Part shown: piece after piece, positions 1 to 64,000 of the stretch
How the letters are laid out: every line of letters begins with the position of its first letter
Position numbering within the stretch: position 1 is the first letter of the stretch
Notes under the pieces: model-generated
What the model was told of the DNA's origin: nothing
The model's input: the letters and a program-made list of their open reading frames with translations, nothing else
The model's database searches: none
Source of the DNA: Methanofollis ethanolicus
GTDB lineage: Archaea; Halobacteriota; Methanomicrobia; Methanomicrobiales; Methanofollaceae
DNA length: 64,000 bases
NCBI RefSeq assembly: GCF_001571385.1
Contig: NZ_BCNW01000001.1
Span: forward strand, 496,001 to 560,000
Direction: 5' to 3'
Program-made: the position numbers and the translations under genes

Positions 1-928
1 CCAGGAAGAGGGCGAGCACCTGCACGAGGAAGCCGAGGACGGGGATGAAGAGAACGATCTGGAAGAGGACGAATCCGCTCACAAACCGCCAGTAAGGGTT
101 CATTGAGGGAGAGAACCGGTCGGCGATCAGGCCGCCGATCCAGGCGGAGACGAAGAGCCCTGAGATCAGGAAGGAGAGTATCAGGAGCATGCCGATGATA
201 GCGGCGAAGGGGATGCCGATGATGGTGATCGCGAGGACAAGGCAGGCGAGCGCACCGCCGAGGGTCAGGCCGATGCCGACCAGCGTGTTGATGATCGGCC
301 GTTCTCTGAGGGTGCCGACGACCGCGCCGAACTGGAGCGGCATGAACCTGATGAGCGCCAGGCCGAGGAGCAGAAAACCGATGGCCGTGATGATCGAGAC
401 CGGTCCAGGGATCAGGGAGTCGTCAGGCTCTTGCCGCTGGAACTCGACCGAACCTGCGGTGCCGCTGTTTTCAAGACTTTCCGCACTGACGCTCAACACG
501 CCGGCGACCGCTCCGGCGTTCGAGACGGTTCGCCCCGATATATGGGCGTCCCTGCCGACCGAGGCGTTCTTCCCGATCGTTACCGTGTCGCCGGTGCAGA
601 CGACGTTCCTCCCGACCGGGGAGTTGATGTCGATCATGCCGCCTGCGGCGACCACCTTTCCGCCCACGTCGGCGTCGATGGTGACCGTGCCCCCTGCGAG
701 GATCACGTCTCCCCTGACCGGGGCGCGGACGACGACCTCTCCGCCGGCGGCGACCAGGCTTTCGACAGGCGCCTCCACGGTGACGCGGCCCCCAGAGGCG
801 ACGACGTCGTCATCGGAGGGTTCGGTGATCACGACGTCTGAGCCTGAGAAAAAGAGAACGGCCGACGAAGGAGGGATCAATACGAGAAGGAAGAGGATGA
901 GGACTGCATACCTGGAGCATCCGGTCAT
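1..928 (-). CDS. Bactofilin-like beta-helix protein with C-terminal membrane domain (3' end outside window)
   Basis: Reading from the ATG at 928 there is a signal peptide of about 23 residues, then roughly 110 residues of short repeats alternating Gly/Ala with Val/Ile/Asp (for example RVTVEAPV, GDVILAGGTV, GKVVAAGG), the pattern of a right-handed beta-helix as in bactofilin/DUF583 polymers. After a spacer come at least three hydrophobic helices (about residues 160-185, 205-250, 275-305). The frame is open to base 1, so the C-terminus is missing. The combination of an external beta-helix with a membrane domain suggests a cell-envelope scaffold or sensor; the function is inferred. A TATA-like stretch lies at about 947-955. 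It is the first of a run of minus-strand envelope genes. Confidence 0.75.
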   Translation of the reverse strand, partial: MTGCSRYAVLILFLLVLIPPSSAVLFFSGSDVVITEPSDDDVVASGGRVTVEAPVESLVAAGGEVVVRAPVRGDVILAGGTVTIDADVGGKVVAAGGMIDINSPVGRNVVCTGDTVTIGKNASVGRDAHISGRTVSNAGAVAGVLSVSAESLENSGTAGSVEFQRQEPDDSLIPGPVSIITAIGFLLLGLALIRFMPLQFGAVVGTLRERPIINTLVGIGLTLGGALACLVLAITIIGIPFAAIIGMLLILSFLISGLFVSAWIGGLIADRFSPSMNPYWRFVSGFVLFQIVLFIPVLGFLVQVLALFL

Positions 929-1033
929 AGTTCCCGTGTGCCCGGAACATATATAGGGTTGTCCGGGTTTGTTATGGCGAGTCCTGTCGTCGTCTCTTCG
1001 GGGCTCGACGATCTCCTGATGTGCCCCTGCGTT

Positions 1034-2499
1034 CTACCGGTGCGTCCCGGCGGGGGTGGGGAGAGGCACCGTGGGTGGTACCGTGGGTGTTTCGCCTCCC
1101 GGCGGCGTCGATGTCGGCTGCGTTGCCGAAGGCATGATGACCGGCGTCCGCAGGTAATTCTTTGCGATTGCGCTCACCGTCTCCGTCTCCAGGTCCACGT
1201 ACACCCGGAGTTGTGCGTCTTTTGTTTCTATTGCGACGGTCAGCACGGTGTCCGACGTTTCCACGCCTCTGGAGGCGCGTGTTATGGTGGTATAGTCCAC
1301 GCCGTGATCTCGTCGTTTTCAGGGAGATAGTCCTGCACGGTGGCGTTCGCAAGGGCGATCCGGATCACCTCAGTCTTTGTCGTGGTATTGAGATCGGTCG
1401 TCTCATTAGTCGGGTGCATGCTCTCTTCAGGCACCGTGCGGACGAGGAGGGCGTGGCCCCAGCGTTCGGGCGACGCCGGCGTCGTCTCGTACACCAGCCA
1501 CCCGATCCTTGCCCAACCGCCGTCCATGTCTATCCTGGTTCTTGTAAGCAGATGCCACTGGGTCTCATTCTCCAGCGGCTGGATGCCTATGATCTCAAGG
1601 GTCGTGAAAAAGTGCAACGGATCTGTGGCCAGGTCGTCGAAGTACCCCACCTTCACGTTCCAGAATATCTCGTCTTCTGGGACGTGTCTGACGTGGGCGA
1701 TGACCGATCGACCGAAGAGGACGCCGGAGATATCCAGGGCACTCGGGTAGTTCCTGGAGGTCTGCGGGTTAAAATGGGTCCCCAGGATCGGAAATTTCCG
1801 GATATCACCATAGGTGGTGTTGAAAAGATAATGCGCGTTCACTCCCCTGTTCCTCCATCCCTCCCCTCCCGAAGATGCGTCCTCCGGAGTCTCGACGATG
1901 CATGAGCAGGTGCAGAAATATTCGTTGTCAGGGTCGCCGTCGTTCGGGTACTGGTACAGAACCGTCGTGGCGGCTACCTCCCCGATCCCCGGGTAGTCCC
2001 TGACGGTGGTGTGCCGCGCCAGTTCCGTGTAGCCGTCGAAGAAGGTGATCATGGGCCTGAAGCACTCCTCTATCTCCTCGCTGCCGCTGTACGGGCATGC
2101 CCCGGCCCGTGCACGGAAGGCGATCGGATCGGCTGGAGACGCGTTGGCATCTCTCACCTCGGCATAGGAGATCGTCCTCCCGTCCGGGAGGATGCGGGCG
2201 TAATAGCCGTCGACGCTCGTGTTCTCCGACTCTTCAGGTAGGAAGACGCCGACATATCTGAAGCATCTGGCATTGTCCGGGATAGCGTACGACGGTGCGG
2301 GCATCTGGTCGCGCCACTCCGTCACCCGGGCGGGAGAATAGTTCCCGGCAGAGAGGAGGAGCGTGTCGGCCTCGGTGTCCGGGGTCGCCGCGTCCGCCGG
2401 CGCCGCGGCAAGAAGGAAGAAGAGAATGAGAAGTCCGGGCACAAGGCCTCTTCCGACTGCACGCGATCGCTCTGTTGCGTCCTGCCTGTCTGCTTCCAC
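1034..2499 (-). pseudogene. Secreted protein with C-terminal PepSY-like domain, broken by one frameshift
   Basis: The first frame runs from GTG at 2499 (preceded by GGGGAGGAAC) to a stop at 1282: a signal peptide, then a domain of about 330 residues that I do not recognise, rich in Asn and acidic residues as in exported proteins. The end reads ENDEITAWTIPP. The neighbouring frame 1300-1034 continues with a segment nearly identical to the C-terminus of the lipoprotein at 3916-4374. Aligning the two places a one-base deletion between 1301 and 1302; restoring it reads ...EITDVDYTTIT. The intact product would be about 488 residues. A start further upstream (2622) would lie before the promoter and is unlikely. 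The lesion could be a real mutation or a sequencing error. Confidence 0.75.
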
Positions 2500-2550
2500 G
2501 GTTTCGTTCCTCCCCGGCGATCCTTTTGATCCCCGCAGTGCGATATCTCT

Positions 2551-2600
2551 GTAACAATATATGTCATTTCTGTGCGAATCGTTTACGCGTCGCGGGACTT
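2551..2600 (-). promoter_or_regulatory. Promoter with shared upstream motif (copy A)
   Basis: On the minus strand this reads ACGATTCGCACAGAAATGAC followed by an ATATATTG TATA box at about 2557-2563. The AGAAA preceding the TATA box is a BRE match. The same block recurs at 3611, 4409, 5181, 6143, 52343 and, more weakly, 53015. The predicted transcription start near 2533 gives a leader of about 34 nt containing the ribosome binding site of the GTG start at 2499. Confidence 0.6.
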
Positions 2601-2735
2601 TCATCCCCCCGAAAGGACGCATCGATTAGAAAAAAGCAGATATCTCGTTTCAAATATTTTCTGCCATTTTTCCTGGGAAAACGCCCGATTCCGCACCTCG
2701 CACCTGCTCGATCGCGTTCGATTCAGGTATTATCA

Positions 2736-3305
2736 TCATGACTCATTCTTCCCCTCTGCAAGAACAGGGGCGACGAGGTCTCTGAGCGTCCCGCGATCGC
2801 GTGATGTCGTCCAGACACCGATGGCGCCTGATGAACCCGGCGTGAAGATCGTGTTCTGGTGGTATTCATCCAGATCTAAGAAGAAGAGTGCTTCGATGAT
2901 GGTGATGTTCCGCGGAGAACCATCGACGATATACCTCGTCTCGAATGTCGTGGGCTGAGAGAAGCGGAGGGCGACATAGGTGCTGTTTCGTTTCATCGCT
3001 GCCAGTTCTTCCTGAGAGAACCCAGTCTTGAGCTGCGCATTGATGCACCTGATCAACTCCTGGCATTCCGCATCGATGGCAGGATAGCGTTCGTCCTCGG
3101 GGTAGAGCAGGACGCTCCGACCCCCCGCTGGGTGGATGTCGAGATAGGCCGTGTCATTCAGCGGGGTCGGTTGCGCCGTCGGGAAGACGGTCGTGTTCTC
3201 CTGACCTTCCAGCGTTGCGGCGGGGAGAAAAACGGCGAGCAGGAGCACGACGACAAGCACGGCCGCAATACCGGCGGCAATGACATAGAGATAGGTTTTT
3301 TTCAT
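2736..3305 (-). CDS. Membrane-anchored extracytoplasmic protein of unknown function
   Basis: 189 residues. There is one N-terminal membrane helix (about residues 5-28), then a Thr/Pro-rich linker and a soluble domain of about 140 residues facing outward. I do not recognise the domain. The ATG at 3305 is preceded by GAGGTGA at good spacing. It follows the small membrane protein ending at 3315 by 9 nt, so the two are probably one transcript from the promoter at 3611-3652. Confidence 0.7.
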   Translation of the reverse strand: MKKTYLYVIAAGIAAVLVVVLLLAVFLPAATLEGQENTTVFPTAQPTPLNDTAYLDIHPAGGRSVLLYPEDERYPAIDAECQELIRCINAQLKTGFSQEELAAMKRNSTYVALRFSQPTTFETRYIVDGSPRNITIIEALFFLDLDEYHQNTIFTPGSSGAIGVWTTSRDRGTLRDLVAPVLAEGKNES

Positions 3306-3314
3306 CAGGTCACC

Positions 3315-3443
3315 TCAAAAAAGGAGAAAGGTTGGCTGATTACTTGACCTCCGGGATCTCTCCTTCGAACTCAGGATTACCACGCTCAGCAGCAATAGTG
3401 CCGCAGGTATGGAAATAGCCAACATTTTCCTTTGTTCATTCAT
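3315..3443 (-). CDS. Small single-pass membrane protein, 42 residues
   Basis: An ATG at 3443 preceded by GGAGGT with seven bases of spacing opens a 42-codon frame ending TGA at 3315-3317. The product has a short polar start (MNEQRK), one hydrophobic helix (about residues 8-25) and a basic tail containing KERSRRSS. It ends 9 nt before the start of the membrane-anchored protein at 3305, so translation is probably coupled. The strong ribosome binding site, the clear helix and the tight spacing support a real gene; no homology is claimed. Confidence 0.55.
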   Translation of the reverse strand: MNEQRKMLAISIPAALLLLSVVILSSKERSRRSSNQPTFLLF

Positions 3444-3610
3444 TCCATTTACCTCCGCTTTATCCCGGAGGCGAGATCCACATCTTCAAGTATCAGAAGG
3501 GAGTATAGTGTCATACCTCCGGGCAGTGCGGGGCCCCGTCAGCGTCTCGACAACATGGCGGGGCACCGTCGGGAGACCTTTTCGATCTTCACGGCGATAA
3601 ATATCTCTGG

Positions 3611-3652
3611 TGTATTATACATCGTTTCTGAGCGGATCGTTTAACTGTCACG
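3611..3652 (-). promoter_or_regulatory. Promoter with shared upstream motif (copy B)
   Basis: Minus-strand reading gives AACGATCCGCTCAGAAACGA then a GTATAATAC TATA box (about 3613-3619). The predicted start is near 3589, about 145 nt upstream of the small membrane gene at 3443. The bases just downstream (GAGATATTTATCGCCGTG) resemble those after copy E. The long leader could hold a 21-codon peptide (ATG near 3509) whose stop overlaps the next ribosome binding site, but that ATG has poor spacing to its own site. Confidence 0.55.
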
Positions 3653-3915
3653 TGGTTCTTACTTGCCCAAGCAGATCCGCGTGGCGCGAAAAATGTGCCT
3701 ATCTTTTTATGGGGCTCTCCGCCGCCTTTCGACGCGATAGCATTCTTTTTCACGCCCCGCGCCCGGTCGTGTCTCCGGTCGGATCGCCCTGAACTTTCCC
3801 TGTCGCCTGCGCCGACTGAGAGGGTCGTCGATGGCATGAATCTCCTGCTGTTGGATCTTCGGGGCTTGACGATCTCCTCTGAAGAAAAGGATGGGTGCGA
3901 CCGGGTCCCTGCGTT

Positions 3916-4374
3916 CTATCGGTGCGTATCGGTGGGTGTGGGAAGGGGCACCGTGGGTGTTTCGCCTCCCGGCGGCGTCGATGTCGGCTGCGTTACCGAA
4001 GGCATGATGACCGGCGTCCGTTTGTAGTTCTTTGTGATTGCGACCACGGTCTCCGTCTCCAGGTCCACGAATACCCAGAGTTGTGCGTCTTTTGTTTCTA
4101 TTGCGACGGTCGGCACTGTTTCCGACCGCTCCACGCCCCTGAAGGCGTGTGTTATGGTGGTATAGTCCACGTCCGTGATCTCGTAGTCTCCATGGAGGTA
4201 GTCCTGCACGGTGGCGTTCGCAAGGGCGGTCCTGACGGCCTTTGCCTTCTGGTCTTCCGTGAGGGCGGAGGGGGCCACAGGTCCGTCGCCATTCTCCACG
4301 CACCCGGCTACGAGTACAAAAAAGAGGATGAGTGCTCCTGCGGCGATCAGGCGTCCTGTCACGATGTGATCCAT
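3916..4374 (-). CDS. Lipoprotein with PepSY-like domain
   Basis: 152 residues. The N-terminal helix ends in a lipobox (LVAGC, Cys about residue 25). After it comes a domain of about 90 residues with the pattern TALANATVQDYL ... VAIETKDAQLWVFVDLETETVVAIT, reminiscent of PepSY-type domains that pair a short helix with beta strands. The tail is Thr/Pro rich. This domain is duplicated, with nearly identical DNA, as the C-terminus of the frameshifted gene at 1034-2499. The ATG at 4374 lies about 13 nt from the predicted transcription start of copy C. Function unknown; probably anchored on the outer face of the membrane. Confidence 0.75.
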   Translation of the reverse strand: MDHIVTGRLIAAGALILFFVLVAGCVENGDGPVAPSALTEDQKAKAVRTALANATVQDYLHGDYEITDVDYTTITHAFRGVERSETVPTVAIETKDAQLWVFVDLETETVVAITKNYKRTPVIMPSVTQPTSTPPGGETPTVPLPTPTDTHR

Positions 4375-4408
4375 GTATCCCGCTCCACCGCGCGCACTAT
4401 CTCTATCA

Positions 4409-4447
4409 TGCTATATCTCATTTCTGTGCAGATCGTCTATCTGTCGT
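4409..4447 (-). promoter_or_regulatory. Promoter with shared upstream motif (copy C)
   Basis: The TATA box is at about 4411-4416 with a BRE-like AGAAA upstream of it. Twenty-seven bases here (4419-4445) are identical to 52354-52380, 48 kb away, which is far more than a core promoter alone would conserve. It drives the lipoprotein starting at 4374. Confidence 0.65.
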
Positions 4448-4541
4448 GTGGGTTTCGTTCGCCCTCGACGGGGCGTCCCCGTCGCGAGGGGTGTGCCGAT
4501 TGCACGGATGGATCTCCTGCCGACCCGGACCTTTTCAGACG

Positions 4542-5129
4542 TTACACGTCTCCACCCGACGCTCCTTCCTCCCTGCTATACAGCGCTACGATGACATAGA
4601 GGGTGCCGATGATCGGGAGTCCGATGGTTCCGTACAACCAGAGAAGAGCGAGAAGGTGGAGAACTGATTGCCCGGAAAGCAGGCCCGGCCAGATCAGGAG
4701 AAGAATCAGGAGAGCAAAGAGGCTGACTATTGCTGAGAGAGATGACGCGGTTCCCGGTGCCCCCGTGTTCCCGGGAAGGGACAGGAAAAAGAGGGATGAG
4801 CACGGGGCCAACAAGAGAAATGAAACCGTCCAGACGGCCGGGAGGAGGCCAGAACTGCCGATAAGGGGTCTGATCCCCAGGGGCAGGGAGAGAAAACTTG
4901 TGGCGACGATCGCGCCGATAGCGAGAATGAGAGGTATGCCGAGGAGGTGTCGTTTCCCGGCGGAGTGCGTGAGAGTCAGAGTTGCTCCGGCGAGGGAGAC
5001 GCTTCCCAGAAGAACGGGAAGAACTGCCAGAAGTGCGGAGAGAGTCCGAGGGGCAATGATACCTGCGATATGGAGGATCCATGGGTAGAAAAAAAGGAGA
5101 GACGTGCAGATGAGGGCCTTTTTGATCAC
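4542..5129 (-). CDS. Polytopic membrane protein of unknown function
   Basis: 195 residues from GTG at 5129, which follows AAAGGAGG at six bases. An upstream in-frame ATG at 5183 sits inside the TATA box and is rejected. About six hydrophobic helices fill almost the whole protein; there are no charged catalytic motifs that I can see. Probably an integral membrane protein of the envelope gene group controlled by copy D. Confidence 0.7.
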   Translation of the reverse strand: MIKKALICTSLLFFYPWILHIAGIIAPRTLSALLAVLPVLLGSVSLAGATLTLTHSAGKRHLLGIPLILAIGAIVATSFLSLPLGIRPLIGSSGLLPAVWTVSFLLLAPCSSLFFLSLPGNTGAPGTASSLSAIVSLFALLILLLIWPGLLSGQSVLHLLALLWLYGTIGLPIIGTLYVIVALYSREEGASGGDV

Positions 5130-5180
5130 GGTTTTCCTCCTTTGCGTATAAATCTCAATGATGCGAAATATTTCCGGTTC

Positions 5181-5220
5181 CATATATATCGTTTCTGTGA
5201 CGATCGTCTCTGCGTTGCGT
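5181..5220 (-). promoter_or_regulatory. Promoter with shared upstream motif (copy D)
   Basis: Minus strand: GACGATCGTCACAGAAACGA followed by TATATATGG (TATA at about 5182-5188). The predicted start near 5158 leaves a leader of about 29 nt with a strong ribosome binding site before the GTG at 5129. The GACGATC to TATA spacing matches copies A-C. Confidence 0.65.
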
Positions 5221-5242
5221 CGATTTTACCCGTCTTTTATTG

Positions 5243-5671
5243 TCAGGCGGTGCCGGTGAAAAATACCAGAATCCACAGGGCGGAGAGTATGAGTGCGAAG
5301 GTCCTGATGAGTGTCTGTTTGCTGGACGCGCAATAGCCGGTCAACCCGAGAACGAGCAGGAGGGCCAGGTGATATCCGGCGAATTTCGGGTCTTCGAAGA
5401 TGGTCTGGATGCCGGTGGCGAGCGCGGCCGCCAGGACGAGGGGAACGTACGAGAGTGTGGCGGCGAGGGCCGATCGCGCCCTGTCGCCGGTCAGGTATCC
5501 GTAGGCGAGGGCGCCGAGGGGAAACAGGAGTATCACGAAAATTTCAACCACGCCGTGGGCGGACCCGCCTTCACCCCTGAAAAAATACAGGGCGGCGGCG
5601 AGGAGAGCAAAAGCGGCGACGTAAAATAGGAGAATGAGATTTTTTCTGTCTGGATCATCTCTGCGTGGCAT
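5243..5671 (-). CDS. Small polytopic membrane protein
   Basis: 142 residues with a short basic start (MPRRDDPDRK) and four predicted helices (about residues 11-30, 38-60, 70-90, 103-138). No family recognised. The ATG at 5671 lies 3 nt after the stop of the gene ending at 5675, so the two form an operon reading from promoter copy E. No separate promoter is visible. Confidence 0.7.
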   Translation of the reverse strand: MPRRDDPDRKNLILLFYVAAFALLAAALYFFRGEGGSAHGVVEIFVILLFPLGALAYGYLTGDRARSALAATLSYVPLVLAAALATGIQTIFEDPKFAGYHLALLLVLGLTGYCASSKQTLIRTFALILSALWILVFFTGTA

Positions 5672-5674
5672 GGG

Positions 5675-6106
5675 TCAATCCTGATGGACGGTCCCGACCC
5701 TGTAGTGCCGCCCTGCATACGCGAAATATTTTCTCGTGCCTGTCGTCGGGTCGATGAGATAGAGGTCGATGGTCGCCTGCGTTATCTTTTCGGGATATTC
5801 CACCTCGCCCGCGAGGCGGATGTCTCCTTCGTTATATCCCTGCCCTGTCCGGTTCGCTTCGCCCTCCACAAGCACTTTTTCGAGGGCCGGATAGTCCCTG
5901 ATGGTCTGCTCGTCGAGATGAATGATGATGCCTTCCCCGGCCTTCTGTTCGGTAATCTCGAAGACCTGGAGGCGGTCAGGCGGAACGGTCAGGGACAGGA
6001 GATAGGGAAAGACGGCGATGCAGATCAGGGGGAGGAGTACCAGCACGATAAGGAGAATGATGAGTTTCGTATGCCGGCGCACCGTTTGAGAGAGTGACGC
6101 TGCCAT
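5675..6106 (-). CDS. Membrane-anchored extracytoplasmic protein
   Basis: From ATG 6106 the protein has 143 residues; a GTG at 6121 would add five. The predicted transcription start is about 6120, so the ATG fits better, with a leader of about 14 nt. One N-terminal helix (about residues 15-37) is followed by a soluble domain of about 100 residues with the look of a small beta-sandwich. Unknown function; first gene of a two-gene operon with the membrane protein at 5243-5671. Confidence 0.65.
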   Translation of the reverse strand: MAASLSQTVRRHTKLIILLIVLVLLPLICIAVFPYLLSLTVPPDRLQVFEITEQKAGEGIIIHLDEQTIRDYPALEKVLVEGEANRTGQGYNEGDIRLAGEVEYPEKITQATIDLYLIDPTTGTRKYFAYAGRHYRVGTVHQD

Positions 6107-6142
6107 CCTCGCGGTCTCCACGGCGTGAAATATCTCCGGCGT

Positions 6143-6182
6143 ACTATATCCCGGTTATGGTACGATCATCTTCGTGTCGCGG
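6143..6182 (-). promoter_or_regulatory. Promoter with shared upstream motif (copy E, diverged)
   Basis: Minus strand: GCGACACGAAGATGATCGTA, then a CTATAT-type TATA box at about 6144-6149. It keeps the GCGACAC and GATCGT parts of the motif but has a changed BRE. Downstream bases resemble copy B. Confidence 0.45.
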
Positions 6183-6187
6183 AATTT

Positions 6188-7384
6188 TCATCCTCCCTCT
6201 TCCCCCGCACCGAGCACCCTGTCGAGCCAGTCGAAGATCCGCTGGTTCCGCCGCATCGTCCCACCTGTGCCGCAGTGCTCCTCGATACCCTCCGCGGCCG
6301 GGAAGGGCATCCACTCCTTCTCGCAGGCGAGGGCGTTGTACAGGAGGCGTGCCCTGCCCGGGAAAGACCGCTCGTTCCCGGCCTCGATGACGAGTGTGGG
6401 GCAGGCGATCTCGCCGGCCATGCCCTCCAGGGTGTAGGCCTGCGACATGAGGAGCCACTCGTGCGGCGAGGCTGCGCCGTAGACGTACATGCCGTGCTGG
6501 AAGGCCCAGCGGATCGCGGGGTCGGTCTTCATCACCTCCCGCACGGCGGCGTCGAAGGCGCCGGGGTCGGTGTGGAGGGTCTCGATCACATCGCCGGCCA
6601 TCACGGTCAATTTCGTGTAGTCGGCGTCGAAGACCCCGCCGTTGGCGACGAGCGCGGCGATCCGGTGATCGCAGGCTGCCGCCCGCGGCGCGAGGTACCC
6701 TCCCATCGAGGCGCCGATCAGGGCGACACGCCCCTGGTCGACCTCCGGCCGTGCGAGGAGCCAGTCGACGGCCGGGGTCATCACCGTCTCCCAGTCGGGC
6801 CTGAAGGCAAGGCCCTGCTCGCGTATCACCGCGCCCTGTCCCGGCCCCTCGAAGGCGAGGACATTGTATCCTCTTTTCAGGGCCGAGATCCCGTAGTCCA
6901 GGTAGAGTTCCTCCGCGGTGCCGTCGAAGCCGGTGGTGAGGACCGCGGTCGGTCGCCCCTCCCCGCCTGCCGGGAAGAAGTAGCCGGGCATGGCTGTCCC
7001 ATCGTACGGGATGGCGACGACCTCGTGCTCGATGTCGAGGAGGGCGAGGGCCTCTCTGAAGCAGGTGCGCGATTTCCCCCAGGTCTCGACGATCCGCGGG
7101 TCGGCCGGGTCGCCGTGGAGGAAGAACTCCGACGCCCGGTAATAGGAGAATGCCCGCATATATGCCTCTCCGGCACTGACGCGGCTGGCCCCGGCCTCGC
7201 GGGCATAGCCCTCCACCTGTTCGGCCGTCCGCCGCCATTCTGCATGCCAGCTCTCGAAGTCGGCTTCCCGGATCCGTGCCGCGGTCATCAGGCATTCCCC
7301 GATGTCCGCGCCTCCGACGGCGCACGTCCCGAGGATACGGAGGTACTGGAAGGAGAACTGCTCGTCGCTGAAGTGGACTTTCAT
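6188..7384 (-). CDS. Alpha/beta hydrolase, FrsA/pseudooxynicotine-hydrolase type
   Basis: 398 residues. An N-terminal helical region of about 120 residues precedes the alpha/beta hydrolase core, the layout of the FrsA/DUF1100 and 2,6-dihydroxypseudooxynicotine hydrolase families. The nucleophile elbow is GASMGGY with Ser about residue 226. The strand YNVLAFEGPGQG and the late His in EEHCGT complete the usual triad, with an acid probably in VIEAGNE. It should cleave an ester or C-C bond of a soluble cytoplasmic substrate that the sequence does not reveal. The ATG at 7384 is close to the predicted transcription start, so the mRNA may be nearly leaderless. Upstream are paired direct repeats (7451-7490). 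Confidence 0.8.
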   Translation of the reverse strand: MKVHFSDEQFSFQYLRILGTCAVGGADIGECLMTAARIREADFESWHAEWRRTAEQVEGYAREAGASRVSAGEAYMRAFSYYRASEFFLHGDPADPRIVETWGKSRTCFREALALLDIEHEVVAIPYDGTAMPGYFFPAGGEGRPTAVLTTGFDGTAEELYLDYGISALKRGYNVLAFEGPGQGAVIREQGLAFRPDWETVMTPAVDWLLARPEVDQGRVALIGASMGGYLAPRAAACDHRIAALVANGGVFDADYTKLTVMAGDVIETLHTDPGAFDAAVREVMKTDPAIRWAFQHGMYVYGAASPHEWLLMSQAYTLEGMAGEIACPTLVIEAGNERSFPGRARLLYNALACEKEWMPFPAAEGIEEHCGTGGTMRRNQRIFDWLDRVLGAGEEGG

Positions 7385-7409
7385 CGTGACCGCTGAACAG
7401 TCGGCGCCA

Positions 7410-7490
7410 TTTCATTTAAGGTTTCGGAGAAAATGGTGGGGTCGAGAGTCCTCATCCCGTGATGATCTGCCTCTCACCCCGTGATGATCT
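7410..7490 (-). promoter_or_regulatory. Hydrolase promoter with two operator-like direct repeats
   Basis: On the minus strand, CCGAAACC (BRE) and TTAAATG (TATA) lie at about 7412-7427. Upstream are two 18-base repeats differing at one position (AGATCATCACGGGGTGAG and its twin) at 7473-7490 and 7451-7468. They start exactly 22 bp apart, two helical turns, which suggests paired binding of one regulator on one face of the DNA. Confidence 0.5.
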
Positions 7491-7612
7491 TTTCACAGTC
7501 CTCTTCAGAGAGCGCGACGGGCCGATGTGATGAGGACGGTTTTGATGGTATCTTCTGCCGAGGAGTTTGTCGGAGGGGATATTCCTGTGCGTCCCTGTTG
7601 AATTCAGGCAGA

Positions 7613-8698
7613 TTATGTTGTCTTCTCCCGTTCCCGGAAAAAATCCTCTATCGGCACTGCGTGGTCTTTATAATACTCGAAGAGCCGCTCGCCCCATGCC
7701 AGCGCTTCGGGCGCCCTGCTGACCAGGTCGTGCACGGTATCGTAGGTGCCGTCCTCACGGCACAGGCCGAGGGAGAGCGCCCTGTCGGTGACCGTGAGCC
7801 CGACCGTGATGGGGACCGTCGAGACGAAGAGCCTGAAATTGGGGACGTCGGCGACGTCTCTTTCCCTGCCGACGAACTCCTCCTGCCAGAGCGGTCCGGC
7901 AAGGTCGGGCGTGATGACGAGTTCCACCTCCGCCCCCGCGGTCACCCTTTTCCAGATGGCCTCGGCGACGAAGGGCAGGGACCATGTCGAGACGCCGTGG
8001 ATGGATCCGGCCTCCTTGAGGATCTCCAGGAAATTCTCTAACCCCTCCTCCAAGTTTGCCGGGAGGTACATGAAATGTACGCCGCCCATCAGATCCCCGA
8101 TACGCTGTACGGCGAACTCCGGGATGTCGTCGAGGGAGTGGCTCTCGAAAAAACTGTTGAACTGTTCGATGGTCGCGATCGTCCTGCTGCAGCGGTCGAG
8201 GAAGGTGAGATATGCCTCGCCTCTCGGCGTCAGGCGGAGGGCGCCGTCTGCATCGGAGAGATATCCGCGGGAGAGCATCCACTCTCTCATCTCGCCCTCC
8301 GCACATTCCGGGTGCCGGAAAGCGTCCTGATAGGAGGGCACAGACAGATGGCCGATATCGTCGAGCACGCCCTCGACCACGAGGGGCAACGGCGGGAGAG
8401 AAAATCCCGGTCTGCTGTAGAGGGCCCTGTACAGCCCGGACGCGCAGGAAAGGAGCCTGCCTGCAAGGACGTGCCCGCTCTGTGTGAGCCGATACCCCCC
8501 TGCTTCGCGGCTGATCATCCCGCGGTGCTGGAGGCCGCGGAGGGCCTCCTCGGTCTCGTCCCACCGGCACCCCGTGACGGCGGCAAGGTGGTGGGCGCGT
8601 TGTCCGCCGCCCGAGAGTGCCACCAGGAGGCGGACCACCGCCGGTGCGGTGTAAAAACGGATCCGGTCAGGACCGATGCTACTATCGTGTGCGTCCAT
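7613..8698 (-). CDS. HTH transcriptional regulator with FilR1-type C-terminal domain
   Basis: 361 residues from ATG 8698, preceded by GAGAGGAC; the longer frame to 8773 is not supported by a binding site. A winged helix lies at about residues 10-75. The rest matches the architecture of archaeal FilR1/DUF1724 regulators: a second wHTH-like segment followed by a ligand-sensing domain around EVELVITPDL and LGLCREDGTYD. The ATG is 14 nt inside the stop side of the iminopeptidase ending at 8712, so the two genes are one operon and the regulator may control the neighbouring hydrolases. The paired repeats at 7451-7490 lie immediately downstream and are a possible target. Confidence 0.75.
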   Translation of the reverse strand: MDAHDSSIGPDRIRFYTAPAVVRLLVALSGGGQRAHHLAAVTGCRWDETEEALRGLQHRGMISREAGGYRLTQSGHVLAGRLLSCASGLYRALYSRPGFSLPPLPLVVEGVLDDIGHLSVPSYQDAFRHPECAEGEMREWMLSRGYLSDADGALRLTPRGEAYLTFLDRCSRTIATIEQFNSFFESHSLDDIPEFAVQRIGDLMGGVHFMYLPANLEEGLENFLEILKEAGSIHGVSTWSLPFVAEAIWKRVTAGAEVELVITPDLAGPLWQEEFVGRERDVADVPNFRLFVSTVPITVGLTVTDRALSLGLCREDGTYDTVHDLVSRAPEALAWGERLFEYYKDHAVPIEDFFREREKTT

Positions 8699-8711
8699 TC
8701 TGTCCTCTCGT

Positions 8712-9587
8712 TCAGCCTTCGACTCTGGCGAGGAACTCCCGCACCGTCGCGAGGTAGGCGACCGTCGCCTCAAGGTGGTGCTCGTGGGACGCCCCGTCGA
8801 AGACGGCGACCTCCGACCCCGGCATCATGCTGTGGTAGTATGCCGTCGTCTCCGGGGTCGCCTCGTCGAACTCCCCGCAGGTGAAGAGGGTGGGGACCCG
8901 GATCTCATGGAGGCGTTCGGCGCGCTCGAAGTCGCCGAGGCTTCCGGTGATGGTGAACTCGCTCGGCCCCCACATCTGGAGGTAGATGTCGGCGTTCAGG
9001 CGCTCGAATGTTTTCATCAGGCAGTCGGGCCAGGGGTCTGTGCGGCAGACATGAAGGCGGTAGTAGGCCGTCATCGCCTCCTGGTAGGCGGGACCGTCGT
9101 AGCTGCCCGCCTCTTCGGCGCGGAGGACCGCCTCCCTGTGGTCGTCGGGGAGGGCCAGGAGATATCTCCGCCCGTCCGCGGCCCAGTGCGATGCCGAGAG
9201 GCAGGGTGCGGAGAGGACGAGGCTTTCCACCCCGTCGGGCCGGTGCGTGAGCATGTATTCGACGGCGAGCATCGTCCCCCAGGACTGGCCGAGGATGTGG
9301 ACGCGGTCGAGGCCGAGGGCCTTCCGCACCGCGGCGAGTTCGTCCACGGCACGTTCCAGCGTCCGGAGGGAGGGGTCGGCCGGGCGGTCGGAGTCGCCGC
9401 AGCCGAGCTGGTCGTAGAAGACAATCGGCCTCCCCCCGAGGGCGGCGAGAGGTTCGAGGTAGTCGGACGTGCAACCAGGGCCGCCGTGGAGGACGAGGAG
9501 AGGGGTGCCGCTCTCCTCCGCGCCGGCGACATGATACACTATCTTTCCGCTGGGAACGTCTGCGAAACCTTCATGGGGGAGATCCAT
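8712..9587 (-). CDS. pip: Proline iminopeptidase-like alpha/beta hydrolase
   Basis: 291 residues from ATG 9587. Oxyanion-hole motif HGGPG (about residues 34-38) and nucleophile elbow GQSWG (Ser about 102) are the signature of S33 proline iminopeptidases; the acid (CGEFDEATPE) and His (ASHEHH) are in the expected late positions. It releases N-terminal proline from peptides in the cytoplasm. The start at 9728 is rejected because its first 47 residues come from AT-rich non-coding DNA. Forms an operon with the FilR1 regulator. Confidence 0.85.
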   Translation of the reverse strand: MDLPHEGFADVPSGKIVYHVAGAEESGTPLLVLHGGPGCTSDYLEPLAALGGRPIVFYDQLGCGDSDRPADPSLRTLERAVDELAAVRKALGLDRVHILGQSWGTMLAVEYMLTHRPDGVESLVLSAPCLSASHWAADGRRYLLALPDDHREAVLRAEEAGSYDGPAYQEAMTAYYRLHVCRTDPWPDCLMKTFERLNADIYLQMWGPSEFTITGSLGDFERAERLHEIRVPTLFTCGEFDEATPETTAYYHSMMPGSEVAVFDGASHEHHLEATVAYLATVREFLARVEG

Positions 9588-9845
9588 ACTTTTTCTCTTG
9601 ACGTTTTCCGGGATGAAGGTGGCGATCTGGTCGTGGGCGAGAATGTTTGTCGTCAAGTTTCTGGAATGATTTGTATTCGACAATAAATGGAATGAACGAA
9701 TATTTTGGAATGTCTTCAATCTCGACAATTTGATTTTTCTATCAAATACACTTTCACAACACGCATGGCTTCAATTAAACATAGAGTAAGTACACAAGGT
9801 CAATAACAGATGCGAACAAACTAGGTGTCATATAGGGTAAGATAG

Positions 9846-10577
9846 ATGTCTACTATAATTTATGAAAGCAAAGGAAGAGCACGTGAGTATTCTGAATTGG
9901 CAGCTAATCTATATCGCGGTTGCGATCATGGCTGTATTTATTGCTACGCACCTCTTGCAACAAGGAAAAGCAGGGAAGTATTTCTTAAACCCGCTGTAAG
10001 AGAAGGGGTTATCAATAAGTTATTTAATGACGCAGAAGAATTAGAAAAAAAGAAGGAAGAGCGATATATTTTACTTTGTTTTACGACAGATCCATATTTA
10101 CATCTTGATGAAAAGTATCAACTTACCCGAAAGGCAATTCAGATCCTACTCAGTCACAATCTAAAAGTGACCATTCTGACAAAGGGAGGACGTCGTTCGG
10201 AAAGGGATTTTGACCTTTTAGAATCTCATCCTCATATGACTAAGTATGGAGCAACACTTGTTTTTACTAACGAAGAGCAAAGAAAAGTTATTGAACCAAA
10301 TGCGGCCCCCACCAGCGAAAGAATTCAAGCTTTAAAAAATGCTCATGATCGAGGAATCTATACATACATCTCCTTAGAACCTGTCTGGGATCCTGAACAG
10401 AGTTTGCAATTGATTGATCTAACTCACGAATTTGTTGATCACTACAAAGTGGGAAAATTAAATTATAATTCCCGACAGCAGGAAATTGACTGGAAGGAAT
10501 TTCGTGAAAATGCCATTAAAAAACTAGAGCATTACAAAAAATCGTATTATATCAAAAATGATTTATTGCAATATTAA
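9846..10577 (+). CDS. Radical SAM protein of the SplB-like group
   Basis: 243 residues. The radical SAM 4Fe-4S motif is CDHGCIYC (C-x3-C-x2-C, about residues 26-33), followed by a partial TIM-barrel pattern (ILLCFTTDPYLHLDE, KVTILTKGG, YISLEPVWD). Length and motifs match the COG1533 (spore photoproduct lyase-like) family rather than a phage Gp37 protein. The gene is markedly AT-rich compared with its surroundings and converges on, and overlaps by 4 nt, a TcmP gene. Radical SAM proteins of this kind are known next to three-Cys-motif partners; the substrate is not known to me. Signs of transfer: composition and codon use. Confidence 0.8.
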   Translation: MSTIIYESKGRAREYSELAANLYRGCDHGCIYCYAPLATRKSREVFLKPAVREGVINKLFNDAEELEKKKEERYILLCFTTDPYLHLDEKYQLTRKAIQILLSHNLKVTILTKGGRRSERDFDLLESHPHMTKYGATLVFTNEEQRKVIEPNAAPTSERIQALKNAHDRGIYTYISLEPVWDPEQSLQLIDLTHEFVDHYKVGKLNYNSRQQEIDWKEFRENAIKKLEHYKKSYYIKNDLLQY

Positions 10578-11731
10578 AACCATTCACTTAGATCTTTTTG
10601 ACCGATTTTATCATTGTTTTTCTTCGTTGTTATTATCTTGGCATCATGATTCCATTGGTATATTTTCCACTGTTCCAATTCTTTTAATCCATGAAGTTTC
10701 ATCATGTAATGTCCAGCATTATTGTCTGTTAAAAATAGCATACAGTATACAATGTTTGTTTGACCCGTACTTTTTATTTCAGCGATAATTGGTGGTTTTT
10801 CATACATGGCAGATAATTTTTGAGCATAAAGATCGAGAATATATTGTCTTGCATTGATTTTCTCACCTCTATTTATCTTCTCTAAATATGGTGGAAGCCA
10901 TTCTGATTCAGAAATACCTATGGCATCTGAAATAATATGGGGATTTTTGGTAATATTTCTTTGAAGGTCTGGGGTCATAAACGTAATAATTAATTCTGGC
11001 TTTCGGACTATATTTTTGCCTTTGGATTTATATTGTCCCCAATTTGTTCCTATCTTCTCAACAACCGACCAAGGTAATTCACTAACAGCATAAGGATCTA
11101 AGATCCAGATATTGGGATATTTAGGGTTTATTTGGCGCAGAGCCCACTCTGCTGCTGGTTCTATTGTTTGAGATGTTATTTCTATTTTATTCCTTATTTT
11201 TCTGAATTTTTCGATATTTGTATTTAGTGCATCATATTGTCTGCGGCACTTTTCAGGGTTCTTGTGATATGAATTTAAGAGTAACTTCCCAGGAAATGAA
11301 TAGTTCTCCAAGCACTGTGCAGCTAATAGCGCTGACCCCGGCCACTGATAGTCTCCGGCATGATATTCCTTTGCATCGTCACAGGTTACCAGTCCGCTTG
11401 CTGCATAGAGATCTATAATGTCAAGTGAAGGTACTCTTTTATTTTGCCTATTTTCTTCACTATCAACATTTTCTGTCCAGATATTTAGGTAACACTCAAT
11501 AAATTTGTGCTTCTGTCTTGTATGATATTTCACTTCTTCACTGGTGAAATCGTTATCATTGTCTTCAATCTCAGAATAATCCATTTTTTGGCCCTCTTTT
11601 GTCAAACCGGATCCTTTTTGTTGGGGATTATCTCTCATATAGGTTATAGGTTTCGATTCGATGTCTATGCCCCTATAATTGTATGTTCCATTAAATTCAT
11701 CTGTAAATAGGGGAGCAATATCTTTTAACAA
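10574..11731 (-). CDS. tcmP: Three-Cys-motif partner protein TcmP
   Basis: 385 residues. The segment HTRQKHKFIECYLNIWTE (about 70-87) followed by IIDLYAASGLVTC resembles the conserved start of the TcmP family (H..KH..I..YL..W, then a methyltransferase-like first strand). WILDPYAVSELPW resembles the following conserved DPF/Y-type motif. TcmP proteins are defined by their adjacency to radical SAM/three-Cys-motif proteins, as here. The family may be a nucleic-acid-modifying or defence component; that is inference. AT-rich like its partner, so the two probably arrived together. Assignment is from memory of the family pattern. Confidence 0.65.
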   Translation of the reverse strand: MLKDIAPLFTDEFNGTYNYRGIDIESKPITYMRDNPQQKGSGLTKEGQKMDYSEIEDNDNDFTSEEVKYHTRQKHKFIECYLNIWTENVDSEENRQNKRVPSLDIIDLYAASGLVTCDDAKEYHAGDYQWPGSALLAAQCLENYSFPGKLLLNSYHKNPEKCRRQYDALNTNIEKFRKIRNKIEITSQTIEPAAEWALRQINPKYPNIWILDPYAVSELPWSVVEKIGTNWGQYKSKGKNIVRKPELIITFMTPDLQRNITKNPHIISDAIGISESEWLPPYLEKINRGEKINARQYILDLYAQKLSAMYEKPPIIAEIKSTGQTNIVYCMLFLTDNNAGHYMMKLHGLKELEQWKIYQWNHDAKIITTKKNNDKIGQKDLSEWF

Positions 11732-12029
11732 ATAATTTCTCTCAATATTTGACTCAGTAGAATTCCTTACCTGAAAGTACTTCTTGGGGTGCTCACTGAA
11801 GAATTCTTATTCTTCCGTGCCTGTACCGGGGGACTACGCCCCCGGACCCCCGTTCTGGATTGGGGATGGACGCAGTCTCCTCTGGCAACACCTTCGGTTC
11901 TCTCTTCTCCTTAGGCTCAGGTATGACTGAAAAGAGTCGAGAAAATATCTGGCTTTCGAGTTAGGTGGGGGTTTAGTCCTCTGGTCTCTCTCTGGGTGAA
12001 GGTGGTGATCCGTGGATCCCCCACCCTCT
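11732..12029. repeat. Intergenic hairpin repeat copy R1
   Basis: The AT-rich island ends near 11790. From AAGTACTTCTTGG (about 11776) the sequence matches the opening of copies at 20236 and 31124. The core hairpin is 11826-11852 (CCGGGGGACTACGCCCCCGG followed by ACCCCCG). The second hairpin of the pair is not recognisable here. No gene is seen. Confidence 0.6.
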
Positions 12030-12425
12030 CTACCCCAGGATCACCTTCACGTACGGCCGCGGCACGAGGACGCAGGCGCAGAAGGCCTCCCTGACGCCGA
12101 CGGCGACGACCACTGCTGTGACCGGGTCCGTCTCCACCGCCGCGGCAAAGCCCGGTTCGATGCTTTCCATGAAGGCGAAAAATCTGCGGAGTTCCATGAA
12201 CGGGCGGTCGGCCTCGGGGACCATCTCGAAGGCCGCGAGGTCGGCCTCGATAGTGGACGTGCGGGCCACCTCCTCGTCGAAGTAGACCCAGACCTCGACG
12301 TCGTGGTCGCGGGCGATCGTGCGGAGGGCGAGGAGGTCGGCCTCCCCTCCTTCCGTGATGCCGAGAGATGCGAAACGCTCTCTCGTGTCCTTCCCCGGCA
12401 GACTCTCGAAAGGTGCGGTTGTCAT
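12030..12425 (-). CDS. Conserved-context hypothetical protein next to phosphomevalonate dehydratase
   Basis: 131 residues from ATG 12425, preceded by GAGGT and only 5 nt after the stop of the aconitase-X gene. Soluble, mixed alpha/beta, acidic, with motifs VEVWVYFDEEVART and ELRRFFAFMES; the C-terminus (AFCACVLVPRPYVKVILG) has paired cysteines. It does not resemble the DUF126 swivelling small subunit of the dehydratase, which would be expected in this position. I do not recognise the family. The long open frame extending upstream to 13427 is only the antisense-like shadow of the next gene. Confidence 0.65.
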   Translation of the reverse strand: MTTAPFESLPGKDTRERFASLGITEGGEADLLALRTIARDHDVEVWVYFDEEVARTSTIEADLAAFEMVPEADRPFMELRRFFAFMESIEPGFAAAVETDPVTAVVVAVGVREAFCACVLVPRPYVKVILG

Positions 12426-12430
12426 AGACC

Positions 12431-13594
12431 TCACATCGTGGCGACGGCCACGCACTCCTCCATCGTCCCGATCCGTGCCACCGCCCCGCACATCGTCGGC
12501 ACATACGCGAGGGCCTTGCCCGAGTTCACCATGATCGCGTCGTACCTGTCCAGGGCCGGGGAGACGACGACGCAGGTGTCTGCATAGACCCGCGCCCCGC
12601 TCTTCTCGATCGCCGCCACGGCGTCGCGGTTCTCCGCGATGACGCCCTGTGCGGCGAAGACGAAGAAGGGCTTTTTCACCTTTTTCCCGGCGAGGAGACC
12701 GGCGAGGGTGTCGAGTTCGGCCGGAGAGAGATGGGGGCACCCGACCGCGATCGCGTCCACCTCGATCGAGGAGAAGACCTCCCGCACCTCGTCCATCCTG
12801 ATCTCGACAGTCTCCGGGACATCGCGCTTGAAGGTCGGCAGGCGGGCCTCGGGGGTGATCCTGTCCACGTGGAAGAGGGCCACCGCGCCGGTCGCCGCCA
12901 TCGCCGCGCCCAGCGCCTTGAGGTGGTCGCGGGGCGGCCTGATCCCGGAGAAGAGAGGGATCCTGTTCCCGACAATCTTCCCGGCCACATAGCCCAGGGC
13001 CCCGTATTCGGCCGCGTCCTTCAGCGCCGCCGGGTCGTCCACCGTGATCCCGATGTTCGGCAGGCGGTTCTTGAAGAGGTGCAGGCCGTAGTACGGCGTC
13101 TTGCCGACGATCGCCGCGGCAAGGGCGCCCGGCCCTCCCTCGCGGTTCGTCCTCGCGCCGATGACCGAGTTCGCATAGACGACGGCCGACGACTCGGCCC
13201 AGGCCAGGTGCTCGCCGTACTGCGTCTGGGAGATGTAATACGGCGTGCAGGTGCACTCGAGTTTGATGCCGAGACGCCCGTAGGCCGCGACCACCGCCTC
13301 CTGCTGCTGTGCGAACACCTCGGGGACCCCCATCTCCTTCCAGCGGTCGCGGGCCATGCCGATCGGGTTCAGGACAGTCGGCACCGCCACATGGGCGTCC
13401 AGGCCCTGCAACCATTCGAGGCCCCACTTCCCGATCGTCTTGTACGACGCCCCCGAGACCTGGGCGCTCGCGATCGGGATGAGTTTCTCGGCGCCGAAGA
13501 CCTTGCCGAGTCCGACGAGGATCTCCAGCATCTGCTGCATCGTCTCGCCGTACTCGCCGTTCTGCATTTTTTCTTCTTCAGGTTCCAGATACAT
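12431..13594 (-). CDS. Phosphomevalonate dehydratase large subunit (aconitase X)
   Basis: 387 residues, normal for the aconitase-X catalytic subunit. Visible features: IPIASAQVSGASYKTIG near the N-terminus, the cysteine-bearing CTCTPYY, the WAESSAVVYANSVIGARTNREG stretch (read in two halves), and GCPHLS plus PTMCG later, which carry Fe-S or substrate contacts in this family. In archaea the large and small subunits dehydrate mevalonate-5-phosphate to trans-anhydromevalonate-5-phosphate in the archaeal mevalonate pathway. Start and UbiD stop share one base (TGATG), so translation is coupled. The small subunit gene is not in this cluster. Confidence 0.85.
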   Translation of the reverse strand: MYLEPEEEKMQNGEYGETMQQMLEILVGLGKVFGAEKLIPIASAQVSGASYKTIGKWGLEWLQGLDAHVAVPTVLNPIGMARDRWKEMGVPEVFAQQQEAVVAAYGRLGIKLECTCTPYYISQTQYGEHLAWAESSAVVYANSVIGARTNREGGPGALAAAIVGKTPYYGLHLFKNRLPNIGITVDDPAALKDAAEYGALGYVAGKIVGNRIPLFSGIRPPRDHLKALGAAMAATGAVALFHVDRITPEARLPTFKRDVPETVEIRMDEVREVFSSIEVDAIAVGCPHLSPAELDTLAGLLAGKKVKKPFFVFAAQGVIAENRDAVAAIEKSGARVYADTCVVVSPALDRYDAIMVNSGKALAYVPTMCGAVARIGTMEECVAVATM

Positions 13595-14844
13595 CAGTCA
13601 TTCCATCCTGCACGCACAAACTTCTCCTCCTCACCCATCACCATCGTGGCGTCGAGGCCGATTTTCACGTTCGTGCCGTCGCCGTCCCGGCAGGGGTCGA
13701 GGGACGAGCCCCGCACCCCGGTAATCACCATCAGGTCGCGGTCGCCCCGCACCCGTGTTGCGATCGCGTACTCCACGTCCTCCATGGAGAAGGGGTCGAT
13801 GTCCTCGTCCACGACGACGACGTGTTTCAGGGAGGTGTGAGCCGCGAAGGCCGCCATGATCGCGTTCTTCCCGTCGCCCTGCGTGTTCTTCCTGACCTGC
13901 ACGACCGCATGGAGGTAGCCGCAGCCGCCTGTCGTGAGCACGACGTTCCTGACCGTCGTCACCCCGGCCACGGCCCGGTAGATCTTCGGCTCGTACGGCA
14001 CGCCCATCAGGAGACGGTGTTCGCTCCCGCCCGGGAGGATGGAGTGGTAGATGGGGTCTTCCTTCGTCCACATGCCGGTGAGTTCCATGACGGGCTGGAC
14101 CCTCTCGAAGTCGTAGGTGCCGGTGATGTCGACGAAAGGCCCTTCCTCGGACTTCTCCGCCCCGATATACCCTTCGAGGACGATCTCGGCCTCGGGGACC
14201 AGGACCCCGTTCGAGCATTCATAGACAGGGAGGTCCCCGCCCATCAGTTCGGCCGCGAAGGCGAGTTCCTTCCCCTCGGGGACGCGGGTGCAGGAGGCGA
14301 AGGTGACCGCCGGGTGGACGCCGAGGGCGATGGCGATCGGCAGTTTCTCGCCCCTCTTCAGCGCCTCGCGGTGGAGGACGTCGGTGTGCCGGCCCTCGAC
14401 GAGGCGTGCGGCCAGGCGGTCCTTGCCTATCACCATCATGCGGTGGATGGAGGCGTTCTCCACGCCATCCAGGCGGGAGAAGACGATCCCCGCGGTGATG
14501 TACGGGCCGCCGTCCTTCGGGAAGAAGGTCATGACCGGGAACGCGGTGAGGTCGGCCGGGCGCATGTCGAGTTTGCCCATCGGCGTCAGCGTGCCGCTGT
14601 ACGACGCCCCGGCCAGTCTCTTCACCAGGTCGGCCTCCGTGCTCCCGAGGGCCGCCGCCAGGGTGCTCCTGTTCGCGGTGAGGTTCATCACCGCCTTCTT
14701 CCCGCCGATGTCGTGGAAGAGGAGGACCCTGTCGGTCGTGCTCGCCATCTGTGCCGCTTCGAAGCGGTCGGAGACCGGTCTTTCGATCTCGTCGACCAGG
14801 CCCCTCTCCCGCATCTCGTCAATGAACTGTCGCATCGTCATCAT
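13594..14844 (-). CDS. UbiD-family decarboxylase, probable anhydromevalonate phosphate decarboxylase
   Basis: 416 residues. The UbiD fold signature is seen in the segments GPYITAGIVFSR, MMVIGKDRLA, IAIALGVHPA and GPFVDITGTYD, and the Glu/Arg-rich prenyl-FMN site. UbiD enzymes use prenylated FMN, made by the UbiX encoded immediately upstream. Neighbouring aconitase X points to anhydromevalonate-5-phosphate decarboxylase, which gives isopentenyl phosphate in the archaeal mevalonate pathway. GGAGCGG precedes the ATG pair at 14844/14841. The gene overlaps ubiX by 26 nt. Confidence 0.85.
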   Translation of the reverse strand: MMTMRQFIDEMRERGLVDEIERPVSDRFEAAQMASTTDRVLLFHDIGGKKAVMNLTANRSTLAAALGSTEADLVKRLAGASYSGTLTPMGKLDMRPADLTAFPVMTFFPKDGGPYITAGIVFSRLDGVENASIHRMMVIGKDRLAARLVEGRHTDVLHREALKRGEKLPIAIALGVHPAVTFASCTRVPEGKELAFAAELMGGDLPVYECSNGVLVPEAEIVLEGYIGAEKSEEGPFVDITGTYDFERVQPVMELTGMWTKEDPIYHSILPGGSEHRLLMGVPYEPKIYRAVAGVTTVRNVVLTTGGCGYLHAVVQVRKNTQGDGKNAIMAAFAAHTSLKHVVVVDEDIDPFSMEDVEYAIATRVRGDRDLMVITGVRGSSLDPCRDGDGTNVKIGLDATMVMGEEEKFVRAGWND

Positions 14845-15388
14845 ATCCGCTCCATCTTTTTCCGATATCGTGCTCCACCCCGAGGTGGTCGAGGATCCGG
14901 GCGACCACCATGTCCACCAGGTCGTCGATCGTCTGCGGCCGCCCGTAGAAGGGCGGGCTTGCGACCATCACCGTCGCCCCGGCCTCGTCCGCGGCGAGCA
15001 TGTTTTTCAGGTGGATGCGCGAGAGGGGCATCTCCCGCAGGACAAGGATGCACCGCCGCCTTTCCTTCAGACAGACGTCTGCGGCCCGTGCGATAAGGGT
15101 GTCGGAGAACCCGGCCGAGACCGAGGCCAGGGTCTTCATCGAGCAGGGGACGACCGCCATCCCGTCGTACCGGAAAGACCCGCTCGCGATCTCCGCGGCC
15201 AGGTTCCTGTTGTCCTCCTCGATCACCGGGAACCCGTCGAGGCTCACGCCTTCGTGGACCGCGATCTCCCGCGCCGTCCCGGAGACGATCAGGTGCACCC
15301 GCGCCTTCCCCGAGAGCACCTCCAGGAGGCGCCTCGCGTAGACGATCCCGCTCGCGCCGGTCACGCCGATAACATATTCCTTCTCCAT
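14819..15388 (-). CDS. ubiX: Flavin prenyltransferase UbiX
   Basis: 189 residues from ATG 15388. The N-terminal VIGVTGASGIVYARRLLE is the FMN-binding signature; MAVVPCSMKTLASVSAGFSDTLI and REMPLSRIHLKNML (read in parts) are the conserved prenyl-phosphate and FMN contacts. It attaches dimethylallyl phosphate to FMN to make the cofactor for the adjacent UbiD decarboxylase. It follows the HD protein by 8 nt, so the operon order is HD protein, ubiX, ubiD, aconitase X, hypothetical. Confidence 0.9.
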   Translation of the reverse strand: MEKEYVIGVTGASGIVYARRLLEVLSGKARVHLIVSGTAREIAVHEGVSLDGFPVIEEDNRNLAAEIASGSFRYDGMAVVPCSMKTLASVSAGFSDTLIARAADVCLKERRRCILVLREMPLSRIHLKNMLAADEAGATVMVASPPFYGRPQTIDDLVDMVVARILDHLGVEHDIGKRWSGYDDDATVH

Positions 15389-15396
15389 CGTCGTCC

Positions 15397-16599
15397 TCAC
15401 ACCGGCAGCCTGTCCTGCTGCGTCGGTTTTTTGATGTGGAGCACCTCGACGGCCGCCGCTTCCACCGTCTCCCTCTGGTCGGGGAGGGTGTAGACGCCGA
15501 GGCGCCACTGTTCCCGCCGCGTCTCGTTCAGGGTCGTCAGGAGGGGGGAGACCTGTTCGAGGCCGACAAGGGCGTTTCTCTCCCGCACCCGCACCTCCAT
15601 CGACATGTCAGTCGGGAAGGGCGGGATGTCGACGAGCACCGTCTCCTCCCTGACGCCTGCCGCCTCCGCGACCTCCCGGGCGATCTGCCTGCTCTCCGCG
15701 AGGGATGTTCTGGCCTGCACGGCGGCGGCGTTCACCTGGCCGCGGCCGACATAGACGGCCCTCTTGTACAGTCTCCTCTCATAGAGTCTTCGGGCGAGGT
15801 CGCGTGCCGTCTCATCGGGAGAGGCGAGGAGACGGGTGAAGAGGGCGGCGTCGTCCATCCGCATCAGCACCCCGACCTCGTCCCCGCTCTCCTCCAGGTG
15901 GGCGAGGAGGGCGAGGTGGAACATGGAGGTGGCGATCCGGGAGACATGGTGGTAGTAGACCACCGGCCGCATCAGGGTCCGTGCGATGAGCAGGGACTCC
16001 GCGGCATTGATCCCCGAGGCGTCGAGAGCGACGCCGTTCTCCGTCCTGACCGTCGCCCTGATCAACCGCCCGGCGTCGACGAGGCCGTACGGCACGCCGG
16101 TGTAGTGGGCGTCGCGGAGGAGGTAGTCCATCCTGTCCACGTCCAGGTCGCCGTGGATCACGCCTGCGTAGCGATGGGTGCCGTTGATCATGGCGGCGAC
16201 CTCGGCCGGGTCGAGGCCGCGGTCTTCAAGGATTCCGGCCGTCTCGCCCTCCCCGAGGAGGTCGCCCGCGTCCTGGTGGCCCTTCCCCATCATCTCGACC
16301 ATGAAGGCCTCGGTGACATGGGAGAAGGGGCCGTGGCCGACGTCGTGGAGGAGGGCCGAGGCGGTGACCAGGTCGCTCTCGGCCGCGTCGAGGCCGAGGT
16401 GACGGCAGACCACGGCCGCAAGGTGCATCGTCCCGAGGGAGTGCTCGAACCTGGTGTGGTTGGCGCCAGGATAGACCAGGTGGGCGAAGCCGAGTTGCCT
16501 GATATGGCGGAGGCGCTGGAGGGCGGGTGAGTCGAGGAGCGCGAGGGCCGTCTCTCCCACCTCGACGTCGCCGTGCACCGGGTCCTTGATGATTTTCAT
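15397..16599 (-). CDS. HD-domain phosphohydrolase
   Basis: 400 residues. N-terminal signature [13 protein letters not shown] and [18 protein letters not shown] (read in halves), then H-T-R-F-E-H-S and [10 protein letters not shown], giving the His and Asp metal ligands of the HD superfamily (SAMHD1-like/dGTPase-like COG1078). Later [17 protein letters not shown] is also typical. Likely a cytoplasmic nucleotide phosphohydrolase; the exact substrate is not clear. First gene of the isoprenoid operon, divergent from cofD with a 49 nt shared promoter region containing two GTTAAA-type elements. Confidence 0.85.
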
Positions 16600-16648
16600 C
16601 GGGCTGTCAGTTAAAAATCTTCATGTATGGACAGTTAAACTATTCTCT

Positions 16649-17566
16649 ATGATTACATTCCTTTCCGGCGGGACCGGGACGCCGAAACTCCTGCGGGGGA
16701 TGCGCAACCTGGTCAACGACGACCAGATCGCCGTCATCGTCAACACCGCGGAGGATATGTGGATCTCGGGCAACCACATGTCCCCTGACATCGACACCGT
16801 GCTGTATCTCTTTGCCGGTCTCCTGAACACCGACACCTGGTGGGGGATCAGGGGCGACACCTTCTCGACGCATAAATTTCTCGAACAGTTCACCGGCGAG
16901 GAGTTCATCGCGGTCGGCGACAAGGACAGGGCCGTCCACATCGCGCGGGCACGTCTCCTCTGGAACGGGGCGACTCTCACCGAGGCGACCCTCTCCCTGG
17001 CACGGGCCCTCGGCGTCCGCGCCCGCGTCCTTCCCATGACCGACGCCGAGGTGACGACCTATGTCGAGACTGACGCCGGACCCATGCACTTCCAGGAGTA
17101 CTGGGTCGGGTACCGCGGCGAGGTGGAGATCAGGGGCGTCATGCGGAAAGGCGAGGAGCACAGGAAGGCGACGCCCGAGGTTCTTGCCGCGATCAGGGAT
17201 GCCGACGCCGTCATCCTCGGGCCCTCGAACCCGGTGACGAGCATCTCCCCGATACTGGAATGCGAGGGTGTGCGGGAGGCGTTGCAGGAAAAATTCGTCA
17301 TTGCGGTCTCCCCCTTCATCGGCGACAGACCTGTCTCCGGCCCCGCGGCCGCCCTGATGGAGGCGTGGGGGATGGAGGCGTCCTCGGCGGGGACGTACGC
17401 CCTCTATAAGGACTTTGTCGACGTCTTCGTCCAGGACGTGCGGGACAACGCCGAGGTGCCGGGCGCCCTCCGCCTGGACACCCTGATGAAGGACGAGAGG
17501 CGGGCCGAGGCCCTTGCCTGGGAACTGATGTCCATCGTCAGGAGCGCGACCCGAAGGAGAGCCTGA
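16649..17566 (+). CDS. cofD: 2-phospho-L-lactate transferase CofD (coenzyme F420 biosynthesis)
   Basis: 305 residues from ATG 16649. The start [18 protein letters not shown], then [25 protein letters not shown] (in two parts) and [18 protein letters not shown], are the family's phosphate and Fo contacts. The enzyme transfers the phospholactyl (or phosphoenolpyruvyl) group from its guanylylated donor to Fo, forming F420-0. It is a hallmark of F420-using methanogens. Its end overlaps the convergent metallo-beta-lactamase gene by 29 nt. Confidence 0.92.
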
Positions 17567-18374
17567 GCCCGGCGCCGGTCGGGTCGACCCGCGCCGCCCT
17601 TGCGAGGGCGGCCGCCGCCGCAAATCCGGTGCAGTGGCAGGGGTGGAGGCGTGCGGCGCCGAGGTCGCGGACATACCGGCAGGTCGCCTCGACCTGCTCT
17701 GTCGGGGCGTTGCCGAGGTGGAAGCCGCCGATGACGTCGGCGACCCTCTCCTCATCCAGAACATCTTTTGCATGCTCGACCACCGAGCAGATGCCGGCAT
17801 GGGCGCAGCCGGTGACGACGACGATCCCCTCGTCGGTGCGGCAGGCGAGAGCGGTGTCGTCGGGGACGAGGTCGGGCTTCCCGCCCGACGTCCCGACTGC
17901 CGTCCTCCCCTCGAAGGGGAAGATGCGGGGGACCTCGCCGAGGAAGACGAGGTCGTCGGTGATCCTGACGGGGGCGTGGGAGAGGCGTACCTCGCCGTGG
18001 CGGGCGAGGTTTTCCTTGGAGAGGATCATGCCGATCTCGGGTTCGCCGTCGGCCTCGACATGCCGGAAGATCGCGGGGTGGGCGAGGAAGGTCGGGTGCG
18101 GCCGCGGCCGTCCCCCCCTGCCGGCGGCGTTGATTGCCCGCAGGCAGGCGACGAGTCCCCAGGTGTGGTCGAGGTGGCAGTGGGAGAGGACGATGTGTCC
18201 GGCCTCAAGGGGGTCGATGCCGAGGGCGGCGGCGTTCCGGAGGGCGATGCCCGACTGCCCGGTGTCGAAGAGGACCGACTCCGTGCCGTCCCTGACGTAC
18301 GCCGAGAAACCGTGCTCCCCCAGGAGGCCCCTGCCGGGGAGGACGGTGTTGTCGACGAGAATGGTGATCTCCAT
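17538..18374 (-). CDS. Metallo-beta-lactamase fold protein (COG1237 type)
   Basis: 278 residues from ATG 18374. Metal-binding motif [10 protein letters not shown] (HxHxDH) at about residue 80, with later ligands in TGCAHAGIC and GGFHLG. Length and motifs fit the COG1237 group annotated as RFA-P synthase-like (beta-ribofuranosylaminobenzene phosphate, methanopterin route), but that name is widely transferred and not proven here. The longer frame to 18455 is not needed. Convergent with cofD and divergent from the cation transporter. Confidence 0.8.
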
Positions 18375-18448
18375 GCCCGATCCTTCGCGGTGGGGGAGCA
18401 TAACCCTGCCGGGAACAGGTTCATCTCCTCTGCGGGGGAGGGGGGCCC

Positions 18449-19333
18449 ATGGCACACCGTCCCGGAGACGACCGGTCTGCCCTGAAGGTGGCGGTCCTCC
18501 TGACCGCCGGGTATCTCCTGGTCGAGGTGGCAGGCGGGATCGTCACCGGTTCACTCGCCCTCCTCGGCGACGCCGGCCACATGTTCAGCGACGTCGTCGC
18601 CCTCCTCCTCGCCCTCGGCGCCCTCATGATCGCGGAGCGCCTGCCGACGAAGGAGAAGACTTTCGGCTACCACAGGGTCGAGATCTTCGTCGCCTTCATC
18701 AACGGCCTCGTCCTCGTCCTCCTCTCCGCCGGGATCCTGAGGGAGGCGGTGCTCAGGTTCCTCTCCCCGGTGCCGATCGAGGGGGCGACGATGGGGGTGA
18801 TCGGCGGCCTCGGCCTTGCCGTCAATCTCTATGTCGCCTGGACCCTCTCGGGAAGAGTCAACCTGACGGTGCGGAGCGCCTACCTCCATGTCCTCTCCGA
18901 CACCCTCACCTCGGTGGCGGTCATCGTCGCCGCCGTCTGGATCGCCCTCACCGGCCAGACCCTTGTCGACCCCCTCCTCTCCGGGGCGATCGCCCTCCTG
19001 ATACTCGGGAACGCCGCTCTCCTCCTGCGGGAGACGGCGGGCATCCTCCTCCAGTACGCCCCGCCCGGCATCGATCTCGACGAGGTGGTGCGGGCGATGG
19101 AGGCGGTGGAGGGCGTGGACGGCGTCCACAACGTCCATCTCTGGACCCTCTGCTCGCACATCAATATCCTGGACGCGCACGTCGTCACCTGCGTCCCCGA
19201 CCTCGCCGGTCTGGAGGCGGTAAAAGAGGAGATCAGGGAGAGGCTCGCACGCTTCGAGGTCGGCTACAGCACCCTGGAGTTCGAGACCGAGCCCTGCGCC
19301 GGGGCGGACGTGGTTTCGAGGATCGAGGTGTAG
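18449..19333 (+). CDS. Cation diffusion facilitator family transporter
   Basis: 294 residues. Six membrane helices with the CDF metal sites GDAGHMFSDVVA (helix II) and HVLSDTLTS (helix V), each an HxxxD pair as in Zn/Cd exporters such as ZitB and CzcD. The cytoplasmic C-terminal domain (about 210-294) contains HNVHLWTLCSHINILDAHV, the usual ferredoxin-like metal sensor. Exports divalent metal in exchange for protons. A short His-rich loop is lacking. Confidence 0.88.
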   Translation: MAHRPGDDRSALKVAVLLTAGYLLVEVAGGIVTGSLALLGDAGHMFSDVVALLLALGALMIAERLPTKEKTFGYHRVEIFVAFINGLVLVLLSAGILREAVLRFLSPVPIEGATMGVIGGLGLAVNLYVAWTLSGRVNLTVRSAYLHVLSDTLTSVAVIVAAVWIALTGQTLVDPLLSGAIALLILGNAALLLRETAGILLQYAPPGIDLDEVVRAMEAVEGVDGVHNVHLWTLCSHINILDAHVVTCVPDLAGLEAVKEEIRERLARFEVGYSTLEFETEPCAGADVVSRIEV

Positions 19334-19337
19334 TCGG

Positions 19338-19620
19338 ATGTCTCTCCTCGATTCCATGGTATGCGGCGTGAACCAACCGCCTTCCCCCCATTCTACGCCG
19401 GGGGACTGCTCGAAAGCCTGGCGGCTTTCTCATGCTCCCTTCGGTCGCCGCCCCCGGACCCCCGACATTAGGATAGGACCGGGGAAGAACGAACTGGAGG
19501 TCTTGACGGGGAGAATCCATCCCACCCCAATCCTGAGCGGGGGTTCGGGGGCGTAGTCCCCCGACGCGGGACGAAAGAGCCATTAATTGATCAGGGGACT
19601 CTGGGGGGAAGGCAGCGGGT
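19338..19620. repeat. Intergenic hairpin repeat copy R2 (inverted relative to R10)
   Basis: No gene lies between 19334 and 19710. Two arms are visible: CGCCGGGGGACT (about 19397) and GGGGGTTCGGGGGCGTAGTC (about 19539). Reverse-complemented, the segment 19450-19560 matches 56735-56850 closely, including a shared CTCAGGATTGGGGTGGGATG block. The first hairpin loop carries about 45 extra bases containing a small palindrome (AAAGCCTGGCGGCTTT). Confidence 0.65.
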
Positions 19621-19710
19621 CCGCACTTCCCGTCATAGGATAATCGGGATATATCAGCCCGAGGATCTCTCCAGAGTCTAACATTCTGACCCTGGAGTCC
19701 TGACGCCCCC

Positions 19711-20124
19711 CTACGCGCTCTCCGTCCCGAACCGCAGATCGATCCACCGGCAGATCTCGTCCCTCACCCTGCGGAACCCGTCGAGCACCGCGTCCTCCGG
19801 GCCGTCGAGGGCGCGGGGGTCGTCGAAGGCCTCGTGGATGGTCGTCGTCGCCCAGGGGAACATCGGGCAGACGCCGCCCTCGCAGACGGTCACGACGACG
19901 TCCATCTGCTGCCCGAAATATTCGGTGAGGGGCTTCGCCCGCTGGGCCGAGATGTCGACCCCGATCTCGGCCATCACCGCCACGGCCCGCGGGTCGAGGG
20001 CGTCGGGCTGCATGCCGGCGGAGTGGGCCTCGTAGCGGTCGCCGTAGTGCGCCCGCATGTAGCCCTCGGCCATCTGGGATCGGGCGGCATTGTGCGTGCA
20101 GATGAAGAGCACCGTCTCTTTCAT
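19711..20124 (-). CDS. arsC: Arsenate reductase / low-molecular-weight phosphotyrosine phosphatase family
   Basis: 137 residues from ATG 20124 with an AGGAGAG binding site. The P-loop CTHNAARS (Cys about residue 10) is followed by the second pair of cysteines in VCEGGVCPMFP, as in thioredoxin-coupled arsenate reductases of the Bacillus type. It reduces arsenate to arsenite in the cytoplasm. The nearby broken permease/arsR pair fits an arsenic-type locus, though no ArsB/Acr3 exporter is present. Confidence 0.85.
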   Translation of the reverse strand: MKETVLFICTHNAARSQMAEGYMRAHYGDRYEAHSAGMQPDALDPRAVAVMAEIGVDISAQRAKPLTEYFGQQMDVVVTVCEGGVCPMFPWATTTIHEAFDDPRALDGPEDAVLDGFRRVRDEICRWIDLRFGTESA

Positions 20125-20235
20125 GCTCTCCTCTTGGCCCGGTCGGTTATAATGGTCTCGCATGGTCGCAGGCCCCCTCCCCGCCGGCGCCCGGGAGATC
20201 AAAATATGGAGAAAAGGGCTCCCTAGAAACCCCCG

Positions 20236-20440
20236 CGTGAGAGTACTTCTTGGAGAGATAACTGGAGACATCCTGTTCTTGTGTGCTGGTTCTAGGGGGC
20301 TGCCGCCCCCCAGACCCCCTACCATTAGGATAGGGGATGGAGGGTAGTCTCCTCTTCAAAATGCAGGATTTACCCCTTCAAGGTCCAATCCCGAGTGGGG
20401 GTCCGGGGGCGTAGTCCCCCGGCTAGATCCTGAGGGAAGC
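20236..20440. repeat. Intergenic hairpin repeat copy R3
   Basis: Opens with GAGAGTACTTCTTGG, then the first hairpin AGGGGGCTGCCGCCCCCCAG (about 20294), a spacer of about 75 bases with the motif CATTAGGATAGG, and the second hairpin GGGGGTCCGGGGGCGTAGTC (about 20397). The gap 20125-20540 otherwise holds nothing I recognise. Confidence 0.65.
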
Positions 20441-20540
20441 AGTGGATCCGCGTATATCTTCCTGGGATCAGGGGATCCATCGATCCTAGTATGAGGATTT
20501 CAACGAAGCCGAGAAAAGAGAAAATCCGGCGACGGCCATC

Positions 20541-20876
20541 TCAGACCGCCTCCCGCAGGGCAGAGACGACCCGCGCGATCTCGTCGTACCGCACCTCTGC
20601 CATGCCGTTCTTGACGATGCCGAGGTCGGTTGCCACGATATGGGCGTCCGGCACGATCCCGAGGCCTTCGAGTTTCTTTCTCCCGCAGGCGTCGGTGCAG
20701 CCGTCGAGGGCGATCACCCGGCAGCCTGCCGGGACGGCGCCTGCATCCAGGCGTCCGGCCGGGACGGCGTCGTCGAGGGCCGAGGGGTGGCGCTGCCTGA
20801 AGGCCGACGCCGCCTGCGTCGTCAGCCTCCCGGTGTTCGAGACACCCGAACAGGTCACCAGCACCCATCCGGCCAC
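20541..20876 (-). CDS. Putative zinc-binding protein, DGC-domain type
   Basis: 111 residues. Conserved cysteines in VTCSGVSNTGRLT and LDGCTDACGRKKLE are the DGC-domain pattern (Asp-Gly-Cys). Paralogous to the next gene upstream, with which it lies 4 nt apart. DGC proteins are small soluble redox or metal-binding proteins of uncertain role, often near selenium/arsenic or permease genes. Confidence 0.75.
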   Translation of the reverse strand: MAGWVLVTCSGVSNTGRLTTQAASAFRQRHPSALDDAVPAGRLDAGAVPAGCRVIALDGCTDACGRKKLEGLGIVPDAHIVATDLGIVKNGMAEVRYDEIARVVSALREAV

Positions 20877-20880
20877 GGGC

Positions 20881-21342
20881 TCACTCCCCGCCGCACCCGC
20901 ACCCGCAGCCGCCCTCGGGGAGGTCGCGGCACCTCTTTGCCTTTCCCTTCCCTTCCCAGGCGGCGCAGACGACCTTCTCGATCTCCTCTTCGGAGATCTC
21001 GAAGTCGTGGGTCTTTGTGATCCCCTGTTCCGTGGCGACGATCACCTGGGTGGGTGTGATCCCCTGGGCCTCCGCGATCTTCGAGGCGCAGGCGACAGGG
21101 CACCCGTCCAGGACGACGACCTCGTCGGCCTCCGCGCACTTCCCCTTCACCGTGCCGGCGCCCGTGGCAAGTTGCGCCGTGCAGGCTGGACTGCCGAAGC
21201 CCTCGACAAGGAGCTGGATCGCGGCGATGTTCGTGATCTGCCCGACATTGGAGGCGCCGGCGCAGGCGAAGATGATTCTCTTCTTCCCGTCGCCCTCTCC
21301 GCAGTCGCCGCCGCAGGTGCAGCCACAGCCACATTCACCCAT
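20881..21342 (-). CDS. Cysteine-rich putative zinc-binding protein, DGC-domain type
   Basis: 153 residues. The core FACAGASNVGQIT ... LDGCPVACASKIAEAQG matches its neighbour, but both ends are extended by Cys/Gly-rich tails: CGCGCTCGGDCG at the start and GGCGCGCGGE at the end. Fourteen or so cysteines suggest binding of several metal ions. The start overlaps the stop of the redox disulfide gene by one base, so the four genes 20541-21840 are one operon. Confidence 0.78.
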   Translation of the reverse strand: MGECGCGCTCGGDCGEGDGKKRIIFACAGASNVGQITNIAAIQLLVEGFGSPACTAQLATGAGTVKGKCAEADEVVVLDGCPVACASKIAEAQGITPTQVIVATEQGITKTHDFEISEEEIEKVVCAAWEGKGKAKRCRDLPEGGCGCGCGGE

Positions 21343-21584
21343 CAGGCCACCTCAGAGAGGAGTTCCTTGACCTCGTCGACGGTCGGGACGCGGCCCTCGA
21401 CCACGACCTCGCCGTTCACCGCGAGCGCCGGGGTGAGCATGACGCCCTGGTCGGTGATCGCGTCGATCTCCTCGACCTTGACGACCTCGACCTCTGCCCC
21501 GAGTTCTTTCACCGCTGCTTCGACGTTCTTTGCCGTTCTCATGCACTTTGCACAACCTGTGCCGAATATCTCAATCTCTGTCAT
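21342..21584 (-). CDS. Redox-active disulfide protein, thioredoxin fold
   Basis: 80 residues. Typical small archaeal TIGR00412 protein: IEIFGTGCAKCMRTAKN with a CxxC pair (about residues 11-14), then MLTPALAVNGEVVVEGRVPT with the cis-proline. Probably a thiol-disulfide donor or metal chaperone working with the neighbouring Cys-rich proteins. Start overlaps the preceding gene by 14 nt. Confidence 0.88.
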   Translation of the reverse strand: MTEIEIFGTGCAKCMRTAKNVEAAVKELGAEVEVVKVEEIDAITDQGVMLTPALAVNGEVVVEGRVPTVDEVKELLSEVA

Positions 21585-21840
21585 GGTTTTTCACCTCAGT
21601 CTGGTAGACCGCGAGGAGCGCCTCTCCGTACATCTTTTCCGCGCTCTTCGGGATATAATTGTAGACCTTTGTTCTCTTCACCAGTTCATCGGAGAGGCGG
21701 ACCTCGGAGGCGAGCCCGAGTGCCTCCACATCCGCGATGACTTTATCAAGCATCGAGAGCCCGACGACGACACCGCCGACGTCCACCTGCCTGATGCGCC
21801 GCAACGCCTCTGCCGCACAGCATGGTCTGTCTTCGTGCAT
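21571..21840 (-). CDS. Small conserved-looking protein of a redox/metal operon
   Basis: 89 residues from ATG 21840, just downstream of the permease remnant. Begins MHEDRPCCAAEALRRI with a CC pair, then a regular alpha/beta pattern ending KVYNYIPKSAEKMYGEALLAVY. I do not know its name. The longer open frame that runs upstream to 22581 is made of shifted permease sequence. Its operon position suggests a role with the thioredoxin-like protein and the permease. Confidence 0.7.
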   Translation of the reverse strand: MHEDRPCCAAEALRRIRQVDVGGVVVGLSMLDKVIADVEALGLASEVRLSDELVKRTKVYNYIPKSAEKMYGEALLAVYQTEVKNHDRD

Positions 21841-21848
21841 GATTTTTT

Positions 21849-22170
21849 TCACCCCACGATGTTTCCGTACACGAACCCGGCGAGGGCCGAGAAGAGGATG
21901 ACGAGCACGGCGTACACCGCTGTCTTCCTCGCCCCCATCACCCGCGAGATGACCGGGAGGGAGGGCAGGCTCACGCTCGGCCCGGCAAGGAGCAGGGCGA
22001 GCGCGGGCCCGCCGGCCATCCCGCCCGAGCTGTAGCCGAAGGTCGTGCCGATTGACCGGCACCTCCAGGAGGGTCGGCAGGTACAGGATGCCCCCGACGA
22101 TTGCCGCGAGCAGGGTCGCCCCGTTCGAGGTGTCCCCGAAGTACGGGGCGAAGGTCCCGGGGGCCTCACG
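21849..22170 (-). pseudogene. COG0701-type permease, 5' truncated and frameshifted
   Basis: Only the last third of a UPF0718/DUF318 permease remains. One frame reads GATLLAAIVGGILYLPTLLEVP; after an extra base near 22052 a second frame continues GGPALALLLAGPSVSLPSL and two helices to the stop at 21849. The match to the family begins abruptly near 22150. The opposite strand there is arsR, also lacking its 5' end, so a deletion removed the divergent promoter region and both starts. Confidence 0.7.
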
Positions 22171-22200
22171 CGCCTGCTCCCCGACGGGGAGACGCTCGCC

Positions 22201-22458
22201 GTGCGGTCGCAGCAGTTCCACGCCCTCTCCGATACCGTGCGCCTGAAGATCCTCCTCCTCCTTGCCGTCCAGCCCCTCTGCGTCTGCGTGATCAGGGAGG
22301 TGGTCGCGGTCGCCGACTCGCGCCTCTCGTACCCCCTCAGCGTGCTCAAAAAAGCCGGCCTTATTGCAGGAGAATCTCGCAGGAACGGGATCATCTACTC
22401 CCTCACCGTAGAGGGCGAGACGTTTGCCGCCATCCGTGCCGGTCAGGGGAGGGCATAG
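22201..22458 (+). pseudogene. ArsR-family regulator, probably N-terminally truncated
   Basis: 85 codons from GTG 22201 (GGGGAG nine bases before it); in-frame similarity to ArsR proteins (LTRLLPDGETL) begins upstream of that codon and no good start is present there. The HTH is LKILLLLAVQPLCVCVIREVV with the CVC metal-sensing motif, then LSYPLSVLKKAGLI and the wing. It may still be translated as a short protein, but the promoter was probably lost. It overlaps the convergent membrane gene by 16 nt. Confidence 0.6.
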
Positions 22459-22916
22459 ACCGCCGCAAGCCCGAGGACGACATACTCGATGAAGATCGCC
22501 CGCGGGACAGGCAGCAGGGGGACGCTGCCCGTACTCATGCGGTGTGCGGTGACAAGTGCGTCGGCGATGCCGCAGAGCCATGCGCCCGCGGCGATGAGGC
22601 CGCCGATCGCCGACACCTCTTTCAGCCCGAAGGCGCAGAGGACACAGACAAGAAATCCTTTTCCCGGATTGCCGTTGACGACCTGGCCGAGTCCCGGCAT
22701 CACCGCCGAGCAGACGGCCGGGATATATGTTTTTCCTCCGGCCGCGAGGCGCGGGCCGATGGCCGGGACGACCAGGAGAGCGATGACTCCGGCGGCGGCC
22801 CAGAGCAGGCTCTCCTGCAGGGGGGTGCGGGAGGCCGCGGCGGCGATGAAGGGCGTGAGGGCCATGAGGGCGAGGGGAAGGATGAGGACACGTCCCCGGA
22901 CCGGCTGTTGCAGCAT
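22443..22916 (-). CDS. Small polytopic membrane protein
   Basis: 157 residues with about four helices. The segment VMPGLGQVVNGNPGKGFLV resembles the PGLGQ...G...KG motif of TM2/DUF5683-like membrane proteins. The AT-rich sequence upstream (22917-22985) provides a TATA-like TTATATCAA. No partner is evident; divergent from the transglutaminase-like gene. Confidence 0.65.
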   Translation of the reverse strand: MLQQPVRGRVLILPLALMALTPFIAAAASRTPLQESLLWAAAGVIALLVVPAIGPRLAAGGKTYIPAVCSAVMPGLGQVVNGNPGKGFLVCVLCAFGLKEVSAIGGLIAAGAWLCGIADALVTAHRMSTGSVPLLPVPRAIFIEYVVLGLAAVYALP

Positions 22917-23031
22917 AATATTATGATGTTATATCAATCATTTGATTTTTAAGTTTCACCTATTTGACATGATTTAAATATTTTGTTCAATTATATGTGT
23001 ATATTCAGCATCCTCCCGATGTATCTGGAAT

Positions 23032-23994
23032 TTGCATATGGATCGCCAGGACATACTATCGATTCTCACCGGGGTCGTCATCGTACTCGTCATCGCCCTT
23101 GTCGTCAAACCGGCACTCTACGGGGGGCCTGGCGGCGGCGATACGCCGGGCGCTCTCCCCACGCCCGCACCTGCGGTGACAGACCCCGACCCGACCCTTC
23201 TCCCTGCCGGGAAGGAGATTGTCAGGGAGTTCAGGTGGACCGCCATCGACGGCGGCGTCCAGACAGCCACACTGGAAATACCGTCTTCCCTCTTTGATCG
23301 GGAGAGGGAGACGCCGCGTCTTCCCGACCACGCGTCCTGGGGGAGGTACGCCCTCTCGGACGACGAACGCCCGTACCTCGAGGACCTTGTCGGTCAGATC
23401 GCTTCCCCCCGTTTCAACACCCCCGACGGGGACTACTGGCGGGTGATGGACGTCCTCTTCTTCGTCCAGCAACTCCCGTACTCCTCCGACGACACACCTG
23501 CGAGTTACACCGGAGGCGCGGTCCCGGCGCATGCCCTGCATGTTGCCGACGGCGTCGAGTATCCGAAATATCCTGTCGAGACCCTTGTCGACGGGAAAGG
23601 GGACTGCGAGGACTCGTCTATCCTCGCCGCCGCCCTCCTCAGCCTCATGGACTATGACGTGGTCCTCCTGGGGTACTCCGACCACATGGCCGTCGGTGTG
23701 CAGATGACGGGGTTCGGCCCGTACTATGCCGGCTATACACCGAAATACTATGATTTCGGCGGCAAGCGCTACTACTACGTCGAGACGACCAACTATATCC
23801 AGCTCCCGAGGACCCGGCCGGGGAATGTTGACCGCTGGGGGAAGCCGTTCCCTGTCGGCGATACGACCGACGGTTCGATCAAGAGCGTGAAATCGGAGAC
23901 CCCGACCGTGATCCCCCTCCATTATATCGTCAGGCCCGCGCGCCACACGGTCCGCCCGGCCGATCCTCTTCCCGGAGGTGAGGGCTGGTGGTGA
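23032..23994 (+). CDS. Membrane-anchored transglutaminase-like protein
   Basis: 320 residues (ATG 23032; ATG 23038 equally possible). One N-terminal helix (about 8-28) then a Pro-rich linker and an extracytoplasmic domain. The transglutaminase-like core shows KGDCEDSSILAAALL with the catalytic Cys in the family's GDCED position, the His in YSDHMAVGV and the Asp partner probably near YYVETTN. Archaeal members are thought to be surface cysteine peptidases or transferases. The stop overlaps the next gene by 7 nt. Confidence 0.8.
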   Translation: MHMDRQDILSILTGVVIVLVIALVVKPALYGGPGGGDTPGALPTPAPAVTDPDPTLLPAGKEIVREFRWTAIDGGVQTATLEIPSSLFDRERETPRLPDHASWGRYALSDDERPYLEDLVGQIASPRFNTPDGDYWRVMDVLFFVQQLPYSSDDTPASYTGGAVPAHALHVADGVEYPKYPVETLVDGKGDCEDSSILAAALLSLMDYDVVLLGYSDHMAVGVQMTGFGPYYAGYTPKYYDFGGKRYYYVETTNYIQLPRTRPGNVDRWGKPFPVGDTTDGSIKSVKSETPTVIPLHYIVRPARHTVRPADPLPGGEGWW

Positions 23995-24665
23995 ACCTGA
24001 AGATGCCGGGCCCTGAGGAGATCGCCCTGAAGGTCGGTGAACTGAAGGCAAAGCTCTCCGGTCTGCAGGTCTCGGACCTGAAGGCACTCGGGTCGAAGGT
24101 GCCCGCACTGAAGAAACCGGCGCTGACGCCGAAGATGCGGAAGGCGCTGACCACCTGCGGGATCGCGGTGGCGGTGCTGGTCGTCGCCTTCGTCGGGTGG
24201 AATCTGTTCCACGCGGCTGAACAGCACCACGAGGTCAGGGTGCTCGGGGATGCCATTGCGTCGTCTGAAGCCGATCTTGCCGGCCTGGACAGGGAAGTCT
24301 CCGCCCTCATCGGTTCTGTCGGCAGAGCCCCGTCTCTCAAGGAATCCGATACCTATATGGCGACATTCAAGGACCTGGCCGACCGGGGCGTCGCCACAAC
24401 CGCCCGGCACCTGCAGGCGATCGAGGGGATTGCCGTCCCCGAAGCCCACGAAGGCGTCAGGGAAGCATATCTGCAGGCCCTCGACCACCTGAACCGTGCC
24501 TACACACTCTGGTCCGCGTCGGCGACGGCCTACGACCTCAGGCACTATGGCGAGGCGGAAAAACAGATTGGAGAGGCTGACCGGGAATGGCAGGCATATG
24601 AACTGGCCATCAACGACTATAACCGGGAAATCATTCTCAGCCAGGAAAAAAGAGAAGGGTCCTGA
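23988..24665 (+). CDS. Membrane protein with cytoplasmic helical start and extracytoplasmic coiled coil
   Basis: 225 residues. Residues 1-55 form Leu/Lys/Val-rich helix, one helix at about 58-78 crosses the membrane, and the rest is mostly helical with coiled-coil pattern (HEVRVLGDAIASSEADLAGL, YGEAEKQIGEADREWQAYEL). No family recognised. Coupled to the transglutaminase-like gene, so the two probably act together at the envelope. Confidence 0.7.
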   Translation: MVNLKMPGPEEIALKVGELKAKLSGLQVSDLKALGSKVPALKKPALTPKMRKALTTCGIAVAVLVVAFVGWNLFHAAEQHHEVRVLGDAIASSEADLAGLDREVSALIGSVGRAPSLKESDTYMATFKDLADRGVATTARHLQAIEGIAVPEAHEGVREAYLQALDHLNRAYTLWSASATAYDLRHYGEAEKQIGEADREWQAYELAINDYNREIILSQEKREGS

Positions 24666-24670
24666 CCTAC

Positions 24671-24960
24671 GGCTCTGTAGAATCGGGCATGAGTCCCTGA
24701 GGACTCAGGCATACGCGATGAAAATTGTTCTTTGGGGTCTGCTGGTCAACGTGCCTTCCTCTACGCTTGCACCGGGGGACTACCTTGAAGACCTTCGGTC
24801 TTCTCGTTGCCCCCGGACCCCCGACATTGCGATAGGGCCGGGAAGGCAGATACGGAGATTCCATCTCTGAAAAGGGATGCTCAATGAGAGTCAGAGTCCC
24901 GTGCGAACCTGCAGAGTCGTTCTTCGAGATCATTTTCATGGTAAACCCTCACCTTTTCCG
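24671..24960. repeat. Intergenic repeat copy R4 with 250-base similarity to 30491-30745
   Basis: The segment CTCTGTAGAATCGGGCATGA ... through GATCATTTTCATGG aligns with 30491-30740 along its length. The central hairpin ACCGGGGGACT...GCCCCCGGACCCCCG (24770-24830) carries an inserted loop ACCTTGAAGACCTTCGGTCT that is the reverse complement of the insertion in R10 at about 56846. Confidence 0.6.
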
Positions 24961-24984
24961 TGTATGAACGTGACCCAACCGCCT

Positions 24985-25150
24985 TCCTCCATCTTCGCAC
25001 CGGGGGACTTTTGCCCCCGGACCTCGAAAATCAAAGATTTTCTCGAACTCGCTAACGCTCGTTCCCCGCGCGAGGATTGGACCTCAAAAGGGCAAACGTG
25101 CATCTTGAAGAGGGGGGTGGCAGCCCCCCGGACGAGACACTCCAGAATAG
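24985..25150. repeat. Intergenic hairpin repeat copy R5
   Basis: First hairpin ACCGGGGGACTTTTGCCCCC (about 25007), then a second small palindrome TCGAAAATCAAAGATTTTCTCGA in its flank, then GGGGGGTGGCAGCCCCCCGG (about 25113). No gene is seen between 24666 and 25169. Confidence 0.6.
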
Positions 25151-25169
25151 GATTTCTACAGAGCCTGAT

Positions 25170-25835
25170 CTACACCAGATATTTTTCCGGCACCTTGATC
25201 ACGAGAGAGAAGGAACTGATCTGATCCTTCTGGATCACGAAATAATAGTCCTTGAACCCCTCTCGCAGGAGAATTGTGCCTGAGTTCGCCGTATTCTCCA
25301 GTGTGCTGTTTTTGGGCTGCAAGAAATTTGCTCTATTCATGTTGACCTCGGCGACAAGGCGGTTCGGGTCCTCAGCGTCCCTGACCTCGACGCCGAACCG
25401 TGCAAGCTCCTTGATTTTTGCGTCGGCCGTGTAGTCGAGCTCCCAGTACGGGAAGGGGATGTGATAGATCTCGGTGGTCATCACCTTCCCTGCGTCTCTG
25501 GACGAGATCTTCGCGTACTCCTTCAGGGCCGTCTTGTCGACCTGCAGGTCGTTCGGCTGTTTCACCATGGTGGTGGTCGCCGTCACGGTGGGGGTGATGT
25601 GGTACGTGGCCGGGTCGACGAACTTCACATCATAGGGCTTTTTCCCGTCCCACTCCCCCGGCGGCGTCGGCACCGGCTGGGGGGTACCGGACCCCCCCTG
25701 AAGGGGAAGCGCCGGCGTGGGGGTCGGTGCCGGGGTCGGTTGCGCCTCGTCGCCGCCCGGTCCTGTGCACCCGCAGGCGAGAAGCGACAGGACGAGGACA
25801 CAACAGGCGAGAAGATCTCTCCTCTGCATATCCAT
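25170..25835 (-). CDS. Lipoprotein of unknown function
   Basis: 221 residues. Signal peptide with lipobox SLLACGC (Cys about 22), a Pro/Thr-rich linker, then a soluble domain of about 160 residues with YHIPFPYWELDYTADAKI and EVNMNRANF. The C-terminal half could be a beta-sandwich. Presumably tethered to the outer face of the membrane. No operon partner. Confidence 0.75.
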   Translation of the reverse strand: MDMQRRDLLACCVLVLSLLACGCTGPGGDEAQPTPAPTPTPALPLQGGSGTPQPVPTPPGEWDGKKPYDVKFVDPATYHITPTVTATTTMVKQPNDLQVDKTALKEYAKISSRDAGKVMTTEIYHIPFPYWELDYTADAKIKELARFGVEVRDAEDPNRLVAEVNMNRANFLQPKNSTLENTANSGTILLREGFKDYYFVIQKDQISSFSLVIKVPEKYLV

Positions 25836-25984
25836 CTATCGTCTCCGCTTTTATTAAGCCGTTTCCCGACCGATACCCGCCGGAGAGGCAGGGAGAAATC
25901 TGAAGCCCCATCTCCCCCTTACCGAAATGAGCATGTTTTTGTACTTCCTGGACCAGTATCATCCATCATCTCTCTGTCCTGTAG

Positions 25985-27142
25985 GTGTGCGATACAGTGG
26001 ACGACTGCCGTGTGTTGAGAAAGTTCTTTGCTCCCGAGTTTGTTTTTGGAGAAGGGGCGATGCGCCTTGCCGGCCAGTACGTCCTGAACTTCGGGACACG
26101 GAATGTCCTGCTCGTCACCGATCCGGGTATCCGCACCATGCCGTGGTTCGAGGAGATATGTACGGGTCTCGACGATGCGGGGGTCGCCTGGACCCTCTAC
26201 TCCGCCGTCTCCCCGAACCCGCGGTCGGGCGAGGTGATGGCCGGTGCCGGGGTCTATGCCGACGCCGGGTGCCGGGGGATCCTGGCCGTGGGCGGGGGAA
26301 GCGCAATAGACTGTGCCAAAGGGATCGGAGTCGTCTCCTCCAACCAGGACCATATCCTGACATTCGAGGGCGTGGACCGCGTGCCTCTGCCGGGGCCGCC
26401 CCTCATCTGCGTCCCGACAACGGCGGGGAGTGCCGCCGACGTCTCCCAGTTTGCGATCATCACAGACGAGCGTGCGCGGCGGAAAGCGGCCATCATCAGC
26501 AAGGCCCTTGTCCCCGACATCTCTCTTCTCGACCCCCTCCCTCTCGTCACCCTGCCGCGGGAGGTGACGGTCGCCTCGGGTATGGACGCCCTGAGCCACG
26601 CGATCGAGGCCTATGTCTCGAACGCGAGTTCTGCCATGACAGACCTCCATGCCCGCACCGCGATCGACCTCGCCGTCCGGTCCCTCCCTCTCGCGGCCAG
26701 TCGCCCCGCCGACCTCGACGCACGCTCCATGACGATGCTCGCATCCCTTCATGCCGGACTCGCTTTCTCCAATGCAAGCCTCGGGGCGGTCCACGCCATG
26801 GCGCATGCCGTCGGCGGCCTTCACGGCCTCTCCCACGGCCTTGCCAACGCTCTCCTCCTTGAGCATGTCGTCACCTACAACTATCCCGCAGCAGCAGAGC
26901 GGTACGGCGACATCGAGAGGATCATGGGACCTTGCGGAGACGGCGACACACACTCCCTTCCCGAACACCTCCACGAGTTCAGGTGTTCGCTCGACATCCA
27001 CGGCACCCTCCGCGAGACGGGGGCCGCGCCCGCCGAGATCCCTCTTCTGGTCAGGAGAGCGATGGCTGACCCCTGCATGGTGACCAACCCGCGGCGGCCG
27101 ACGGAAGACGAGATCGCGGAGGTCTATGAAGCAGCATTCTGA
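25985..27142 (+). CDS. Iron-containing alcohol dehydrogenase
   Basis: 385 residues. Rossmann-like half with AVGGGSAIDCAKGIG (NAD-binding GGGS) and PTTAGSAADVS, then the metal half with SGMDALSHAIEAY and AVHAMAHAVGGLHGLSHG, giving the Asp and three His iron ligands. It interconverts an alcohol and an aldehyde or ketone with NAD(P)H. Start is probably GTG 25985; other GTG codons follow closely. Overlaps the PAS gene by 17 nt. Confidence 0.88.
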   Translation: MCDTVDDCRVLRKFFAPEFVFGEGAMRLAGQYVLNFGTRNVLLVTDPGIRTMPWFEEICTGLDDAGVAWTLYSAVSPNPRSGEVMAGAGVYADAGCRGILAVGGGSAIDCAKGIGVVSSNQDHILTFEGVDRVPLPGPPLICVPTTAGSAADVSQFAIITDERARRKAAIISKALVPDISLLDPLPLVTLPREVTVASGMDALSHAIEAYVSNASSAMTDLHARTAIDLAVRSLPLAASRPADLDARSMTMLASLHAGLAFSNASLGAVHAMAHAVGGLHGLSHGLANALLLEHVVTYNYPAAAERYGDIERIMGPCGDGDTHSLPEHLHEFRCSLDIHGTLRETGAAPAEIPLLVRRAMADPCMVTNPRRPTEDEIAEVYEAAF

Positions 27143-28286
27143 ACCTGACGACTGGGACGACCTGAGAAACCGGATCATCGGGTTTGGCGAGAAGTCCCTT
27201 CACAAGAGTTACTATCCCGAACTCCAGAAGCAGATGGCCGACCTTGAGCGTTTCCGGGCCCTTCTCGACGAAAGCCGTGACGCGGTCTATCTCATCGACG
27301 TGCGGTCCGGTCTTGTCGTCGACGCGAACCGTGCGGCCTGGGACTCCCTCGGGTACCTTCAGGCCGGCGTCGTCGGCAGACCGTTCGTCAACCTGATCGT
27401 CCCCTCCGAGCGCCCTCGTTTCCTTCCCTTTATCGACGGGTCGCGGGACGATCGGGATGACCCGCATACCCTCGTGCTCTCCCTCAGGAAGGCGATAGGC
27501 GGGGCCGTGCCGGTGGAGGTGACACTCCACGCCGTCCATTTCAGCAGATTGCTCTACCTCGTCGCCGTTGCCCGTGACATCACCGCACGGAGGGAGGCCG
27601 AGCGGGAACTCCGGGTCAAGGAGAGTGCGATCAGGTCCTCCTCAGACGGCATCCTCATTGAAGGTCTGGACGGGAAGGTGATCTATGCGAACGACGCCTT
27701 CGGACAGATGTTCGGATGCCCCGATGCCGCCGGCCTGAAGGGCACCAGGATCGAGGGTTTCCTTGAGAGGATTGACGAAGAGCCGGTGATGGTGGAGGAC
27801 CTCCGACGGAACCATGCGGTCCGGACGGAGACGAGGGCGCGGAGAAGGGACGGGACGGTCTTCGACATCCGGATCTCCGGATCTCTGGTGCCCGACGACG
27901 ACGGCAGGCCCATCTGCCTGATGTTCATTTGCCAGGACATCACCGGCCTGAAGGCGATGGAGGAGATGAAGCGCCGGGCCTATGAACAACTCGAACAGAA
28001 CATCGAGCAGTTTGCCATTCTCGGCGACCATATAAGAAACCCTCTCCAGGTGATCGTCGGTCTTGCCTGCATGATCGACGACCCTGTCGCCGCGAAGATC
28101 GTGGAGCAATGCACCCGGGTCAATGGCATCATCACCGAACTCGACCGGGGCTGGGTGATGTCGGAAAATGTGCGGCAATATCTCCGGAGGCGGGAGGGGA
28201 TCGATCTCCCGGCCGGTGCCGGTCGTTCGCGTTTCTCCTATCATAAAGCCCATATCCCTTCCCCCCCCATAGGTACAGGATTGTAC
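27126..28286 (+). CDS. PAS-domain sensor protein without its own stop codon
   Basis: About 387 codons. An N-terminal region, two PAS domains (about residues 45-155 and 165-280) and a short HisKA-like helical pair (ILGDHIRNPLQVIVGLACMI ... NGIITELDRGW) with no ATPase domain, as in many Methanomicrobiales sensor proteins. The end around RQYLRRREG is where such proteins stop, yet the frame runs on into aspS. The intervening bases include eight consecutive C (28261-28268), a likely site for an indel or sequencing error. Confidence 0.7.
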
Positions 28287-29576
28287 ATGCGTACTCCCAT
28301 CAACGAGGTAACTCCCGAAACAGGGCGTGCCGAGGTTGCCGGCTGGGTCCACGAGATCCGGGACCTTGGCGGGCTCACCTTCTTCCTGATCCGCGACCGG
28401 ACCGGGATCATCCAGGTCACTGTCGTCAAGAAGAAGGCATCCGAAGCTGTTCTCCAGGCGGCAAAGGCCGTCTCCCGCGAGTCCGTCGTCCGCATCAGCG
28501 GGGCCGTGAAACCGATCGATAAGGCGCCGGGCGGCCGCGAGCTCACCCCCGAGACCTTTGAGATCGTCTCCCCCTGCGAGAGCCCCCTGCCCCTCGACGT
28601 CGTCGAGAAGGTGCCGGCCGACCTCGACACCAGGCTCGACGCCCGGTTCCTCGACGTGCGGAAGCCCAGGGTCGCCGCGATCTTCAAGATCAGGAGCGCG
28701 GTCACCGCCGCCACCTACGAGTTCTTCTCGAAGCGTGGCTATTACAATATCACCTCCCCGAAGGTCGTCGCCGCGGCGACCGAGGGCGGCACAGAACTCT
28801 TCCCGATCGCCTACTTCGAGAAGGAGGCCTTCCTCAACCAGAGCCCGCAGCTCTACAAGCAGATGATGATGGCCGCCGGTTTCGAGAAGGTCTTCGAAGT
28901 CGGGCCGATCTTCCGGGCCGAGGAGCACAACACGGTCAGGCACCTCAACGAGGCGACGTCCATCGATGTCGAGGTCTCGTTCGCCGACCACAACGACGTC
29001 ATGAAGGTCCTCGAAGACCTCGTCTCCCACCAGTACGCCACCGTTGCGGAGACCTGCTCCGACGCTCTCGCCGATCTCGGCGTCGAGTTCGAGGTCCCGA
29101 AGGCGCCCTTCCCCCGCATCCCGTACGCCGATGCGATCGATATCGCGGCAAAGAAGATCGACGAACCGATCGCCTACGGCGACGACCTCTCCACACCGTC
29201 TGAGAGGGCGATCGGCGAGGAGATGGGCGAGCACTACTTCATCGTGGACTGGCCGAGTGCGATCAGGCCGTACTACGCGATGCCGTACGAGGACGACCCG
29301 TCCATCTGCAAGGCCTTCGACATGATGCACCCGCGTATGGAACTCTCTTCGGGCGCCCAGCGCGTCCACCAGTACGACCTCCTGGTCGAGCAGATCAAGG
29401 CGAAAGGATTAAGCCCGGAGAGCTTCGAGTTCTATCTCCAGCCCTTCAGGTACGGCATGCCACCCCACGCGGGCTGGGGCATGGGCATGGAGCGGCTGAT
29501 CATGACGATGCTCGGTCTCCAGAACATCAGGGAGGCCGTTCTCTTCCCGCGTGACAGGCACAGAGTCGTCCCATGA
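28287..29576 (+). CDS. aspS: Aspartyl-tRNA synthetase
   Basis: 429 residues from ATG 28287. N-terminal OB-fold anticodon domain (GWVHEIRDLGGLTFFLIRD), then the class II core: motif 2 with GPIFRAEEHNTVRHLNEAT and motif 3 with GWGMGMERLIM. Archaeal-length enzyme; in methanogens without AsnRS it may also charge tRNA-Asn. It is in frame with the preceding PAS protein but has its own ATG in the normal family position. Ends with an ATGA overlap with the methionine synthase. Confidence 0.9.
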   Translation: MRTPINEVTPETGRAEVAGWVHEIRDLGGLTFFLIRDRTGIIQVTVVKKKASEAVLQAAKAVSRESVVRISGAVKPIDKAPGGRELTPETFEIVSPCESPLPLDVVEKVPADLDTRLDARFLDVRKPRVAAIFKIRSAVTAATYEFFSKRGYYNITSPKVVAAATEGGTELFPIAYFEKEAFLNQSPQLYKQMMMAAGFEKVFEVGPIFRAEEHNTVRHLNEATSIDVEVSFADHNDVMKVLEDLVSHQYATVAETCSDALADLGVEFEVPKAPFPRIPYADAIDIAAKKIDEPIAYGDDLSTPSERAIGEEMGEHYFIVDWPSAIRPYYAMPYEDDPSICKAFDMMHPRMELSSGAQRVHQYDLLVEQIKAKGLSPESFEFYLQPFRYGMPPHAGWGMGMERLIMTMLGLQNIREAVLFPRDRHRVVP

Positions 29577-30469
29577 ACTTTATCTCGAAGGTCCTGCCGA
29601 CCACGGTCGTCGGGAGTTACCCGGTCGTCAAGGCCGGGGGGCTCCGCTCTCTCCTCGACCCCCTGCACGGGGCTGTCGAGACAGCGGTTGCCGACCAGGT
29701 CCGCGCCGGCGTCGATATCATCTCGGACGGCCAGGTGCGGGGCGACATGATCACGGCGTTCGTCTCCCGTCTGCCCGGCATCAGGGGACAGAGCGTCATC
29801 GGCAGGATCGAGCCCCCTGACAAACCCCTCACCGTCGCGGACACGAAGTATGCCCTCTCGAAGCACCCGAAGGTGAAGGGGATCATCACCGGCCCCTCGA
29901 CACTGGCCCATGGCCTGCGGATCGAGACGCCGGCGTACAGGGGGCGGGACGAGGTGGTTCTGGACCTTGCGCAGGCCCTTGCCACGGAGGCGCGGGCCCT
30001 CCAGGCCGCCGGCGTGACGATGATCCAGATCGACGAACCGATCTTTTCCACCGGCGCCGCCGACCTTGGCGTCGGCAGGCAGGCGGTGGACCTGATCACC
30101 TCGGTGCTCCGCATCCCTTCCTGCCTCCATGTCTGCGGGAACCTCGAGAGTGCGATCGACGACATCCTGAAGATCCAGGTCTCTGTCCTCGACTTCGAGT
30201 TCTCCGAGAACAGGGAGAACCTCGAAATCCTCTCGACGAAGGACCTGAAAGGGAGGCCGGTCGGCTACGGCTGCGTCGCCTCCGCCGATCCCGGCGTCGA
30301 GAGCATGGAAGCGATCGAGAAGAGGATCGAACGGGGGATCGAGGTCTTCGGCGCCGAGAACATGCTCGTCGACCCGGACTGCGGCCTCCGGATGCTTGAG
30401 AGAGATGTGGCCTACGAGAAACTCTCCGCGATGGTGAAGGCCGCCGCGGTCCTCAGGGCCGAATACTGA
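29573..30469 (+). CDS. Core methionine synthase (MetE C-terminal domain homologue)
   Basis: 298 residues. Single TIM barrel like the C-terminal half of MetE: VVGSYPVVKAGG at the start, zinc-site elements SCLHVCGNLES (His and Cys) and DPDCGLRML (Cys). The short archaeal forms take the methyl group from a methylcobalamin or corrinoid protein rather than from methyltetrahydrofolate. I cannot tell which of the recently named Mes families it belongs to. Overlaps aspS by 4 nt. Confidence 0.8.
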   Translation: MNFISKVLPTTVVGSYPVVKAGGLRSLLDPLHGAVETAVADQVRAGVDIISDGQVRGDMITAFVSRLPGIRGQSVIGRIEPPDKPLTVADTKYALSKHPKVKGIITGPSTLAHGLRIETPAYRGRDEVVLDLAQALATEARALQAAGVTMIQIDEPIFSTGAADLGVGRQAVDLITSVLRIPSCLHVCGNLESAIDDILKIQVSVLDFEFSENRENLEILSTKDLKGRPVGYGCVASADPGVESMEAIEKRIERGIEVFGAENMLVDPDCGLRMLERDVAYEKLSAMVKAAAVLRAEY

Positions 30470-30490
30470 TTCACTTTTTTCCCCCCGGTT

Positions 30491-30745
30491 CGTGAGGCTC
30501 TGTAGAATTGGGCATGAACCTCTTGCTCAAGCATACCCCATGAAAATTGTTCCTGGGAATTTGCTGACCGACGTGCCTTCCCGCACGCTCGCGCCGGGGG
30601 CGCTGCCCCCGGATCCCCGGGATTGCGATAGGGCCGGGAAGGCAGAATGCGGACCTTCCATCTCTGAAAGGGGATGCTTGATGAGAGTCAGAGTCCCGTG
30701 CAAACCCGGAGAGACATTTTCCGGGATCATTTTCATGGAGGTCAT
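30491..30745. repeat. Intergenic repeat copy R6, long partner of 24671-24960
   Basis: Shares CTCTGTAGAAT, GGGCATGA, ATGAAAATTGTTC, the GAGAGTCAGAGTCCCGTGC block and GATCATTTTCATGG with copy R4. The hairpin is CGCCGGGGGCGCTGCCCCCG (about 30590). Gene-free interval 30470-31421 holds three repeat copies and nothing else I recognise. Confidence 0.6.
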
Positions 30746-30834
30746 TCCAGAACGGATCCGAACCTTCATGCACGCCGATGAAAGGACTCACATTCGGTTC
30801 TGAAAAATTCTGTTCTGAATTCTGTTCTGGTGTC

Positions 30835-31110
30835 TTGTCCAGGGGGTTTCACCCCCCGGTCCCCCCATCATTGCGATAGGGGGTGGATGGCAACCTCCTT
30901 CATCAGGATCTCTGGTCTCTCTTCCCCGACCCTATCCTGTTTCGGGGGTCAGGGGGCAAAAGTCCCCCGGCAGAGGTCTGGGGGAAGGCGGTGGTTTCGC
31001 ACGATTCTTCAGGGAATTCAGGAAGATACCGACCCGAACATGATATTCTCTCCCGATCCCTGCATGCAGAGATAGGGGGAATGAATGAGAGTTTTGGGAT
31101 ATGCTCATGG
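30835..31110. repeat. Intergenic hairpin repeat copy R7 (inverted copy at 40965-41240)
   Basis: First hairpin AGGGGGTTTCACCCCCCGG (about 30840), second GGGGGTCAGGGGGCAAAAGT (about 30943). The whole segment, including TGCATGCAGAGATAGGGGGAATGAATGAGAGTTTTGGGAT near its end (read in parts), is the reverse complement of 40965-41240. Confidence 0.65.
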
Positions 31111-31119
31111 TAACCCTCG

Positions 31120-31330
31120 CGGGAAAGTACTTCCTGAAGCGATAGGAGATTCTGTTCAGAAGTACCTGGTTCGGGGGACTGCCGCCCCCCATACCGCCTG
31201 TCATTAAGGTGGGGGCGGGGGTAGCATACTCCTCCAGGAATCCGGCTCTTTCTTCCCGGGACCAATCGCACGTGGGGGTCAGGGGGCGTGGTCCCCCGGT
31301 TTCGATCGGGGGAAGGCGGTTGATCGGTGT
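31120..31330. repeat. Intergenic hairpin repeat copy R8
   Basis: Opens with GGGAAAGTACTTCCTG as R1 and R3 do; first hairpin CGGGGGACTGCCGCCCCCC (about 31173), second GGGGGTCAGGGGGCGTGGTC (about 31275), ending GGGGGAAGGCGGTTG. Confidence 0.65.
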
Positions 31331-31421
31331 CTCGCGCCGGTAGATTGCCGCCCCTCGAACACCTCCCGGTCGCCTGCACCAAAATTTCTCTGAAAAAAAG
31401 TAGTGGAGCCGGGACGGTCGC

Positions 31422-32015
31422 TCAGACGACTCTCTTTGTCGTCGAGAGTTCGAGTCCCTCGGCGGTGATATTGTATGGGACGAGTTGTCTGGGGAGTTCT
31501 ACCCCGACCATCTTGAAGACGCCGAGCATCCTTTCCACCTCGGAGCCCTCGATTCCCTGTTTGAGTTCGACGTAGCCGTCAACCAGCCTGATCAATTTGA
31601 TCTCGTCTGCCTTCCGGTGGATGCCGAGGTACATGATGAGCGCCACGTTCGCCCCCTCCGCCACCTTCTCCCGCAGGCCGCGGGTCACGAGGTCGACGGC
31701 ATCGTCGATGCCGTGCCTGAGGATGATGCTTGAGAGAGAGTCGATGACAATCCGCTGGCCGTGCATATGTGCGGGGTACTGGTCGGGCGGTATCTCCCGC
31801 GCGTCGGTCATCCCCTCCTCGACCTTCCCGTCGAGCATCAGGTATGTCCCGTCTTCGGGGTTGTCAGGGTCTCCCTTCCAGAACTGGCGGGCAAAATGGT
31901 CGAGTCCGTTTGTGGGCGTGCCTGCGACGATGATCACCGTCCCCTTCGGTATCCCCCCCTCCAGAACCAGGTCGAGACCGACAAGACCGGTTGAACGCTG
32001 TTTCTCCCTGTCCAA
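31422..32015 (-). CDS. KaiC/RecA-fold protein with degenerate Walker A
   Basis: 197 residues. The fold is that of archaeal KaiC-like or RAD55 ATPases: TGLVGLDLVLEGGIPKGTVI at the start, Walker B-like IVIDSLSSIIL. The P-loop, however, reads AGTPTNGLDHFARQF where GxxxxGK(T/S) is expected, with the Lys and Ser/Thr missing, so ATP hydrolysis is doubtful. Possibly a regulatory or structural paralogue. Monocistronic; downstream is the hairpin repeat cluster. Confidence 0.75.
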   Translation of the reverse strand: MDREKQRSTGLVGLDLVLEGGIPKGTVIIVAGTPTNGLDHFARQFWKGDPDNPEDGTYLMLDGKVEEGMTDAREIPPDQYPAHMHGQRIVIDSLSSIILRHGIDDAVDLVTRGLREKVAEGANVALIMYLGIHRKADEIKLIRLVDGYVELKQGIEGSEVERMLGVFKMVGVELPRQLVPYNITAEGLELSTTKRVV

Positions 32016-32120
32016 TGTACTCTCCGGCAGATCACATGGACGCGTGCGTACATATACCTTCCCAAAGGTTCAAATTGACATCCTTGATATAAACGGGACG
32101 ACAATAAGGGGTCCCCGGGG

Positions 32121-33665
32121 TCAGTTCCCCGATGATACGGGATACATTTCCCTGAGAGTCCGCCTGAGGAGTTTCCAGCCGCTCACCCGGGGGAGGTGGT
32201 CGAGGACGACCATCTCGCGGGGCACCTTGTAGCCGGCAAGTCTCTCCCGGCAGTAGGCGGTCAGGTCGTCGAGCGTCATCTCCTCGCCGGGGTTGAAGAC
32301 GACGGCCGCCACCGGGACCTCGCCCCGCCTCTCGTCGGGCCTCGCGAAGATGGCGACGTCGGCGACCTTCGGGTGCTCGACGATGACGTTCTCCACCTCT
32401 GTCGGGTAGACCTTCCAGCCCGACATGATGATCATGTCCTTCTTCCGGTCGGTGACGAAGAGGACGCCGTCTTCGTCAAGGTAGCCGAGGTCTCCGGTCA
32501 GGAACCAGCCTTCGGGGAGGAAGGCCCGTTCCGTCGCTTCGGGCATCCCCCAGTAGCCCTTCGCGACCGCCGGCCCCCGCAGGGCGATCTCGCCGACCTC
32601 GCCGGCAGGGAGGTCGCGGCCGGGGTCGTCCTCGGCGACGATCCTCGCCTCGGCATAGCCGACAGGCGCCCCGACGCTCAGGTACCCCTTGTGGAGGGAG
32701 TAATGGGCCGGGACGACCGCGGTCGCCGACCCGACGACGATCGTCTCGGAGAGGCCGTAGGCGTTCACGACCGGGATGCCGAAACGCCTGTCGAACTCGG
32801 CCCATATCACCGGCAGGAGGGGCCCTCCGCCGGAGATGATGCACCTGACCTGCTTCAGCGCCTCCTCTGTCCCGGGCTTCGAGCGGATGAGGGTGTGGAT
32901 CACCGGCGGCATTGCCGAGAGCACCGTCACCCGGTGTTCGGCCGCGAGGCGCACGTACGCCTCCGGGTCGTAGCGGTCCATGCAGACACACGTGCCTCCG
33001 GCCTTCAGGACGGAGAGCCCCCAGGAGAGGCCGACATGGCCCATCGGGTAGATGCCGAGGTAGACGTCCCCTTCACGGAGGTCGAGGACCTCGCGCTCTG
33101 TTGCAAGGGCTGACATCCAGTTGCCCTGGGTGAGCATCGCCCCTTTCGGGCGGCCGGTCGTCCCCGAGGTGTACTGGAGCTGGCAGAGGTCGTCGAAGGA
33201 GCAGTCTGTCGCCCTTTCGAGGGGGTCGGCGCGGAGGAGGTCGTCCCATGCCGTCTCGTCCTCTCCCGCGGCGCCGACGATGCAGACGTGGCCGAGGTCA
33301 GGGCAGTCGGCCCTGACCGCCCGCACGGTAGGAGCGCCGGCGGTGTCGGTGATCACGGCCGCGGCCCCGGAGTCGGCGAGGGCGTACCTCACCTCGTCTG
33401 CATGATAGACGGCGTTTGTCGGGACGGCGACGGCGCCGATCCGCCAGATTGCAAGGTACGAGAGGAGATATTCGGGCGAAGTGTCGAGGTAGATACAGAC
33501 ACGGTCGCCTTTTTTTATGCCGAGAGAGGAGAGGCCGCCGGCAAGGCGGCAGGCGGCCTCCCGCATCTCCCTGAAGGTGTACGTCCGGCCGTCCTTCGCA
33601 AAGATAAAGGCGGGGCCGGAACAGTACCGGGCGTTTACATCAAGAAATGTGGTGATATTCGGCAT
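32121..33665 (-). CDS. AMP-forming acyl-CoA synthetase
   Basis: 514 residues. P-loop YTSGTTGRPKGAML, the NAYGLSET motif A5, TGDLGYLDEDG and MIIMSGWKVYPTEVEN hinge, and the C-terminal catalytic Lys in SGWKLLRR. This is the ANL adenylate-forming family, of a medium/long-chain acid-CoA ligase type, activating a carboxylic acid through its adenylate. Substrate not predictable. The start ATG 33665 has a TATA-like ATATAATT upstream at about 33683. Confidence 0.85.
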   Translation of the reverse strand: MPNITTFLDVNARYCSGPAFIFAKDGRTYTFREMREAACRLAGGLSSLGIKKGDRVCIYLDTSPEYLLSYLAIWRIGAVAVPTNAVYHADEVRYALADSGAAAVITDTAGAPTVRAVRADCPDLGHVCIVGAAGEDETAWDDLLRADPLERATDCSFDDLCQLQYTSGTTGRPKGAMLTQGNWMSALATEREVLDLREGDVYLGIYPMGHVGLSWGLSVLKAGGTCVCMDRYDPEAYVRLAAEHRVTVLSAMPPVIHTLIRSKPGTEEALKQVRCIISGGGPLLPVIWAEFDRRFGIPVVNAYGLSETIVVGSATAVVPAHYSLHKGYLSVGAPVGYAEARIVAEDDPGRDLPAGEVGEIALRGPAVAKGYWGMPEATERAFLPEGWFLTGDLGYLDEDGVLFVTDRKKDMIIMSGWKVYPTEVENVIVEHPKVADVAIFARPDERRGEVPVAAVVFNPGEEMTLDDLTAYCRERLAGYKVPREMVVLDHLPRVSGWKLLRRTLREMYPVSSGN

Positions 33666-33775
33666 TCATGGCACCTGATATCCATATAATTGCTTCGATG
33701 AATATGTATGTGCATTCTCCTATATATGCGGGCCCATTGGGGGCCGTCGCCGGAAAAAAGGTGGTGTAGGTTTCC

Positions 33776-36193
33776 CTACTGGTACTCGGGCGGCTGGACC
33801 TTCTCGGGCAGGCCGCCTTTGAAGAAGCCGCGGATCCTCTGGTAGTAATCGACGAGGCGCTCGTTCATCGTCGGGTGCACCTTCTTCGCCGCCGTCTCCA
33901 GGTGTTTTTTCGTGACGATGCCGGTCTTCTCCCGCATCGCAAACATCCCGGCCTCGCGGCAGAGCGACTCCAGGTCAGAGCCCACGTACCCGTCCGTCGT
34001 CCCGGCAATCGCGTCGATGAGGGCGGTCCTGCCAGGGTCCTCCAGGGTGATCCGCCTGAGCCCGAGGAGGTCGACGATCATCCGCCGCCGTGCGCCCGGT
34101 CCGAGCGGGTCGCCCTGGCCCTTCTGTGCCTTCGCGGCCGCGTCCCTGAAGGTGTCGATGCCGATCGGGGCCCCTGACGTGAAAGACGCGAGGATGTCCT
34201 CGATCCCGGCGCCGTCGAGTCCTTCGGTCGCCGCCACCGCTTCGTTCATGGCCGAGCCTTCGATCGGCATGGTGCGGGTGTGGATGTCCATGATCTTGGC
34301 CCGACTCTTCCGGTCGGGCGCCCCGATATAGACGAGGCGGTCGAAGCGGCCGGGCCGCAGGAGGGCCGGGTCCACGATGTCCGGCCTGTTCGTCGCTCCC
34401 ATCACGACGACGTCGCCCCGGCCTGTCAGACCGTCCATCTCGGTGAGGATCTGGTTCAGGACGCTCTCGACGACATGCGTCTCGGCGCCGCCGCCCCGTG
34501 CCGGGGCAAGGGCGTCGAGTTCGTCGAAGAAGATGATCGACGGCGCCACCTGCCTGGCCTTCTTGAAGATCTCCCGCACGGCGCGTTCTGACTCGCCGAC
34601 CCACTTCGAGAGGAGTTGCGGGCCCCGCACCGGGATGAAGTTCGCTCCTGACTCTGAGGCGACGGCCCTCGCGATGAGGGTCTTCCCCGTCCCCGGCGGC
34701 CCGTACAGCAGGACGCCCCGCGGCGGCTGGATGCCGAGGTCGTCGAACCGCTCCCTGCTCGTGAGCGGGTACTCGACCGCCTCGCGGACCTCTTCTTTCT
34801 CCGACTCGAGGCCGCCGACGTCGTTCCAGGTGATGTGCGGGACTTCGAGGAGCACCTCGCGCATGGCGCTCGGGGAGACGTCGCGCAGCGCCTCCCTGAA
34901 GTCCGAGGCCGTCACCTCCATCTTTTCCAGGATCTCGGGCGGGATCTCCTCTTCTTCCAGGTCGATCTCCGGCATGTACCGCCTGAGCGCCCTGATCGCG
35001 CCTTCCCGTGCGAGCGCCGCAAGGTCGGCCCCCACGAAACCGTGGGTCTGCCTGGCGAGGTCGGTGATGGAGACGTCGTCGGCGAGAGGCATGCCCCGCG
35101 TATGGATCCTGAAGATCTCCGTCCGGTCATGCTCGTTCGGCCCGCCGATCTCGATCTCCCTGTCGAAGCGGCCCGGCCGCCGCAGGGCCGGGTCGATGGC
35201 GTCGAGTCTGTTCGTGGCGCCGATGACGACGACCTGTCCCCTCTCTTCGAGGCCGTCCATCATGGTGAGGAGCTGGGCGACGACCCGTCTCTCCACCTCT
35301 CCGGTGACGTCCTCCCTCTTCGGGGCGATGGAGTCGAGTTCGTCGATGAAGATGATCGACGGGGCGTTCTGCCGTGCGTCCTCGAAGACCTCGCGCAGGC
35401 GCTGTTCAGACTCGCCGTAGTACTTCGAGATCACCTCGGGCCCCGCGATGGAGATGAAGTGCGCCCCCGACTCCGAGGCGACGGCCTTGGCGATGAGAGT
35501 CTTCCCCGTCCCCGGCGGGCCGTACAGGAGCACGCCCTTCGGCGGGTCGATCCCGAGTTTCCTGAAGAGTTCGGGGTGGCGCATCGGCAGTTCGATCGTC
35601 TCCCGCACCCGCTGGAGTTCGTCTTTGAGGCCGCCGATGTCCTCGTACGAGATCCTCCTCACGCCGTCGAAGCCCGCGACCGGTTTCTCCGAGAACTCGA
35701 CCTTCGTGTTCTTGGTGATGATGATCGCTTCCTCGGGTTCGACCGTCACCGCCTTGAAGGCGACGATCTGCGGCTGCATGAAGGGCAGCCCGGCCTGGAT
35801 CGGGACGGTGTCGTTCTTGACCACCGGGAAGTCGATGAGGTGGTTGACCACGCTCTGGAAGTTGATGGGGACCTGCCGCGGCATGTCCTCGGGAGGCGCG
35901 AGGACGACCCTCTGCGCCTCGGTCTCCTGCTCTGCCTTTCGCACAAGGATTCGGTCGCCGACCGCGATCCCGGCGTTCTCCCTGGTGAACTTGTCGACCC
36001 TGATCTTCCCCTGCTGCCAGTCGGAGACCATTGCCCGCCAGACCTTGGCGACGGTCCGGCGTTTGCCGATGATCTCGACGAGGTCGCCGGGCGAGAGCCT
36101 CATCTGGAGCATGGTGTCGGGATCCAGGCGCGCCTTCCCCCCGCCCTGGTCCTCAGGATATGCCCTGTCCACTTTTAGGTACATTTCCGGCAT
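33776..36193 (-). CDS. Cdc48/p97-type AAA+ ATPase (VAT)
   Basis: 805 residues, normal for archaeal VAT. N-terminal double-psi barrel and beta clam (about 1-185), D1 with GPPGTGKT and [16 protein letters not shown]2 with GPPGTGKT and [15 protein letters not shown], each followed by an arginine-bearing second region of homology. It unfolds substrates for the proteasome. The C-terminus lacks an obvious HbYX motif. The TATA box at about 36203-36211 places transcription near 36180, so the second ATG (36184) may be the true, leaderless start. Confidence 0.92.
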
Positions 36194-36237
36194 TCGTTAC
36201 AATCATATACGCCCGGATTTATAAGTACTGCTTCAGT

Positions 36238-37419
36238 ATGCGGATTCTTCTTCTCGATCCTTTTCACGGCGCAGCCGGCGACATGACTATCGGGGCCCTC
36301 TTAGACCTCGGCGCAGACGAGGCGCAGGTGAGGGCGGCGATGGCCTCGGTGGTGGCCGACCCGGTCTTCTCCCGCGTGAAGAGGTGCGGCGTCGGGGCGG
36401 TGCGGGTCGTCACTCATGCAGGCCCGGCCCACCGGGACCTTGCCGATGTTATTGCACGGGTGGAGACGGCCGATGCCCCGGCCGCGGCGGTCGAGCGGGC
36501 GAAACGGGTCTTTTGCCGGATCGCGGCGGCAGAGGAGAGCGTCCACGGGCATGCGCCGCACTTCCACGAGGTCGGAGCCGACGACGCGATCGCCGACGTG
36601 ATCGGGGCGTGCACGGCCCTGGAGACTCTCGGTGTCGACGGCGTCGCCGTGCTCCCGGTCGCCCTGGGGAGCGGGACGGTCGTGGCGGCCCACGGTACGA
36701 TGCCGGTGCCGGCCCCGGCGACCCTTGCCGTCCTCCGTGCCTCGCCCCTGACGACGAGGATGGGCGGTGGCGAGGGCGAACTCTGCACGCCGACGGGCGC
36801 CGCCCTCCTGGCCACGTTCACGACCCTCCGGCCCGAGGAGATCGGGGCGGCACGGGTCGCCGGCATCGGCTACGGTGCCGGCAGCCGCGACCCTGCGGGG
36901 GCGCCGAACGTGCTGCGGGCGGTGCTCCTGGAGCGCGAGGGAGTCGCAGGCGCCGACGAGGTGGACATCCTTGAGACGAATGTGGACGATGTCACCGGCG
37001 AGGTGCTCGGCCACTGCATGGACCTCCTCTTTGCGGCGGGGGCGAGGGACGTCTGCGTCGTGCCGGCGGTGATGAAGAAGGGGCGGGCGGGCCACCTGGT
37101 GCGGGTCGTCTGCCGCCCCGCGGACGCGGCCCCCCTCACTCTGATCCTGGCGAGGGAACTCGGCACTCTCGGGGTGCGGTGCATCCCCGCGGTCCACCGG
37201 AGCGTGCTGGAGAGGAGGCTCGTGCGGGTGACGGCCGGGGTCGGGGGCGAGAGGCGCGAGGTGACGGTGAAGGTCGGGTATATCGGCGACGTCGTCTCCT
37301 CGGTGAAGGCGGAGTCGGACGAGGTGCGGGCCTGGGCCGCGGAGTCCGGCGTGCCGGTGCGGACGGTGGCACGGATTGTCGAGGACGCCGCATGGAAGGA
37401 CCTGGAGGGGAAGGAATGA
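36238..37419 (+). CDS. larC: LarC, nickel insertion protein for the nickel-pincer cofactor
   Basis: 393 residues. N-terminal LLLDPFHGAAGDMTIGALL, then HFHEVGADDAIADVIG, ALGSGTVVAAHGTMPVPAPAT (in parts) and the later ETNVDDVTGEVLG, all family signatures. LarC inserts nickel into the pyridinium dithiocarboxylate precursor in a CTP-dependent step. LarB and LarE are not in the window, so the archaeal role is uncertain. In Lactobacillus the gene is read through a frameshift; here it is a single frame. Ends with an overlap with radB. Confidence 0.85.
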   Translation: MRILLLDPFHGAAGDMTIGALLDLGADEAQVRAAMASVVADPVFSRVKRCGVGAVRVVTHAGPAHRDLADVIARVETADAPAAAVERAKRVFCRIAAAEESVHGHAPHFHEVGADDAIADVIGACTALETLGVDGVAVLPVALGSGTVVAAHGTMPVPAPATLAVLRASPLTTRMGGGEGELCTPTGAALLATFTTLRPEEIGAARVAGIGYGAGSRDPAGAPNVLRAVLLEREGVAGADEVDILETNVDDVTGEVLGHCMDLLFAAGARDVCVVPAVMKKGRAGHLVRVVCRPADAAPLTLILARELGTLGVRCIPAVHRSVLERRLVRVTAGVGGERREVTVKVGYIGDVVSSVKAESDEVRAWAAESGVPVRTVARIVEDAAWKDLEGKE

Positions 37420-38084
37420 AGTTGTCCCGCCTGAGCACGGGTTCCGAGCCCCTCGACACCCTCCTCGGCGGCGGGTTGGAGAGGCGGACGATCACCCAGA
37501 TCTACGGCGAGCCCGGCTGCGGGAAGAGCACGATATCTGTCATGACGGCGGTCTCCTGCCTGAAGAGCGGGGAGTCTGTCATCTACATCGACACGGAGGG
37601 TTTCTCGGCCGAGCGTTTCGAGCAGATCGCCGGGGAGGAGGCGACGGCCCTTGCCGACCGGCTGTACCTCTACGAACCCGTCGACTTCGTGCAGGAGGGG
37701 ATCATGGTTAACGAGTGCGAGGCCCTCCTCAGGTCGAAGAACGTCGGCCTGATCGTGATGGACTCGGCGACGGCCCTCTACCGCTCCGAACTCGGGACGA
37801 CGAAGGACGCACTCCGCGTCCTCTCGCAGCACATGGTCCGCCTCCTCGGGTATGCGAAGAAGTACGAGGTGCCGGTTTTGATCACGAACCAGGTGTACAT
37901 GGACATCGACACCGACGCCTTCTTTGGCCTCGGCGGCACGGCCCTTGGCCACCTCTCCAAGGCGATCCTGCGGATCGAGAAGAGGGAGAGCAAGAGGCGG
38001 GTCGTGCTGGAGAAGCACCGCTCCCGCCCGACCGATATCTCGTTCGATTATGTTATTGTGAACGAGGGGATCAGGCGGGTATAG
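37416..38084 (+). CDS. radB: DNA repair and recombination protein RadB
   Basis: 222 residues, RecA core only, without the helix-hairpin-helix N-domain of RadA. Walker A GEPGCGKST (about 31-39), Walker B VGLIVMDSATALYR, and the C-terminal IEKRESKRRVVLEKHRSRP-type (in parts) DNA-binding strand. RadB is the archaeal recombination mediator paralogue. Its ATG overlaps the larC stop (ATGA). Confidence 0.9.
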   Translation: MKLSRLSTGSEPLDTLLGGGLERRTITQIYGEPGCGKSTISVMTAVSCLKSGESVIYIDTEGFSAERFEQIAGEEATALADRLYLYEPVDFVQEGIMVNECEALLRSKNVGLIVMDSATALYRSELGTTKDALRVLSQHMVRLLGYAKKYEVPVLITNQVYMDIDTDAFFGLGGTALGHLSKAILRIEKRESKRRVVLEKHRSRPTDISFDYVIVNEGIRRV

Positions 38085-38375
38085 TCTTTTTTTGGGATCT
38101 GGATTTTAGAATTGCTCCGAGTCGCTGTGTTCTCTCGCGAGAGGGCCGGTTTCCAACCCGCGTCATGTGCTCACCATGGTCGGTACTCTGCTCACGCCCC
38201 CAACCCCGATTATGCTCTCTCCTACCATCTACTCCCACCGGCGGCCCGCGCGGACGCACAGGCCGCCGGACCTCCCTCTTGCGCTTGACTTTATTTTGGC
38301 TTTAAATGTCTGTTATATGACTAACAAGAAGATGAATTTGATATGTGATAACATTAACTGTTCCTATTGGGAAAT
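38085..38375. other. Intergenic stretch without recognised features
   Basis: Contains a GC-rich first part and an AT-rich second part (38285-38365) that presumably holds the promoter of the membrane protein at 38376. No RNA gene or repeat recognised. Confidence 0.5.
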
Positions 38376-38705
38376 ATGTCACAATCGGACAGTCGCCCAT
38401 TCTGGCTTGGGCTTATCGGTGGTCTTCTTGGAATCGCCGCTGCGTTCTTTGCGTTCTTCATCGGAGCATTTGCTTTGGCATTTGATCCCTCTGCTGGGTA
38501 CGATTTTATCATGGGGCTTGGGGCCTCGGCATTACTCTTCTCGTTCACCGGCATCGTTGGGGGTGTGCTGAAGAACAATACCCTTGGGGCTGCTCTGATG
38601 ATCATCTCAGGCATTCTGGTCCTCATATCAGTCTCCCTCTTCGGTGTTCCGACCCTTATCCTCTTCCTGATTGGAGGTCTGATCAAATATAAAAATCAGG
38701 ATTGA
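38376..38705 (+). CDS. Small polytopic membrane protein
   Basis: 109 residues from ATG 38376. Four hydrophobic helices with GLIGGLLGIAAAFFAFF at the start and a cytosolic KYKNQD tail. The repeated Gly-rich helices resemble DUF4064-like membrane proteins. More AT-rich than the backbone genes; part of the accessory region. Confidence 0.65.
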   Translation: MSQSDSRPFWLGLIGGLLGIAAAFFAFFIGAFALAFDPSAGYDFIMGLGASALLFSFTGIVGGVLKNNTLGAALMIISGILVLISVSLFGVPTLILFLIGGLIKYKNQD

Positions 38706-38921
38706 ATGATAATGTCTCCCTCTTCTCTCCCAAAACACGTTTTTTAACCTGTATTCAAAACATATTTTTTAAAAAACCATCCTCTCAAATAGTTATCGCC
38801 GAAAAACCACATAATAAATTGGGTTAATCGTGGTCATCACTCTTTAGTGCTTTAAAAAATAAAATTCTGAAAAAAACGAAATACATATATGCCGAAAAAT
38901 TTTATTATCTTTGGAGAAAAT

Positions 38922-39518
38922 ATGAGGCTATACTCTTTACTTCTGGTTTGTATTGCAATCTGCTGTGTTTGTGTATCAGGTTGTACAACTGCACACACAG
39001 ATCATCAAGCATCGCCGAATGAACTTACATCTCCCACCCAGCAACTAAGCAATCAGCAAACAAGCACTCCATACCCGACCCCCGAAAAGACAGTCCAAAA
39101 ACCTACGGCGGTAGTGAATGACTTTTCCCAGGTGACGCATGCAAGTGTGGACACAATCAAGGAAAATTGGGATGCCGATGCCGAAGACGATGGGGTTACT
39201 GTTCATCCAGACCTGCTTGATCAATATGACGAGACGGTGAAATATTCAGATGCCAGTATTCCCGTTGACATTCAGATCTGGACAACAAAATTCGATAATA
39301 ACTTCAAAGAACAAAAAGACAAACTTGTCTACAAGGGATCTGGCACCATAACAACGTGGAAAGATGGGAATATGTTCATGAAAGGCGGAATAAAAGTTCC
39401 GTTCAGCAGCATGAATGTTCCTTCTGATGAAGCGTATGGGTGGACATACGCCACGATCCACACCCCTGATGGAAAAACCTACGAAGCAGTGGATAAATTT
39501 ACTGCTCTTACCCCCTAA
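38922..39518 (+). CDS. Lipoprotein of unknown function
   Basis: 198 residues from ATG 38922 (GGAG six bases before). Lipobox CVSGC at about residue 21, then a Thr/Pro/Gln-rich linker and a domain of about 120 residues containing IPVDIQIWTTKFDNNFKEQK and ending YEAVDKFTALTP. The long upstream AT-rich stretch (38706-38921) contains several TATA-like sites. AT-rich relative to the chromosome. Confidence 0.7.
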   Translation: MRLYSLLLVCIAICCVCVSGCTTAHTDHQASPNELTSPTQQLSNQQTSTPYPTPEKTVQKPTAVVNDFSQVTHASVDTIKENWDADAEDDGVTVHPDLLDQYDETVKYSDASIPVDIQIWTTKFDNNFKEQKDKLVYKGSGTITTWKDGNMFMKGGIKVPFSSMNVPSDEAYGWTYATIHTPDGKTYEAVDKFTALTP

Positions 39519-39884
39519 TCCTTTTTTACGTCTACTATCAGGCATAACCTGATTGTGTAATGTCTGCTGGTATCCTACATATTTTTCTCAATTTGCGCTG
39601 ATTTTTACTCAATTTCCCACTCTTTTCGTCTCCCCTCCGGGCACAGTCCACCCTTTTCCCCTCCCTCTCCTGATCACACTCCCCAGACCCCGGAGAATCA
39701 GTGTCTTTTCCTCTCAAAACTGAAAACACCTCTAAATTAGCGCCCCCAGAATTGCGGCCCATATCATCGAGATCGAAGAGGCGGGAATGGGGAATGGAGT
39801 CAAGAATGGCGAGATCCGACTCCTGGACCTGACGATCAATACCTTAAAGCACCCCGGCGGCACAGGAGGACGTACCGCAGAGAC
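39519..39884. other. Intergenic stretch with a possible gene fragment
   Basis: Mostly featureless. From about 39735 to 39887 one plus frame is open (RIAAHIIEIEEAGMGNGV...) and its stop overlaps the ATG of the MNT gene; it looks like the C-terminal piece of a lost protein or a chance frame. AGGAGGACG at 39866 may serve the MNT gene. Confidence 0.35.
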
Positions 39885-40187
39885 ATGACCCCCGTGAAAA
39901 CCCGCACTGAAGTCCTCGGCGTCCTCCGATCCCTGAAAGATGAACTCAGAGATCGGTATCATGTCGAGAGCATCGCCCTCTTCGGGTCGTACGCCCGCGA
40001 GGAACAGGAGGAGGGCAGCGACATCGATGTACTCGTCTCGTTCGACTCCGACGCCGACCTCTTTGATTTTGTCGGACTGTCGCAGTACCTCGAAGAAAAA
40101 CTTGGCCGTAACGTGGATGTTGTGCCGGAGACGGCGCTCCGCCCGGAGATCCGCAGCCAGGTGACGCGGGATCTCCTCTTTGCATGA
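39885..40187 (+). CDS. mntA: MntA-type nucleotidyltransferase antitoxin
   Basis: 100 residues. Contains the minimal nucleotidyltransferase motif GS-x10-Dx[19 protein letters not shown], with the third Asp in RNVDVVP. MNT antitoxins of type VII toxin-antitoxin systems add AMP to the HEPN partner. Overlaps the HEPN gene by 4 nt, the usual order (antitoxin first). Confidence 0.88.
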
Positions 40188-40546
40188 GGTCCTCTCTCCT
40201 CTACCTCTCGGACGTCGCCGGTGCCCTGCAGAAGATCGAGGAGTTCACAGCGGGCATGACCTACGAAGAGTTCCTCCGTGACGACAGGACCCAGAGTGCC
40301 GTCATCAGGAAGTTCGAGGTCATCGGGGAGGCAGCGAAAAAGATCCCTCTCTCCGTCAGGGAGAGGCACCCTGTCGTTCCCTGGCGAGAAATGGCCGGGA
40401 TGCGGGACAGACTGATCCATACCTATTTTGGTGTCGACACGATGCTTGTCTGGAGGACGGTCATCAGCCGCGTGCCCGAACTCCGGAAGGAGATCTGCCG
40501 GATCATCGAGGAGGAAGGCGGGGGACGGCCGCCGGGTACCGCGTGA
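40184..40546 (+). CDS. hepT: HEPN toxin HepT (DUF86)
   Basis: 120 residues. Carries the RNase motif R-x4-H-x-Y as RDRLIHTY (about residues 78-85), with [15 protein letters not shown] typical of DUF86. The Tyr is the residue modified by MntA in studied systems. Complete and intact together with its antitoxin, so the pair may be active. Confidence 0.88.
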
Positions 40547-40964
40547 GGAACAATTCCAGCACCGCCCCCTCCATTCCATCCGTTTCCAGCGCGTTACAAC
40601 GGCCCCCGTCACTCAAAAAACGATTTAAATCAGTTTGATAATCATTCCCCATCCCCCACATCGGTATCTCACGACCGCTCTCAGCATCGCGGGTTTCGCA
40701 CCCACTCCCCCACCCGCACACCCGCGGACAGGTCATGGTGTGTGCATGTGCGCGTTTTCTCAAAAACTCCCGCGCTTCCTCGCTCGTCAAGGCAAGGCGC
40801 AAAAAGGCTTTTGCGTCCTCGTTCGGCATGGTGATACGCTCTGGCACAACGCTTTCAATAAAGCTGCCCCTCGAACATAAACGGTGGTTGCGCTCTGTGC
40901 GTTCCTCGCGGGATAACTTCTGCCCCCATTCCCGAATTGATAGAGAGGTCATCCCAAAACTCTC

Positions 40965-41240
40965 ATTCATTCCCCCCATCTCTGCATGCAGGGATCGGGA
41001 GAAAATTTCATGATCGGGTTGATGTCTTCCCGAATTCCATGAAAAATCGTGCGAAACCACCGCCTTCCCCTACCTCTCTGCCGGGGGACTGACGCCCCCA
41101 GACCCCCGAAACAGGATAGGGCCGGGGAAGAGAGACCAGAGATCCTGATGAAGGAGATTGCCCTCCACCCTTATCGCAATGATGGGGGTCGGGGGGTGAA
41201 ACCCCCCGGAACAGACGCCAGAACAGGATTTTTCAGAACC
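40965..41240. repeat. Intergenic hairpin repeat copy R9 (inverted copy of R7)
   Basis: Read on the opposite strand it follows R7: GGGGGTCGGGGGGTGAAACC (about 41184) and CTGCCGGGGGACTGACGCCC (about 41080). It ends just before the surviving part of tnpB, whose start codon region it has replaced. The stretch 40547-40964 contains only a doubtful minus-strand frame (about 40720-40890). Confidence 0.65.
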
Positions 41241-41281
41241 ACATACCGATCATTCCATCAACAGGACAGAGGGGAGGATCA

Positions 41282-42365
41282 GTTTTGGGATGACCTCTAC
41301 AACAATTCCTTGGAGCAGAAGATCCGGGCATATGAGCAGGAAGGTCGAAAACTCTCTTGTTTCGACCTGAACAACCGTCTTCCCGCTCTCAAGGAAGAAC
41401 ACCCGTGGCTCAAGGACGTGAACTCTCAGTCTCTCCAGAGTGCAAACAAGAATCTCGACAACGCCTTCACCCGGTTTTTCCGGGAGAAGAAAGGCTTCCC
41501 CCGGTTCAAGTCAAAGAAGAATCCCGTACAGTCCTTTCAGGTGCCTCAGAGTTACTCCGTGGACTTCGACCAGAGATGGATCAAACTCCCAAAGATCAGC
41601 AAGATTAGAACCATCTTCCACCGGATCTTCACCGGAAAGATGAAGTACGCTACTGTTTCCGTGACATCGACCGGAAAATGGTTCGTTAACATCCTTGTCG
41701 ATGACGGGAAACCCGAACCTGAACCCGCACCCTTCTCTCTGGACACTACTCTTGGGATCGATGTCGGGTTGAAGGACTTTGCGACTCTCTCCACGGGAGA
41801 GAAGGTCGAGAACCCCCGATACCTGAAGACCTCTCTCCAGCGGTTGAAGGTGTTGCAACGACGGGTGTCCCGGAAGGTCAAAGGGTCGAAGAACCGGGAG
41901 AAAGCGATCCAGAGACTTGCCCGGTGCCATGAAAAGATTGCCAACCAGCGCAACGATTTCCTGCACAAAATCTCCAATCGAATCGTGAGCGAGAACCAAG
42001 CCATTGCAGTGGAATCGTTGAACATCGACGGGATGATGAAGAATCATCATCTGGCGCAGGGGATCGGGGATGTTTCGTGGTACGCGTTCTTCACGATGCT
42101 GGAGTACACGTGCCGGACGTACGGGAAGACTCTCCTGAAGATCGGGAGATTCGATCCCTCCTCAAAAATATGTAGCAAATGCGGGTATCTCAAACAGGAT
42201 CTCGCTCTTTCGGATAGGGAATGGGTCTGCCCTGACTGTGGTACTCATCATGACCGCGACATCAACGCGGCGATCAATATCAAGAAGTTTGCCCTGCAAG
42301 AGCAGAACCTTGTCGGGGTATCAGGTGCGGAACGCACCGTTGAGCCTGTGGACTCACCTCAGTAG
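41282..42365 (+). pseudogene. tnpB: TnpB RNA-guided nuclease, 5' truncated
   Basis: The protein joins the TnpB family at about LYNNSLEQKIRAYEQEG; the first 30-35 residues are missing and no start codon with a binding site is seen. The rest is intact: RuvC residues GIDVGLKDFATLS (Asp), AVESLNIDG (Glu), HHDRDINAAINI (Asp), and the zinc finger CSKCGY...CPDCG. In TnpB systems an RNA from the 3' end of the gene and right end guides cleavage. The present gene is probably inactive but could act in trans on RNA if translated from an internal start. Confidence 0.75.
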
Positions 42366-42414
42366 AGGGAGGATGAAGCAGGAAGCCACGCCCAACAGGC
42401 GCGGGGTAGTTCAC
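42230..42414 (+). ncRNA. Candidate reRNA (omega RNA) of the tnpB element
   Basis: By analogy with studied TnpB elements, the scaffold RNA overlaps the last part of tnpB and the right end, with the hairpin CACGCCCAACAGGCGCGGGG near 42389, and the guide is the flanking DNA beyond 42414. Here the guide would be the 3' end of the acetyltransferase gene. Position inferred, not shown. Confidence 0.35.
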
Positions 42415-42917
42415 TTCATCACCTTTTCAAAGCGGAAGAAATAATCTCCTCCCACCATATCGTCCGGCGTAGTCGGGTCTTTGTGATGGGGATTGAAAAA
42501 CTCTACCGCGGAGAACCCGCATCGATTGATGTAAAAATGGATATTTCGCTTTTCAAAATACGGTGTTATGGTTTCCCATACTTTCGTTTCGGGGTACAGT
42601 TTCTCTATCGCGTTCCATATCCTCTGTCCGATGCCGCTGCTTTGCACACCGTTTTTTACATACAGAAAATCGAGATGGTTATGCTGCGTGGCTTCATCAA
42701 TCACAACGATTGCTCCGCCAACCATTTCGCCGTCAACGACCGCCTTATATGTCACCGCCCCTTTTGAGGCAAGAGTTTTATCTATGTCATCTTCCGGCAA
42801 TATCTCAACATCTAAGTCGCTAAACTCTTTTACAGCCCCCAGCTGAAAGGCTTCCTGCAGATCTTTCTTATAGTCGGGCAAATCCTCTGAACACAGAGGT
42901 AATAACTTAAAATCCAT
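42411..42917 (-). CDS. GNAT-family N-acetyltransferase
   Basis: 168 residues. The GNAT core has VDGEMVGGAIVVID (strand 3-4), LDFLYVKNGVQSSGIGQRIWNAIE (acetyl-CoA site, Q/R-x-x-G-x-G/A variant; read in two parts) and YINRCGFSAVEF. Substrate unknown. Composition is less GC-rich than the backbone. It sits exactly between the right ends of two tnpB elements; its stop codon lies in the right end of one, so the C-terminus may have been altered by the insertion. Confidence 0.82.
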   Translation of the reverse strand: MDFKLLPLCSEDLPDYKKDLQEAFQLGAVKEFSDLDVEILPEDDIDKTLASKGAVTYKAVVDGEMVGGAIVVIDEATQHNHLDFLYVKNGVQSSGIGQRIWNAIEKLYPETKVWETITPYFEKRNIHFYINRCGFSAVEFFNPHHKDPTTPDDMVGGDYFFRFEKVMK

Positions 42918-42976
42918 GTAATCTCCTCCTGTTTTAATAATGGTATTTCTTCCGCTTTATAACAAGGAATATAGTT

Positions 42977-44175
42977 GTGACTGCTCCCCCTCCTCTCGTC
43001 GGGGGCATCCCGGGGTGTTACCCCTGAGATTGCAGTCCCAATCTCATACTATTGATCGCCGCGTTCTGGTCACGGTCCATCACCAGCCCACAATGCGGGC
43101 AGGAGTGGACTCGATCAGAGAGTGTCCTGGCGACGATCATGCCACATCTGGAGCACATCTGAGATGTGTTTCTGGGGTTCACCCGGATCACGCGTGAGCC
43201 AGCCTCTTCCGCTTTGCCCTCTGTGATCGAGATGAACATATTCCAGGCAACATCTGCAATGCTTTTTGCCAGATAATGGTTTTTTCCATTTTTATGATAT
43301 TCAGATCCTCGAACACAATCGTACCGAACCGGTCCACCACCTTCCGGGAGGTCTGGTGAGCAAAATTGAGCCGTCTGTTGGCGATCCGTTCGTGGACGTG
43401 TGCGATGATCATCCTGGCCTTCTTCCGTTCAGGTGTTCCTTTCTCCGCTTTCGAGAGTCTTCTCTGCGCCTTCGCAAGAGTTTTCTCGTCGGTACGGAAG
43501 AACCGCGGGTTCTCGATCTTCTCTCCGTTTGAGAGGGTAGCGAAGGATTTGAGACCAACGTCGATCCCGACTGCCGTCTCCTTCTGTGGGAGAGGGGAAG
43601 GATCATACTCGACCGAGAAGCAGGCATACCATTTCCCGGTCGAAGACCGCCGGATCGCGAGGGTCTTGATCGTCCCTTCGATAGGTCGGTGGAGGACGAC
43701 CTTCACGTCTCCGATCTTTGAGAGATGGAGACGATCCTCAGTCAACTTGAACCCGGACTGTTTGTATGTGAAACTGTCATATCGCCCCTTCCCCTTGAAC
43801 CGTGGGAATCCAGGTTCTTTCTCGCCTGCTTTCGCCCGTTGGAAAAATGCTTTGAAGGCAAGATCAACGCGCATCTGAACATTCTGAAGAACCTGAGAAC
43901 AGACCGTAGAAAGTTCAGAACGTTCCTTTTTCCATTGGGTCAGGATCGTGTTAGTTTCGTAGAGAGAGATGGAATGCTGATCCTGTTCCCACGCGTTCTT
44001 TCGCAATGCGAGCGTATCGTTATAGACCCACTGACAGATCTCAAGCGTCTGCTCAAGAAGAGTCACCTGAGATTTTGTCGGATAGAGTCGATACCGGTAC
44101 GCCTTACGCATAATGGGTCATACGTCGTGATGCGTAATATGGTTGCGGGAGGACGGCATTCATCCCCCCACTAAA
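42977..44175 (-). mobile_element. IS605/IS1341-type element with frameshifted tnpB
   Basis: Left end near 44175 carries the perfect hairpin CCCCCACTTTAGTGGGGG; right end after the tnpB stop is GGAGGGGGAGCAGTCAC ending at about 42977. No tnpA. The element interrupts an amino-acid permease remnant at its left end. Exact boundaries are estimated. Confidence 0.65.
43018..44111 (-). pseudogene. tnpB: TnpB RNA-guided nuclease, one frameshift
   Basis: The first frame (44111 to 43188) begins MRKAYRYRLYPTKSQ, a complete TnpB start, and carries GIDVGLKSFATLS and VFEDLNI. It shifts at a run of five A near 43285, after which the other frame reads NHYLAKSIADVAWNMFI and the zinc finger CSRCGM...CPHCG to the stop at 43018. 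One extra A would restore a protein of about 363 residues with all catalytic residues. Could be a mutation, sequencing error or slippage. Confidence 0.78.
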
Positions 44176-44496
44176 GTGGGGGCCTTCTGCCTGTTTTCTT
44201 CGTAAAAGTCGTCGAACGCCTCTGAGACATAGGCGAAGGGGTCGCCTGCCCGCGGGACATAATAACTGCAGTAGGCGAAGACGATCGCGATGGTCGTTGC
44301 GCAGATGCCGGCGACGACCCACACGACGATCGCGAACAGCCCGACAAGTCCCGCGGTGAGCGGTGAGCGCCGACGCGATGTAGATGTCGGCGCCCACGAT
44401 CGACCCGACGATGATGTTGGTCAGGTCGAACTCTGTCAGTGCCCGCTGCAGTCCCGTCCCCCTCGCCCCCCGGAGGAGATATGGGAGACCTGACAT
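44171..44496 (-). pseudogene. N-terminal remnant of an APC amino-acid permease
   Basis: Begins LQRALTEFDLTNIIVGSIVGADIYIASALTA, the first helix of APC permeases (in two parts). A seven-base tandem duplication (CTCACCG twice, about 44359-44372) then shifts the frame; the other frame continues as IVVWVVAGICATTIAIVFAYCSYYVPRAGDPFAYVSEAF (in parts). It ends at the IS element; the remaining nine or ten helices are absent. Confidence 0.7.
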
Positions 44497-44519
44497 AATC
44501 GTTGCGCTGTCGGTCCACC

Positions 44520-44630
44520 CACCCCCTCACTCCGGCGTCCGGCGGTAGGTCGTGATCCCGAGGGCGGTGGCGAACCCCCAAGATGATGGAGATCGCCGAC
44601 AGGTCCATGCCGATGAGGTCTGCCTGTTCC
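44520..44630 (-). pseudogene. 3' remnant of an ABC-2 permease gene
   Basis: About 100 bases match the 3' end of the intact permease at 49070-50155 (CAGCGTCCGGCGGTAGGTCG and AGGTCCATGCCGATGAGGT on the plus strand), with small indels that break the frame. It shows that part of that transporter locus was once duplicated here. Confidence 0.65.
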
Positions 44631-45238
44631 CGGTGTCTCACAAAATTTTCCCCTCTTGATCCGGTGCACGCCCTTTCACCGGTTTCACCCACTTTCGACA
44701 CCTTTCGACCGCGTCGAAAATGTTTTCCGGTTCATTCGTATCTCAAATCATGATTTCACATCCTTTCCAGAGATTTGAAAAATCGTTTTCACCACCCCGG
44801 GGATCACAGCCACACACATCCTTCACCCTCACCGTCGCCCCCCTTCTGTGCTCCCTCTTTCTGGTGAAAATATGTATATATACGCGTATATTGATCCTTA
44901 GATCTCCGTGTAAATTCCAATCTGCCGTCGTCACGCTCCCGCCGGATCTTTTCGACGAGTGGTGAAAACCTGTCGAAAACAGTCGAAAAAGTGAAAATCA
45001 AGAGAGAACTCGCCGGTCGGGAAACGCCGTCCCCGTTCAGGTCTGGAGGGAGAGGTTCTCTTCGGATCACTCTTGTGAATTATCCCGGACGCCCTCGGCC
45101 CCTGGTGGAGCGGCAGAGACTTCGACACCGGCGTCAGGCGTTCGGGCATGACCGCCCCGCTGTAACGGACGATCCGCAACCTGATCGATGAACCGGGCGC
45201 CGACCCCGCGATCGATTACGTGATCGTGGAGAAGGGGT
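44631..45238. other. Intergenic stretch, no clear gene
   Basis: AT-rich parts (44700-44900) with a TATA-like TATATATACG at 44874. From about 45165 to 45243 one frame (NLIDEPGADPAIDYVIVEKGF) looks like the end of a lost protein. Nothing else recognised. Confidence 0.4.
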
Positions 45239-45676
45239 TCAGTCCGTACCCTCGTGCACCCTCCCGGGATAGAGATCTTCAAGAGTGCGCGGCCGATGGT
45301 CCTCGAAGATTTCATCAGCGTACCATTTTGCACCGAAAGCGAGGATACTCATGAGGATCGGGATTGTATCCTTTCCTTTCTCAGTAAGCATCCACTCGAC
45401 AACCCTGGGGCTTTCACGGATTATCGATGCATGAATAAGGCCCGCTTCTTCAAGTTCCCTCAGCCGCAGTGTGAGGACCCGCGGCGTTAGACCCGGGAGG
45501 GATCGCCGGATCCGGTTGAACCTGTTGATGTTCAGGAGTGCGATGTCCCGGAGGATGAGAAGCGTCCATTTCTTTCCGAGGATATTGACTGCGATATGAA
45601 TGGGACAGATCTTAAATTCAGTCGTCGGAACCAGGGGCTGTTCACCTGTTAACCGGGATCTTGGCATGGTATACAT
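45239..45676 (-). CDS. HxlR-family transcriptional regulator
   Basis: 145 residues (ATG 45676; ATG 45667 possible). HxlR winged helix: CPIHIAVNILGKKWTLLILRD at the start with the family's N-terminal Cys, then RFNRIRRSLPGLTPRVLTLRLRELEEAGLI (in parts) and the wing. These proteins sense thiol or aldehyde stress. Divergent from the DUF2115 genes, which may be its target. Confidence 0.85.
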   Translation of the reverse strand: MYTMPRSRLTGEQPLVPTTEFKICPIHIAVNILGKKWTLLILRDIALLNINRFNRIRRSLPGLTPRVLTLRLRELEEAGLIHASIIRESPRVVEWMLTEKGKDTIPILMSILAFGAKWYADEIFEDHRPRTLEDLYPGRVHEGTD

Positions 45677-45851
45677 TTCGTCTCTGTCTGGTTAAAGTGG
45701 TATTATTTGTATACTGAATATGGATGCTGTCGATCATTTTCAGGGTGCTGTCCCCCGCCTCTCCAGAATCTCTGTACCTCGAATGTGGTGCGACAATACC
45801 TGTTCCTGTTGAGCGTTTCCTCCTGGAAATCCAGAATCTTTGAGGTTGACC

Positions 45852-46475
45852 ATGCCGATCGAGAGTACGGCGATATCCCCGGACCGTGCCGTGGAGGACG
45901 AAGCAGATGCGATCGATCAGACTGCCCGCCGAATGGCTGCTGCTGTTACCACAGGAGAACTGGGACTGATTCTTGCCGACGAAATCAGCAGGTACTCCCT
46001 CCCTGATCTCCAGACCATCGGGGGCAGGATGTACGCGGAGATGATCCGGCTGCCCCGCCCCTACCGCGACCAGCTTCACCCGTATATGACCGAGCAGTTA
46101 TTCGGCGCCCACCATAGGCTTCTCGTGATGTATCGTTCAGGTAGATTCCGGTCCATGACTGAACCTATCACAGATAGAGAAACGTTTCTCCGATTCTGTG
46201 AGATGATCCCGGACGGGAGTTTCCGGGGGGATGAAGATACGGAAAGGACGCCATTCCGTTACTCGCCGCGGCATCGGCTCTTCTATTACCTGGTGTCGGC
46301 CTTCACGATCTTTGTGCTCGACCGTCCGGGCCACCCGGTGGGGACACCATTTCCGGGAGGGTTCAAGGTCGAGGAACACGACGGTGCATTCTACTGCCTT
46401 ATCCGTGACCATGAAAAAGAAGTTCCGTTTTCGATCTGTAACTTCTGCCCGGCTCATCAGAGAGCAGGAGTGTGA
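45852..46475 (+). CDS. DUF2115/UPF0305 family protein
   Basis: 207 residues from ATG 45852 with GAGGTTGACC before it. Contains the family pattern ISRYSLPDLQTIGGRMYAEM, then RPGHPVGTPFPGGFKVE and a C-terminal CNFCPAHQ pair of cysteines, probably metal binding. DUF2115 is confined to methanogenic archaea as far as I know; function unknown. A second shorter paralogue follows. Confidence 0.75.
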   Translation: MPIESTAISPDRAVEDEADAIDQTARRMAAAVTTGELGLILADEISRYSLPDLQTIGGRMYAEMIRLPRPYRDQLHPYMTEQLFGAHHRLLVMYRSGRFRSMTEPITDRETFLRFCEMIPDGSFRGDEDTERTPFRYSPRHRLFYYLVSAFTIFVLDRPGHPVGTPFPGGFKVEEHDGAFYCLIRDHEKEVPFSICNFCPAHQRAGV

Positions 46476-46654
46476 TTCTGTGGAGCACCGGAGTGTCACC
46501 GCCAGGACAATAAAAGATAACGGCACTGTCCCGGGACCGGGGTTGCAGTTGAAGCATGGTGAGGAAACCGCATGAATCCGTCATCTGGTGTCGAAGATCA
46601 TCCTTCTGCACGTTTTCTTGTGCAAAGGGGAGAAGTCGTCTCTTATGCCCGGGG

Positions 46655-47128
46655 GTGTGTACTCTGAACGCCTCCGATCTATTGTCCCGCCTCCGCCGCG
46701 ATCTGGAGGGTTTATCTGATTACACATCCCGAATTGAGCAGGAACGGCAGGCCCGGACAGAAGACCCTCCCGGCATGCTCACCCGTCTCGGGGACTACAA
46801 TTACGCCACGTACACCGAAATCTGCCATCGTGACGGCGTTTCCCCGGATTTTAAGATCGATTCCGCGATCGTGGAATCGTTCGAGCGCACGCTGAACCAG
46901 TATCTTGATACATACGCTCCCGGAAAAACAGATCTGAAACGCTACGTGTTGAGCATTTCTCTGTATCTGACTTTTATCGTAAAGAGACCTCTTCATCCAC
47001 CGGGAACGCCATTTTTTGGGGACCTCCATGTCATACAGAAGGGGGAGTCGTACTATTGCAGTGGAAAGAAACGGTTCATTCGCGATCCTTCTTCGCTCTG
47101 CCGTTACTGTGTCTGCAAATCGCTATGA
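46655..47128 (+). CDS. DUF2115/UPF0305-like paralogue
   Basis: 157 residues from GTG 46655; the start is uncertain because no good binding site is visible. Shares with its neighbour the segments RPLHPPGTPFFGDLHVIQKG and CRYCVCKS at the end, but the N-terminal part is diverged. A tandem duplication of one gene followed by divergence is the simplest explanation. Confidence 0.65.
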   Translation: MCTLNASDLLSRLRRDLEGLSDYTSRIEQERQARTEDPPGMLTRLGDYNYATYTEICHRDGVSPDFKIDSAIVESFERTLNQYLDTYAPGKTDLKRYVLSISLYLTFIVKRPLHPPGTPFFGDLHVIQKGESYYCSGKKRFIRDPSSLCRYCVCKSL

Positions 47129-47409
47129 TCCCGGGACGGTGGAAAAACAATTTTTTATTGGTTCTTTTACTGGCAAATCCGATATTTATGCAGGGTTATC
47201 CCCAATCAAAATTTCATGGCCGATCTTTTAATCGTTGAAATCTTGAAGCCGTGTTTGAAAAAGATTGTATCTTAAAAATAGGTCTTTTATCACGCACAAT
47301 TTTCTGCGGTACTCTTCAATGCCAACATTTCACGAATCCCATATCAAAATCCTTATCCATCAGAATATCGCACGTTTTTGTGTCTTTTTAGATAACGAGG
47401 CCTTTTAAA

Positions 47410-48264
47410 ATGGATATGAAAATAAATCCTCTGGTTCTGGTATTTTTTTCTGTCATCGCGGTTGTTGTAACGGGAGGGTGCACCGATTCATCTCCCGACA
47501 TACGTGACACGCACCTGGAAATACTCGATGTTGGTGCTGAAAATCAAAGCATTTCTTCCCTTGACACGTACATGACCGTCAAGAACACCGGACCTACCAC
47601 GGCACATAACATTGTCGTTGCTGTGATAATTCTGCCAGAATCTGATGTCTCTTCTATCCTGGAGAGTACTGAGATTTTAAAGATTGTGGCGCGGAATGAC
47701 TCTCAGAATGAGGATTTAATGCTGGACCGGGATTTTGTCGATGCGTTAGGGCCTGGAGAAACCATTAAGATTCATCTTTCTGTGAATCCCGATGACCTAT
47801 CTGATGGGTGGGACGTTTTGAGGGTTGCTTTTGCGGATAACGCCGAAGTGGTGTACTCCGAACCAGAGCCATCTTCGTCTCCAGGAGTTCTGCAGGGTAG
47901 TACGCCGTCTACAACGACACCCACCACACCGTCTACAACGACACCCACCGCTACTTCCGCACCTTTGCAGGAACCTGCGTACGCGATAGGGGATGTGATC
48001 TCTTATGAGCAGGATTCAAACGTTGCAGAGGTAATTCTGGACTATGACGCTCACGATGATGTGTATAAAACGGATGTGATCTTCAAATGGGACGAATATG
48101 ATACCGGTGAATATGGGTGGTATCCGTACAGTGCTCCGGCGGGTACGTGGGGGTATCGCTTAGAAAGCAACGATTCGAGTTGGACTGATCGTACGTGTAT
48201 GGAAAAATCCTATCCCTATGTTCTCGGACATGCCGATCAGATCGCTCTCAGAGAGGACTATTGA
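47410..48264 (+). CDS. Lipoprotein with CARDB-like N-terminal domain
   Basis: 284 residues. Lipobox VVTGGC (Cys about 24). Residues 35-150 have the pattern of a beta-sandwich adhesion or CARDB-like domain (TYMTVKNTGPTTAHNIVVAV, LGPGETIKIHLSV). A Thr/Pro linker encoded by a 24-base tandem repeat (47905-47952) joins it to a C-terminal domain (about 195-284) with YGWYPYSAPAGTWGYRLES. Surface-exposed; function unknown. Confidence 0.75.
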   Translation: MDMKINPLVLVFFSVIAVVVTGGCTDSSPDIRDTHLEILDVGAENQSISSLDTYMTVKNTGPTTAHNIVVAVIILPESDVSSILESTEILKIVARNDSQNEDLMLDRDFVDALGPGETIKIHLSVNPDDLSDGWDVLRVAFADNAEVVYSEPEPSSSPGVLQGSTPSTTTPTTPSTTTPTATSAPLQEPAYAIGDVISYEQDSNVAEVILDYDAHDDVYKTDVIFKWDEYDTGEYGWYPYSAPAGTWGYRLESNDSSWTDRTCMEKSYPYVLGHADQIALREDY

Positions 48265-48458
48265 TTGACACCATACTATTTCTGAAAATAGATCGAAAAT
48301 ATCCGTTGATACACTCTCCCCTCCTTTTTCGTGCGCACGCTCTGCCTGCTTTCTTTTGACCCTGTCCTGGAGTTAATCTGAGATGATCTCAACCGGCAGA
48401 GATAATATCTGCAAACATTTTTTGCCGGCCCCTCCGTATGGCTGTACGAGGGAGAAGA

Positions 48459-48890
48459 ATGGACTTTTCCGACTGCGTGAAATTTGCAAACGAAAATCCG
48501 GTGACGTATATTGCGACCATGGACGGCGACCAGCCCAGGGTCCGGGCGTTTGCCATGTGGTTTGCCGATGAGAGCGGGTTTTACTATCACACCGGCACGC
48601 CGAAAAAGATCTGGCAGCAACTTATGACGAACCCGAAGATCGAACTCTGCTTCTATGCTCCCGCCGAGGGTGCGGGAACGATGATGCGGGTCGCAGGAGA
48701 GGCCGAGTTCCTCGAAGATGCGGCCCTGAAAGGGCGGCTCGTCAGAGAGCGCCCGTGGCTTCTCCAGATCGGCATCTCGGGTGCGGATGATCCCAGGCTT
48801 GCCGTCTTCCGCGTCGCCCACGGCGATGCATATCTCTGGACGATGGAGTACAACATGCGGGAGGCCGAGGCGCCCCGCGTCAGATTCTAA
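48459..48890 (+). CDS. Pyridoxamine 5'-phosphate oxidase-like flavin-binding protein
   Basis: 143 residues from ATG 48459 (GAGGGAG eight bases before). Split beta-barrel pattern VTYIATMDGDQPRVRAFAM, YYHTGTPKKIWQQL and IELCFY typical of PNPOx-like proteins that bind FMN or F420. Likely a small redox enzyme; the substrate is unknown. Monocistronic. Confidence 0.85.
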   Translation: MDFSDCVKFANENPVTYIATMDGDQPRVRAFAMWFADESGFYYHTGTPKKIWQQLMTNPKIELCFYAPAEGAGTMMRVAGEAEFLEDAALKGRLVRERPWLLQIGISGADDPRLAVFRVAHGDAYLWTMEYNMREAEAPRVRF

Positions 48891-49069
48891 CGCTCTGTAG
48901 GTATGGGGATCTCTCCCCATCCCCCCGGACCGGGCGTATCGGGATGTGAGGAGCCCGCCCCAGATCAGGTGCGGGCCGGATACCATTCATCCCCCGGTGC
49001 GACCCCTGCCAACCGTTCGACGGCATCCTCTGCGTCCTGACCCGGCACCCGCAGACGCAGGCATTCCCC

Positions 49070-50155
49070 TCACTCCAGCGTCCGGCGGTAGGTCGTGATC
49101 CCGAGGGCGATGGCGATCCCGGAGAAGACGATGAGCGCCAGCAGGTCCATGCCGATGAGGTTCACCCGCCCCCGCAGGATCAGGCTCCGCAGGGCGTGGA
49201 TCGCATAGTACTCAGGATTGATCACGGCAATCCAGCGGAGCCAGGACGGCATGCCGAGCACCGGGTAGAACGCCCCGCTGGTCATGAACAGGATGAGGTT
49301 CAGGAAGGCCACGACCGAGGCGTACTCCTGCTGGGATGAGAACCGCGAACTGAACGAGACCACCAGGCTCGTGATCCCGATGCTGATGATGAAGAGGACG
49401 ACCAGGACCATGAGAAAGGTCTCCATGCCGTCGACCACGACGCCAGCCACGACGATGTCGACCAGGAAGATGATGAAGCCGGCCATGAACGCCTTGACCG
49501 TCCCGCTCGCGATGATCCCGAGAATGATGCTCGAACGCTTCACCGGCGTGACCAGATAGCCCTCGATGATCCCGTTCTCCCTGTCGCGGATCAGGCCGAT
49601 CCCCCCGCCCATCATCGTGGTCATGAAGATGGCCATGACGATGACCCCGACCCCGAAGAACTGGATATACTTGATGTCGCCGTAGATCTTCGAGACCAGC
49701 AACGGGTTGTTCGCCCCTGACTGCGCTATAACGCTGCTCACCCCCGACTGGATCAGGTCGGGGATCATATACTCGGAACTGTCGAGATAGAGGCGGACTG
49801 GGCGGTCGGTCGCGACCCCTGAGGGGAAGATCGCCACGGCCATAACCTTCCCATCGTCAAAAGCCGCTTTTGCCGTCTCTTCCCCGGAAAAGACCGTGAC
49901 GTCGAAGATCGGCGGGTTGTCCCCGCTGTGGAAGTGGCCGAGGCCGTCGACGGCCGAGAGATAGAGGGGCGTCTCGTTCTCGAAGGGCACCTCCTGCGCC
50001 ACCCCGATGGGGATGTGGGTGATCGTCCCGCCCATGGCGTTCCCGAAGATGATCAGGTACATGATGGGCATGAAGAGGGTCATCACGATGATGGCCGGGT
50101 TCCCCAGGAACTTCTTGAAGTCCCGCCTGAAGATCGCGACGGCTCCCCGCATCAT
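49070..50155 (-). CDS. ABC-2 type transporter permease
   Basis: 361 residues with one N-terminal helix, an extracytoplasmic loop of about 130 residues and five C-terminal helices, the YhhJ/DrrB layout. MGGGIGLIRDRENGIIEGYLVTPVKRS (in parts) is the ABC-2 signature. Exports a drug-like or lipid substrate, powered by the ATPase encoded upstream, whose stop it overlaps (ATGA). A fragment of this gene occurs at 44520-44630. Confidence 0.88.
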   Translation of the reverse strand: MMRGAVAIFRRDFKKFLGNPAIIVMTLFMPIMYLIIFGNAMGGTITHIPIGVAQEVPFENETPLYLSAVDGLGHFHSGDNPPIFDVTVFSGEETAKAAFDDGKVMAVAIFPSGVATDRPVRLYLDSSEYMIPDLIQSGVSSVIAQSGANNPLLVSKIYGDIKYIQFFGVGVIVMAIFMTTMMGGGIGLIRDRENGIIEGYLVTPVKRSSIILGIIASGTVKAFMAGFIIFLVDIVVAGVVVDGMETFLMVLVVLFIISIGITSLVVSFSSRFSSQQEYASVVAFLNLILFMTSGAFYPVLGMPSWLRWIAVINPEYYAIHALRSLILRGRVNLIGMDLLALIVFSGIAIALGITTYRRTLE

Positions 50156-51150
50156 GGACGACCCCTCCCCCCGTCCAGCCGCGTTCCGGTGAGGTAGATG
50201 AAGACGTCCTCGATCGAGGGGGAGCGGATGGCGATCGAGGTCATGGGGAGGTCGTGCTTCTCGAACACCTCGACGATGGAGGGCAGGACGCGGCTCCCGT
50301 TCTCGGCCGAGATGATGAGCGTGTGCTCCCTCGCCTCCACCGAGGTGAGGCGACTGTCCCCCCGCAGATCCGCGAGTGTCTCCTCGTCCACCGTATCGAC
50401 CCCGATCTCGATGACGTCCCCTGAGGGAAGGGAATGTTTGAGGTTCTCAGTGGTGTCGAGGCTGAGGAGACGCCCCCTGTCCACGAAGGCGATGCGGTCG
50501 CAGAGTTTCTCCGCCTCGTCCATGTAGTGCGTGGTCAGGATGATCGTCGTCTCCTCCCTGTTCAGGGCCGTCACCTGCCGCCAGACCTCCCGCCTGGACT
50601 CAGGGTCGAGGCCGATCGTCGGTTCGTCCAGGAAGAGGATGAGGGGTCTGTGGATGAAAGCCCGCACGATCTCCAGTTTTCGCCTCATCCCACCGGAGAA
50701 CGTCTGCACCGGCACGTGGGCGCGGTCGGCGAGGTCGGCCATGTCGAGGAGTTCCCTGATCCTGTCGTCGAGAATGCAGGGATCGACCTCCTGCAGATTG
50801 CCGTGGAAGTCCAGGTTGTCGTAGGCGGTGAGTTCAAGGTCGAGCGTGCTGGTCTGGGGGCAGACCCCGATCATCCGGCGGATCTCCTCTTGCTGGCGGG
50901 CGACGTCGTAGGGGCCGATGAACACCTTCCCCGAGCTGGGCCGGAGGAGGGTGGTGAGGATGCGGATGATCGTGCTTTTTCCGGCCCCGTTCGGGCCGAG
51001 AAGGCCGAAGATCTCTCCCTTATGCACCTCGAAGGAGACGTCGTCCACCGCCTTCACCGTGCGGCTCCCGTCCCTGAAGACCTTGGAGAGGTGCTCGATC
51101 CTGATGATGCTCTCCGGACCGGCTGTGCGGTCGCTCTTCGTCCCGGCCAT
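50152..51150 (-). CDS. ABC transporter ATP-binding protein (DrrA type)
   Basis: 332 residues from ATG 51150. Walker A GPNGAGKST, Q-loop CPQTSTLD, signature FSGGMRRKLE, Walker B LILFLDEPTIGLD, H-loop TTHYMDEAEKLCD. A C-terminal domain of about 90 residues (VDTVDEETLADLRGDSRL) is typical of DrrA proteins. Energises the permease with which it overlaps. Confidence 0.9.
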   Translation of the reverse strand: MAGTKSDRTAGPESIIRIEHLSKVFRDGSRTVKAVDDVSFEVHKGEIFGLLGPNGAGKSTIIRILTTLLRPSSGKVFIGPYDVARQQEEIRRMIGVCPQTSTLDLELTAYDNLDFHGNLQEVDPCILDDRIRELLDMADLADRAHVPVQTFSGGMRRKLEIVRAFIHRPLILFLDEPTIGLDPESRREVWRQVTALNREETTIILTTHYMDEAEKLCDRIAFVDRGRLLSLDTTENLKHSLPSGDVIEIGVDTVDEETLADLRGDSRLTSVEAREHTLIISAENGSRVLPSIVEVFEKHDLPMTSIAIRSPSIEDVFIYLTGTRLDGGRGRP

Positions 51151-51300
51151 GCGGATCACCGTCTCGGCGTTTGTCTGACGACGGTCCGTATGCTCGCCGA
51201 GGAATATAAGATCGATCTGGTCGGGCGCTGCACCGACCCGCCTGCAGGCGTCGAAAGATCCGGGAAGACGTGTCGCGTTTCAAAAAAGAGGAGGGCTATC

Positions 51301-52122
51301 TCACCCCTCGATGACGCCGGTAAACACCGTCACCGCGGGGCCCTGCATCGTCGTCGTCTCCCCGCACTCGATGACGAGGGGGCCGCCGTTCGTCTCGACA
51401 TGCACTTCCGAACCGACGCGGCCGAGACGGTGGGCGACGACCGCCGACGCCGTGGCGCCTGTGCCGCAGGACTCGGTCTCGCCCTCGACGCCCCGCTCGA
51501 AGGTGCGGACCCTGATCCCGTCCTCGCCCGTCACCTGCACGAAGTTCACGTTCGCCCCCTTCGGGAAGGAGGGGTGGTGGCGGATGCGGGGTGCGGCGGC
51601 CAGGACGTCGACGGCGGCGACGTCGTCGACGAAGATCACGGCGTGGGGGACGCCGGTGTTCGCCGCGTAGACGGTGAAGCCGTCGATCTCCTCCTCATAC
51701 TCCCCCTCGCCGGTCGCCGGGATCGCGGAGCGCTCGAAGGCCGGGTCGACCATCCGGATCGTCGCCCAGAACTCGCCGTCGTCGTCATAGTCCATCTCGA
51801 CCGGCATGACGCCCGCGAGGGTCTCGACCGTGCAGGTACCGGCGGCGAGGCCCGCGTCGAGGGCGTACTTCGCCAGACACCTGATGCCGTTCCCGCACAT
51901 CTCGGCCTCGCTCTCGTCCGGCTGGAAGAGCCGCATCTTCACGTCCGCCCTTTCCGATGGAGAGATGAAGAGCACGCCGTCCGCGCCGATGCCGAAGCGG
52001 CGGTCGCAGTACAGGGCGGCAAAACCCCCCTTCATCTCGTCGGGGATGACCGTGCCCTCCATCTCGTCGATCAGGACGAAGTCGTTGCCATTGCCGTGCA
52101 GTTTGGTGAACCGGATCTCCAT
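51301..52122 (-). CDS. dapF: Diaminopimelate epimerase
   Basis: 273 residues. The two active-site cysteines are in EAEMCGNGIRC and ESCGTGATAS, and FTKLHGNGNDFVLID is the conserved start. It converts LL- to meso-diaminopimelate for lysine synthesis. The 140 nt between it and the ABC genes contains no clear gene. The upstream interval holds IS debris and a copy of the shared promoter. Confidence 0.93.
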   Translation of the reverse strand: MEIRFTKLHGNGNDFVLIDEMEGTVIPDEMKGGFAALYCDRRFGIGADGVLFISPSERADVKMRLFQPDESEAEMCGNGIRCLAKYALDAGLAAGTCTVETLAGVMPVEMDYDDDGEFWATIRMVDPAFERSAIPATGEGEYEEEIDGFTVYAANTGVPHAVIFVDDVAAVDVLAAAPRIRHHPSFPKGANVNFVQVTGEDGIRVRTFERGVEGETESCGTGATASAVVAHRLGRVGSEVHVETNGGPLVIECGETTTMQGPAVTVFTGVIEG

Positions 52123-52224
52123 ACCTCTATGTTTTCCCTGTCCACGCTATATCACTTCGCTGGTTAGTCTGCTCGAAGGGAACAAAAGAGCGGAGACGAT
52201 GGTGCGGGTGCTCGGGACACCCGC

Positions 52225-52290
52225 GTGATGGGTATGCAGGATTGGGGAGGACGGCAATTGGGTGTTCCATCCCCCCACCTGGCAATGGGT
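52225..52290. repeat. Degenerate IS605-type left-end remnant
   Basis: GGGGAGGACGGCAATTGGGT and CATCCCCCCACC parallel the left end at 44150-44175 (GGGAGGACGGCATTCATCCC and CCCACT...), with about nine extra bases. No transposase gene is nearby, so it is a scar of an old insertion or excision. Confidence 0.45.
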
Positions 52291-52342
52291 GAAGTCCTGC
52301 AGAGCCTCTTTCAGAGACCCGTGATGGGAAATGGTGCCTTCT

Positions 52343-52382
52343 TTGAATAATATCATTTCTGTGCAGATCGTCTATCTGTCAT
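52343..52382 (-). promoter_or_regulatory. Promoter with shared upstream motif (copy F, apparently orphaned)
   Basis: Bases 52354-52380 equal 4419-4445. The TATA box (AATGATATTATTC on the minus strand) differs slightly. Downstream there is no convincing gene until dapF at 52122, with the IS scar at 52225-52290 between them, so its original target may have been lost, or it may serve dapF. Confidence 0.5.
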
Positions 52383-52463
52383 TGCCGGTCAGGTATTCCT
52401 GTCGGCGGCGATCTCTCTCTGGCCGCAAGGAACTTTTTGTGTGCGTGGTCCTGTCCCGGAACG

Positions 52464-52982
52464 TCATGCCTCCTTCCCTTTCATCCAGGGCGGTGACATC
52501 ATCTCTTCAGTCGCCGTCCTGTTTGCGAAGGGAGTGCGGGCGAAGATCACCGGCGTGCTCTTCACCCCCACCCCTCTCCCGTGGCGTTCGATGACCTGGT
52601 AGATCGTGTCCGTGGTCGCGTGGTTGGTCGGGGTTTTTCCGTCCAGAAAAATCTGGATGCAGCCCGGGTAGGTGATGCCGTAAGAGTAGACCGGGCCTTT
52701 GGGGTAGAGGTACGGCTCAAGTTCCGGCCCGGCCGCCTGGAGGACGGCGAGAAGGTCCTGCCCCTCACCAACCCTCCCGTAGGCGGCGCAGATATCGCAC
52801 GCGAGGAACCTCTCCAGGTCGGCGTCGCCGATGTCGGGGATCACCTCTCTGATCGCCGCCCCGGCCTCTCCCCCCTCCCGGCCGGAGTTCAGGTCGGCAT
52901 AGATCGATGCAGCGCCGATGGATACCAGTATCACGGCGAGCGCCGCGACAAGAAATGCCGGTGCCTTTGATGACGGGTCCAT
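52464..52982 (-). CDS. Membrane-anchored extracytoplasmic protein
   Basis: 172 residues. One N-terminal helix (about 9-28), then a soluble domain with a Cys pair LACDICAAYG and a third Cys in YPGCIQIF. GRVGEGQDLLAVLQAAG and IYQVIERHGRGVG are regular alpha/beta segments. Function unknown. AGGAG lies four bases before the ATG. Preceded by promoter copy G, so it probably belongs with the envelope genes at 1-6 kb. Confidence 0.7.
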   Translation of the reverse strand: MDPSSKAPAFLVAALAVILVSIGAASIYADLNSGREGGEAGAAIREVIPDIGDADLERFLACDICAAYGRVGEGQDLLAVLQAAGPELEPYLYPKGPVYSYGITYPGCIQIFLDGKTPTNHATTDTIYQVIERHGRGVGVKSTPVIFARTPFANRTATEEMMSPPWMKGKEA

Positions 52983-53014
52983 ATTTCTCCTGTGTATCTC
53001 TAGAATGCCCGCGG

Positions 53015-53052
53015 CGCTATATACCGTTTCCGCGGGAGGCGGACGATCCGGA
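53015..53052 (-). promoter_or_regulatory. Promoter, weak match to shared motif (copy G)
   Basis: Minus strand: GGATCGTCC upstream, then GCGGAAACGG (BRE) and TATATAGC at about 53017-53023. GATCGTCC and the GAAACGG-TATATA core are kept, but the spacing is wider by about ten bases. The predicted start near 52993 leaves a leader of about 11 nt. Confidence 0.4.
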
Positions 53053-53102
53053 GGGGGAGATATGGGGCGGCCGCGGGGTTAGATCTCCCTTCCGGTTTCC
53101 GG

Positions 53103-54350
53103 TCAGGGGAGATATTCCACCACAAAATCGAGGAACTCTTCGACGGTCTCCCGCGAGTACGGCCCTTCCTCGTAGGCCGAGACGATCGTCATGGACTCGC
53201 GGAAGGTGGAGAGGGACATGAGAAACCCGTACGGCCAGCAGACGCAGGGAAGGATGCAGGCACGGCGGAGGTCGAGGGGTCTCCCGTCCCTCCCTTCGAG
53301 GGGGAGGACGATCCCCTCGTCGAGCACCCCGATATTGGAGAAGACCGGGTTCTTGAGGCCTGCCTCCCCGTACCTCTGTATCATGCCGTCGAAGAACCCG
53401 TCGACCGCTGGGACGCCGCCCGCGTAGATCTCGTCGTAGAAGAGGATGCAGCCGAGGCCAAGGCCGTTCGCCTTGCGCCGTCTCGTCGCCGCGGTGACCT
53501 GGTCGATGACGTCTTCCAGGCCCGCCCCCTCGCCTGCGGTGAGGGTGATGTCGTAGGCGACGGAGAGGTTCATGGGCGGGACAGGGCGGTCGAGGTGGCG
53601 GCGGAGGTCTGCCGAAGTGAGAATGGAGCGGGGTGCGCCGCGGTCGGCGGGGTCGTCCCTGCTCTTCAGGACCGCGAGGAAGAAGGCGGCGATCATGATG
53701 TCGTTCACGGTCGCGCCGTGTTTCCTGCCGAACTCCTTCGCCCGCCGGAGGTAGTCGGGAGGGAGAGTCCTGTATGCGACGCGGGGCGTTCCCCGTCCCT
53801 CTCTCTCGACGGGGAAGCGCCACCTGTCGACGAAGGTTTCCTCCTCCTCACGCGCCCGTTCGATCTCCGCTGCGGAGAAGCGTGCGAGGACCTGGTCTGT
53901 CCCCCGGTCGTACCACCCGACGGGTGCCGGTGCGGTCCCCCTGTAGGTCGCGAAGAGGTCTCGCGCCAGGTCCACCAGGCCGCGGGCGTCGGAAAAACCG
54001 TGGTGGCAGGTGACGACGACGCGGTCGCCGCCGTCCTCCCGCAGCAGACTCACCCGCACCTGCGGCCCCGTGCGGACGTCGAGGGGTGCGGGCGGCATCT
54101 CTGTTCCTCGCGGGAGGACGACGAAGGCCTGATCACTCTTCGCGGTCTCTTCCCAGCAGGGCATGCCGTCCCGGTCCGTGAACCGGCACCCGAGATAGGG
54201 GTTCGCGGCGACGAGGCGGAGCGTTGCCTCCTTCAGCCTCTCTTCGTCGACCTCGCCGTCGAACGCGAAGAGGAGGTGCATTGTCGGGTCGTAGATGCGC
54301 TCGAAATAGACGTTGAAGAGGTCGAAGGGAGGGGCGGGGTGGAGGGTCAT
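53103..54350 (-). CDS. Condensation/acyltransferase-fold protein (HHxxxD type)
   Basis: 415 residues from ATG 54350. The motif VTCHHGFSDARG (HHxxxD) at about residue 130 is the catalytic centre of chloramphenicol-acetyltransferase-like, condensation-domain and wax-synthase families; later PPMNLSVAYDITL and PVFSNIGVLDEG match the second half of the fold. It may transfer an acyl group onto an alcohol or amine. No carrier-protein or NRPS module is near, so it is a stand-alone enzyme. Confidence 0.75.
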   Translation of the reverse strand: MTLHPAPPFDLFNVYFERIYDPTMHLLFAFDGEVDEERLKEATLRLVAANPYLGCRFTDRDGMPCWEETAKSDQAFVVLPRGTEMPPAPLDVRTGPQVRVSLLREDGGDRVVVTCHHGFSDARGLVDLARDLFATYRGTAPAPVGWYDRGTDQVLARFSAAEIERAREEEETFVDRWRFPVEREGRGTPRVAYRTLPPDYLRRAKEFGRKHGATVNDIMIAAFFLAVLKSRDDPADRGAPRSILTSADLRRHLDRPVPPMNLSVAYDITLTAGEGAGLEDVIDQVTAATRRRKANGLGLGCILFYDEIYAGGVPAVDGFFDGMIQRYGEAGLKNPVFSNIGVLDEGIVLPLEGRDGRPLDLRRACILPCVCWPYGFLMSLSTFRESMTIVSAYEEGPYSRETVEEFLDFVVEYLP

Positions 54351-54421
54351 AGTAGATGGTGCTCTCTTGAGGGGGATATGTGCTTTGGCAGGAGGGAAAT
54401 CGTCACAATGTCGTCCCTCGT

Positions 54422-54967
54422 TTATAGAACCCACCTGGCGCAGAGTGCGAGGAGGGCCGCGCCTGTTGCGAGGGCGACGAATGCGGCCCTGTCCCGCGAC
54501 TTTTCATGGAAGACGCGTGTGCCGACGTAGGTGATCAGGCTGAAGCAGGCGAGGAGGAGCAGGCCCGCGTGCGGGACGGCAGCGACCGCCCACCCGAAGA
54601 GGATGACGGGCACGAGGGCATAGACCACCGACTTCATCGTCCTCTCGAACCCCCGGTTCTCGTCGACGAAGAGGAGGAAAAAATGCTCGACGAGGCTGAC
54701 GACCAGGAGGATGACCGCCCCGTTTATCAGACTCCACGCCAGCTGGACGACGGTGGCAAGGGCGATGCCGACGACGTAGGGCAGGCCCATGACGGAGTAC
54801 TCCGTCCCCGGTTCCGACCCGAGAAAGTACATCGGCAGCAGGAAGAGGACCGACGTGGCGAGGACCAGGGTGAAGTAGACCCGGAGGTCTTCCTTCAGTG
54901 ACGTCTCTTTCAGGTGCTCGAAGAGATGGCGGGGGTCGGTGAGTATGAGTGATGTGATGTCTGGCAT
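54422..54967 (-). CDS. Yip1-family membrane protein
   Basis: 181 residues with an N-terminal amphipathic segment (TDPRHLFEHLKETSLKEDLR) and five helices. The layout is that of the archaeal Yip1/YIF1-like membrane proteins. Function unknown. The promoter of the next gene downstream (54350) lies between. Confidence 0.75.
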   Translation of the reverse strand: MPDITSLILTDPRHLFEHLKETSLKEDLRVYFTLVLATSVLFLLPMYFLGSEPGTEYSVMGLPYVVGIALATVVQLAWSLINGAVILLVVSLVEHFFLLFVDENRGFERTMKSVVYALVPVILFGWAVAAVPHAGLLLLACFSLITYVGTRVFHEKSRDRAAFVALATGAALLALCARWVL

Positions 54968-55381
54968 ACTTCTCCTCTTACAATGGTAGGGGGCGGCCGT
55001 GTCCCTGTCGTGCGGGGCATTCCTTCCGATCGTAGGAATGGGGATAGTACCACCTGAGTTGTCTGAGGGCCGGTAAAACCGATCTTCAAACGCTTGAATG
55101 TCTTCGTTCTTTTATATCCCTGTTCTGATTGAATCATCTATTTTCGCGTCGGCCTGCGCCTGCATGGTCTCTTGCCTCCTTCGCCCTTCACTCCCCTGAT
55201 GCCGCTCGATCATTTTTCCGGGTCAGGAAAGTCCAGACGAGCAGGGCCGCCGCCGTTCCTCCTCTGACGATCTCGAGCGAAGGGCACCGGTTTTTATCTT
55301 TCGGGTTATTATTGTGCTCTTTATTCCTATGAGATCCTGTAAAAGGGGTCTGCCCTCACAAAAAAAGAAAAAATCTGATCC
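54968..55381. other. Intergenic stretch without recognised gene
   Basis: Contains TATA-like TTTTATATCC (55109) and a T-rich stretch (55285-55325) near the 3' end of RuBisCO, possibly its terminator: a run of A (55361-55373 region) follows a GC-rich segment. No gene or repeat is evident. Confidence 0.4.
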
Positions 55382-56581
55382 TTACCTGTTCCCCCACGTC
55401 TCCAGCGCCTTCGCCAGTTCGTAGTGGTCCTTCGCGTACTCCTCCGCCGAGACGCCGGCCATGAAGGCGTCGACCGCCTGGCGCATCGCCCTCGCCCCGG
55501 CTTCGGTGCCGTCAGGGTGGCCGTGGATGCCGCCGCCGGCCTGGAGGACGATGTTCGTGCCCAGGTTCTTCAACTCAGCCGCCACCTTGCCGGGGTGGAG
55601 GCCGCCGCTCGTCACCGGGAAGGTCGGCTTCAGGCCGAAGTACGGGTCTGTCAGGGCGGCGTTGTCCCCCTTCAGTTCGGAGACGTCGTGGCTCATCTTC
55701 CCGGAGACCGTGCCCGTGTGGAGCTGGTCGCCGCCGAGCATCCGGACGATCCGTGCGATCGGCCGCATCGCGATCCCGTGCTCGGGGTTCCGCGTGATCG
55801 CACCGTGCATCGTCCGATGAACGTGGACCGGCACCTTCACCGACGACGCCTCGCCCAGGGCCTGGAGCGCGGTGAAACCGCAGGTGATCACGTCGATCAT
55901 CACCATGTTCGCCCCGAGGTCGATCGCGTGCTCGGCCCTCTCCACGATCTCGTCGGCACGGGCGGAGATGTTCACCGCGTACAGGACCTGCCGTCCGGTC
56001 TCGCTCTTCGCATCGTCCAGGCGTGCCATCACCGCCTGGAGACGCTCGTCCATCGGGCAGAATGTCTGGTCTGTCAGGGTCTCGTCGTCCTTGATCAGGT
56101 CAACCCCGCCGATAGCCGCGTGGTAGGCGACCTCGGCCGTGTCCTTCGGGGTCAGGCCCACCTTCGGCTTGATGATCGTGCCGACATGGGGGCGGTCCGT
56201 CGTCCCGATCAACCGCCGCACCCCTTCCATCCCGAACTTCGGGCCCCTGAAGGGCACGAGTTCGTCCGGGAAGTCGACGTCCAGGAGGCGGACCGCCTCC
56301 AGGCGTCCGAGGCCGAAGAGGTTCCCGGCCACGACGGAGAGGTACTGCGGGATGTTCCCGGCCTCGAAGATCTCGGCCGGGTAGCGCACCCGCGTCACAT
56401 ACCCGCTGCCGTGCGCCTCCACCGAGAGCACCTCGCCGTCCAGACGGCGGACATACTCGGTCGTCGTCGTGATGTCGGTCCAGGTGCCGGTCGTCTCCTC
56501 TTCGACGATCGCCTGCGCCGCCGCTTCGGGCGTCGTGTCGGCCCGCGGGCGGAAATAATAGGTTGCCGTAACGTCTGTCAT
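55382..56581 (-). CDS. rbcL: Ribulose-1,5-bisphosphate carboxylase, archaeal type III
   Basis: 399 residues from ATG 56581 (AGGAGTGAAAAG before it). Catalytic GTIIKPKVGL (Lys about 138-140), the carbamylated Lys in GVDLIKDDE (about 164), and the phosphate-binding GGLHPGK and QAGGGIHGHPDG. With R15P isomerase (next cluster member) it feeds AMP-derived ribose bisphosphate into 3-phosphoglycerate, the archaeal AMP pathway, not a Calvin cycle. AMP phosphorylase is not in the window. Confidence 0.92.
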   Translation of the reverse strand: MTDVTATYYFRPRADTTPEAAAQAIVEEETTGTWTDITTTTEYVRRLDGEVLSVEAHGSGYVTRVRYPAEIFEAGNIPQYLSVVAGNLFGLGRLEAVRLLDVDFPDELVPFRGPKFGMEGVRRLIGTTDRPHVGTIIKPKVGLTPKDTAEVAYHAAIGGVDLIKDDETLTDQTFCPMDERLQAVMARLDDAKSETGRQVLYAVNISARADEIVERAEHAIDLGANMVMIDVITCGFTALQALGEASSVKVPVHVHRTMHGAITRNPEHGIAMRPIARIVRMLGGDQLHTGTVSGKMSHDVSELKGDNAALTDPYFGLKPTFPVTSGGLHPGKVAAELKNLGTNIVLQAGGGIHGHPDGTEAGARAMRQAVDAFMAGVSAEEYAKDHYELAKALETWGNR

Positions 56582-56689
56582 CTTTTCACTCCTGGTTTCT
56601 GTAGAATCGCTCATAAAACGAAGTTTCAAGCGGTTCTTTGAAAACCACTTCTTGCGTATTCATGATAATTCCTTTTCTGGAGTACCTGC

Positions 56690-56900
56690 GCCGGGGGACT
56701 ACACCCCCGGACTTCGAAGGTCTTCGACCGTCTCGAGTTCGCTCCTCTCACACCCCGCTCAGGATTGGGGTGGGATGGAATATCCCCGTCAGGACCTCCT
56801 GTTCGTTCTTCCCCCGTTCTATCCTAATGTCGGGGGTCCGGGGGCAACGAGAAGGTCGAAGACCTTCGATGTAGTCCCCCGGTACCTCTAAGGGGAAGGC
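56690..56900. repeat. Intergenic hairpin repeat copy R10
   Basis: First hairpin CGCCGGGGGACTACACCCCC (about 56690), second GGGGGTCCGGGGGC...GTAGTCCCCCGG (about 56832-56880) with a loop insertion AACGAGAAGGTCGAAGACCT. The middle matches the reverse complement of R2. The gap 56582-56982 has no gene. Confidence 0.7.
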
Positions 56901-56982
56901 GGCGGTTTCGCGCTTCCCCTCATGGAATCGGGTGATCAATCAGCAGATCTATACTGTTCACTCCTGTTTTATCTCGTCCCTC

Positions 56983-57921
56983 TCAAAATGCCTTCTGGAA
57001 CTCGGTAAGATCCCAGCCCAGATAGTCCCTGATGATGCAATAGGCCATCTGCGGCGGGATCGCCCCCATTTCCGTCACGATCAGGTCTACGTACTTCGCC
57101 GGCGTCACGTCGAAGGCCGGATTCCGCACCCGGACGTTGGGGAGAGACGCCGCGACCGCCGGGTCGAGCACCTCCGCTATGTCCCTCTCCTCGATCGCGA
57201 TCCTCTCCCCGAGAATTGTGCGGGGTGCGAACTTGTACGTCTCCGCGGCCACCACAAGATTCGTCCGCGCCTCGTGGGCCGCGAGGGCGATCTGGGCCGT
57301 GCCGATCTTGTTCACCACCGCCCCGTTCACCGTGACCGCGTCGGCCCCGGTGACGACCAGGTCGACGTCGTTGATGAAAGACCTGACCGCCGAGTCCACG
57401 ATGAAGTTCGTCTTTATCCCGGCATCGTTCAGCGTCCGGATCGTGAGGAGACCCTGGTTCCGCGGCCGCACCTCGGTGGCGAAGACCTCGATCTCCTTCC
57501 CCTCCCGGTGGGCGGCGAGGATGCAGGCGAGCGCCGCCTCCGAGTTACAGTGGGTGAGGACCACGTCGCCGTCCGCGATGTGGCGGGCGCCGATCTCCCC
57601 GATCCTCTCGACCGCGTGTTCGGATGCGAGGACGAAAGAGTCCGCCGCGTCTGTCAACCCGTCCCGCGCTTCGCGCACCGTCGTCGCCCCGTCCATCCCC
57701 CTCATCACAAACCTCACCGCGTTTGGCAGGGAGACCGCCGTCGGTCTCGTCGAGACGAGCGTCTCCGCCGCCCTCCCCATCTCCCGCCTGAAGAGGTCGA
57801 TGTCGTCCGTCTCCACGCGCCCGGCACGGTCCTTCAGGGCCTCGGCCGCCGCCCTCGCGATCCGGCCCGCACCCCTGATCTCCATGGACCGGATTTTTTC
57901 TGCGGTCTGATTCAGCAACAT
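56983..57921 (-). CDS. Ribose-1,5-bisphosphate isomerase
   Basis: 312 residues. An eIF2B-like fold with HCNSEAALACILAAH, EVFATEVRPRNQG, DLVVTGADAVTVNGAVVNKIGT (in parts) and APRTILGERI, typical of archaeal R15P isomerases. It converts ribose-1,5-bisphosphate to ribulose-1,5-bisphosphate, the RuBisCO substrate encoded just downstream. Divergent from the HAD gene across a perfect inverted repeat. Confidence 0.88.
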   Translation of the reverse strand: MLLNQTAEKIRSMEIRGAGRIARAAAEALKDRAGRVETDDIDLFRREMGRAAETLVSTRPTAVSLPNAVRFVMRGMDGATTVREARDGLTDAADSFVLASEHAVERIGEIGARHIADGDVVLTHCNSEAALACILAAHREGKEIEVFATEVRPRNQGLLTIRTLNDAGIKTNFIVDSAVRSFINDVDLVVTGADAVTVNGAVVNKIGTAQIALAAHEARTNLVVAAETYKFAPRTILGERIAIEERDIAEVLDPAVAASLPNVRVRNPAFDVTPAKYVDLIVTEMGAIPPQMAYCIIRDYLGWDLTEFQKAF

Positions 57922-57927
57922 ACTTTA

Positions 57928-57949
57928 ATGGAGTAGATGAATACTCCAT
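57928..57949. promoter_or_regulatory. Perfect 8-base inverted repeat between divergent genes
   Basis: ATGGAGTA, six bases, TACTCCAT. It starts 7 bp from the isomerase ATG and 27 bp from the HAD ATG, over or beside the expected promoter elements (TTAAAGTA on the minus strand). A dimeric regulator could control both genes. Confidence 0.5.
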
Positions 57950-57975
57950 CACATAAGCATTACCGGTGAGTATCC

Positions 57976-58803
57976 ATGACCGTTGCAGTAGTATTCGACA
58001 GTGCGGGCACACTTTTGCGGAGTTACCGGACAGCGCGGGACGTCGTCACCGGCGAACTCCTCCCCGACGTCGAGACGACGGTGCTCACCTGCCTCGACCG
58101 GTCGCGGGTGCTCATCGCCCTCAACGCCCACTCGCGGGACGTCATCGCGGCGTCGCCCGACCAACTCCTCTCCGCCTATCTCTGCGACAGGAACGTCGGC
58201 TTCGGTGTCTCCTGCCTCCGCCAGGTCGTCCCGCAGGAACACCTCGCCCGCATCCTGTACCAGGACGACACCGCTCAGGTCGAGGACCTCCAGACATGCA
58301 TCAGGGACGTCTGGAGGATCCTGAAGGAGGAGTCCCTCGTCGTGATGGACTCGGGCGCCATCCTCAACCTCTCCAGACCCGGCATCGAGTTCACCGTGAC
58401 CGCGGGGGGCCGACCCTTCGAGGGGGCGAAGGAGACGATGGCCGACCTCCACGCGATGGGCGTCGCCACCTACATCGCCTCCGGTGACAGGGCTGCCAAA
58501 CTCGAAAAGATCGCCGACCACCTGGGCATCCCGCGTGACCAGGTCCACGGCATCGCCACGCCCTCGATCAAGGCCCAGATCGTCGCCGACCTGAAAGCTT
58601 GCTACGACACCGTCGTCATGGTGGGCGACGGCATCAACGACCTCCAGGCCTTCGAGAAGGCCGATGTCGCCATCCTTTCCGAGCAACAGTCGCGGCAGAA
58701 ACCGAAAAAACTCTGCGATGCGGCCGACTTCATCATCGGTAACGTGAGCGATGTCGTGCCCATTGTCAGGGACCTCTGCGGGGACGGAATTGTCTCGATA
58801 TAA
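57976..58803 (+). CDS. HAD-superfamily protein related to P-type ATPase domains
   Basis: 275 residues. Motif I FDSAGTL keeps the nucleophile Asp (about residue 8) but has Ala where most HAD phosphatases have the acid Asp. Motif IV VGDGINDLQAFEKADVAI is the P-type ATPase-like form, and ASGDR (motif II) is present. No membrane helices. It precedes the MCR activation genes in the same direction by 54 nt, so a role in that pathway (for example metal or phosphate handling) is possible but unproven. Confidence 0.75.
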   Translation: MTVAVVFDSAGTLLRSYRTARDVVTGELLPDVETTVLTCLDRSRVLIALNAHSRDVIAASPDQLLSAYLCDRNVGFGVSCLRQVVPQEHLARILYQDDTAQVEDLQTCIRDVWRILKEESLVVMDSGAILNLSRPGIEFTVTAGGRPFEGAKETMADLHAMGVATYIASGDRAAKLEKIADHLGIPRDQVHGIATPSIKAQIVADLKACYDTVVMVGDGINDLQAFEKADVAILSEQQSRQKPKKLCDAADFIIGNVSDVVPIVRDLCGDGIVSI

Positions 58804-58857
58804 AGGATAATATGATCTGACCTCTACAGTACCCCTGAGGAATCAAAGGAGTAAGGT

Positions 58858-60468
58858 ATGACCGCATTGATCACAATCGAGAACCTCTGCATGGATTTCA
58901 ACGGCAAGAGGGCCCTCAACAATATCAATTTCGAGGTTGGGGAGGGTGAGATCGTCGGCATCATCGGCAGGAGCGGCGCCGGCAAGACGGTCCTCCTCCA
59001 CCTGGTCCGGGGGGTCGACCAACCACCGACGAGTGGAAAGGTGGTCTACCATGTCGCCGCCTGCGACGGCTGCGACTGGGTGGACGTGCCTGGTGCCGCG
59101 GGGAAGACCTGCCCGAAGTGCGGCCATACTCTCCAGGCCGTCGACGTCGACCTCTGGAACCCGGCCGAAGAGCCGATGAAGCGCCGGGTCATGGCCAGGT
59201 CCGCGATCATGTTCCAGCGGACCTTCGCCCTGTACGGGAACGACCGTGTCATCGAGAACGTCCTCCACGCCCTCGAGGACATCGGGTACCCCTCGACGAA
59301 GGCGGTCACCCGGGCGGCCGACCTCCTGGACGAGGTCCGCCTCTCCCACAGGATGATGCACATCGCCCGCGACCTCTCTGGCGGCGAGAAGCAGCGCGTT
59401 GTCCTGGCCCGGCAACTGGCAAAGGAGCCCTGTCTCCTCTTCGCCGACGAACCGACCGGCACCCTCGACCCGGGTACTGCGACCCTGGTCCACGAGATGC
59501 TCAAGGCCGCCGCGGAGACGAACGACATGGGCATGATGGTCACCTCCCACTTCTCCCAGGTGATCGAGGACGTCGCTGACCGTGCGATCATGCTGAAGGA
59601 CGGCGAGATCGACCTGATCGGTTCGCCGGAAGAGGTGATCCACCACTTCATGGAGGGCTACACCGATACCGAGGTCTACGAGAGGGCAGAACTCGGTGCA
59701 GATGTCCTCCAGGCGCGCGACGTGATCAAGAGGTACCTCTCCGTGGACAGGGGCATGGTCAAGGCGGTCGACGGCGTCTCTTTCGAGGTGAAGGAGAAGG
59801 AGATCTTCGGGATCATCGGGAAGAGCGGCGCCGGCAAGACGACTCTCTCCCGCATGATCTCCGGGATCATCGAACCGACGAGCGGCGAGATGAACATCAG
59901 GATCGGCGACGAGTGGGTGGACATGACCAAGCCCGGCATCGAGTACCGTGGCCGTGCGAAGGGCTATATCGGCCTCCTCCACCAGGAGTACGACCTCTAC
60001 CCGCACCGTTCCGTCCTCGACAACCTCACCGACGCGATCGGCCTCGAGTTCCCGAAGGAACTGGCGATCAGGAAAGCGGTCATCACCCTGAAGATGGCGG
60101 GTTTCTCCGAGGAGAAGAGCCGCGAGATCCTCAACCGCAAACCGAGCGAACTCTCCGAAGGCGAGAAGCACCGGGTCGCCCTTGCGCAGGTGCTCATCAG
60201 GGAGCCGCGGCTCGTGATCCTGGACGAACCGACGGGTACGATGGACCCGATCACGAAGATCGACGTGAAGCACTCGATCATGCACGCCCGCGAGCAGATG
60301 GACGAGACCTTTATCGTCGTCTCCCATGACATGGCATTCGTGCGCGACATCTGCGACCGGATCGCCCTGATGCGGGGCGGGAAGATCATCGCCCTTGGCG
60401 AACCGAAAGAGGTCCTCGCCAGGTTGACCGACGAAGAACGCGAGATCATGGGGAAGGCCCAGGACTAG
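58858..60468 (+). CDS. atwA: Methyl-coenzyme M reductase activation component A2
   Basis: 536 residues, two ABC ATPase domains in one chain. First: GRSGAGKTV, LSGGEKQRVV and LFADEPTGTLD; between its motifs is a zinc-finger-like insertion CDGCDW...CPKCGH (about 62-88). Second: GKSGAGKTTL, LSEGEKHRVA, VILDEPTGTMD. This is the ATP-driven protein needed to reduce the Ni of MCR to its active state. The promoter is probably upstream of the HAD gene. Confidence 0.93.
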   Translation: MTALITIENLCMDFNGKRALNNINFEVGEGEIVGIIGRSGAGKTVLLHLVRGVDQPPTSGKVVYHVAACDGCDWVDVPGAAGKTCPKCGHTLQAVDVDLWNPAEEPMKRRVMARSAIMFQRTFALYGNDRVIENVLHALEDIGYPSTKAVTRAADLLDEVRLSHRMMHIARDLSGGEKQRVVLARQLAKEPCLLFADEPTGTLDPGTATLVHEMLKAAAETNDMGMMVTSHFSQVIEDVADRAIMLKDGEIDLIGSPEEVIHHFMEGYTDTEVYERAELGADVLQARDVIKRYLSVDRGMVKAVDGVSFEVKEKEIFGIIGKSGAGKTTLSRMISGIIEPTSGEMNIRIGDEWVDMTKPGIEYRGRAKGYIGLLHQEYDLYPHRSVLDNLTDAIGLEFPKELAIRKAVITLKMAGFSEEKSREILNRKPSELSEGEKHRVALAQVLIREPRLVILDEPTGTMDPITKIDVKHSIMHAREQMDETFIVVSHDMAFVRDICDRIALMRGGKIIALGEPKEVLARLTDEEREIMGKAQD

Positions 60469-60476
60469 GTGGAGTC

Positions 60477-62006
60477 ATGCACGTCCTCCTTGACGGGAAA
60501 CCTGTGGAGGCCGGTGCCGGGGCGACTCTCGGCGACCTCCTCCCCGACCTGGACGGGTCGTATGTCGTGGCGGTGATCCGCCCGCAGGCGATGGAGGCGG
60601 CGCAGACCGGACATATCCGCCTTGTGACCACGGCGGGCGAGGTCGTGATCGAGACCACACCTCTCTTTTCGACGTATTTTGGCAACGAAACCATCCCCGA
60701 CACTCTCACCCTCCGCTGGAGCGACCGGTACGCCGCCGCGTTCGGGCCCTTCCCCTCGGGCGTCTCGCCCGACAGGAGGCCGCACCGGTATGGCCGCGGC
60801 GACGTCGTTCTCGGGTGTGCGGGCTATGACCCGGCACGCTCCGTCCTGCTCTTCGCCCGCGCCGACCACCGCGCCGACTTCGGCGCCGGCGCGGACGGCG
60901 GGGTCGTCGGAACGATCGTCAGCGGCCGGGGCGTCATCGACCGCTGGACGGCGGGCGACGCGGTCACCGCGGTCGAGAGGGTCGTCTCCTGGGCCGACAG
61001 GTCCACGTCGTTCACGACCGCCGACCCGGCGACGCCCCTCGAAGAGGGGTGCGAGGTCGTCACCCGCGTCGAGGTGACGGCCGAGGGCTACGGCGGCGAC
61101 ATTGTCGGGACGAAGACTGCGAGGAGCGTCGAGCACCTCCTCCTCTCCCTGGAGGACGGGTTCTTCTCGGTCGGCAGGGCGGCCTCCACTTTCATCAGGG
61201 ACGAGTCCATGGTCCCGATGGACGTCTCGATGGACCTCAAAAAGCCGCGGCGAGAGGGCGCGGTCACGGTCAGGGCGGCAGGAGGGTCCCGCGGCGGGAT
61301 CTATATCTACCGCGAGGAGATCCCGAGCCACCCGGCACACACTCTCGTCGGGCATGTCGCCCACGGCATCGAGGTCGTGAAACTTGCGGAGAGCGGGCAG
61401 CGCTTCAGGGTCTCTGTCGACCCGCCCAGGTTCGACCTGGTGGGCCTCCCCCTCTCCGGGGCGCAGGCGATCGCGGAGGAGAGGGGCATCGGGGTCGAAC
61501 TGAAGGGCGAGGGCGACGACCTCATCGTCGTCGGCCAGGCGCCGGGCACGACCCTCGAAGCCCTTGCGAAGGGGTCGGTCGTCCTCTCCGTCCTCCCGGC
61601 GGAGAAGGTCGTCGGCATCACTCTCGACGACGCCCACGCCCCGGCCACCTGCGACATCTTCAGGCGAGCGACCGGCCTCAAGACCCATGCGGTCGGGTCG
61701 ATGCCTGTCCTCTTCACCTTCGAGGACGTCACCCTCTTCCAGCCGAAGATCAAGAAGAGCGTCAACATCCTCCCTGAGAATGTCCCGAAAGACCACGTGC
61801 CCGCGGCCTCCCTCGCGATGACGAACGAGTCGCGCCGCGGCGCCGGCATGGTCGGCGTCCGGGCGACCGACAACTCCGAGTTCGGCCCGACGTCGGAACC
61901 CTTCGAGAGCACGAACCTCATCGGCACGGTGCTCGACCTGGAGAAGGTCGCCCGCTTCAAGGAAGGGGAGACCGTCTATGTGCGGGAGGTGAAGCGCCGT
62001 GGCTGA
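60477..62006 (+). CDS. Methanogenesis marker protein 3
   Basis: 509 residues, matching the length of methanogenesis marker 3. Segments such as VVLGCAGYDPARSVLLFARADHRADFGAGADGG (in parts), GGIYIYREEIPSH and LPENVPKDHVPAASLAMTNE (in parts) fit the marker family. Recent structural work reports several marker proteins together with component A2 in the MCR activation complex; its exact part is not asserted here. GGAGTC before the ATG; overlaps marker 6 by 8 nt. Confidence 0.88.
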   Translation: MHVLLDGKPVEAGAGATLGDLLPDLDGSYVVAVIRPQAMEAAQTGHIRLVTTAGEVVIETTPLFSTYFGNETIPDTLTLRWSDRYAAAFGPFPSGVSPDRRPHRYGRGDVVLGCAGYDPARSVLLFARADHRADFGAGADGGVVGTIVSGRGVIDRWTAGDAVTAVERVVSWADRSTSFTTADPATPLEEGCEVVTRVEVTAEGYGGDIVGTKTARSVEHLLLSLEDGFFSVGRAASTFIRDESMVPMDVSMDLKKPRREGAVTVRAAGGSRGGIYIYREEIPSHPAHTLVGHVAHGIEVVKLAESGQRFRVSVDPPRFDLVGLPLSGAQAIAEERGIGVELKGEGDDLIVVGQAPGTTLEALAKGSVVLSVLPAEKVVGITLDDAHAPATCDIFRRATGLKTHAVGSMPVLFTFEDVTLFQPKIKKSVNILPENVPKDHVPAASLAMTNESRRGAGMVGVRATDNSEFGPTSEPFESTNLIGTVLDLEKVARFKEGETVYVREVKRRG

Positions 62007-62439
62007 GTATGTCCCGAAATATGTCGGCACCGTGACGAAGTACGTCTTCGTCGAGTCGCCCCTCCTCACTCCGAAGGACCTTGCTGTCAGGGCCTACGAG
62101 ATCTCGGGCGGCGTCATGATCAAGGAGACCTGTTTCGGCCTCCAGGTGACAGGCACGCCCGACGAGGTCGAGGCCCTGGTGGCGAAGGTCAGGGAGTTCG
62201 ACCCGTCCCACATCTTCGTGAAGGACCGGGGCTTTCCCCCCGGCGACGAACGCCGCTGCCGGGCGAACCTCGGCGGGGCGAGGCCCGGCTACCTCGGCCA
62301 CGAGTTCGAGATGAAGAAGGTCCGGTACATCTCGAAGGGCCTGGAGGCGGCCGCGGCGACGGTCCCGCCCCTGCCTGAAAAACCGAAACCCCTGGACGCA
62401 CGGAGACTGAAAGAAATGATGGACGCAGAGGAGCCGTAA
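61999..62439 (+). CDS. Methanogenesis marker protein 6
   Basis: 146 residues from GTG 61999, inside the end of marker 3. Contains [21 protein letters not shown] and [20 protein letters not shown] (in parts). The C-terminus is a Pro-rich tail with [13 protein letters not shown]. Unknown activity; conserved in methanogens and related anaerobic methane oxidisers. Confidence 0.88.
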
Positions 62440-62442
62440 AAA

Positions 62443-62895
62443 ATGGCGAAGGTATTTATTTATCCGGCGACGAGCCTCATCCTCTCAGATATGGTCGCCA
62501 GGTTCGGGCACGAACCTCTCGGATCGGCGATCGGCATACGCGAACGTATCCAGACTCCGGGCTTCGAGAGCCCGCCCCTCCAGATCACCCCCGAGGAACC
62601 GAAGAAGGGGCTGAAATGGGCGGCTGTCGAGGTGCCGTCAGGGGTCAGGGGGAGGATGGCCGTGTACGGCCCCCTGATCGAGGCGGCAGAGGCCGCGGTC
62701 ATCGTCAGGGACCCGGAGTTCGCCTTCGGGTGCATGGGGTGCGCCCGGACGAACGAACTGATCCTCTTCCACCTGCGGAACAAGGGTTTCCCTGTCCTCG
62801 AACTCGATTATCCCACTTCGGACAACGAGGGCGTCGCCTTCGTCGCCGCGATCAGGGAGTTCCTTGGCGGTCTTCCGAAGGAGGGATCGCCATGA
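62443..62895 (+). CDS. Methanogenesis marker protein 5
   Basis: 150 residues. Begins [21 protein letters not shown], then [17 protein letters not shown] with a Cys pair and [16 protein letters not shown]. Follows marker 6 by 3 nt and overlaps marker 15 by 4 nt (ATGA), so the genes are translationally coupled. Confidence 0.88.
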
Positions 62896-64000
62896 CTGAG
62901 AAGGTGCGGATCGCGCAACTCTCCTGCGGGCCCGAGTACTCGGGCGTCCAGAAGGAGATCAACGATGCCGCGGCGATGGTCGACGCCGAGGTCTTCTTCC
63001 CCGACATCATGCTCGACGACGTGCGGGAGGGCTTCGAGAGCTTCGGCCTCGACGTCAGGAGTCCTGACCTGAAACTTGCGATCGGGCGGGCGAAGGCCCT
63101 CGTCGACGGGAAGATCGACGCCGACGCCGTCTTCATCGCCACCTGCTTCAGGTGTGCCGAGGCGGCGATCGTGAGAAACGAACTCCGCCGGTACATCCAC
63201 GAGAACTCCAGCCTCCCGGTCGTCTCGTACTCCTTCACCGAGAGGACGACCGCGGGCACCCTCCTCACCAGGATGGAGGCCCTGACCACCATCGCCCGGC
63301 GTCGCGCCCTCCTTGCCCGGGAGGAGCAGGAAGGGATCACCATGGGCATCGACTCGGGTTCGTCGACGACGAAGGCGGTGGTCATGAAGGACAACGAGAT
63401 CGTCGGCACCGGGTGGCTCCCGACGACGGAGGTGCTGAAGAGCGCCGAAGGGGTTGTCGACCTCGCCCTGGCCGAGGCCGGCCTCGCCTTGAACGACATC
63501 CAGGCGATCGGGACGACCGGGTACGGTCGGTACCTCGTCGGCAAACACTTCAATGCGCAGCTCGTCCAGGAGGAACTGACCGTCAACTCGAAGGGTGCGG
63601 TCTACCTTGCCGACAGGCAGCACGGCCCCGCGACGGTCATCGACATCGGCGGCATGGACAACAAGGCGATCACGGTCCAGGACGGGATACCCGGCATGTT
63701 CACGATGGGCGGGATCTGCGCCGGGGCGAGCGGTCGGTTCCTGGAGATGACCGCGAAGCGTCTCGGCATCGACATCACCGAACTCGGCCCCCTCGCGATG
63801 AAGGGGATGGGCGATAAGGTGCCGATGAACTCGTACTGTATCGTCTTCGGGACGCAGAGCCTGGTGAACGCCCTTGCCGAGGGGAGCGCCCGCGAGGACG
63901 TCGCCGCGGCGGCCTGCCACTCGGTGGCCGAGCAGGTCTTCGAGCAGCAGCTCCAGGAGGTGGACATCAAGGAGCCGGTGATCATGGTCGGCGGCACCTC
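62892..64000 (+). CDS. Methanogenesis marker protein 15 (3' end outside window)
   Basis: 369 codons to the window edge. An N-terminal domain of about 140 residues is followed by an ASKHA/2-hydroxyglutaryl-CoA dehydratase activator-type ATPase: [51 protein letters not shown] with the Fe-S Cys, and [14 protein letters not shown]. By homology it couples ATP hydrolysis to low-potential electron transfer, consistent with MCR activation. Confidence 0.9.

Follow-up and report, generated by a model that had tools for sequence, protein, structure and literature searches.

A 25-bp element next to BRE/TATA marks a probable regulon of exported and membrane proteins in Methanofollis and Methanoculleus

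In the DNA of Methanofollis ethanolicus analysed here (a stretch of 64,000 nucleotides, positions 496001-560000 of contig 1 in a genome of 2.71 Mb, hereafter the window), one block of sequence recurs ahead of minus-strand genes for lipoproteins and membrane proteins, which raises the question of whether it is simply a core promoter or whether it also carries an operator and thereby defines a regulon of surface proteins, as the original prediction had proposed. That prediction placed the block at 2551, 3611, 4409, 5181 and 6143, which form a cluster, and also at 52343. These copies were confirmed, and each of them lies on the minus strand; the copies at 4419-4445 and 52354-52380, which had been called identical, are so over about 28 bases. 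The list of seven sites was nevertheless right for six only: the weak copy claimed at 53015 is no site (the best score in 53001-53090 is -23 bits, and it is missing from the matches of both search models used below), and a copy at 55148 had been missed. Since homologues of the gene behind 53015 (52464-52982) carry a full site in two other genomes (G010 and G011; L045, L047), position 53015 looks like a lost site. The window contains seven minus-strand promoter blocks, at 2560, 3618, 4414, 5185, 6147, 52349 and 55148 (Table 1).

Table 1. Operator/promoter blocks, the small-RNA candidate and winged-helix/2-TM genes (window positions unless marked as genome positions)
Feature	Position	Strand	Context
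Operator + BRE/TATA + AGAGATAT block	2527..2593	-	Followed by a 5' hairpin; drives exported protein 1282-2499
Operator/promoter block	3585..3651	-	Followed by type-B structured leader (~3477-3597), remnant ORF 3315-3443 and membrane-anchored protein 2736-3305
Operator/promoter block	4381..4447	-	Lipoprotein gene 3916-4374
Operator/promoter block with perfect palindrome GACGATCGTC	5152..5218	-	Multipass membrane protein 4542-5129, GTG start after GGAGG
Operator/promoter block, degenerate, kept in G009	6114..6180	-	Membrane-anchored protein 5675-6106 and membrane protein 5243-5671
Operator/promoter block of the small-RNA candidate (formerly an orphan copy)	52316..52382	-	
Additional operator/promoter block	55082..55148	-	Membrane protein 54422-54967, whose G005 homologue has a site too
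Claimed weak copy, rejected as a site; BRE/TATA alone left	52995..53069	-	Gene 52464-52982
Small-RNA candidate, about 140 nt	52185..52325	-	Ends inferred; 3' end near GCTCTTTT
Winged-helix/2-TM gene	genome 1345131-1345661		Operator copy just upstream, 14 bits
Winged-helix/2-TM gene	genome 1127697		Operator copy just upstream, 19 bits
Winged-helix/2-TM gene	genome 1324481		Ends 0.3 kb before a site

Aligned without gaps, the copies give the consensus CGACnnnTA-RACGATC-nnnn-CAGAA-nnnn-TATATA, followed by about 7 variable bases and then by AGAGATATT, an element common to the copies, about 7 nt after the TATA box, that the original prediction did not list. The spacing between operator block and TATA box is fixed. 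Information content peaks at columns 3-26, drops in the spacer and rises a second time at the TATA box, and over all sites the pairwise identity is 0.72 in the operator vs 0.56 in the upstream flank. A search for a dyad or direct repeat within the operator gave a best correlation of 0.36, which is weak, and no clear dyad. With up to 3 mismatches, the pattern RACGATC..CACAGAAA..TATA has five copies, as compared with 0.01 expected in shuffles. A 40-column matrix trained solely on sites from other genomes, with no site from M. ethanolicus itself, put the seven sites at ranks 1-7 of the window, six of them with 26-51 bits and 55148 with 20 bits; next came 5669 with 17 bits, and apart from this the next-best position reached 8 bits. 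Although 17 bits exceeds background, 5669 was set aside as a site: the operator-like stretch (5629-5669, minus strand) lies inside codons 2-14 of ORF 5243-5671 and is without a TATA box.

The cluster has further features of its own. Behind the leader of block 3618 lies a 42-codon minus-strand ORF (MNEQRKMLAISIPAALLLLSVVILSSKERSRRSS.., 3315-3443) that resembles what is left of an exported protein, fuller relatives of which occupy the corresponding place in G008 (L054) and in a site-rich island of G039 (L217). A 225-nt direct repeat (1077-1301 and 3947-4171, 90% identical) joins the 3' ends of two exported-protein genes that otherwise differ, and a Pfam search of the cluster proteins returned no match for six small exported or membrane proteins.

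Is the block, then, a stretched core promoter (BRE, TATA and initiator), possibly read by a special TFB, with no operator in it? Such a reading would account for CAGAA at the BRE position, for TATA after a fixed spacing and for the position of AGAGATATT between TATA and the probable start. Conservation, however, extends 25 bases upstream of TATA, past the contact of TFB; other promoters in the same stretches are without the block, and the genes behind it are of one class. Moreover, a dedicated second TFB as reader of the block is excluded, because nearly every complete genome, site-rich and site-free alike, has exactly one TFB gene. We consider a core promoter without operator very improbable, and take the block to be an operator that adjoins one.

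A search model built solely from the six window sites found further sites in the same genome at E-values of 8e-11 to 5e-8; the twelve strong matches with E below 5e-8 include six new ones, and in the tail of the list nearly every match stands ahead of an exported gene, except for matches in TnpB-like coding sequence. Three matches were discarded: 1688830 and 611347, within coding sequence resembling a transposon TnpB gene, and genome place 646131 (AACGGACAACACAGAAA, kept in G009 and G011), a chance match in coding sequence whose ORF reads MNGQHRKDIRPGILVDIVLKA. A further search model gave 23 matches at 22 distinct places in 2.7 Mb; the promoter of an ABC ATPase appears twice (G000:C3:3342 and C1:225919), and its copy on C3, a contig of 3.6 kb, is probably an assembly duplicate. 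When 497,000 positions, operator-rich stretches included, were scored with the 40-column matrix, the distribution was bimodal, with 40 positions above 10 bits and 4 between 3 and 6. The original prediction had named equally good matches to most promoters of the genome as evidence against itself, and what was found instead is these 22 places.

Among relatives, the further model counted 1-21 sites per genome in the Methanoculleus-like group (f4/g4) and in most of the Methanofollis genomes, of which one (G004) had no site in this search. G018 has 10 sites, and the remainder of the order has almost none. Named Methanoculleus contigs also bear the block (L064-L066). In open-access papers, we found no description of such a motif in Methanofollis or Methanoculleus. 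One Methanoculleus-like genome has an island (G039:C1:72000-142000, L215-L218) in which many genes for exported proteins and two winged-helix/2-TM genes lie among operator copies numbering well above ten, and site-rich stretches like it are also present in G024, G029 and G034.

The genes behind the sites have a common character. Exported or membrane proteins follow 20 of the 22 places in M. ethanolicus; one of the other two precedes an ABC ATPase (a member in both genera) and one precedes no protein. The prediction of surface-protein targets held in other Methanofollis, Methanoculleus and related genomes as well, where the gene behind the site encodes an N-terminal hydrophobic segment (a crude test) in 44 of 51 further cases vs 20 of 54 for operator-less control promoters (p = 3e-7); these controls came from the same kind of stretch, in part from site-rich stretches, and are conservative because several missed sites remain among them. 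In the related genomes, the motif is kept before both homologous and non-homologous members of the exported class. The sites, their fixed spacing, their rarity, the class of their targets and their conservation across genera can all be read directly from the sequences. Because the places are few genome-wide, the target class is enriched and most target proteins are unrelated, the reading as an operator with a surface-protein regulon is supported, and we hold with good confidence that in Methanofollis one operator governs exported and membrane proteins across the genome as a regulon, which Methanoculleus and one further related genus have in common with it. The cell would very likely switch its surface proteins together from about twenty promoters.

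The copies might also be a by-product of gene duplication, with promoter, leader and gene copied together and still undiverged. There are indeed duplicate pairs (window 3618 and genome 177843, with proteins 87% identical; genome 1119655 and 77712, 66%), and the leaders that we call type A have an identity of 0.74 over 80 nt. The majority of the target proteins are unrelated to one another, however, and since similar pairs number only five among the 23 proteins at or near sites, no single gene family carries the motif; a single recent duplication that included the genes, which had been named as grounds for abandoning the prediction, explains few cases. In addition, the operator is better kept than its flanks over all sites, and the motif is found again in other genera, ahead of exported genes that are unrelated, as well as ahead of a non-coding gene. 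That distant genomes have unrelated targets already largely refutes duplication as the explanation, which we regard as extremely improbable, and spread by duplication would in any case be compatible with function.

Beyond the operator, many target mRNAs are predicted to start with a common 5'-terminal hairpin leader. The type-A leader (GTGGATGCC-GAAA-GGTGTCCC) follows the sites at genome positions 1116831, 1119655, 77712, 1643338 and 1638304, and the proteins behind it are similar in sequence in one pair only; the type-B leader (GTGGAGATC-GAAA-GATCTCCC, plus a second hairpin) follows those at 177843 and 180090 and window site 3618. Both open with a hairpin at the probable transcription start, and hairpin pairs are changed on both sides in 4 of 32 and 6 of 34 cases, a result that speaks modestly for a folded structure. 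It seems that promoter and leader travelled together when they came to stand before different exported proteins.

The copy at 52349 had been regarded as an orphan. It is a real copy, but it is followed by a conserved, probably non-coding product of about 140 nt, which G009 and G010 have in nearly identical form and which can still be recognised in G011. The region folds better than shuffles (z = -3.5), has two similar loops (CACCCATTGCC and CACCCAATTGCC) and closes with a hairpin and GCTCTTTT; a 1-nt indel in G010 and the lack of conserved reading frames make it most likely non-coding. It thus shows what is expected of an archaeal small RNA: an operator promoter of its own, a T-run terminator, conserved structure and no conserved ORF. 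The next annotated gene is dapF (51301-52122), 93% identical to the dapF of a Methanofollis MAG, which agrees with the genus; its start lies ~200 nt beyond the predicted transcription start, so that the copy could instead be a long-leader promoter of dapF with no small RNA. A conserved TATA-like element 25-35 nt ahead of the dapF start (at about 52150-52158), however, appears to serve dapF itself, a T-run follows the hairpin, and in G009 the RNA part is intact although the sequence after it is not dapF. We think the dapF reading unlikely; the 52349 copy probably drives a conserved non-coding RNA, and would add a small RNA to the regulon. A search for its targets by loop complement gave 5 matches (one being the RNA gene itself) vs 3 in the control, with no excess, and an Rfam search of the window gave 0 matches above the gathering score. 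A sequence resembling the loop, CCACCCAATTGCCGCCCC, occurs in conserved non-coding contexts without operator in G003 (L147) and G005 (L144).

Which protein might read the element? A gene for a FilR1-type protein lies near the cluster (7613-8698), but was rejected: it is absent from site-rich genomes, and the site-poor genomes G004 and G007 have three each. A family of winged-helix/2-TM proteins is a better candidate. Its members (163-184 aa) have an ArsR-type winged helix (HTH_5, E = 5e-12) followed directly by two C-terminal TM helices (two hydrophobic 19-mers near 101 and 144), and therefore combine a DNA-binding domain with at least one TM region, as transmembrane transcription regulators do. 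M. ethanolicus genes of this family lie beside operator copies (Table 1), the G008 orthologue is directly behind a 37-bit site with a type-A leader, and the G010 orthologue comes after a site-led lipoprotein gene; this adjacency was sought after the first matches had been seen, and is a lead rather than a test. A clear homologue is present in 11 of 15 site-rich vs 6 of 24 site-poor genomes (p = 0.007). Some genomes with the protein have no sites, the Methanoculleus orthologues have no operator upstream, and the operator is without a clear dyad, unlike the textbook site of an ArsR dimer.

Alternatively, the regulon may be real and its regulator another, cytoplasmic protein, the winged-helix/2-TM genes being mere targets or neighbours. 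Three genomes with 7-12 sites (G005, G006 and G029) are without a convincing homologue and the G009 copy is broken, so that site-rich genomes do exist without an intact one; target status would also account for the operators ahead of these genes. Against this stand the exact adjacency in several genomes, the upstream operators, as autoregulation would give, and the exclusion of the FilR1-type neighbour as a general regulator. We give another cytoplasmic regulator about an even chance, and put the possibility that the winged-helix/2-TM family regulates these promoters slightly under even. As to neighbours, exported proteins resembling C39-type peptidases are encoded downstream of the operator at 1638304 (L171) and directly downstream of a winged-helix/2-TM gene (G000:C1:1344000-1345000, L181); in three Methanoculleus-like genomes (G024, G039 and G014), the orthologous regulator gene is followed by what reads as a serpin-like gene.

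Taken together, a single DNA-binding regulator, or several members of a family that have the same specificity, would bind the 25-bp element CGACnnnTA-RACGATC-nnnn-CAGAA, which sits directly upstream of BRE/TATA and touches it, and would help or hinder the loading of TBP/TFB at about 20 promoters served by a single TBP/TFB machinery. A position upstream of BRE favours activation as the direction, which we infer; other archaeal activators placed upstream of BRE likewise act by activation. Binding and activation, the signal and expression of the small RNA are all predicted from sequence. If the regulators were the winged-helix/2-TM proteins, they would sense the condition of the envelope at the membrane. 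The fullest version of this picture is tentative and on balance doubtful: an archaeal envelope-response regulon under minimal membrane-embedded regulators (winged helix plus two TM helices, without a sensor domain), in which one operator would co-ordinate the exported proteins with an ABC exporter ATPase, with a small RNA dedicated to the system and with the genes of the regulators, and in which many target mRNAs would begin with a common 5' hairpin leader. Such a system would be a counterpart of sigma-E/Cpx.

Most of what is known about surface regulation in archaea concerns archaella and pili. In the present case, sequence alone gives many unannotated exported proteins a common regulatory identity, in two methanogen genera that are common in digesters and wetlands, and minimal membrane-anchored winged-helix proteins may control the archaeal surface. 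What emerges is an element of 25 bp with about 20 target promoters in this genome, together with one candidate for the regulator and one for a small RNA. As a kind, a transcription-factor regulon is already known; this one is possibly a new variant within it.

The bacterial sigma-E and Cpx envelope regulons place envelope protein genes and small RNAs under one control signal; here there is an archaeal promoter with an operator and no sigma factor, and the small RNA is a candidate. Among methanogen small RNAs, sRNA162 of Methanosarcina mazei has stem-loops and a single-stranded pairing region and lies beside ArsR-family genes (PMC3510493); the likeness is that of a methanogen small RNA with stem-loops near ArsR-family genes, and no sequence relation was seen. 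EarA of Methanococcus maripaludis, as PMC6396743 describes it, activates a surface structure through short promoter sites, which are repeated TACATA boxes at one operon; here one 25-bp element stands at many promoters. A census of transmembrane transcription regulators (TTRs) found Methanomicrobia to be enriched in them (PMC10269533), and the candidate family, like TTRs of the ToxR/CadC type, has a DNA-binding domain and a TM region in one protein, its membership being predicted from sequence; the papers searched gave no regulon or operator for TTRs of Methanofollis or Methanoculleus. In Sulfolobus acidocaldarius, cell-surface structures are controlled by the one-component regulators ArnR and ArnR1, which are membrane-bound, combine an N-terminal HTH with two C-terminal TM helices and bind upstream of BRE/TATA. 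ArnR also contains HAMP and sensor domains, and the sites to which it binds in controlling pili and archaella are inverted repeats (TCGAC-N5-GTCGA) located at -43 to -84 (PMC6396743). The Methanofollis candidate, whose binding is predicted, shares the HTH with two C-terminal TM helices and would share an element upstream of BRE/TATA and surface targets. It differs in having no HAMP or sensor domain, the winged helix being followed directly by two TM segments, and its presumed element, CGACnnnTARACGATCnnnnCAGAA, is unlike the ArnR box, abuts BRE and stands before about 20 mostly unannotated exported proteins. As predicted, the Methanofollis system would work most like ArnR/ArnR1 control and the TTRs, but it lies outside the ArnR family, having neither HAMP and sensor domains nor an ArnR box.

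What the first reader, a model, noticed from the sequence alone, without database searches (positions are those of the whole stretch)
9600..11790. AT-rich island with a radical SAM protein and a TcmP protein overlapping tail to tail
Composition drops sharply from the GC-rich flanks, and only two genes are present, convergent and overlapping by 4 nt. TcmP-family proteins are recurrently found with three-Cys/radical SAM proteins, but their function is, to my knowledge, not established. The tail-to-tail arrangement is unusual for a functional pair, which is normally co-directional. A mobile defence or nucleic-acid-modification module is the hypothesis.
Basis: partly seen in the sequence, partly recalled or inferred. 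Interest (0 to 1): 0.68.

Follow-up and report, generated by a model that had tools for sequence, protein, structure and literature searches.

The report
Foreign radical-SAM and methyltransferase gene pair
A methanogen chromosome carries a small foreign two-gene insert, a radical-SAM enzyme of viral ancestry and a partner that looks like an RNA methyltransferase; it is a new variant of a predicted but untested antiviral system found across archaea and bacteria.

Summary
An AT-rich segment (about 9644-11989; pair 35.5% GC, flanks 63-66%) holds two intact genes, tail to tail with a 4-nt stop overlap: a 243-aa radical-SAM protein and a TcmP protein (TIGR04474, 91.9 bits, cut-off 53). Three same-genus genomes have the flanks and lack the insert. 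Only 4 of 61 relatives carry a TcmP of this kind. The pairing is no accident: TcmP sits beside a radical-SAM gene in 19 of 19 archaeal genomes and 47 of 48 bacterial loci. TcmP models as a methyltransferase closest to RlmJ (23S rRNA m6A). The radical-SAM protein models closest to spore photoproduct lyase. TcmP plus its usual three-Cys partner (DUF5131) is already listed as phage-defence candidates PDC-M30/M41. Here the partner is replaced by another radical-SAM lineage, whose nearest relatives lie in viral contigs beside terminase and often DNA-methyltransferase genes. Relatives of the pair adjoin type I restriction operons three times. The tail-to-tail order is a lineage trait (9 of 12 pairs of this lineage; 4 of 46 bacterial pairs). 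Best reading: a two-enzyme nucleic-acid-modifying antiviral module. Antiviral activity, target and chemistry are untested. Verdict: new variant of a known, uncharacterised kind.

The parts
9846..10577 (+). Radical-SAM protein, 243 aa, minimal core, spore-photoproduct-lyase-like fold
   Evidence: PF04055 E 7e-13; only sub-cut-off NCBIfam matches; AlphaFold pLDDT 95.7; best PDB fold match SPL 4fhc, TMq 0.75
9921..9944 (+). CxxxCxxC [4Fe-4S] cluster motif (C26, C30, C33)
   Evidence: Invariant in 30 aligned relatives
10574..11584 (-). TcmP, 336 aa from the family-supported ATG; the longest ORF starts at TTG 11731 (385 aa)
   Evidence: TIGR04474 91.9 bits, cut-off 53; start by alignment; AlphaFold pLDDT 81.9, pTM 0.83; best PDB fold matches RlmJ
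10574..10577 (.). 4-nt tail-to-tail overlap of the two stop codons (TTAA)
   Evidence: Same 4-nt overlap in G003, G024, G019, G152 and G115
11393..11413 (-). TcmP motif I-like SAM loop DLYAASG (residues 58-64)
   Evidence: D58, L59, A61, G64 invariant in 11 relatives
11090..11098 (-). TcmP motif IV-like DPY (residues 163-165)
   Evidence: D163, P164 invariant in 11 relatives
9644..11989 (.). Segment absent from three same-genus relatives
   Evidence: Flanks 91-96% identical in G009 and G010, with about 210-250 bp of other sequence in place of 2.35 kb
11796..11863 (.). GC-rich palindromic intergenic repeat, a host-type dispersed element at the edge of the AT-rich segment; probably not part of the module
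   Evidence: Tens of matches across the genus

Best explanation
A horizontally acquired two-enzyme antiviral module. TcmP, an RlmJ-like Rossmann methyltransferase, binds a nucleic acid and methylates or activates a base (fold shown by model; target and activity inferred). The radical-SAM protein uses a [4Fe-4S]/SAM-derived radical to modify the same nucleotide at an unreactive C-H position (cluster motif shown; substrate inferred). The resulting lesion or hypermodification impairs invading genomes or transcripts, or marks them for neighbouring restriction systems. The pair itself has no recognisable nuclease. Steps shown: foreign insertion, consistent adjacency of the two families, partner exchange, folds, viral kinship of the radical-SAM gene, defence-island neighbours in relatives. 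Steps inferred: joint substrate, DNA rather than RNA (slightly favoured), and the antiviral outcome.
For: TcmP is next to a radical-SAM gene in 19/19 archaeal genomes found by TcmP searches and in 46/48 bacterial loci by family plus one by motif; the last is at a contig edge. The partner varies in kind (DUF5131, SPL-like, two others) while adjacency is kept. Within one radical-SAM clade three TcmP types occur. Type I RM genes adjoin the pair in G476, G512 and G445, and RloB with an AAA ATPase lies near it in G363; rough chance estimate p about 0.001 under an assumed three such operons per genome. PADLOC PDC-M30A/M41A = TcmP, PDC-M30B/M41B = DUF5131. PDC-M30 occurred in 32 of 100 P. aeruginosa strains, 68.8% of them phage-resistant (PMC10855318). 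A TcmP gene (SMa2243) is listed right after the Hna defence gene SMa2245 among genes raised together in S. meliloti (PMC12445080). Patchy, AT-rich, with empty sites. Folds: RlmJ, SPL.
Against: No experiment on any such pair was found. No defence gene was identified next to the window pair itself. The correlation in P. aeruginosa is weak and confounded by the total number of systems. The TcmP SAM loop here is AASG rather than the fuller AGxG of classical TcmP, so catalysis is not assured. The window TcmP has no PADLOC match of its own.
Confidence: 0.5

Rival explanations
1. Self-marking or anti-restriction modification: the pair hypermodifies the host's own or a mobile element's DNA so that nearby or incoming nucleases do not cut it, as viral relatives of the radical-SAM gene may do for viral DNA.
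For: The TcmP-paired radical-SAM clade nests among viral lineages. 21 of 56 viral loci have a ParB/DNA-methyltransferase-type gene within four genes, and 13 a large terminase. The nearest viral kin have ParB-methyltransferase upstream and/or TerS/TerL downstream. A same-genus element has it beside a C5 methyltransferase. Type I RM neighbours.
Against: Cellular pairs are mostly not in mobile elements with packaging genes. ParB-methyltransferases are common near terminases anyway, and no background rate was measured. Some of the MT matches may be to the ParB part alone.
Confidence: 0.2
2. Host RNA modification (tRNA or rRNA) that changes translation under stress or infection, with TcmP as an RlmJ-type RNA methyltransferase.
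For: RlmJ is the top fold match, and RlmJ proteins are the sub-threshold matches of the TcmP profile: 12 of 12 checked.
Against: The RlmJ DPPY motif is not kept (DPY/DPC/DPT here, DPFG in classical TcmP). Patchy distribution is unlike housekeeping RNA modification. The radical-SAM fold is nearest to a DNA-repair enzyme.
Confidence: 0.15
3. DNA repair: the radical-SAM protein is a photoproduct-lyase-like repair enzyme and TcmP an accessory.
For: SPL is the best fold match; SplB-like radical-SAM photolyases occur in SOS operons (PMC3765255).
Against: Only the three cluster cysteines are invariant, so the SPL hydrogen-donor cysteine is not a conserved requirement. No repair genes were noticed beside the pairs. 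SPL is not known to need a methyltransferase.
Confidence: 0.07
4. RiPP or metabolite maturation pair (radical SAM + methyltransferase).
For: SuiB and SkfB are among the fold matches.
Against: The protein is only a minimal 243-aa core, with no room for a SPASM domain. Only short frames flank the pair and none is an obvious precursor gene.
Confidence: 0.03
5. Unrelated genes brought together by chance in an AT-rich intergenic insert.
For: Tail-to-tail genes are not co-transcribed.
Against: The two families adjoin in 19/19 archaeal genomes and 47/48 bacterial loci.
Confidence: 0.01

Closest known systems
Phage-defence candidates PDC-M30 and PDC-M41 (PADLOC-DB 2.0; TcmP + DUF5131/Gp37-Gp68 three-Cys protein)
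   Same: TcmP-family component next to a minimal radical-SAM protein; patchy; defence-type neighbours in relatives
   Different: DUF5131 is replaced by an SPL-like radical-SAM lineage of viral kinship; TcmP is a divergent type with no PADLOC match of its own; genes convergent with a 4-nt overlap
RlmJ, 23S rRNA m6A2030 methyltransferase
   Same: Closest solved fold of TcmP; similar N-terminal H..KH and GS-containing motifs; TIGR04474 matches RlmJ below cut-off
   Different: DPPY replaced by DP(Y/C/T); patchy, consistently paired with a radical-SAM protein
Spore photoproduct lyase (SplB)
   Same: Closest solved fold; CxxxCxxC radical-SAM core
   Different: About 100 aa shorter; no invariant fourth cysteine; paired with TcmP or found in viral genomes
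Radical SAM mobile pair protein B (TIGR04470), PA0069 and Rv2578c families
   Same: Related SPL-like radical-SAM sequences
   Different: Far below the curated cut-offs (51 of 410, 67 of 360, 54 of 430 bits)
Prokaryotic viperins
   Same: Radical-SAM antiviral precedent; viperin-type folds appear among the fold matches
   Different: No specific sequence relation; no methyltransferase partner

Membership tests
TcmP (TIGR04474) | Profile score over the curated cut-off | tested here: met
   91.9 bits, cut-off 53
TcmP (TIGR04474) | Partner radical-SAM/three-Cys gene adjacent | tested here: met
   4-nt overlap with a radical-SAM gene
PDC-M30 / PDC-M41 | A component: TcmP-like protein matched by the PADLOC model | tested here: inconclusive
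   Window TcmP has no match up to E 10; its relative in L022 matches PDC-M41A at 6e-6
PDC-M30 / PDC-M41 | B component: DUF5131 three-Cys protein | tested here: not met
   Window radical-SAM gives 16.8 bits to PDC-M30B; a true DUF5131 gives over 370 bits
PDC-M30 / PDC-M41 | Antiviral activity | not testable with these tools
   Also unvalidated for the known systems (PMC10855318)
Radical SAM superfamily | CxxxCxxC cluster motif and core fold | tested here: met
Spore photoproduct lyase | Conserved hydrogen-donor cysteine beyond the cluster motif | tested here: not met
   Only C26, C30, C33 are invariant cysteines in 30 relatives; C78 varies Cys/Ser
RlmJ | Overall methyltransferase fold | tested here: met
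   Top seven PDB matches are RlmJ or its DUF519 relative, best E 5.7e-5, TMq 0.45
RlmJ | DPPY catalytic motif | tested here: not met
   DPY/DPC/DPT in this TcmP type
Radical SAM mobile pair (TIGR04470) | Curated cut-off | tested here: not met
   51.4 of 410 bits
Mobile genetic element | Absent from an otherwise conserved site in relatives | tested here: met
   G009, G010, G011
Mobile genetic element | Own integrase, transposase, or target-site duplication | tested here: not met
   None in the segment; the flanking 17-nt repeat lies in host-conserved sequence on both sides in G010

The most novel reading that the evidence does not exclude
A virus-derived radical-SAM DNA- or RNA-modifying enzyme was captured by archaea and joined to TcmP methyltransferases as a replacement for the three-Cys protein, giving an antiviral system that works by radical hypermodification of nucleic acid, a chemistry not known (to my knowledge) in prokaryotic immunity outside viperins, which act on nucleotides.
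Probability: 0.3. Interest if true: 0.82.

Novelty: new variant of a known kind. Interest (0 to 1): 0.52.

Why it matters
TcmP and three-Cys proteins are widespread (TcmP over the family cut-off in 43 of 297 and 18 of 299 sampled genomes of two bacterial phyla) yet no function was found in the papers searched. The partner swap suggests that a radical-SAM enzyme as such, rather than DUF5131 in particular, is what TcmP needs. The viral sister lineages suggest a nucleic-acid substrate. Together these turn an open annotation into direct tests: nucleoside mass spectrometry and phage challenge.

Tried and rejected
Target-site duplication: the 17-nt direct repeat 9611-9627/11994-12010 lies in host-conserved sequence on both sides in G010, so it predates the insert. 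tRNA-associated integration: no tRNA in the window. Known RNA families in 9000-12500: none. TcmP of this type in viral contigs: none, and none near viral radical-SAM genes. Plasmid and phage records for this TcmP: none. Sequence relatives with solved structures: none reliable for TcmP; for the radical-SAM profile only a weak match to a radical-SAM domain protein, 8vpo, E 0.008, and sub-significant ones to SPL. hhalign of small TcmP alignments against single RlmJ gave little, whereas fold search and 12 of 12 sub-threshold profile matches agree on RlmJ. Promoter and terminator scans used bacterial consensus and were not relied on.

Full report
OBSERVATION. Between about 9640 and 11795 GC falls to 0.30-0.38 in flanks of 0.60-0.70; the pair is 35.5% GC. 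It holds two intact ORFs, a radical-SAM protein (9846-10577, +) and a TcmP protein (10574-11731, -), whose stop codons overlap by 4 nt. TcmP scores 91.9 bits against TIGR04474 (cut-off 53); the other matches Radical_SAM PF04055. Alignment with relatives puts the TcmP start at the ATG at 11584.

FOREIGN INSERT. The window lies in a methanogen chromosome (G000); Methanoculleus sediminis (G024) is in the same order. Within the genus, G009 and G010 carry both flanks at 91-96% identity, with about 210-250 bp of other sequence in place of 2.35 kb; G011 also lacks the insert. Only 4 of 61 relatives have this TcmP. In same-genus G003 the pair is at a different place from the AcnX region (0.26 Mb and 2.29 Mb). 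The pair is AT-rich against its flanks in all six Methanomicrobiales genomes measured and in some but not all of the other archaea measured. No integrase, tRNA or duplication marks the insertion.

THE PAIRING IS REAL. All 19 archaeal genomes found by TcmP searches have a radical-SAM gene adjacent. Of 48 bacterial TcmP loci, 46 have one by family, one by motif and one lies at a contig edge. Partners are DUF5131 (most), the SPL-like type seen here (12 archaeal pairs, one bacterial), and two other radical-SAM types. Two of the archaeal TcmP genes look broken (see items noticed in passing).

ORIENTATION. Tail-to-tail order is found in 4 of 46 bacterial pairs and 9 of 12 archaeal pairs with the SPL-like partner (Fisher p about 1e-5 without correction for relatedness). 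Six archaeal pairs have exactly 4 nt of overlap, one of them (G115) with a very different TcmP; a bacterial DUF5131 pair (L236) has the same 4 nt. Inheritance explains most of this; why it persists through a partner change is unexplained.

ORIGIN OF THE RADICAL-SAM GENE. 65 viral contigs carry relatives. In an 80-sequence tree the 12 TcmP-paired genes form one clade (81/87) nested in well-supported viral lineages (100/97, 98/86, 97/89). The root is unknown and the clade support is modest, so capture from a virus is the simplest reading, not a proof. The closest viral kin have ParB-DNA methyltransferase upstream and/or terminase genes downstream. Of 56 viral loci, 21 have a ParB/methyltransferase-type gene and 13 a large terminase within four genes; none has TcmP. 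A 37-kb element in same-genus G003 carries a relative beside a C5 methyltransferase.

FOLDS. TcmP (pLDDT 82) matches RlmJ best, E 5.7e-5, TMq 0.45. Sub-threshold matches to the TcmP profile in Pseudomonadota were RlmJ in 12 of 12 cases. Motif I (DLxAxxG) and DP of motif IV are kept; DPPY is not. The radical-SAM protein (pLDDT 96) matches spore photoproduct lyase best, TMq 0.75; only the three cluster cysteines are invariant cysteines.

DEFENCE CONTEXT. Type I restriction-modification operons adjoin the pair in G476, G512 and G445, and an AAA ATPase with RloB lies near it in G363. PADLOC's untested candidates PDC-M30 and PDC-M41 are TcmP + DUF5131; PDC-M30 was found in 32 of 100 P. aeruginosa strains, 68.8% of them phage-resistant (PMC10855318). 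S. meliloti lists a TcmP gene right after the defence gene Hna among genes raised together (PMC12445080). Nothing of this kind was identified beside the window pair itself.

CONCLUSION. The pair is a variant of the PDC-M30/M41 kind, with its three-Cys protein replaced by a radical-SAM lineage of viral kinship. It most likely modifies nucleic acid in antiviral defence; substrate, chemistry and protection are inferred.

Noticed in passing
window 11796-11863: GC-rich palindromic intergenic element with tens of matches in this genome and others of the genus; possibly a REP-like or terminator element.
   Followed up: partly
L024 5239-6935 and L025 (G003 contig 2, 37.5 kb): A plasmid- or virus-like element of a same-genus methanogen carries a second, TcmP-less copy of the radical-SAM gene directly beside a C5 cytosine methyltransferase.
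   Followed up: partly
L022 3928-10208 and window 9846-15508: In Methanoculleus sediminis the pair also lies beside the UbiX-UbiD-AcnX operon, but on the other side of it than in the window; possible insertion hot spot.
   Followed up: partly
L086 5992-7309: In a Desulfovibrio prophage-like locus the radical-SAM gene is convergent with, and overlaps by 29 nt, a 204-aa protein with methyltransferase-like motifs (DIDPYGDP, reminiscent of Trm1) that no Pfam or PHROG family matches.
   Followed up: partly
L181 1-2496 (G480): The radical-SAM domain is in frame with an N-terminal ATPase-like region in one 831-aa ORF; a possible fusion.
   Followed up: no
L037/L079 (G145) and L036/L038 (G194): TcmP is split into two frames beside an intact radical-SAM-type gene, suggesting decay of one partner.
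   Followed up: no
L236 1447-3014: A bacterial TcmP and DUF5131 pair is convergent with exactly the same 4-nt overlap as the window pair.
   Followed up: partly
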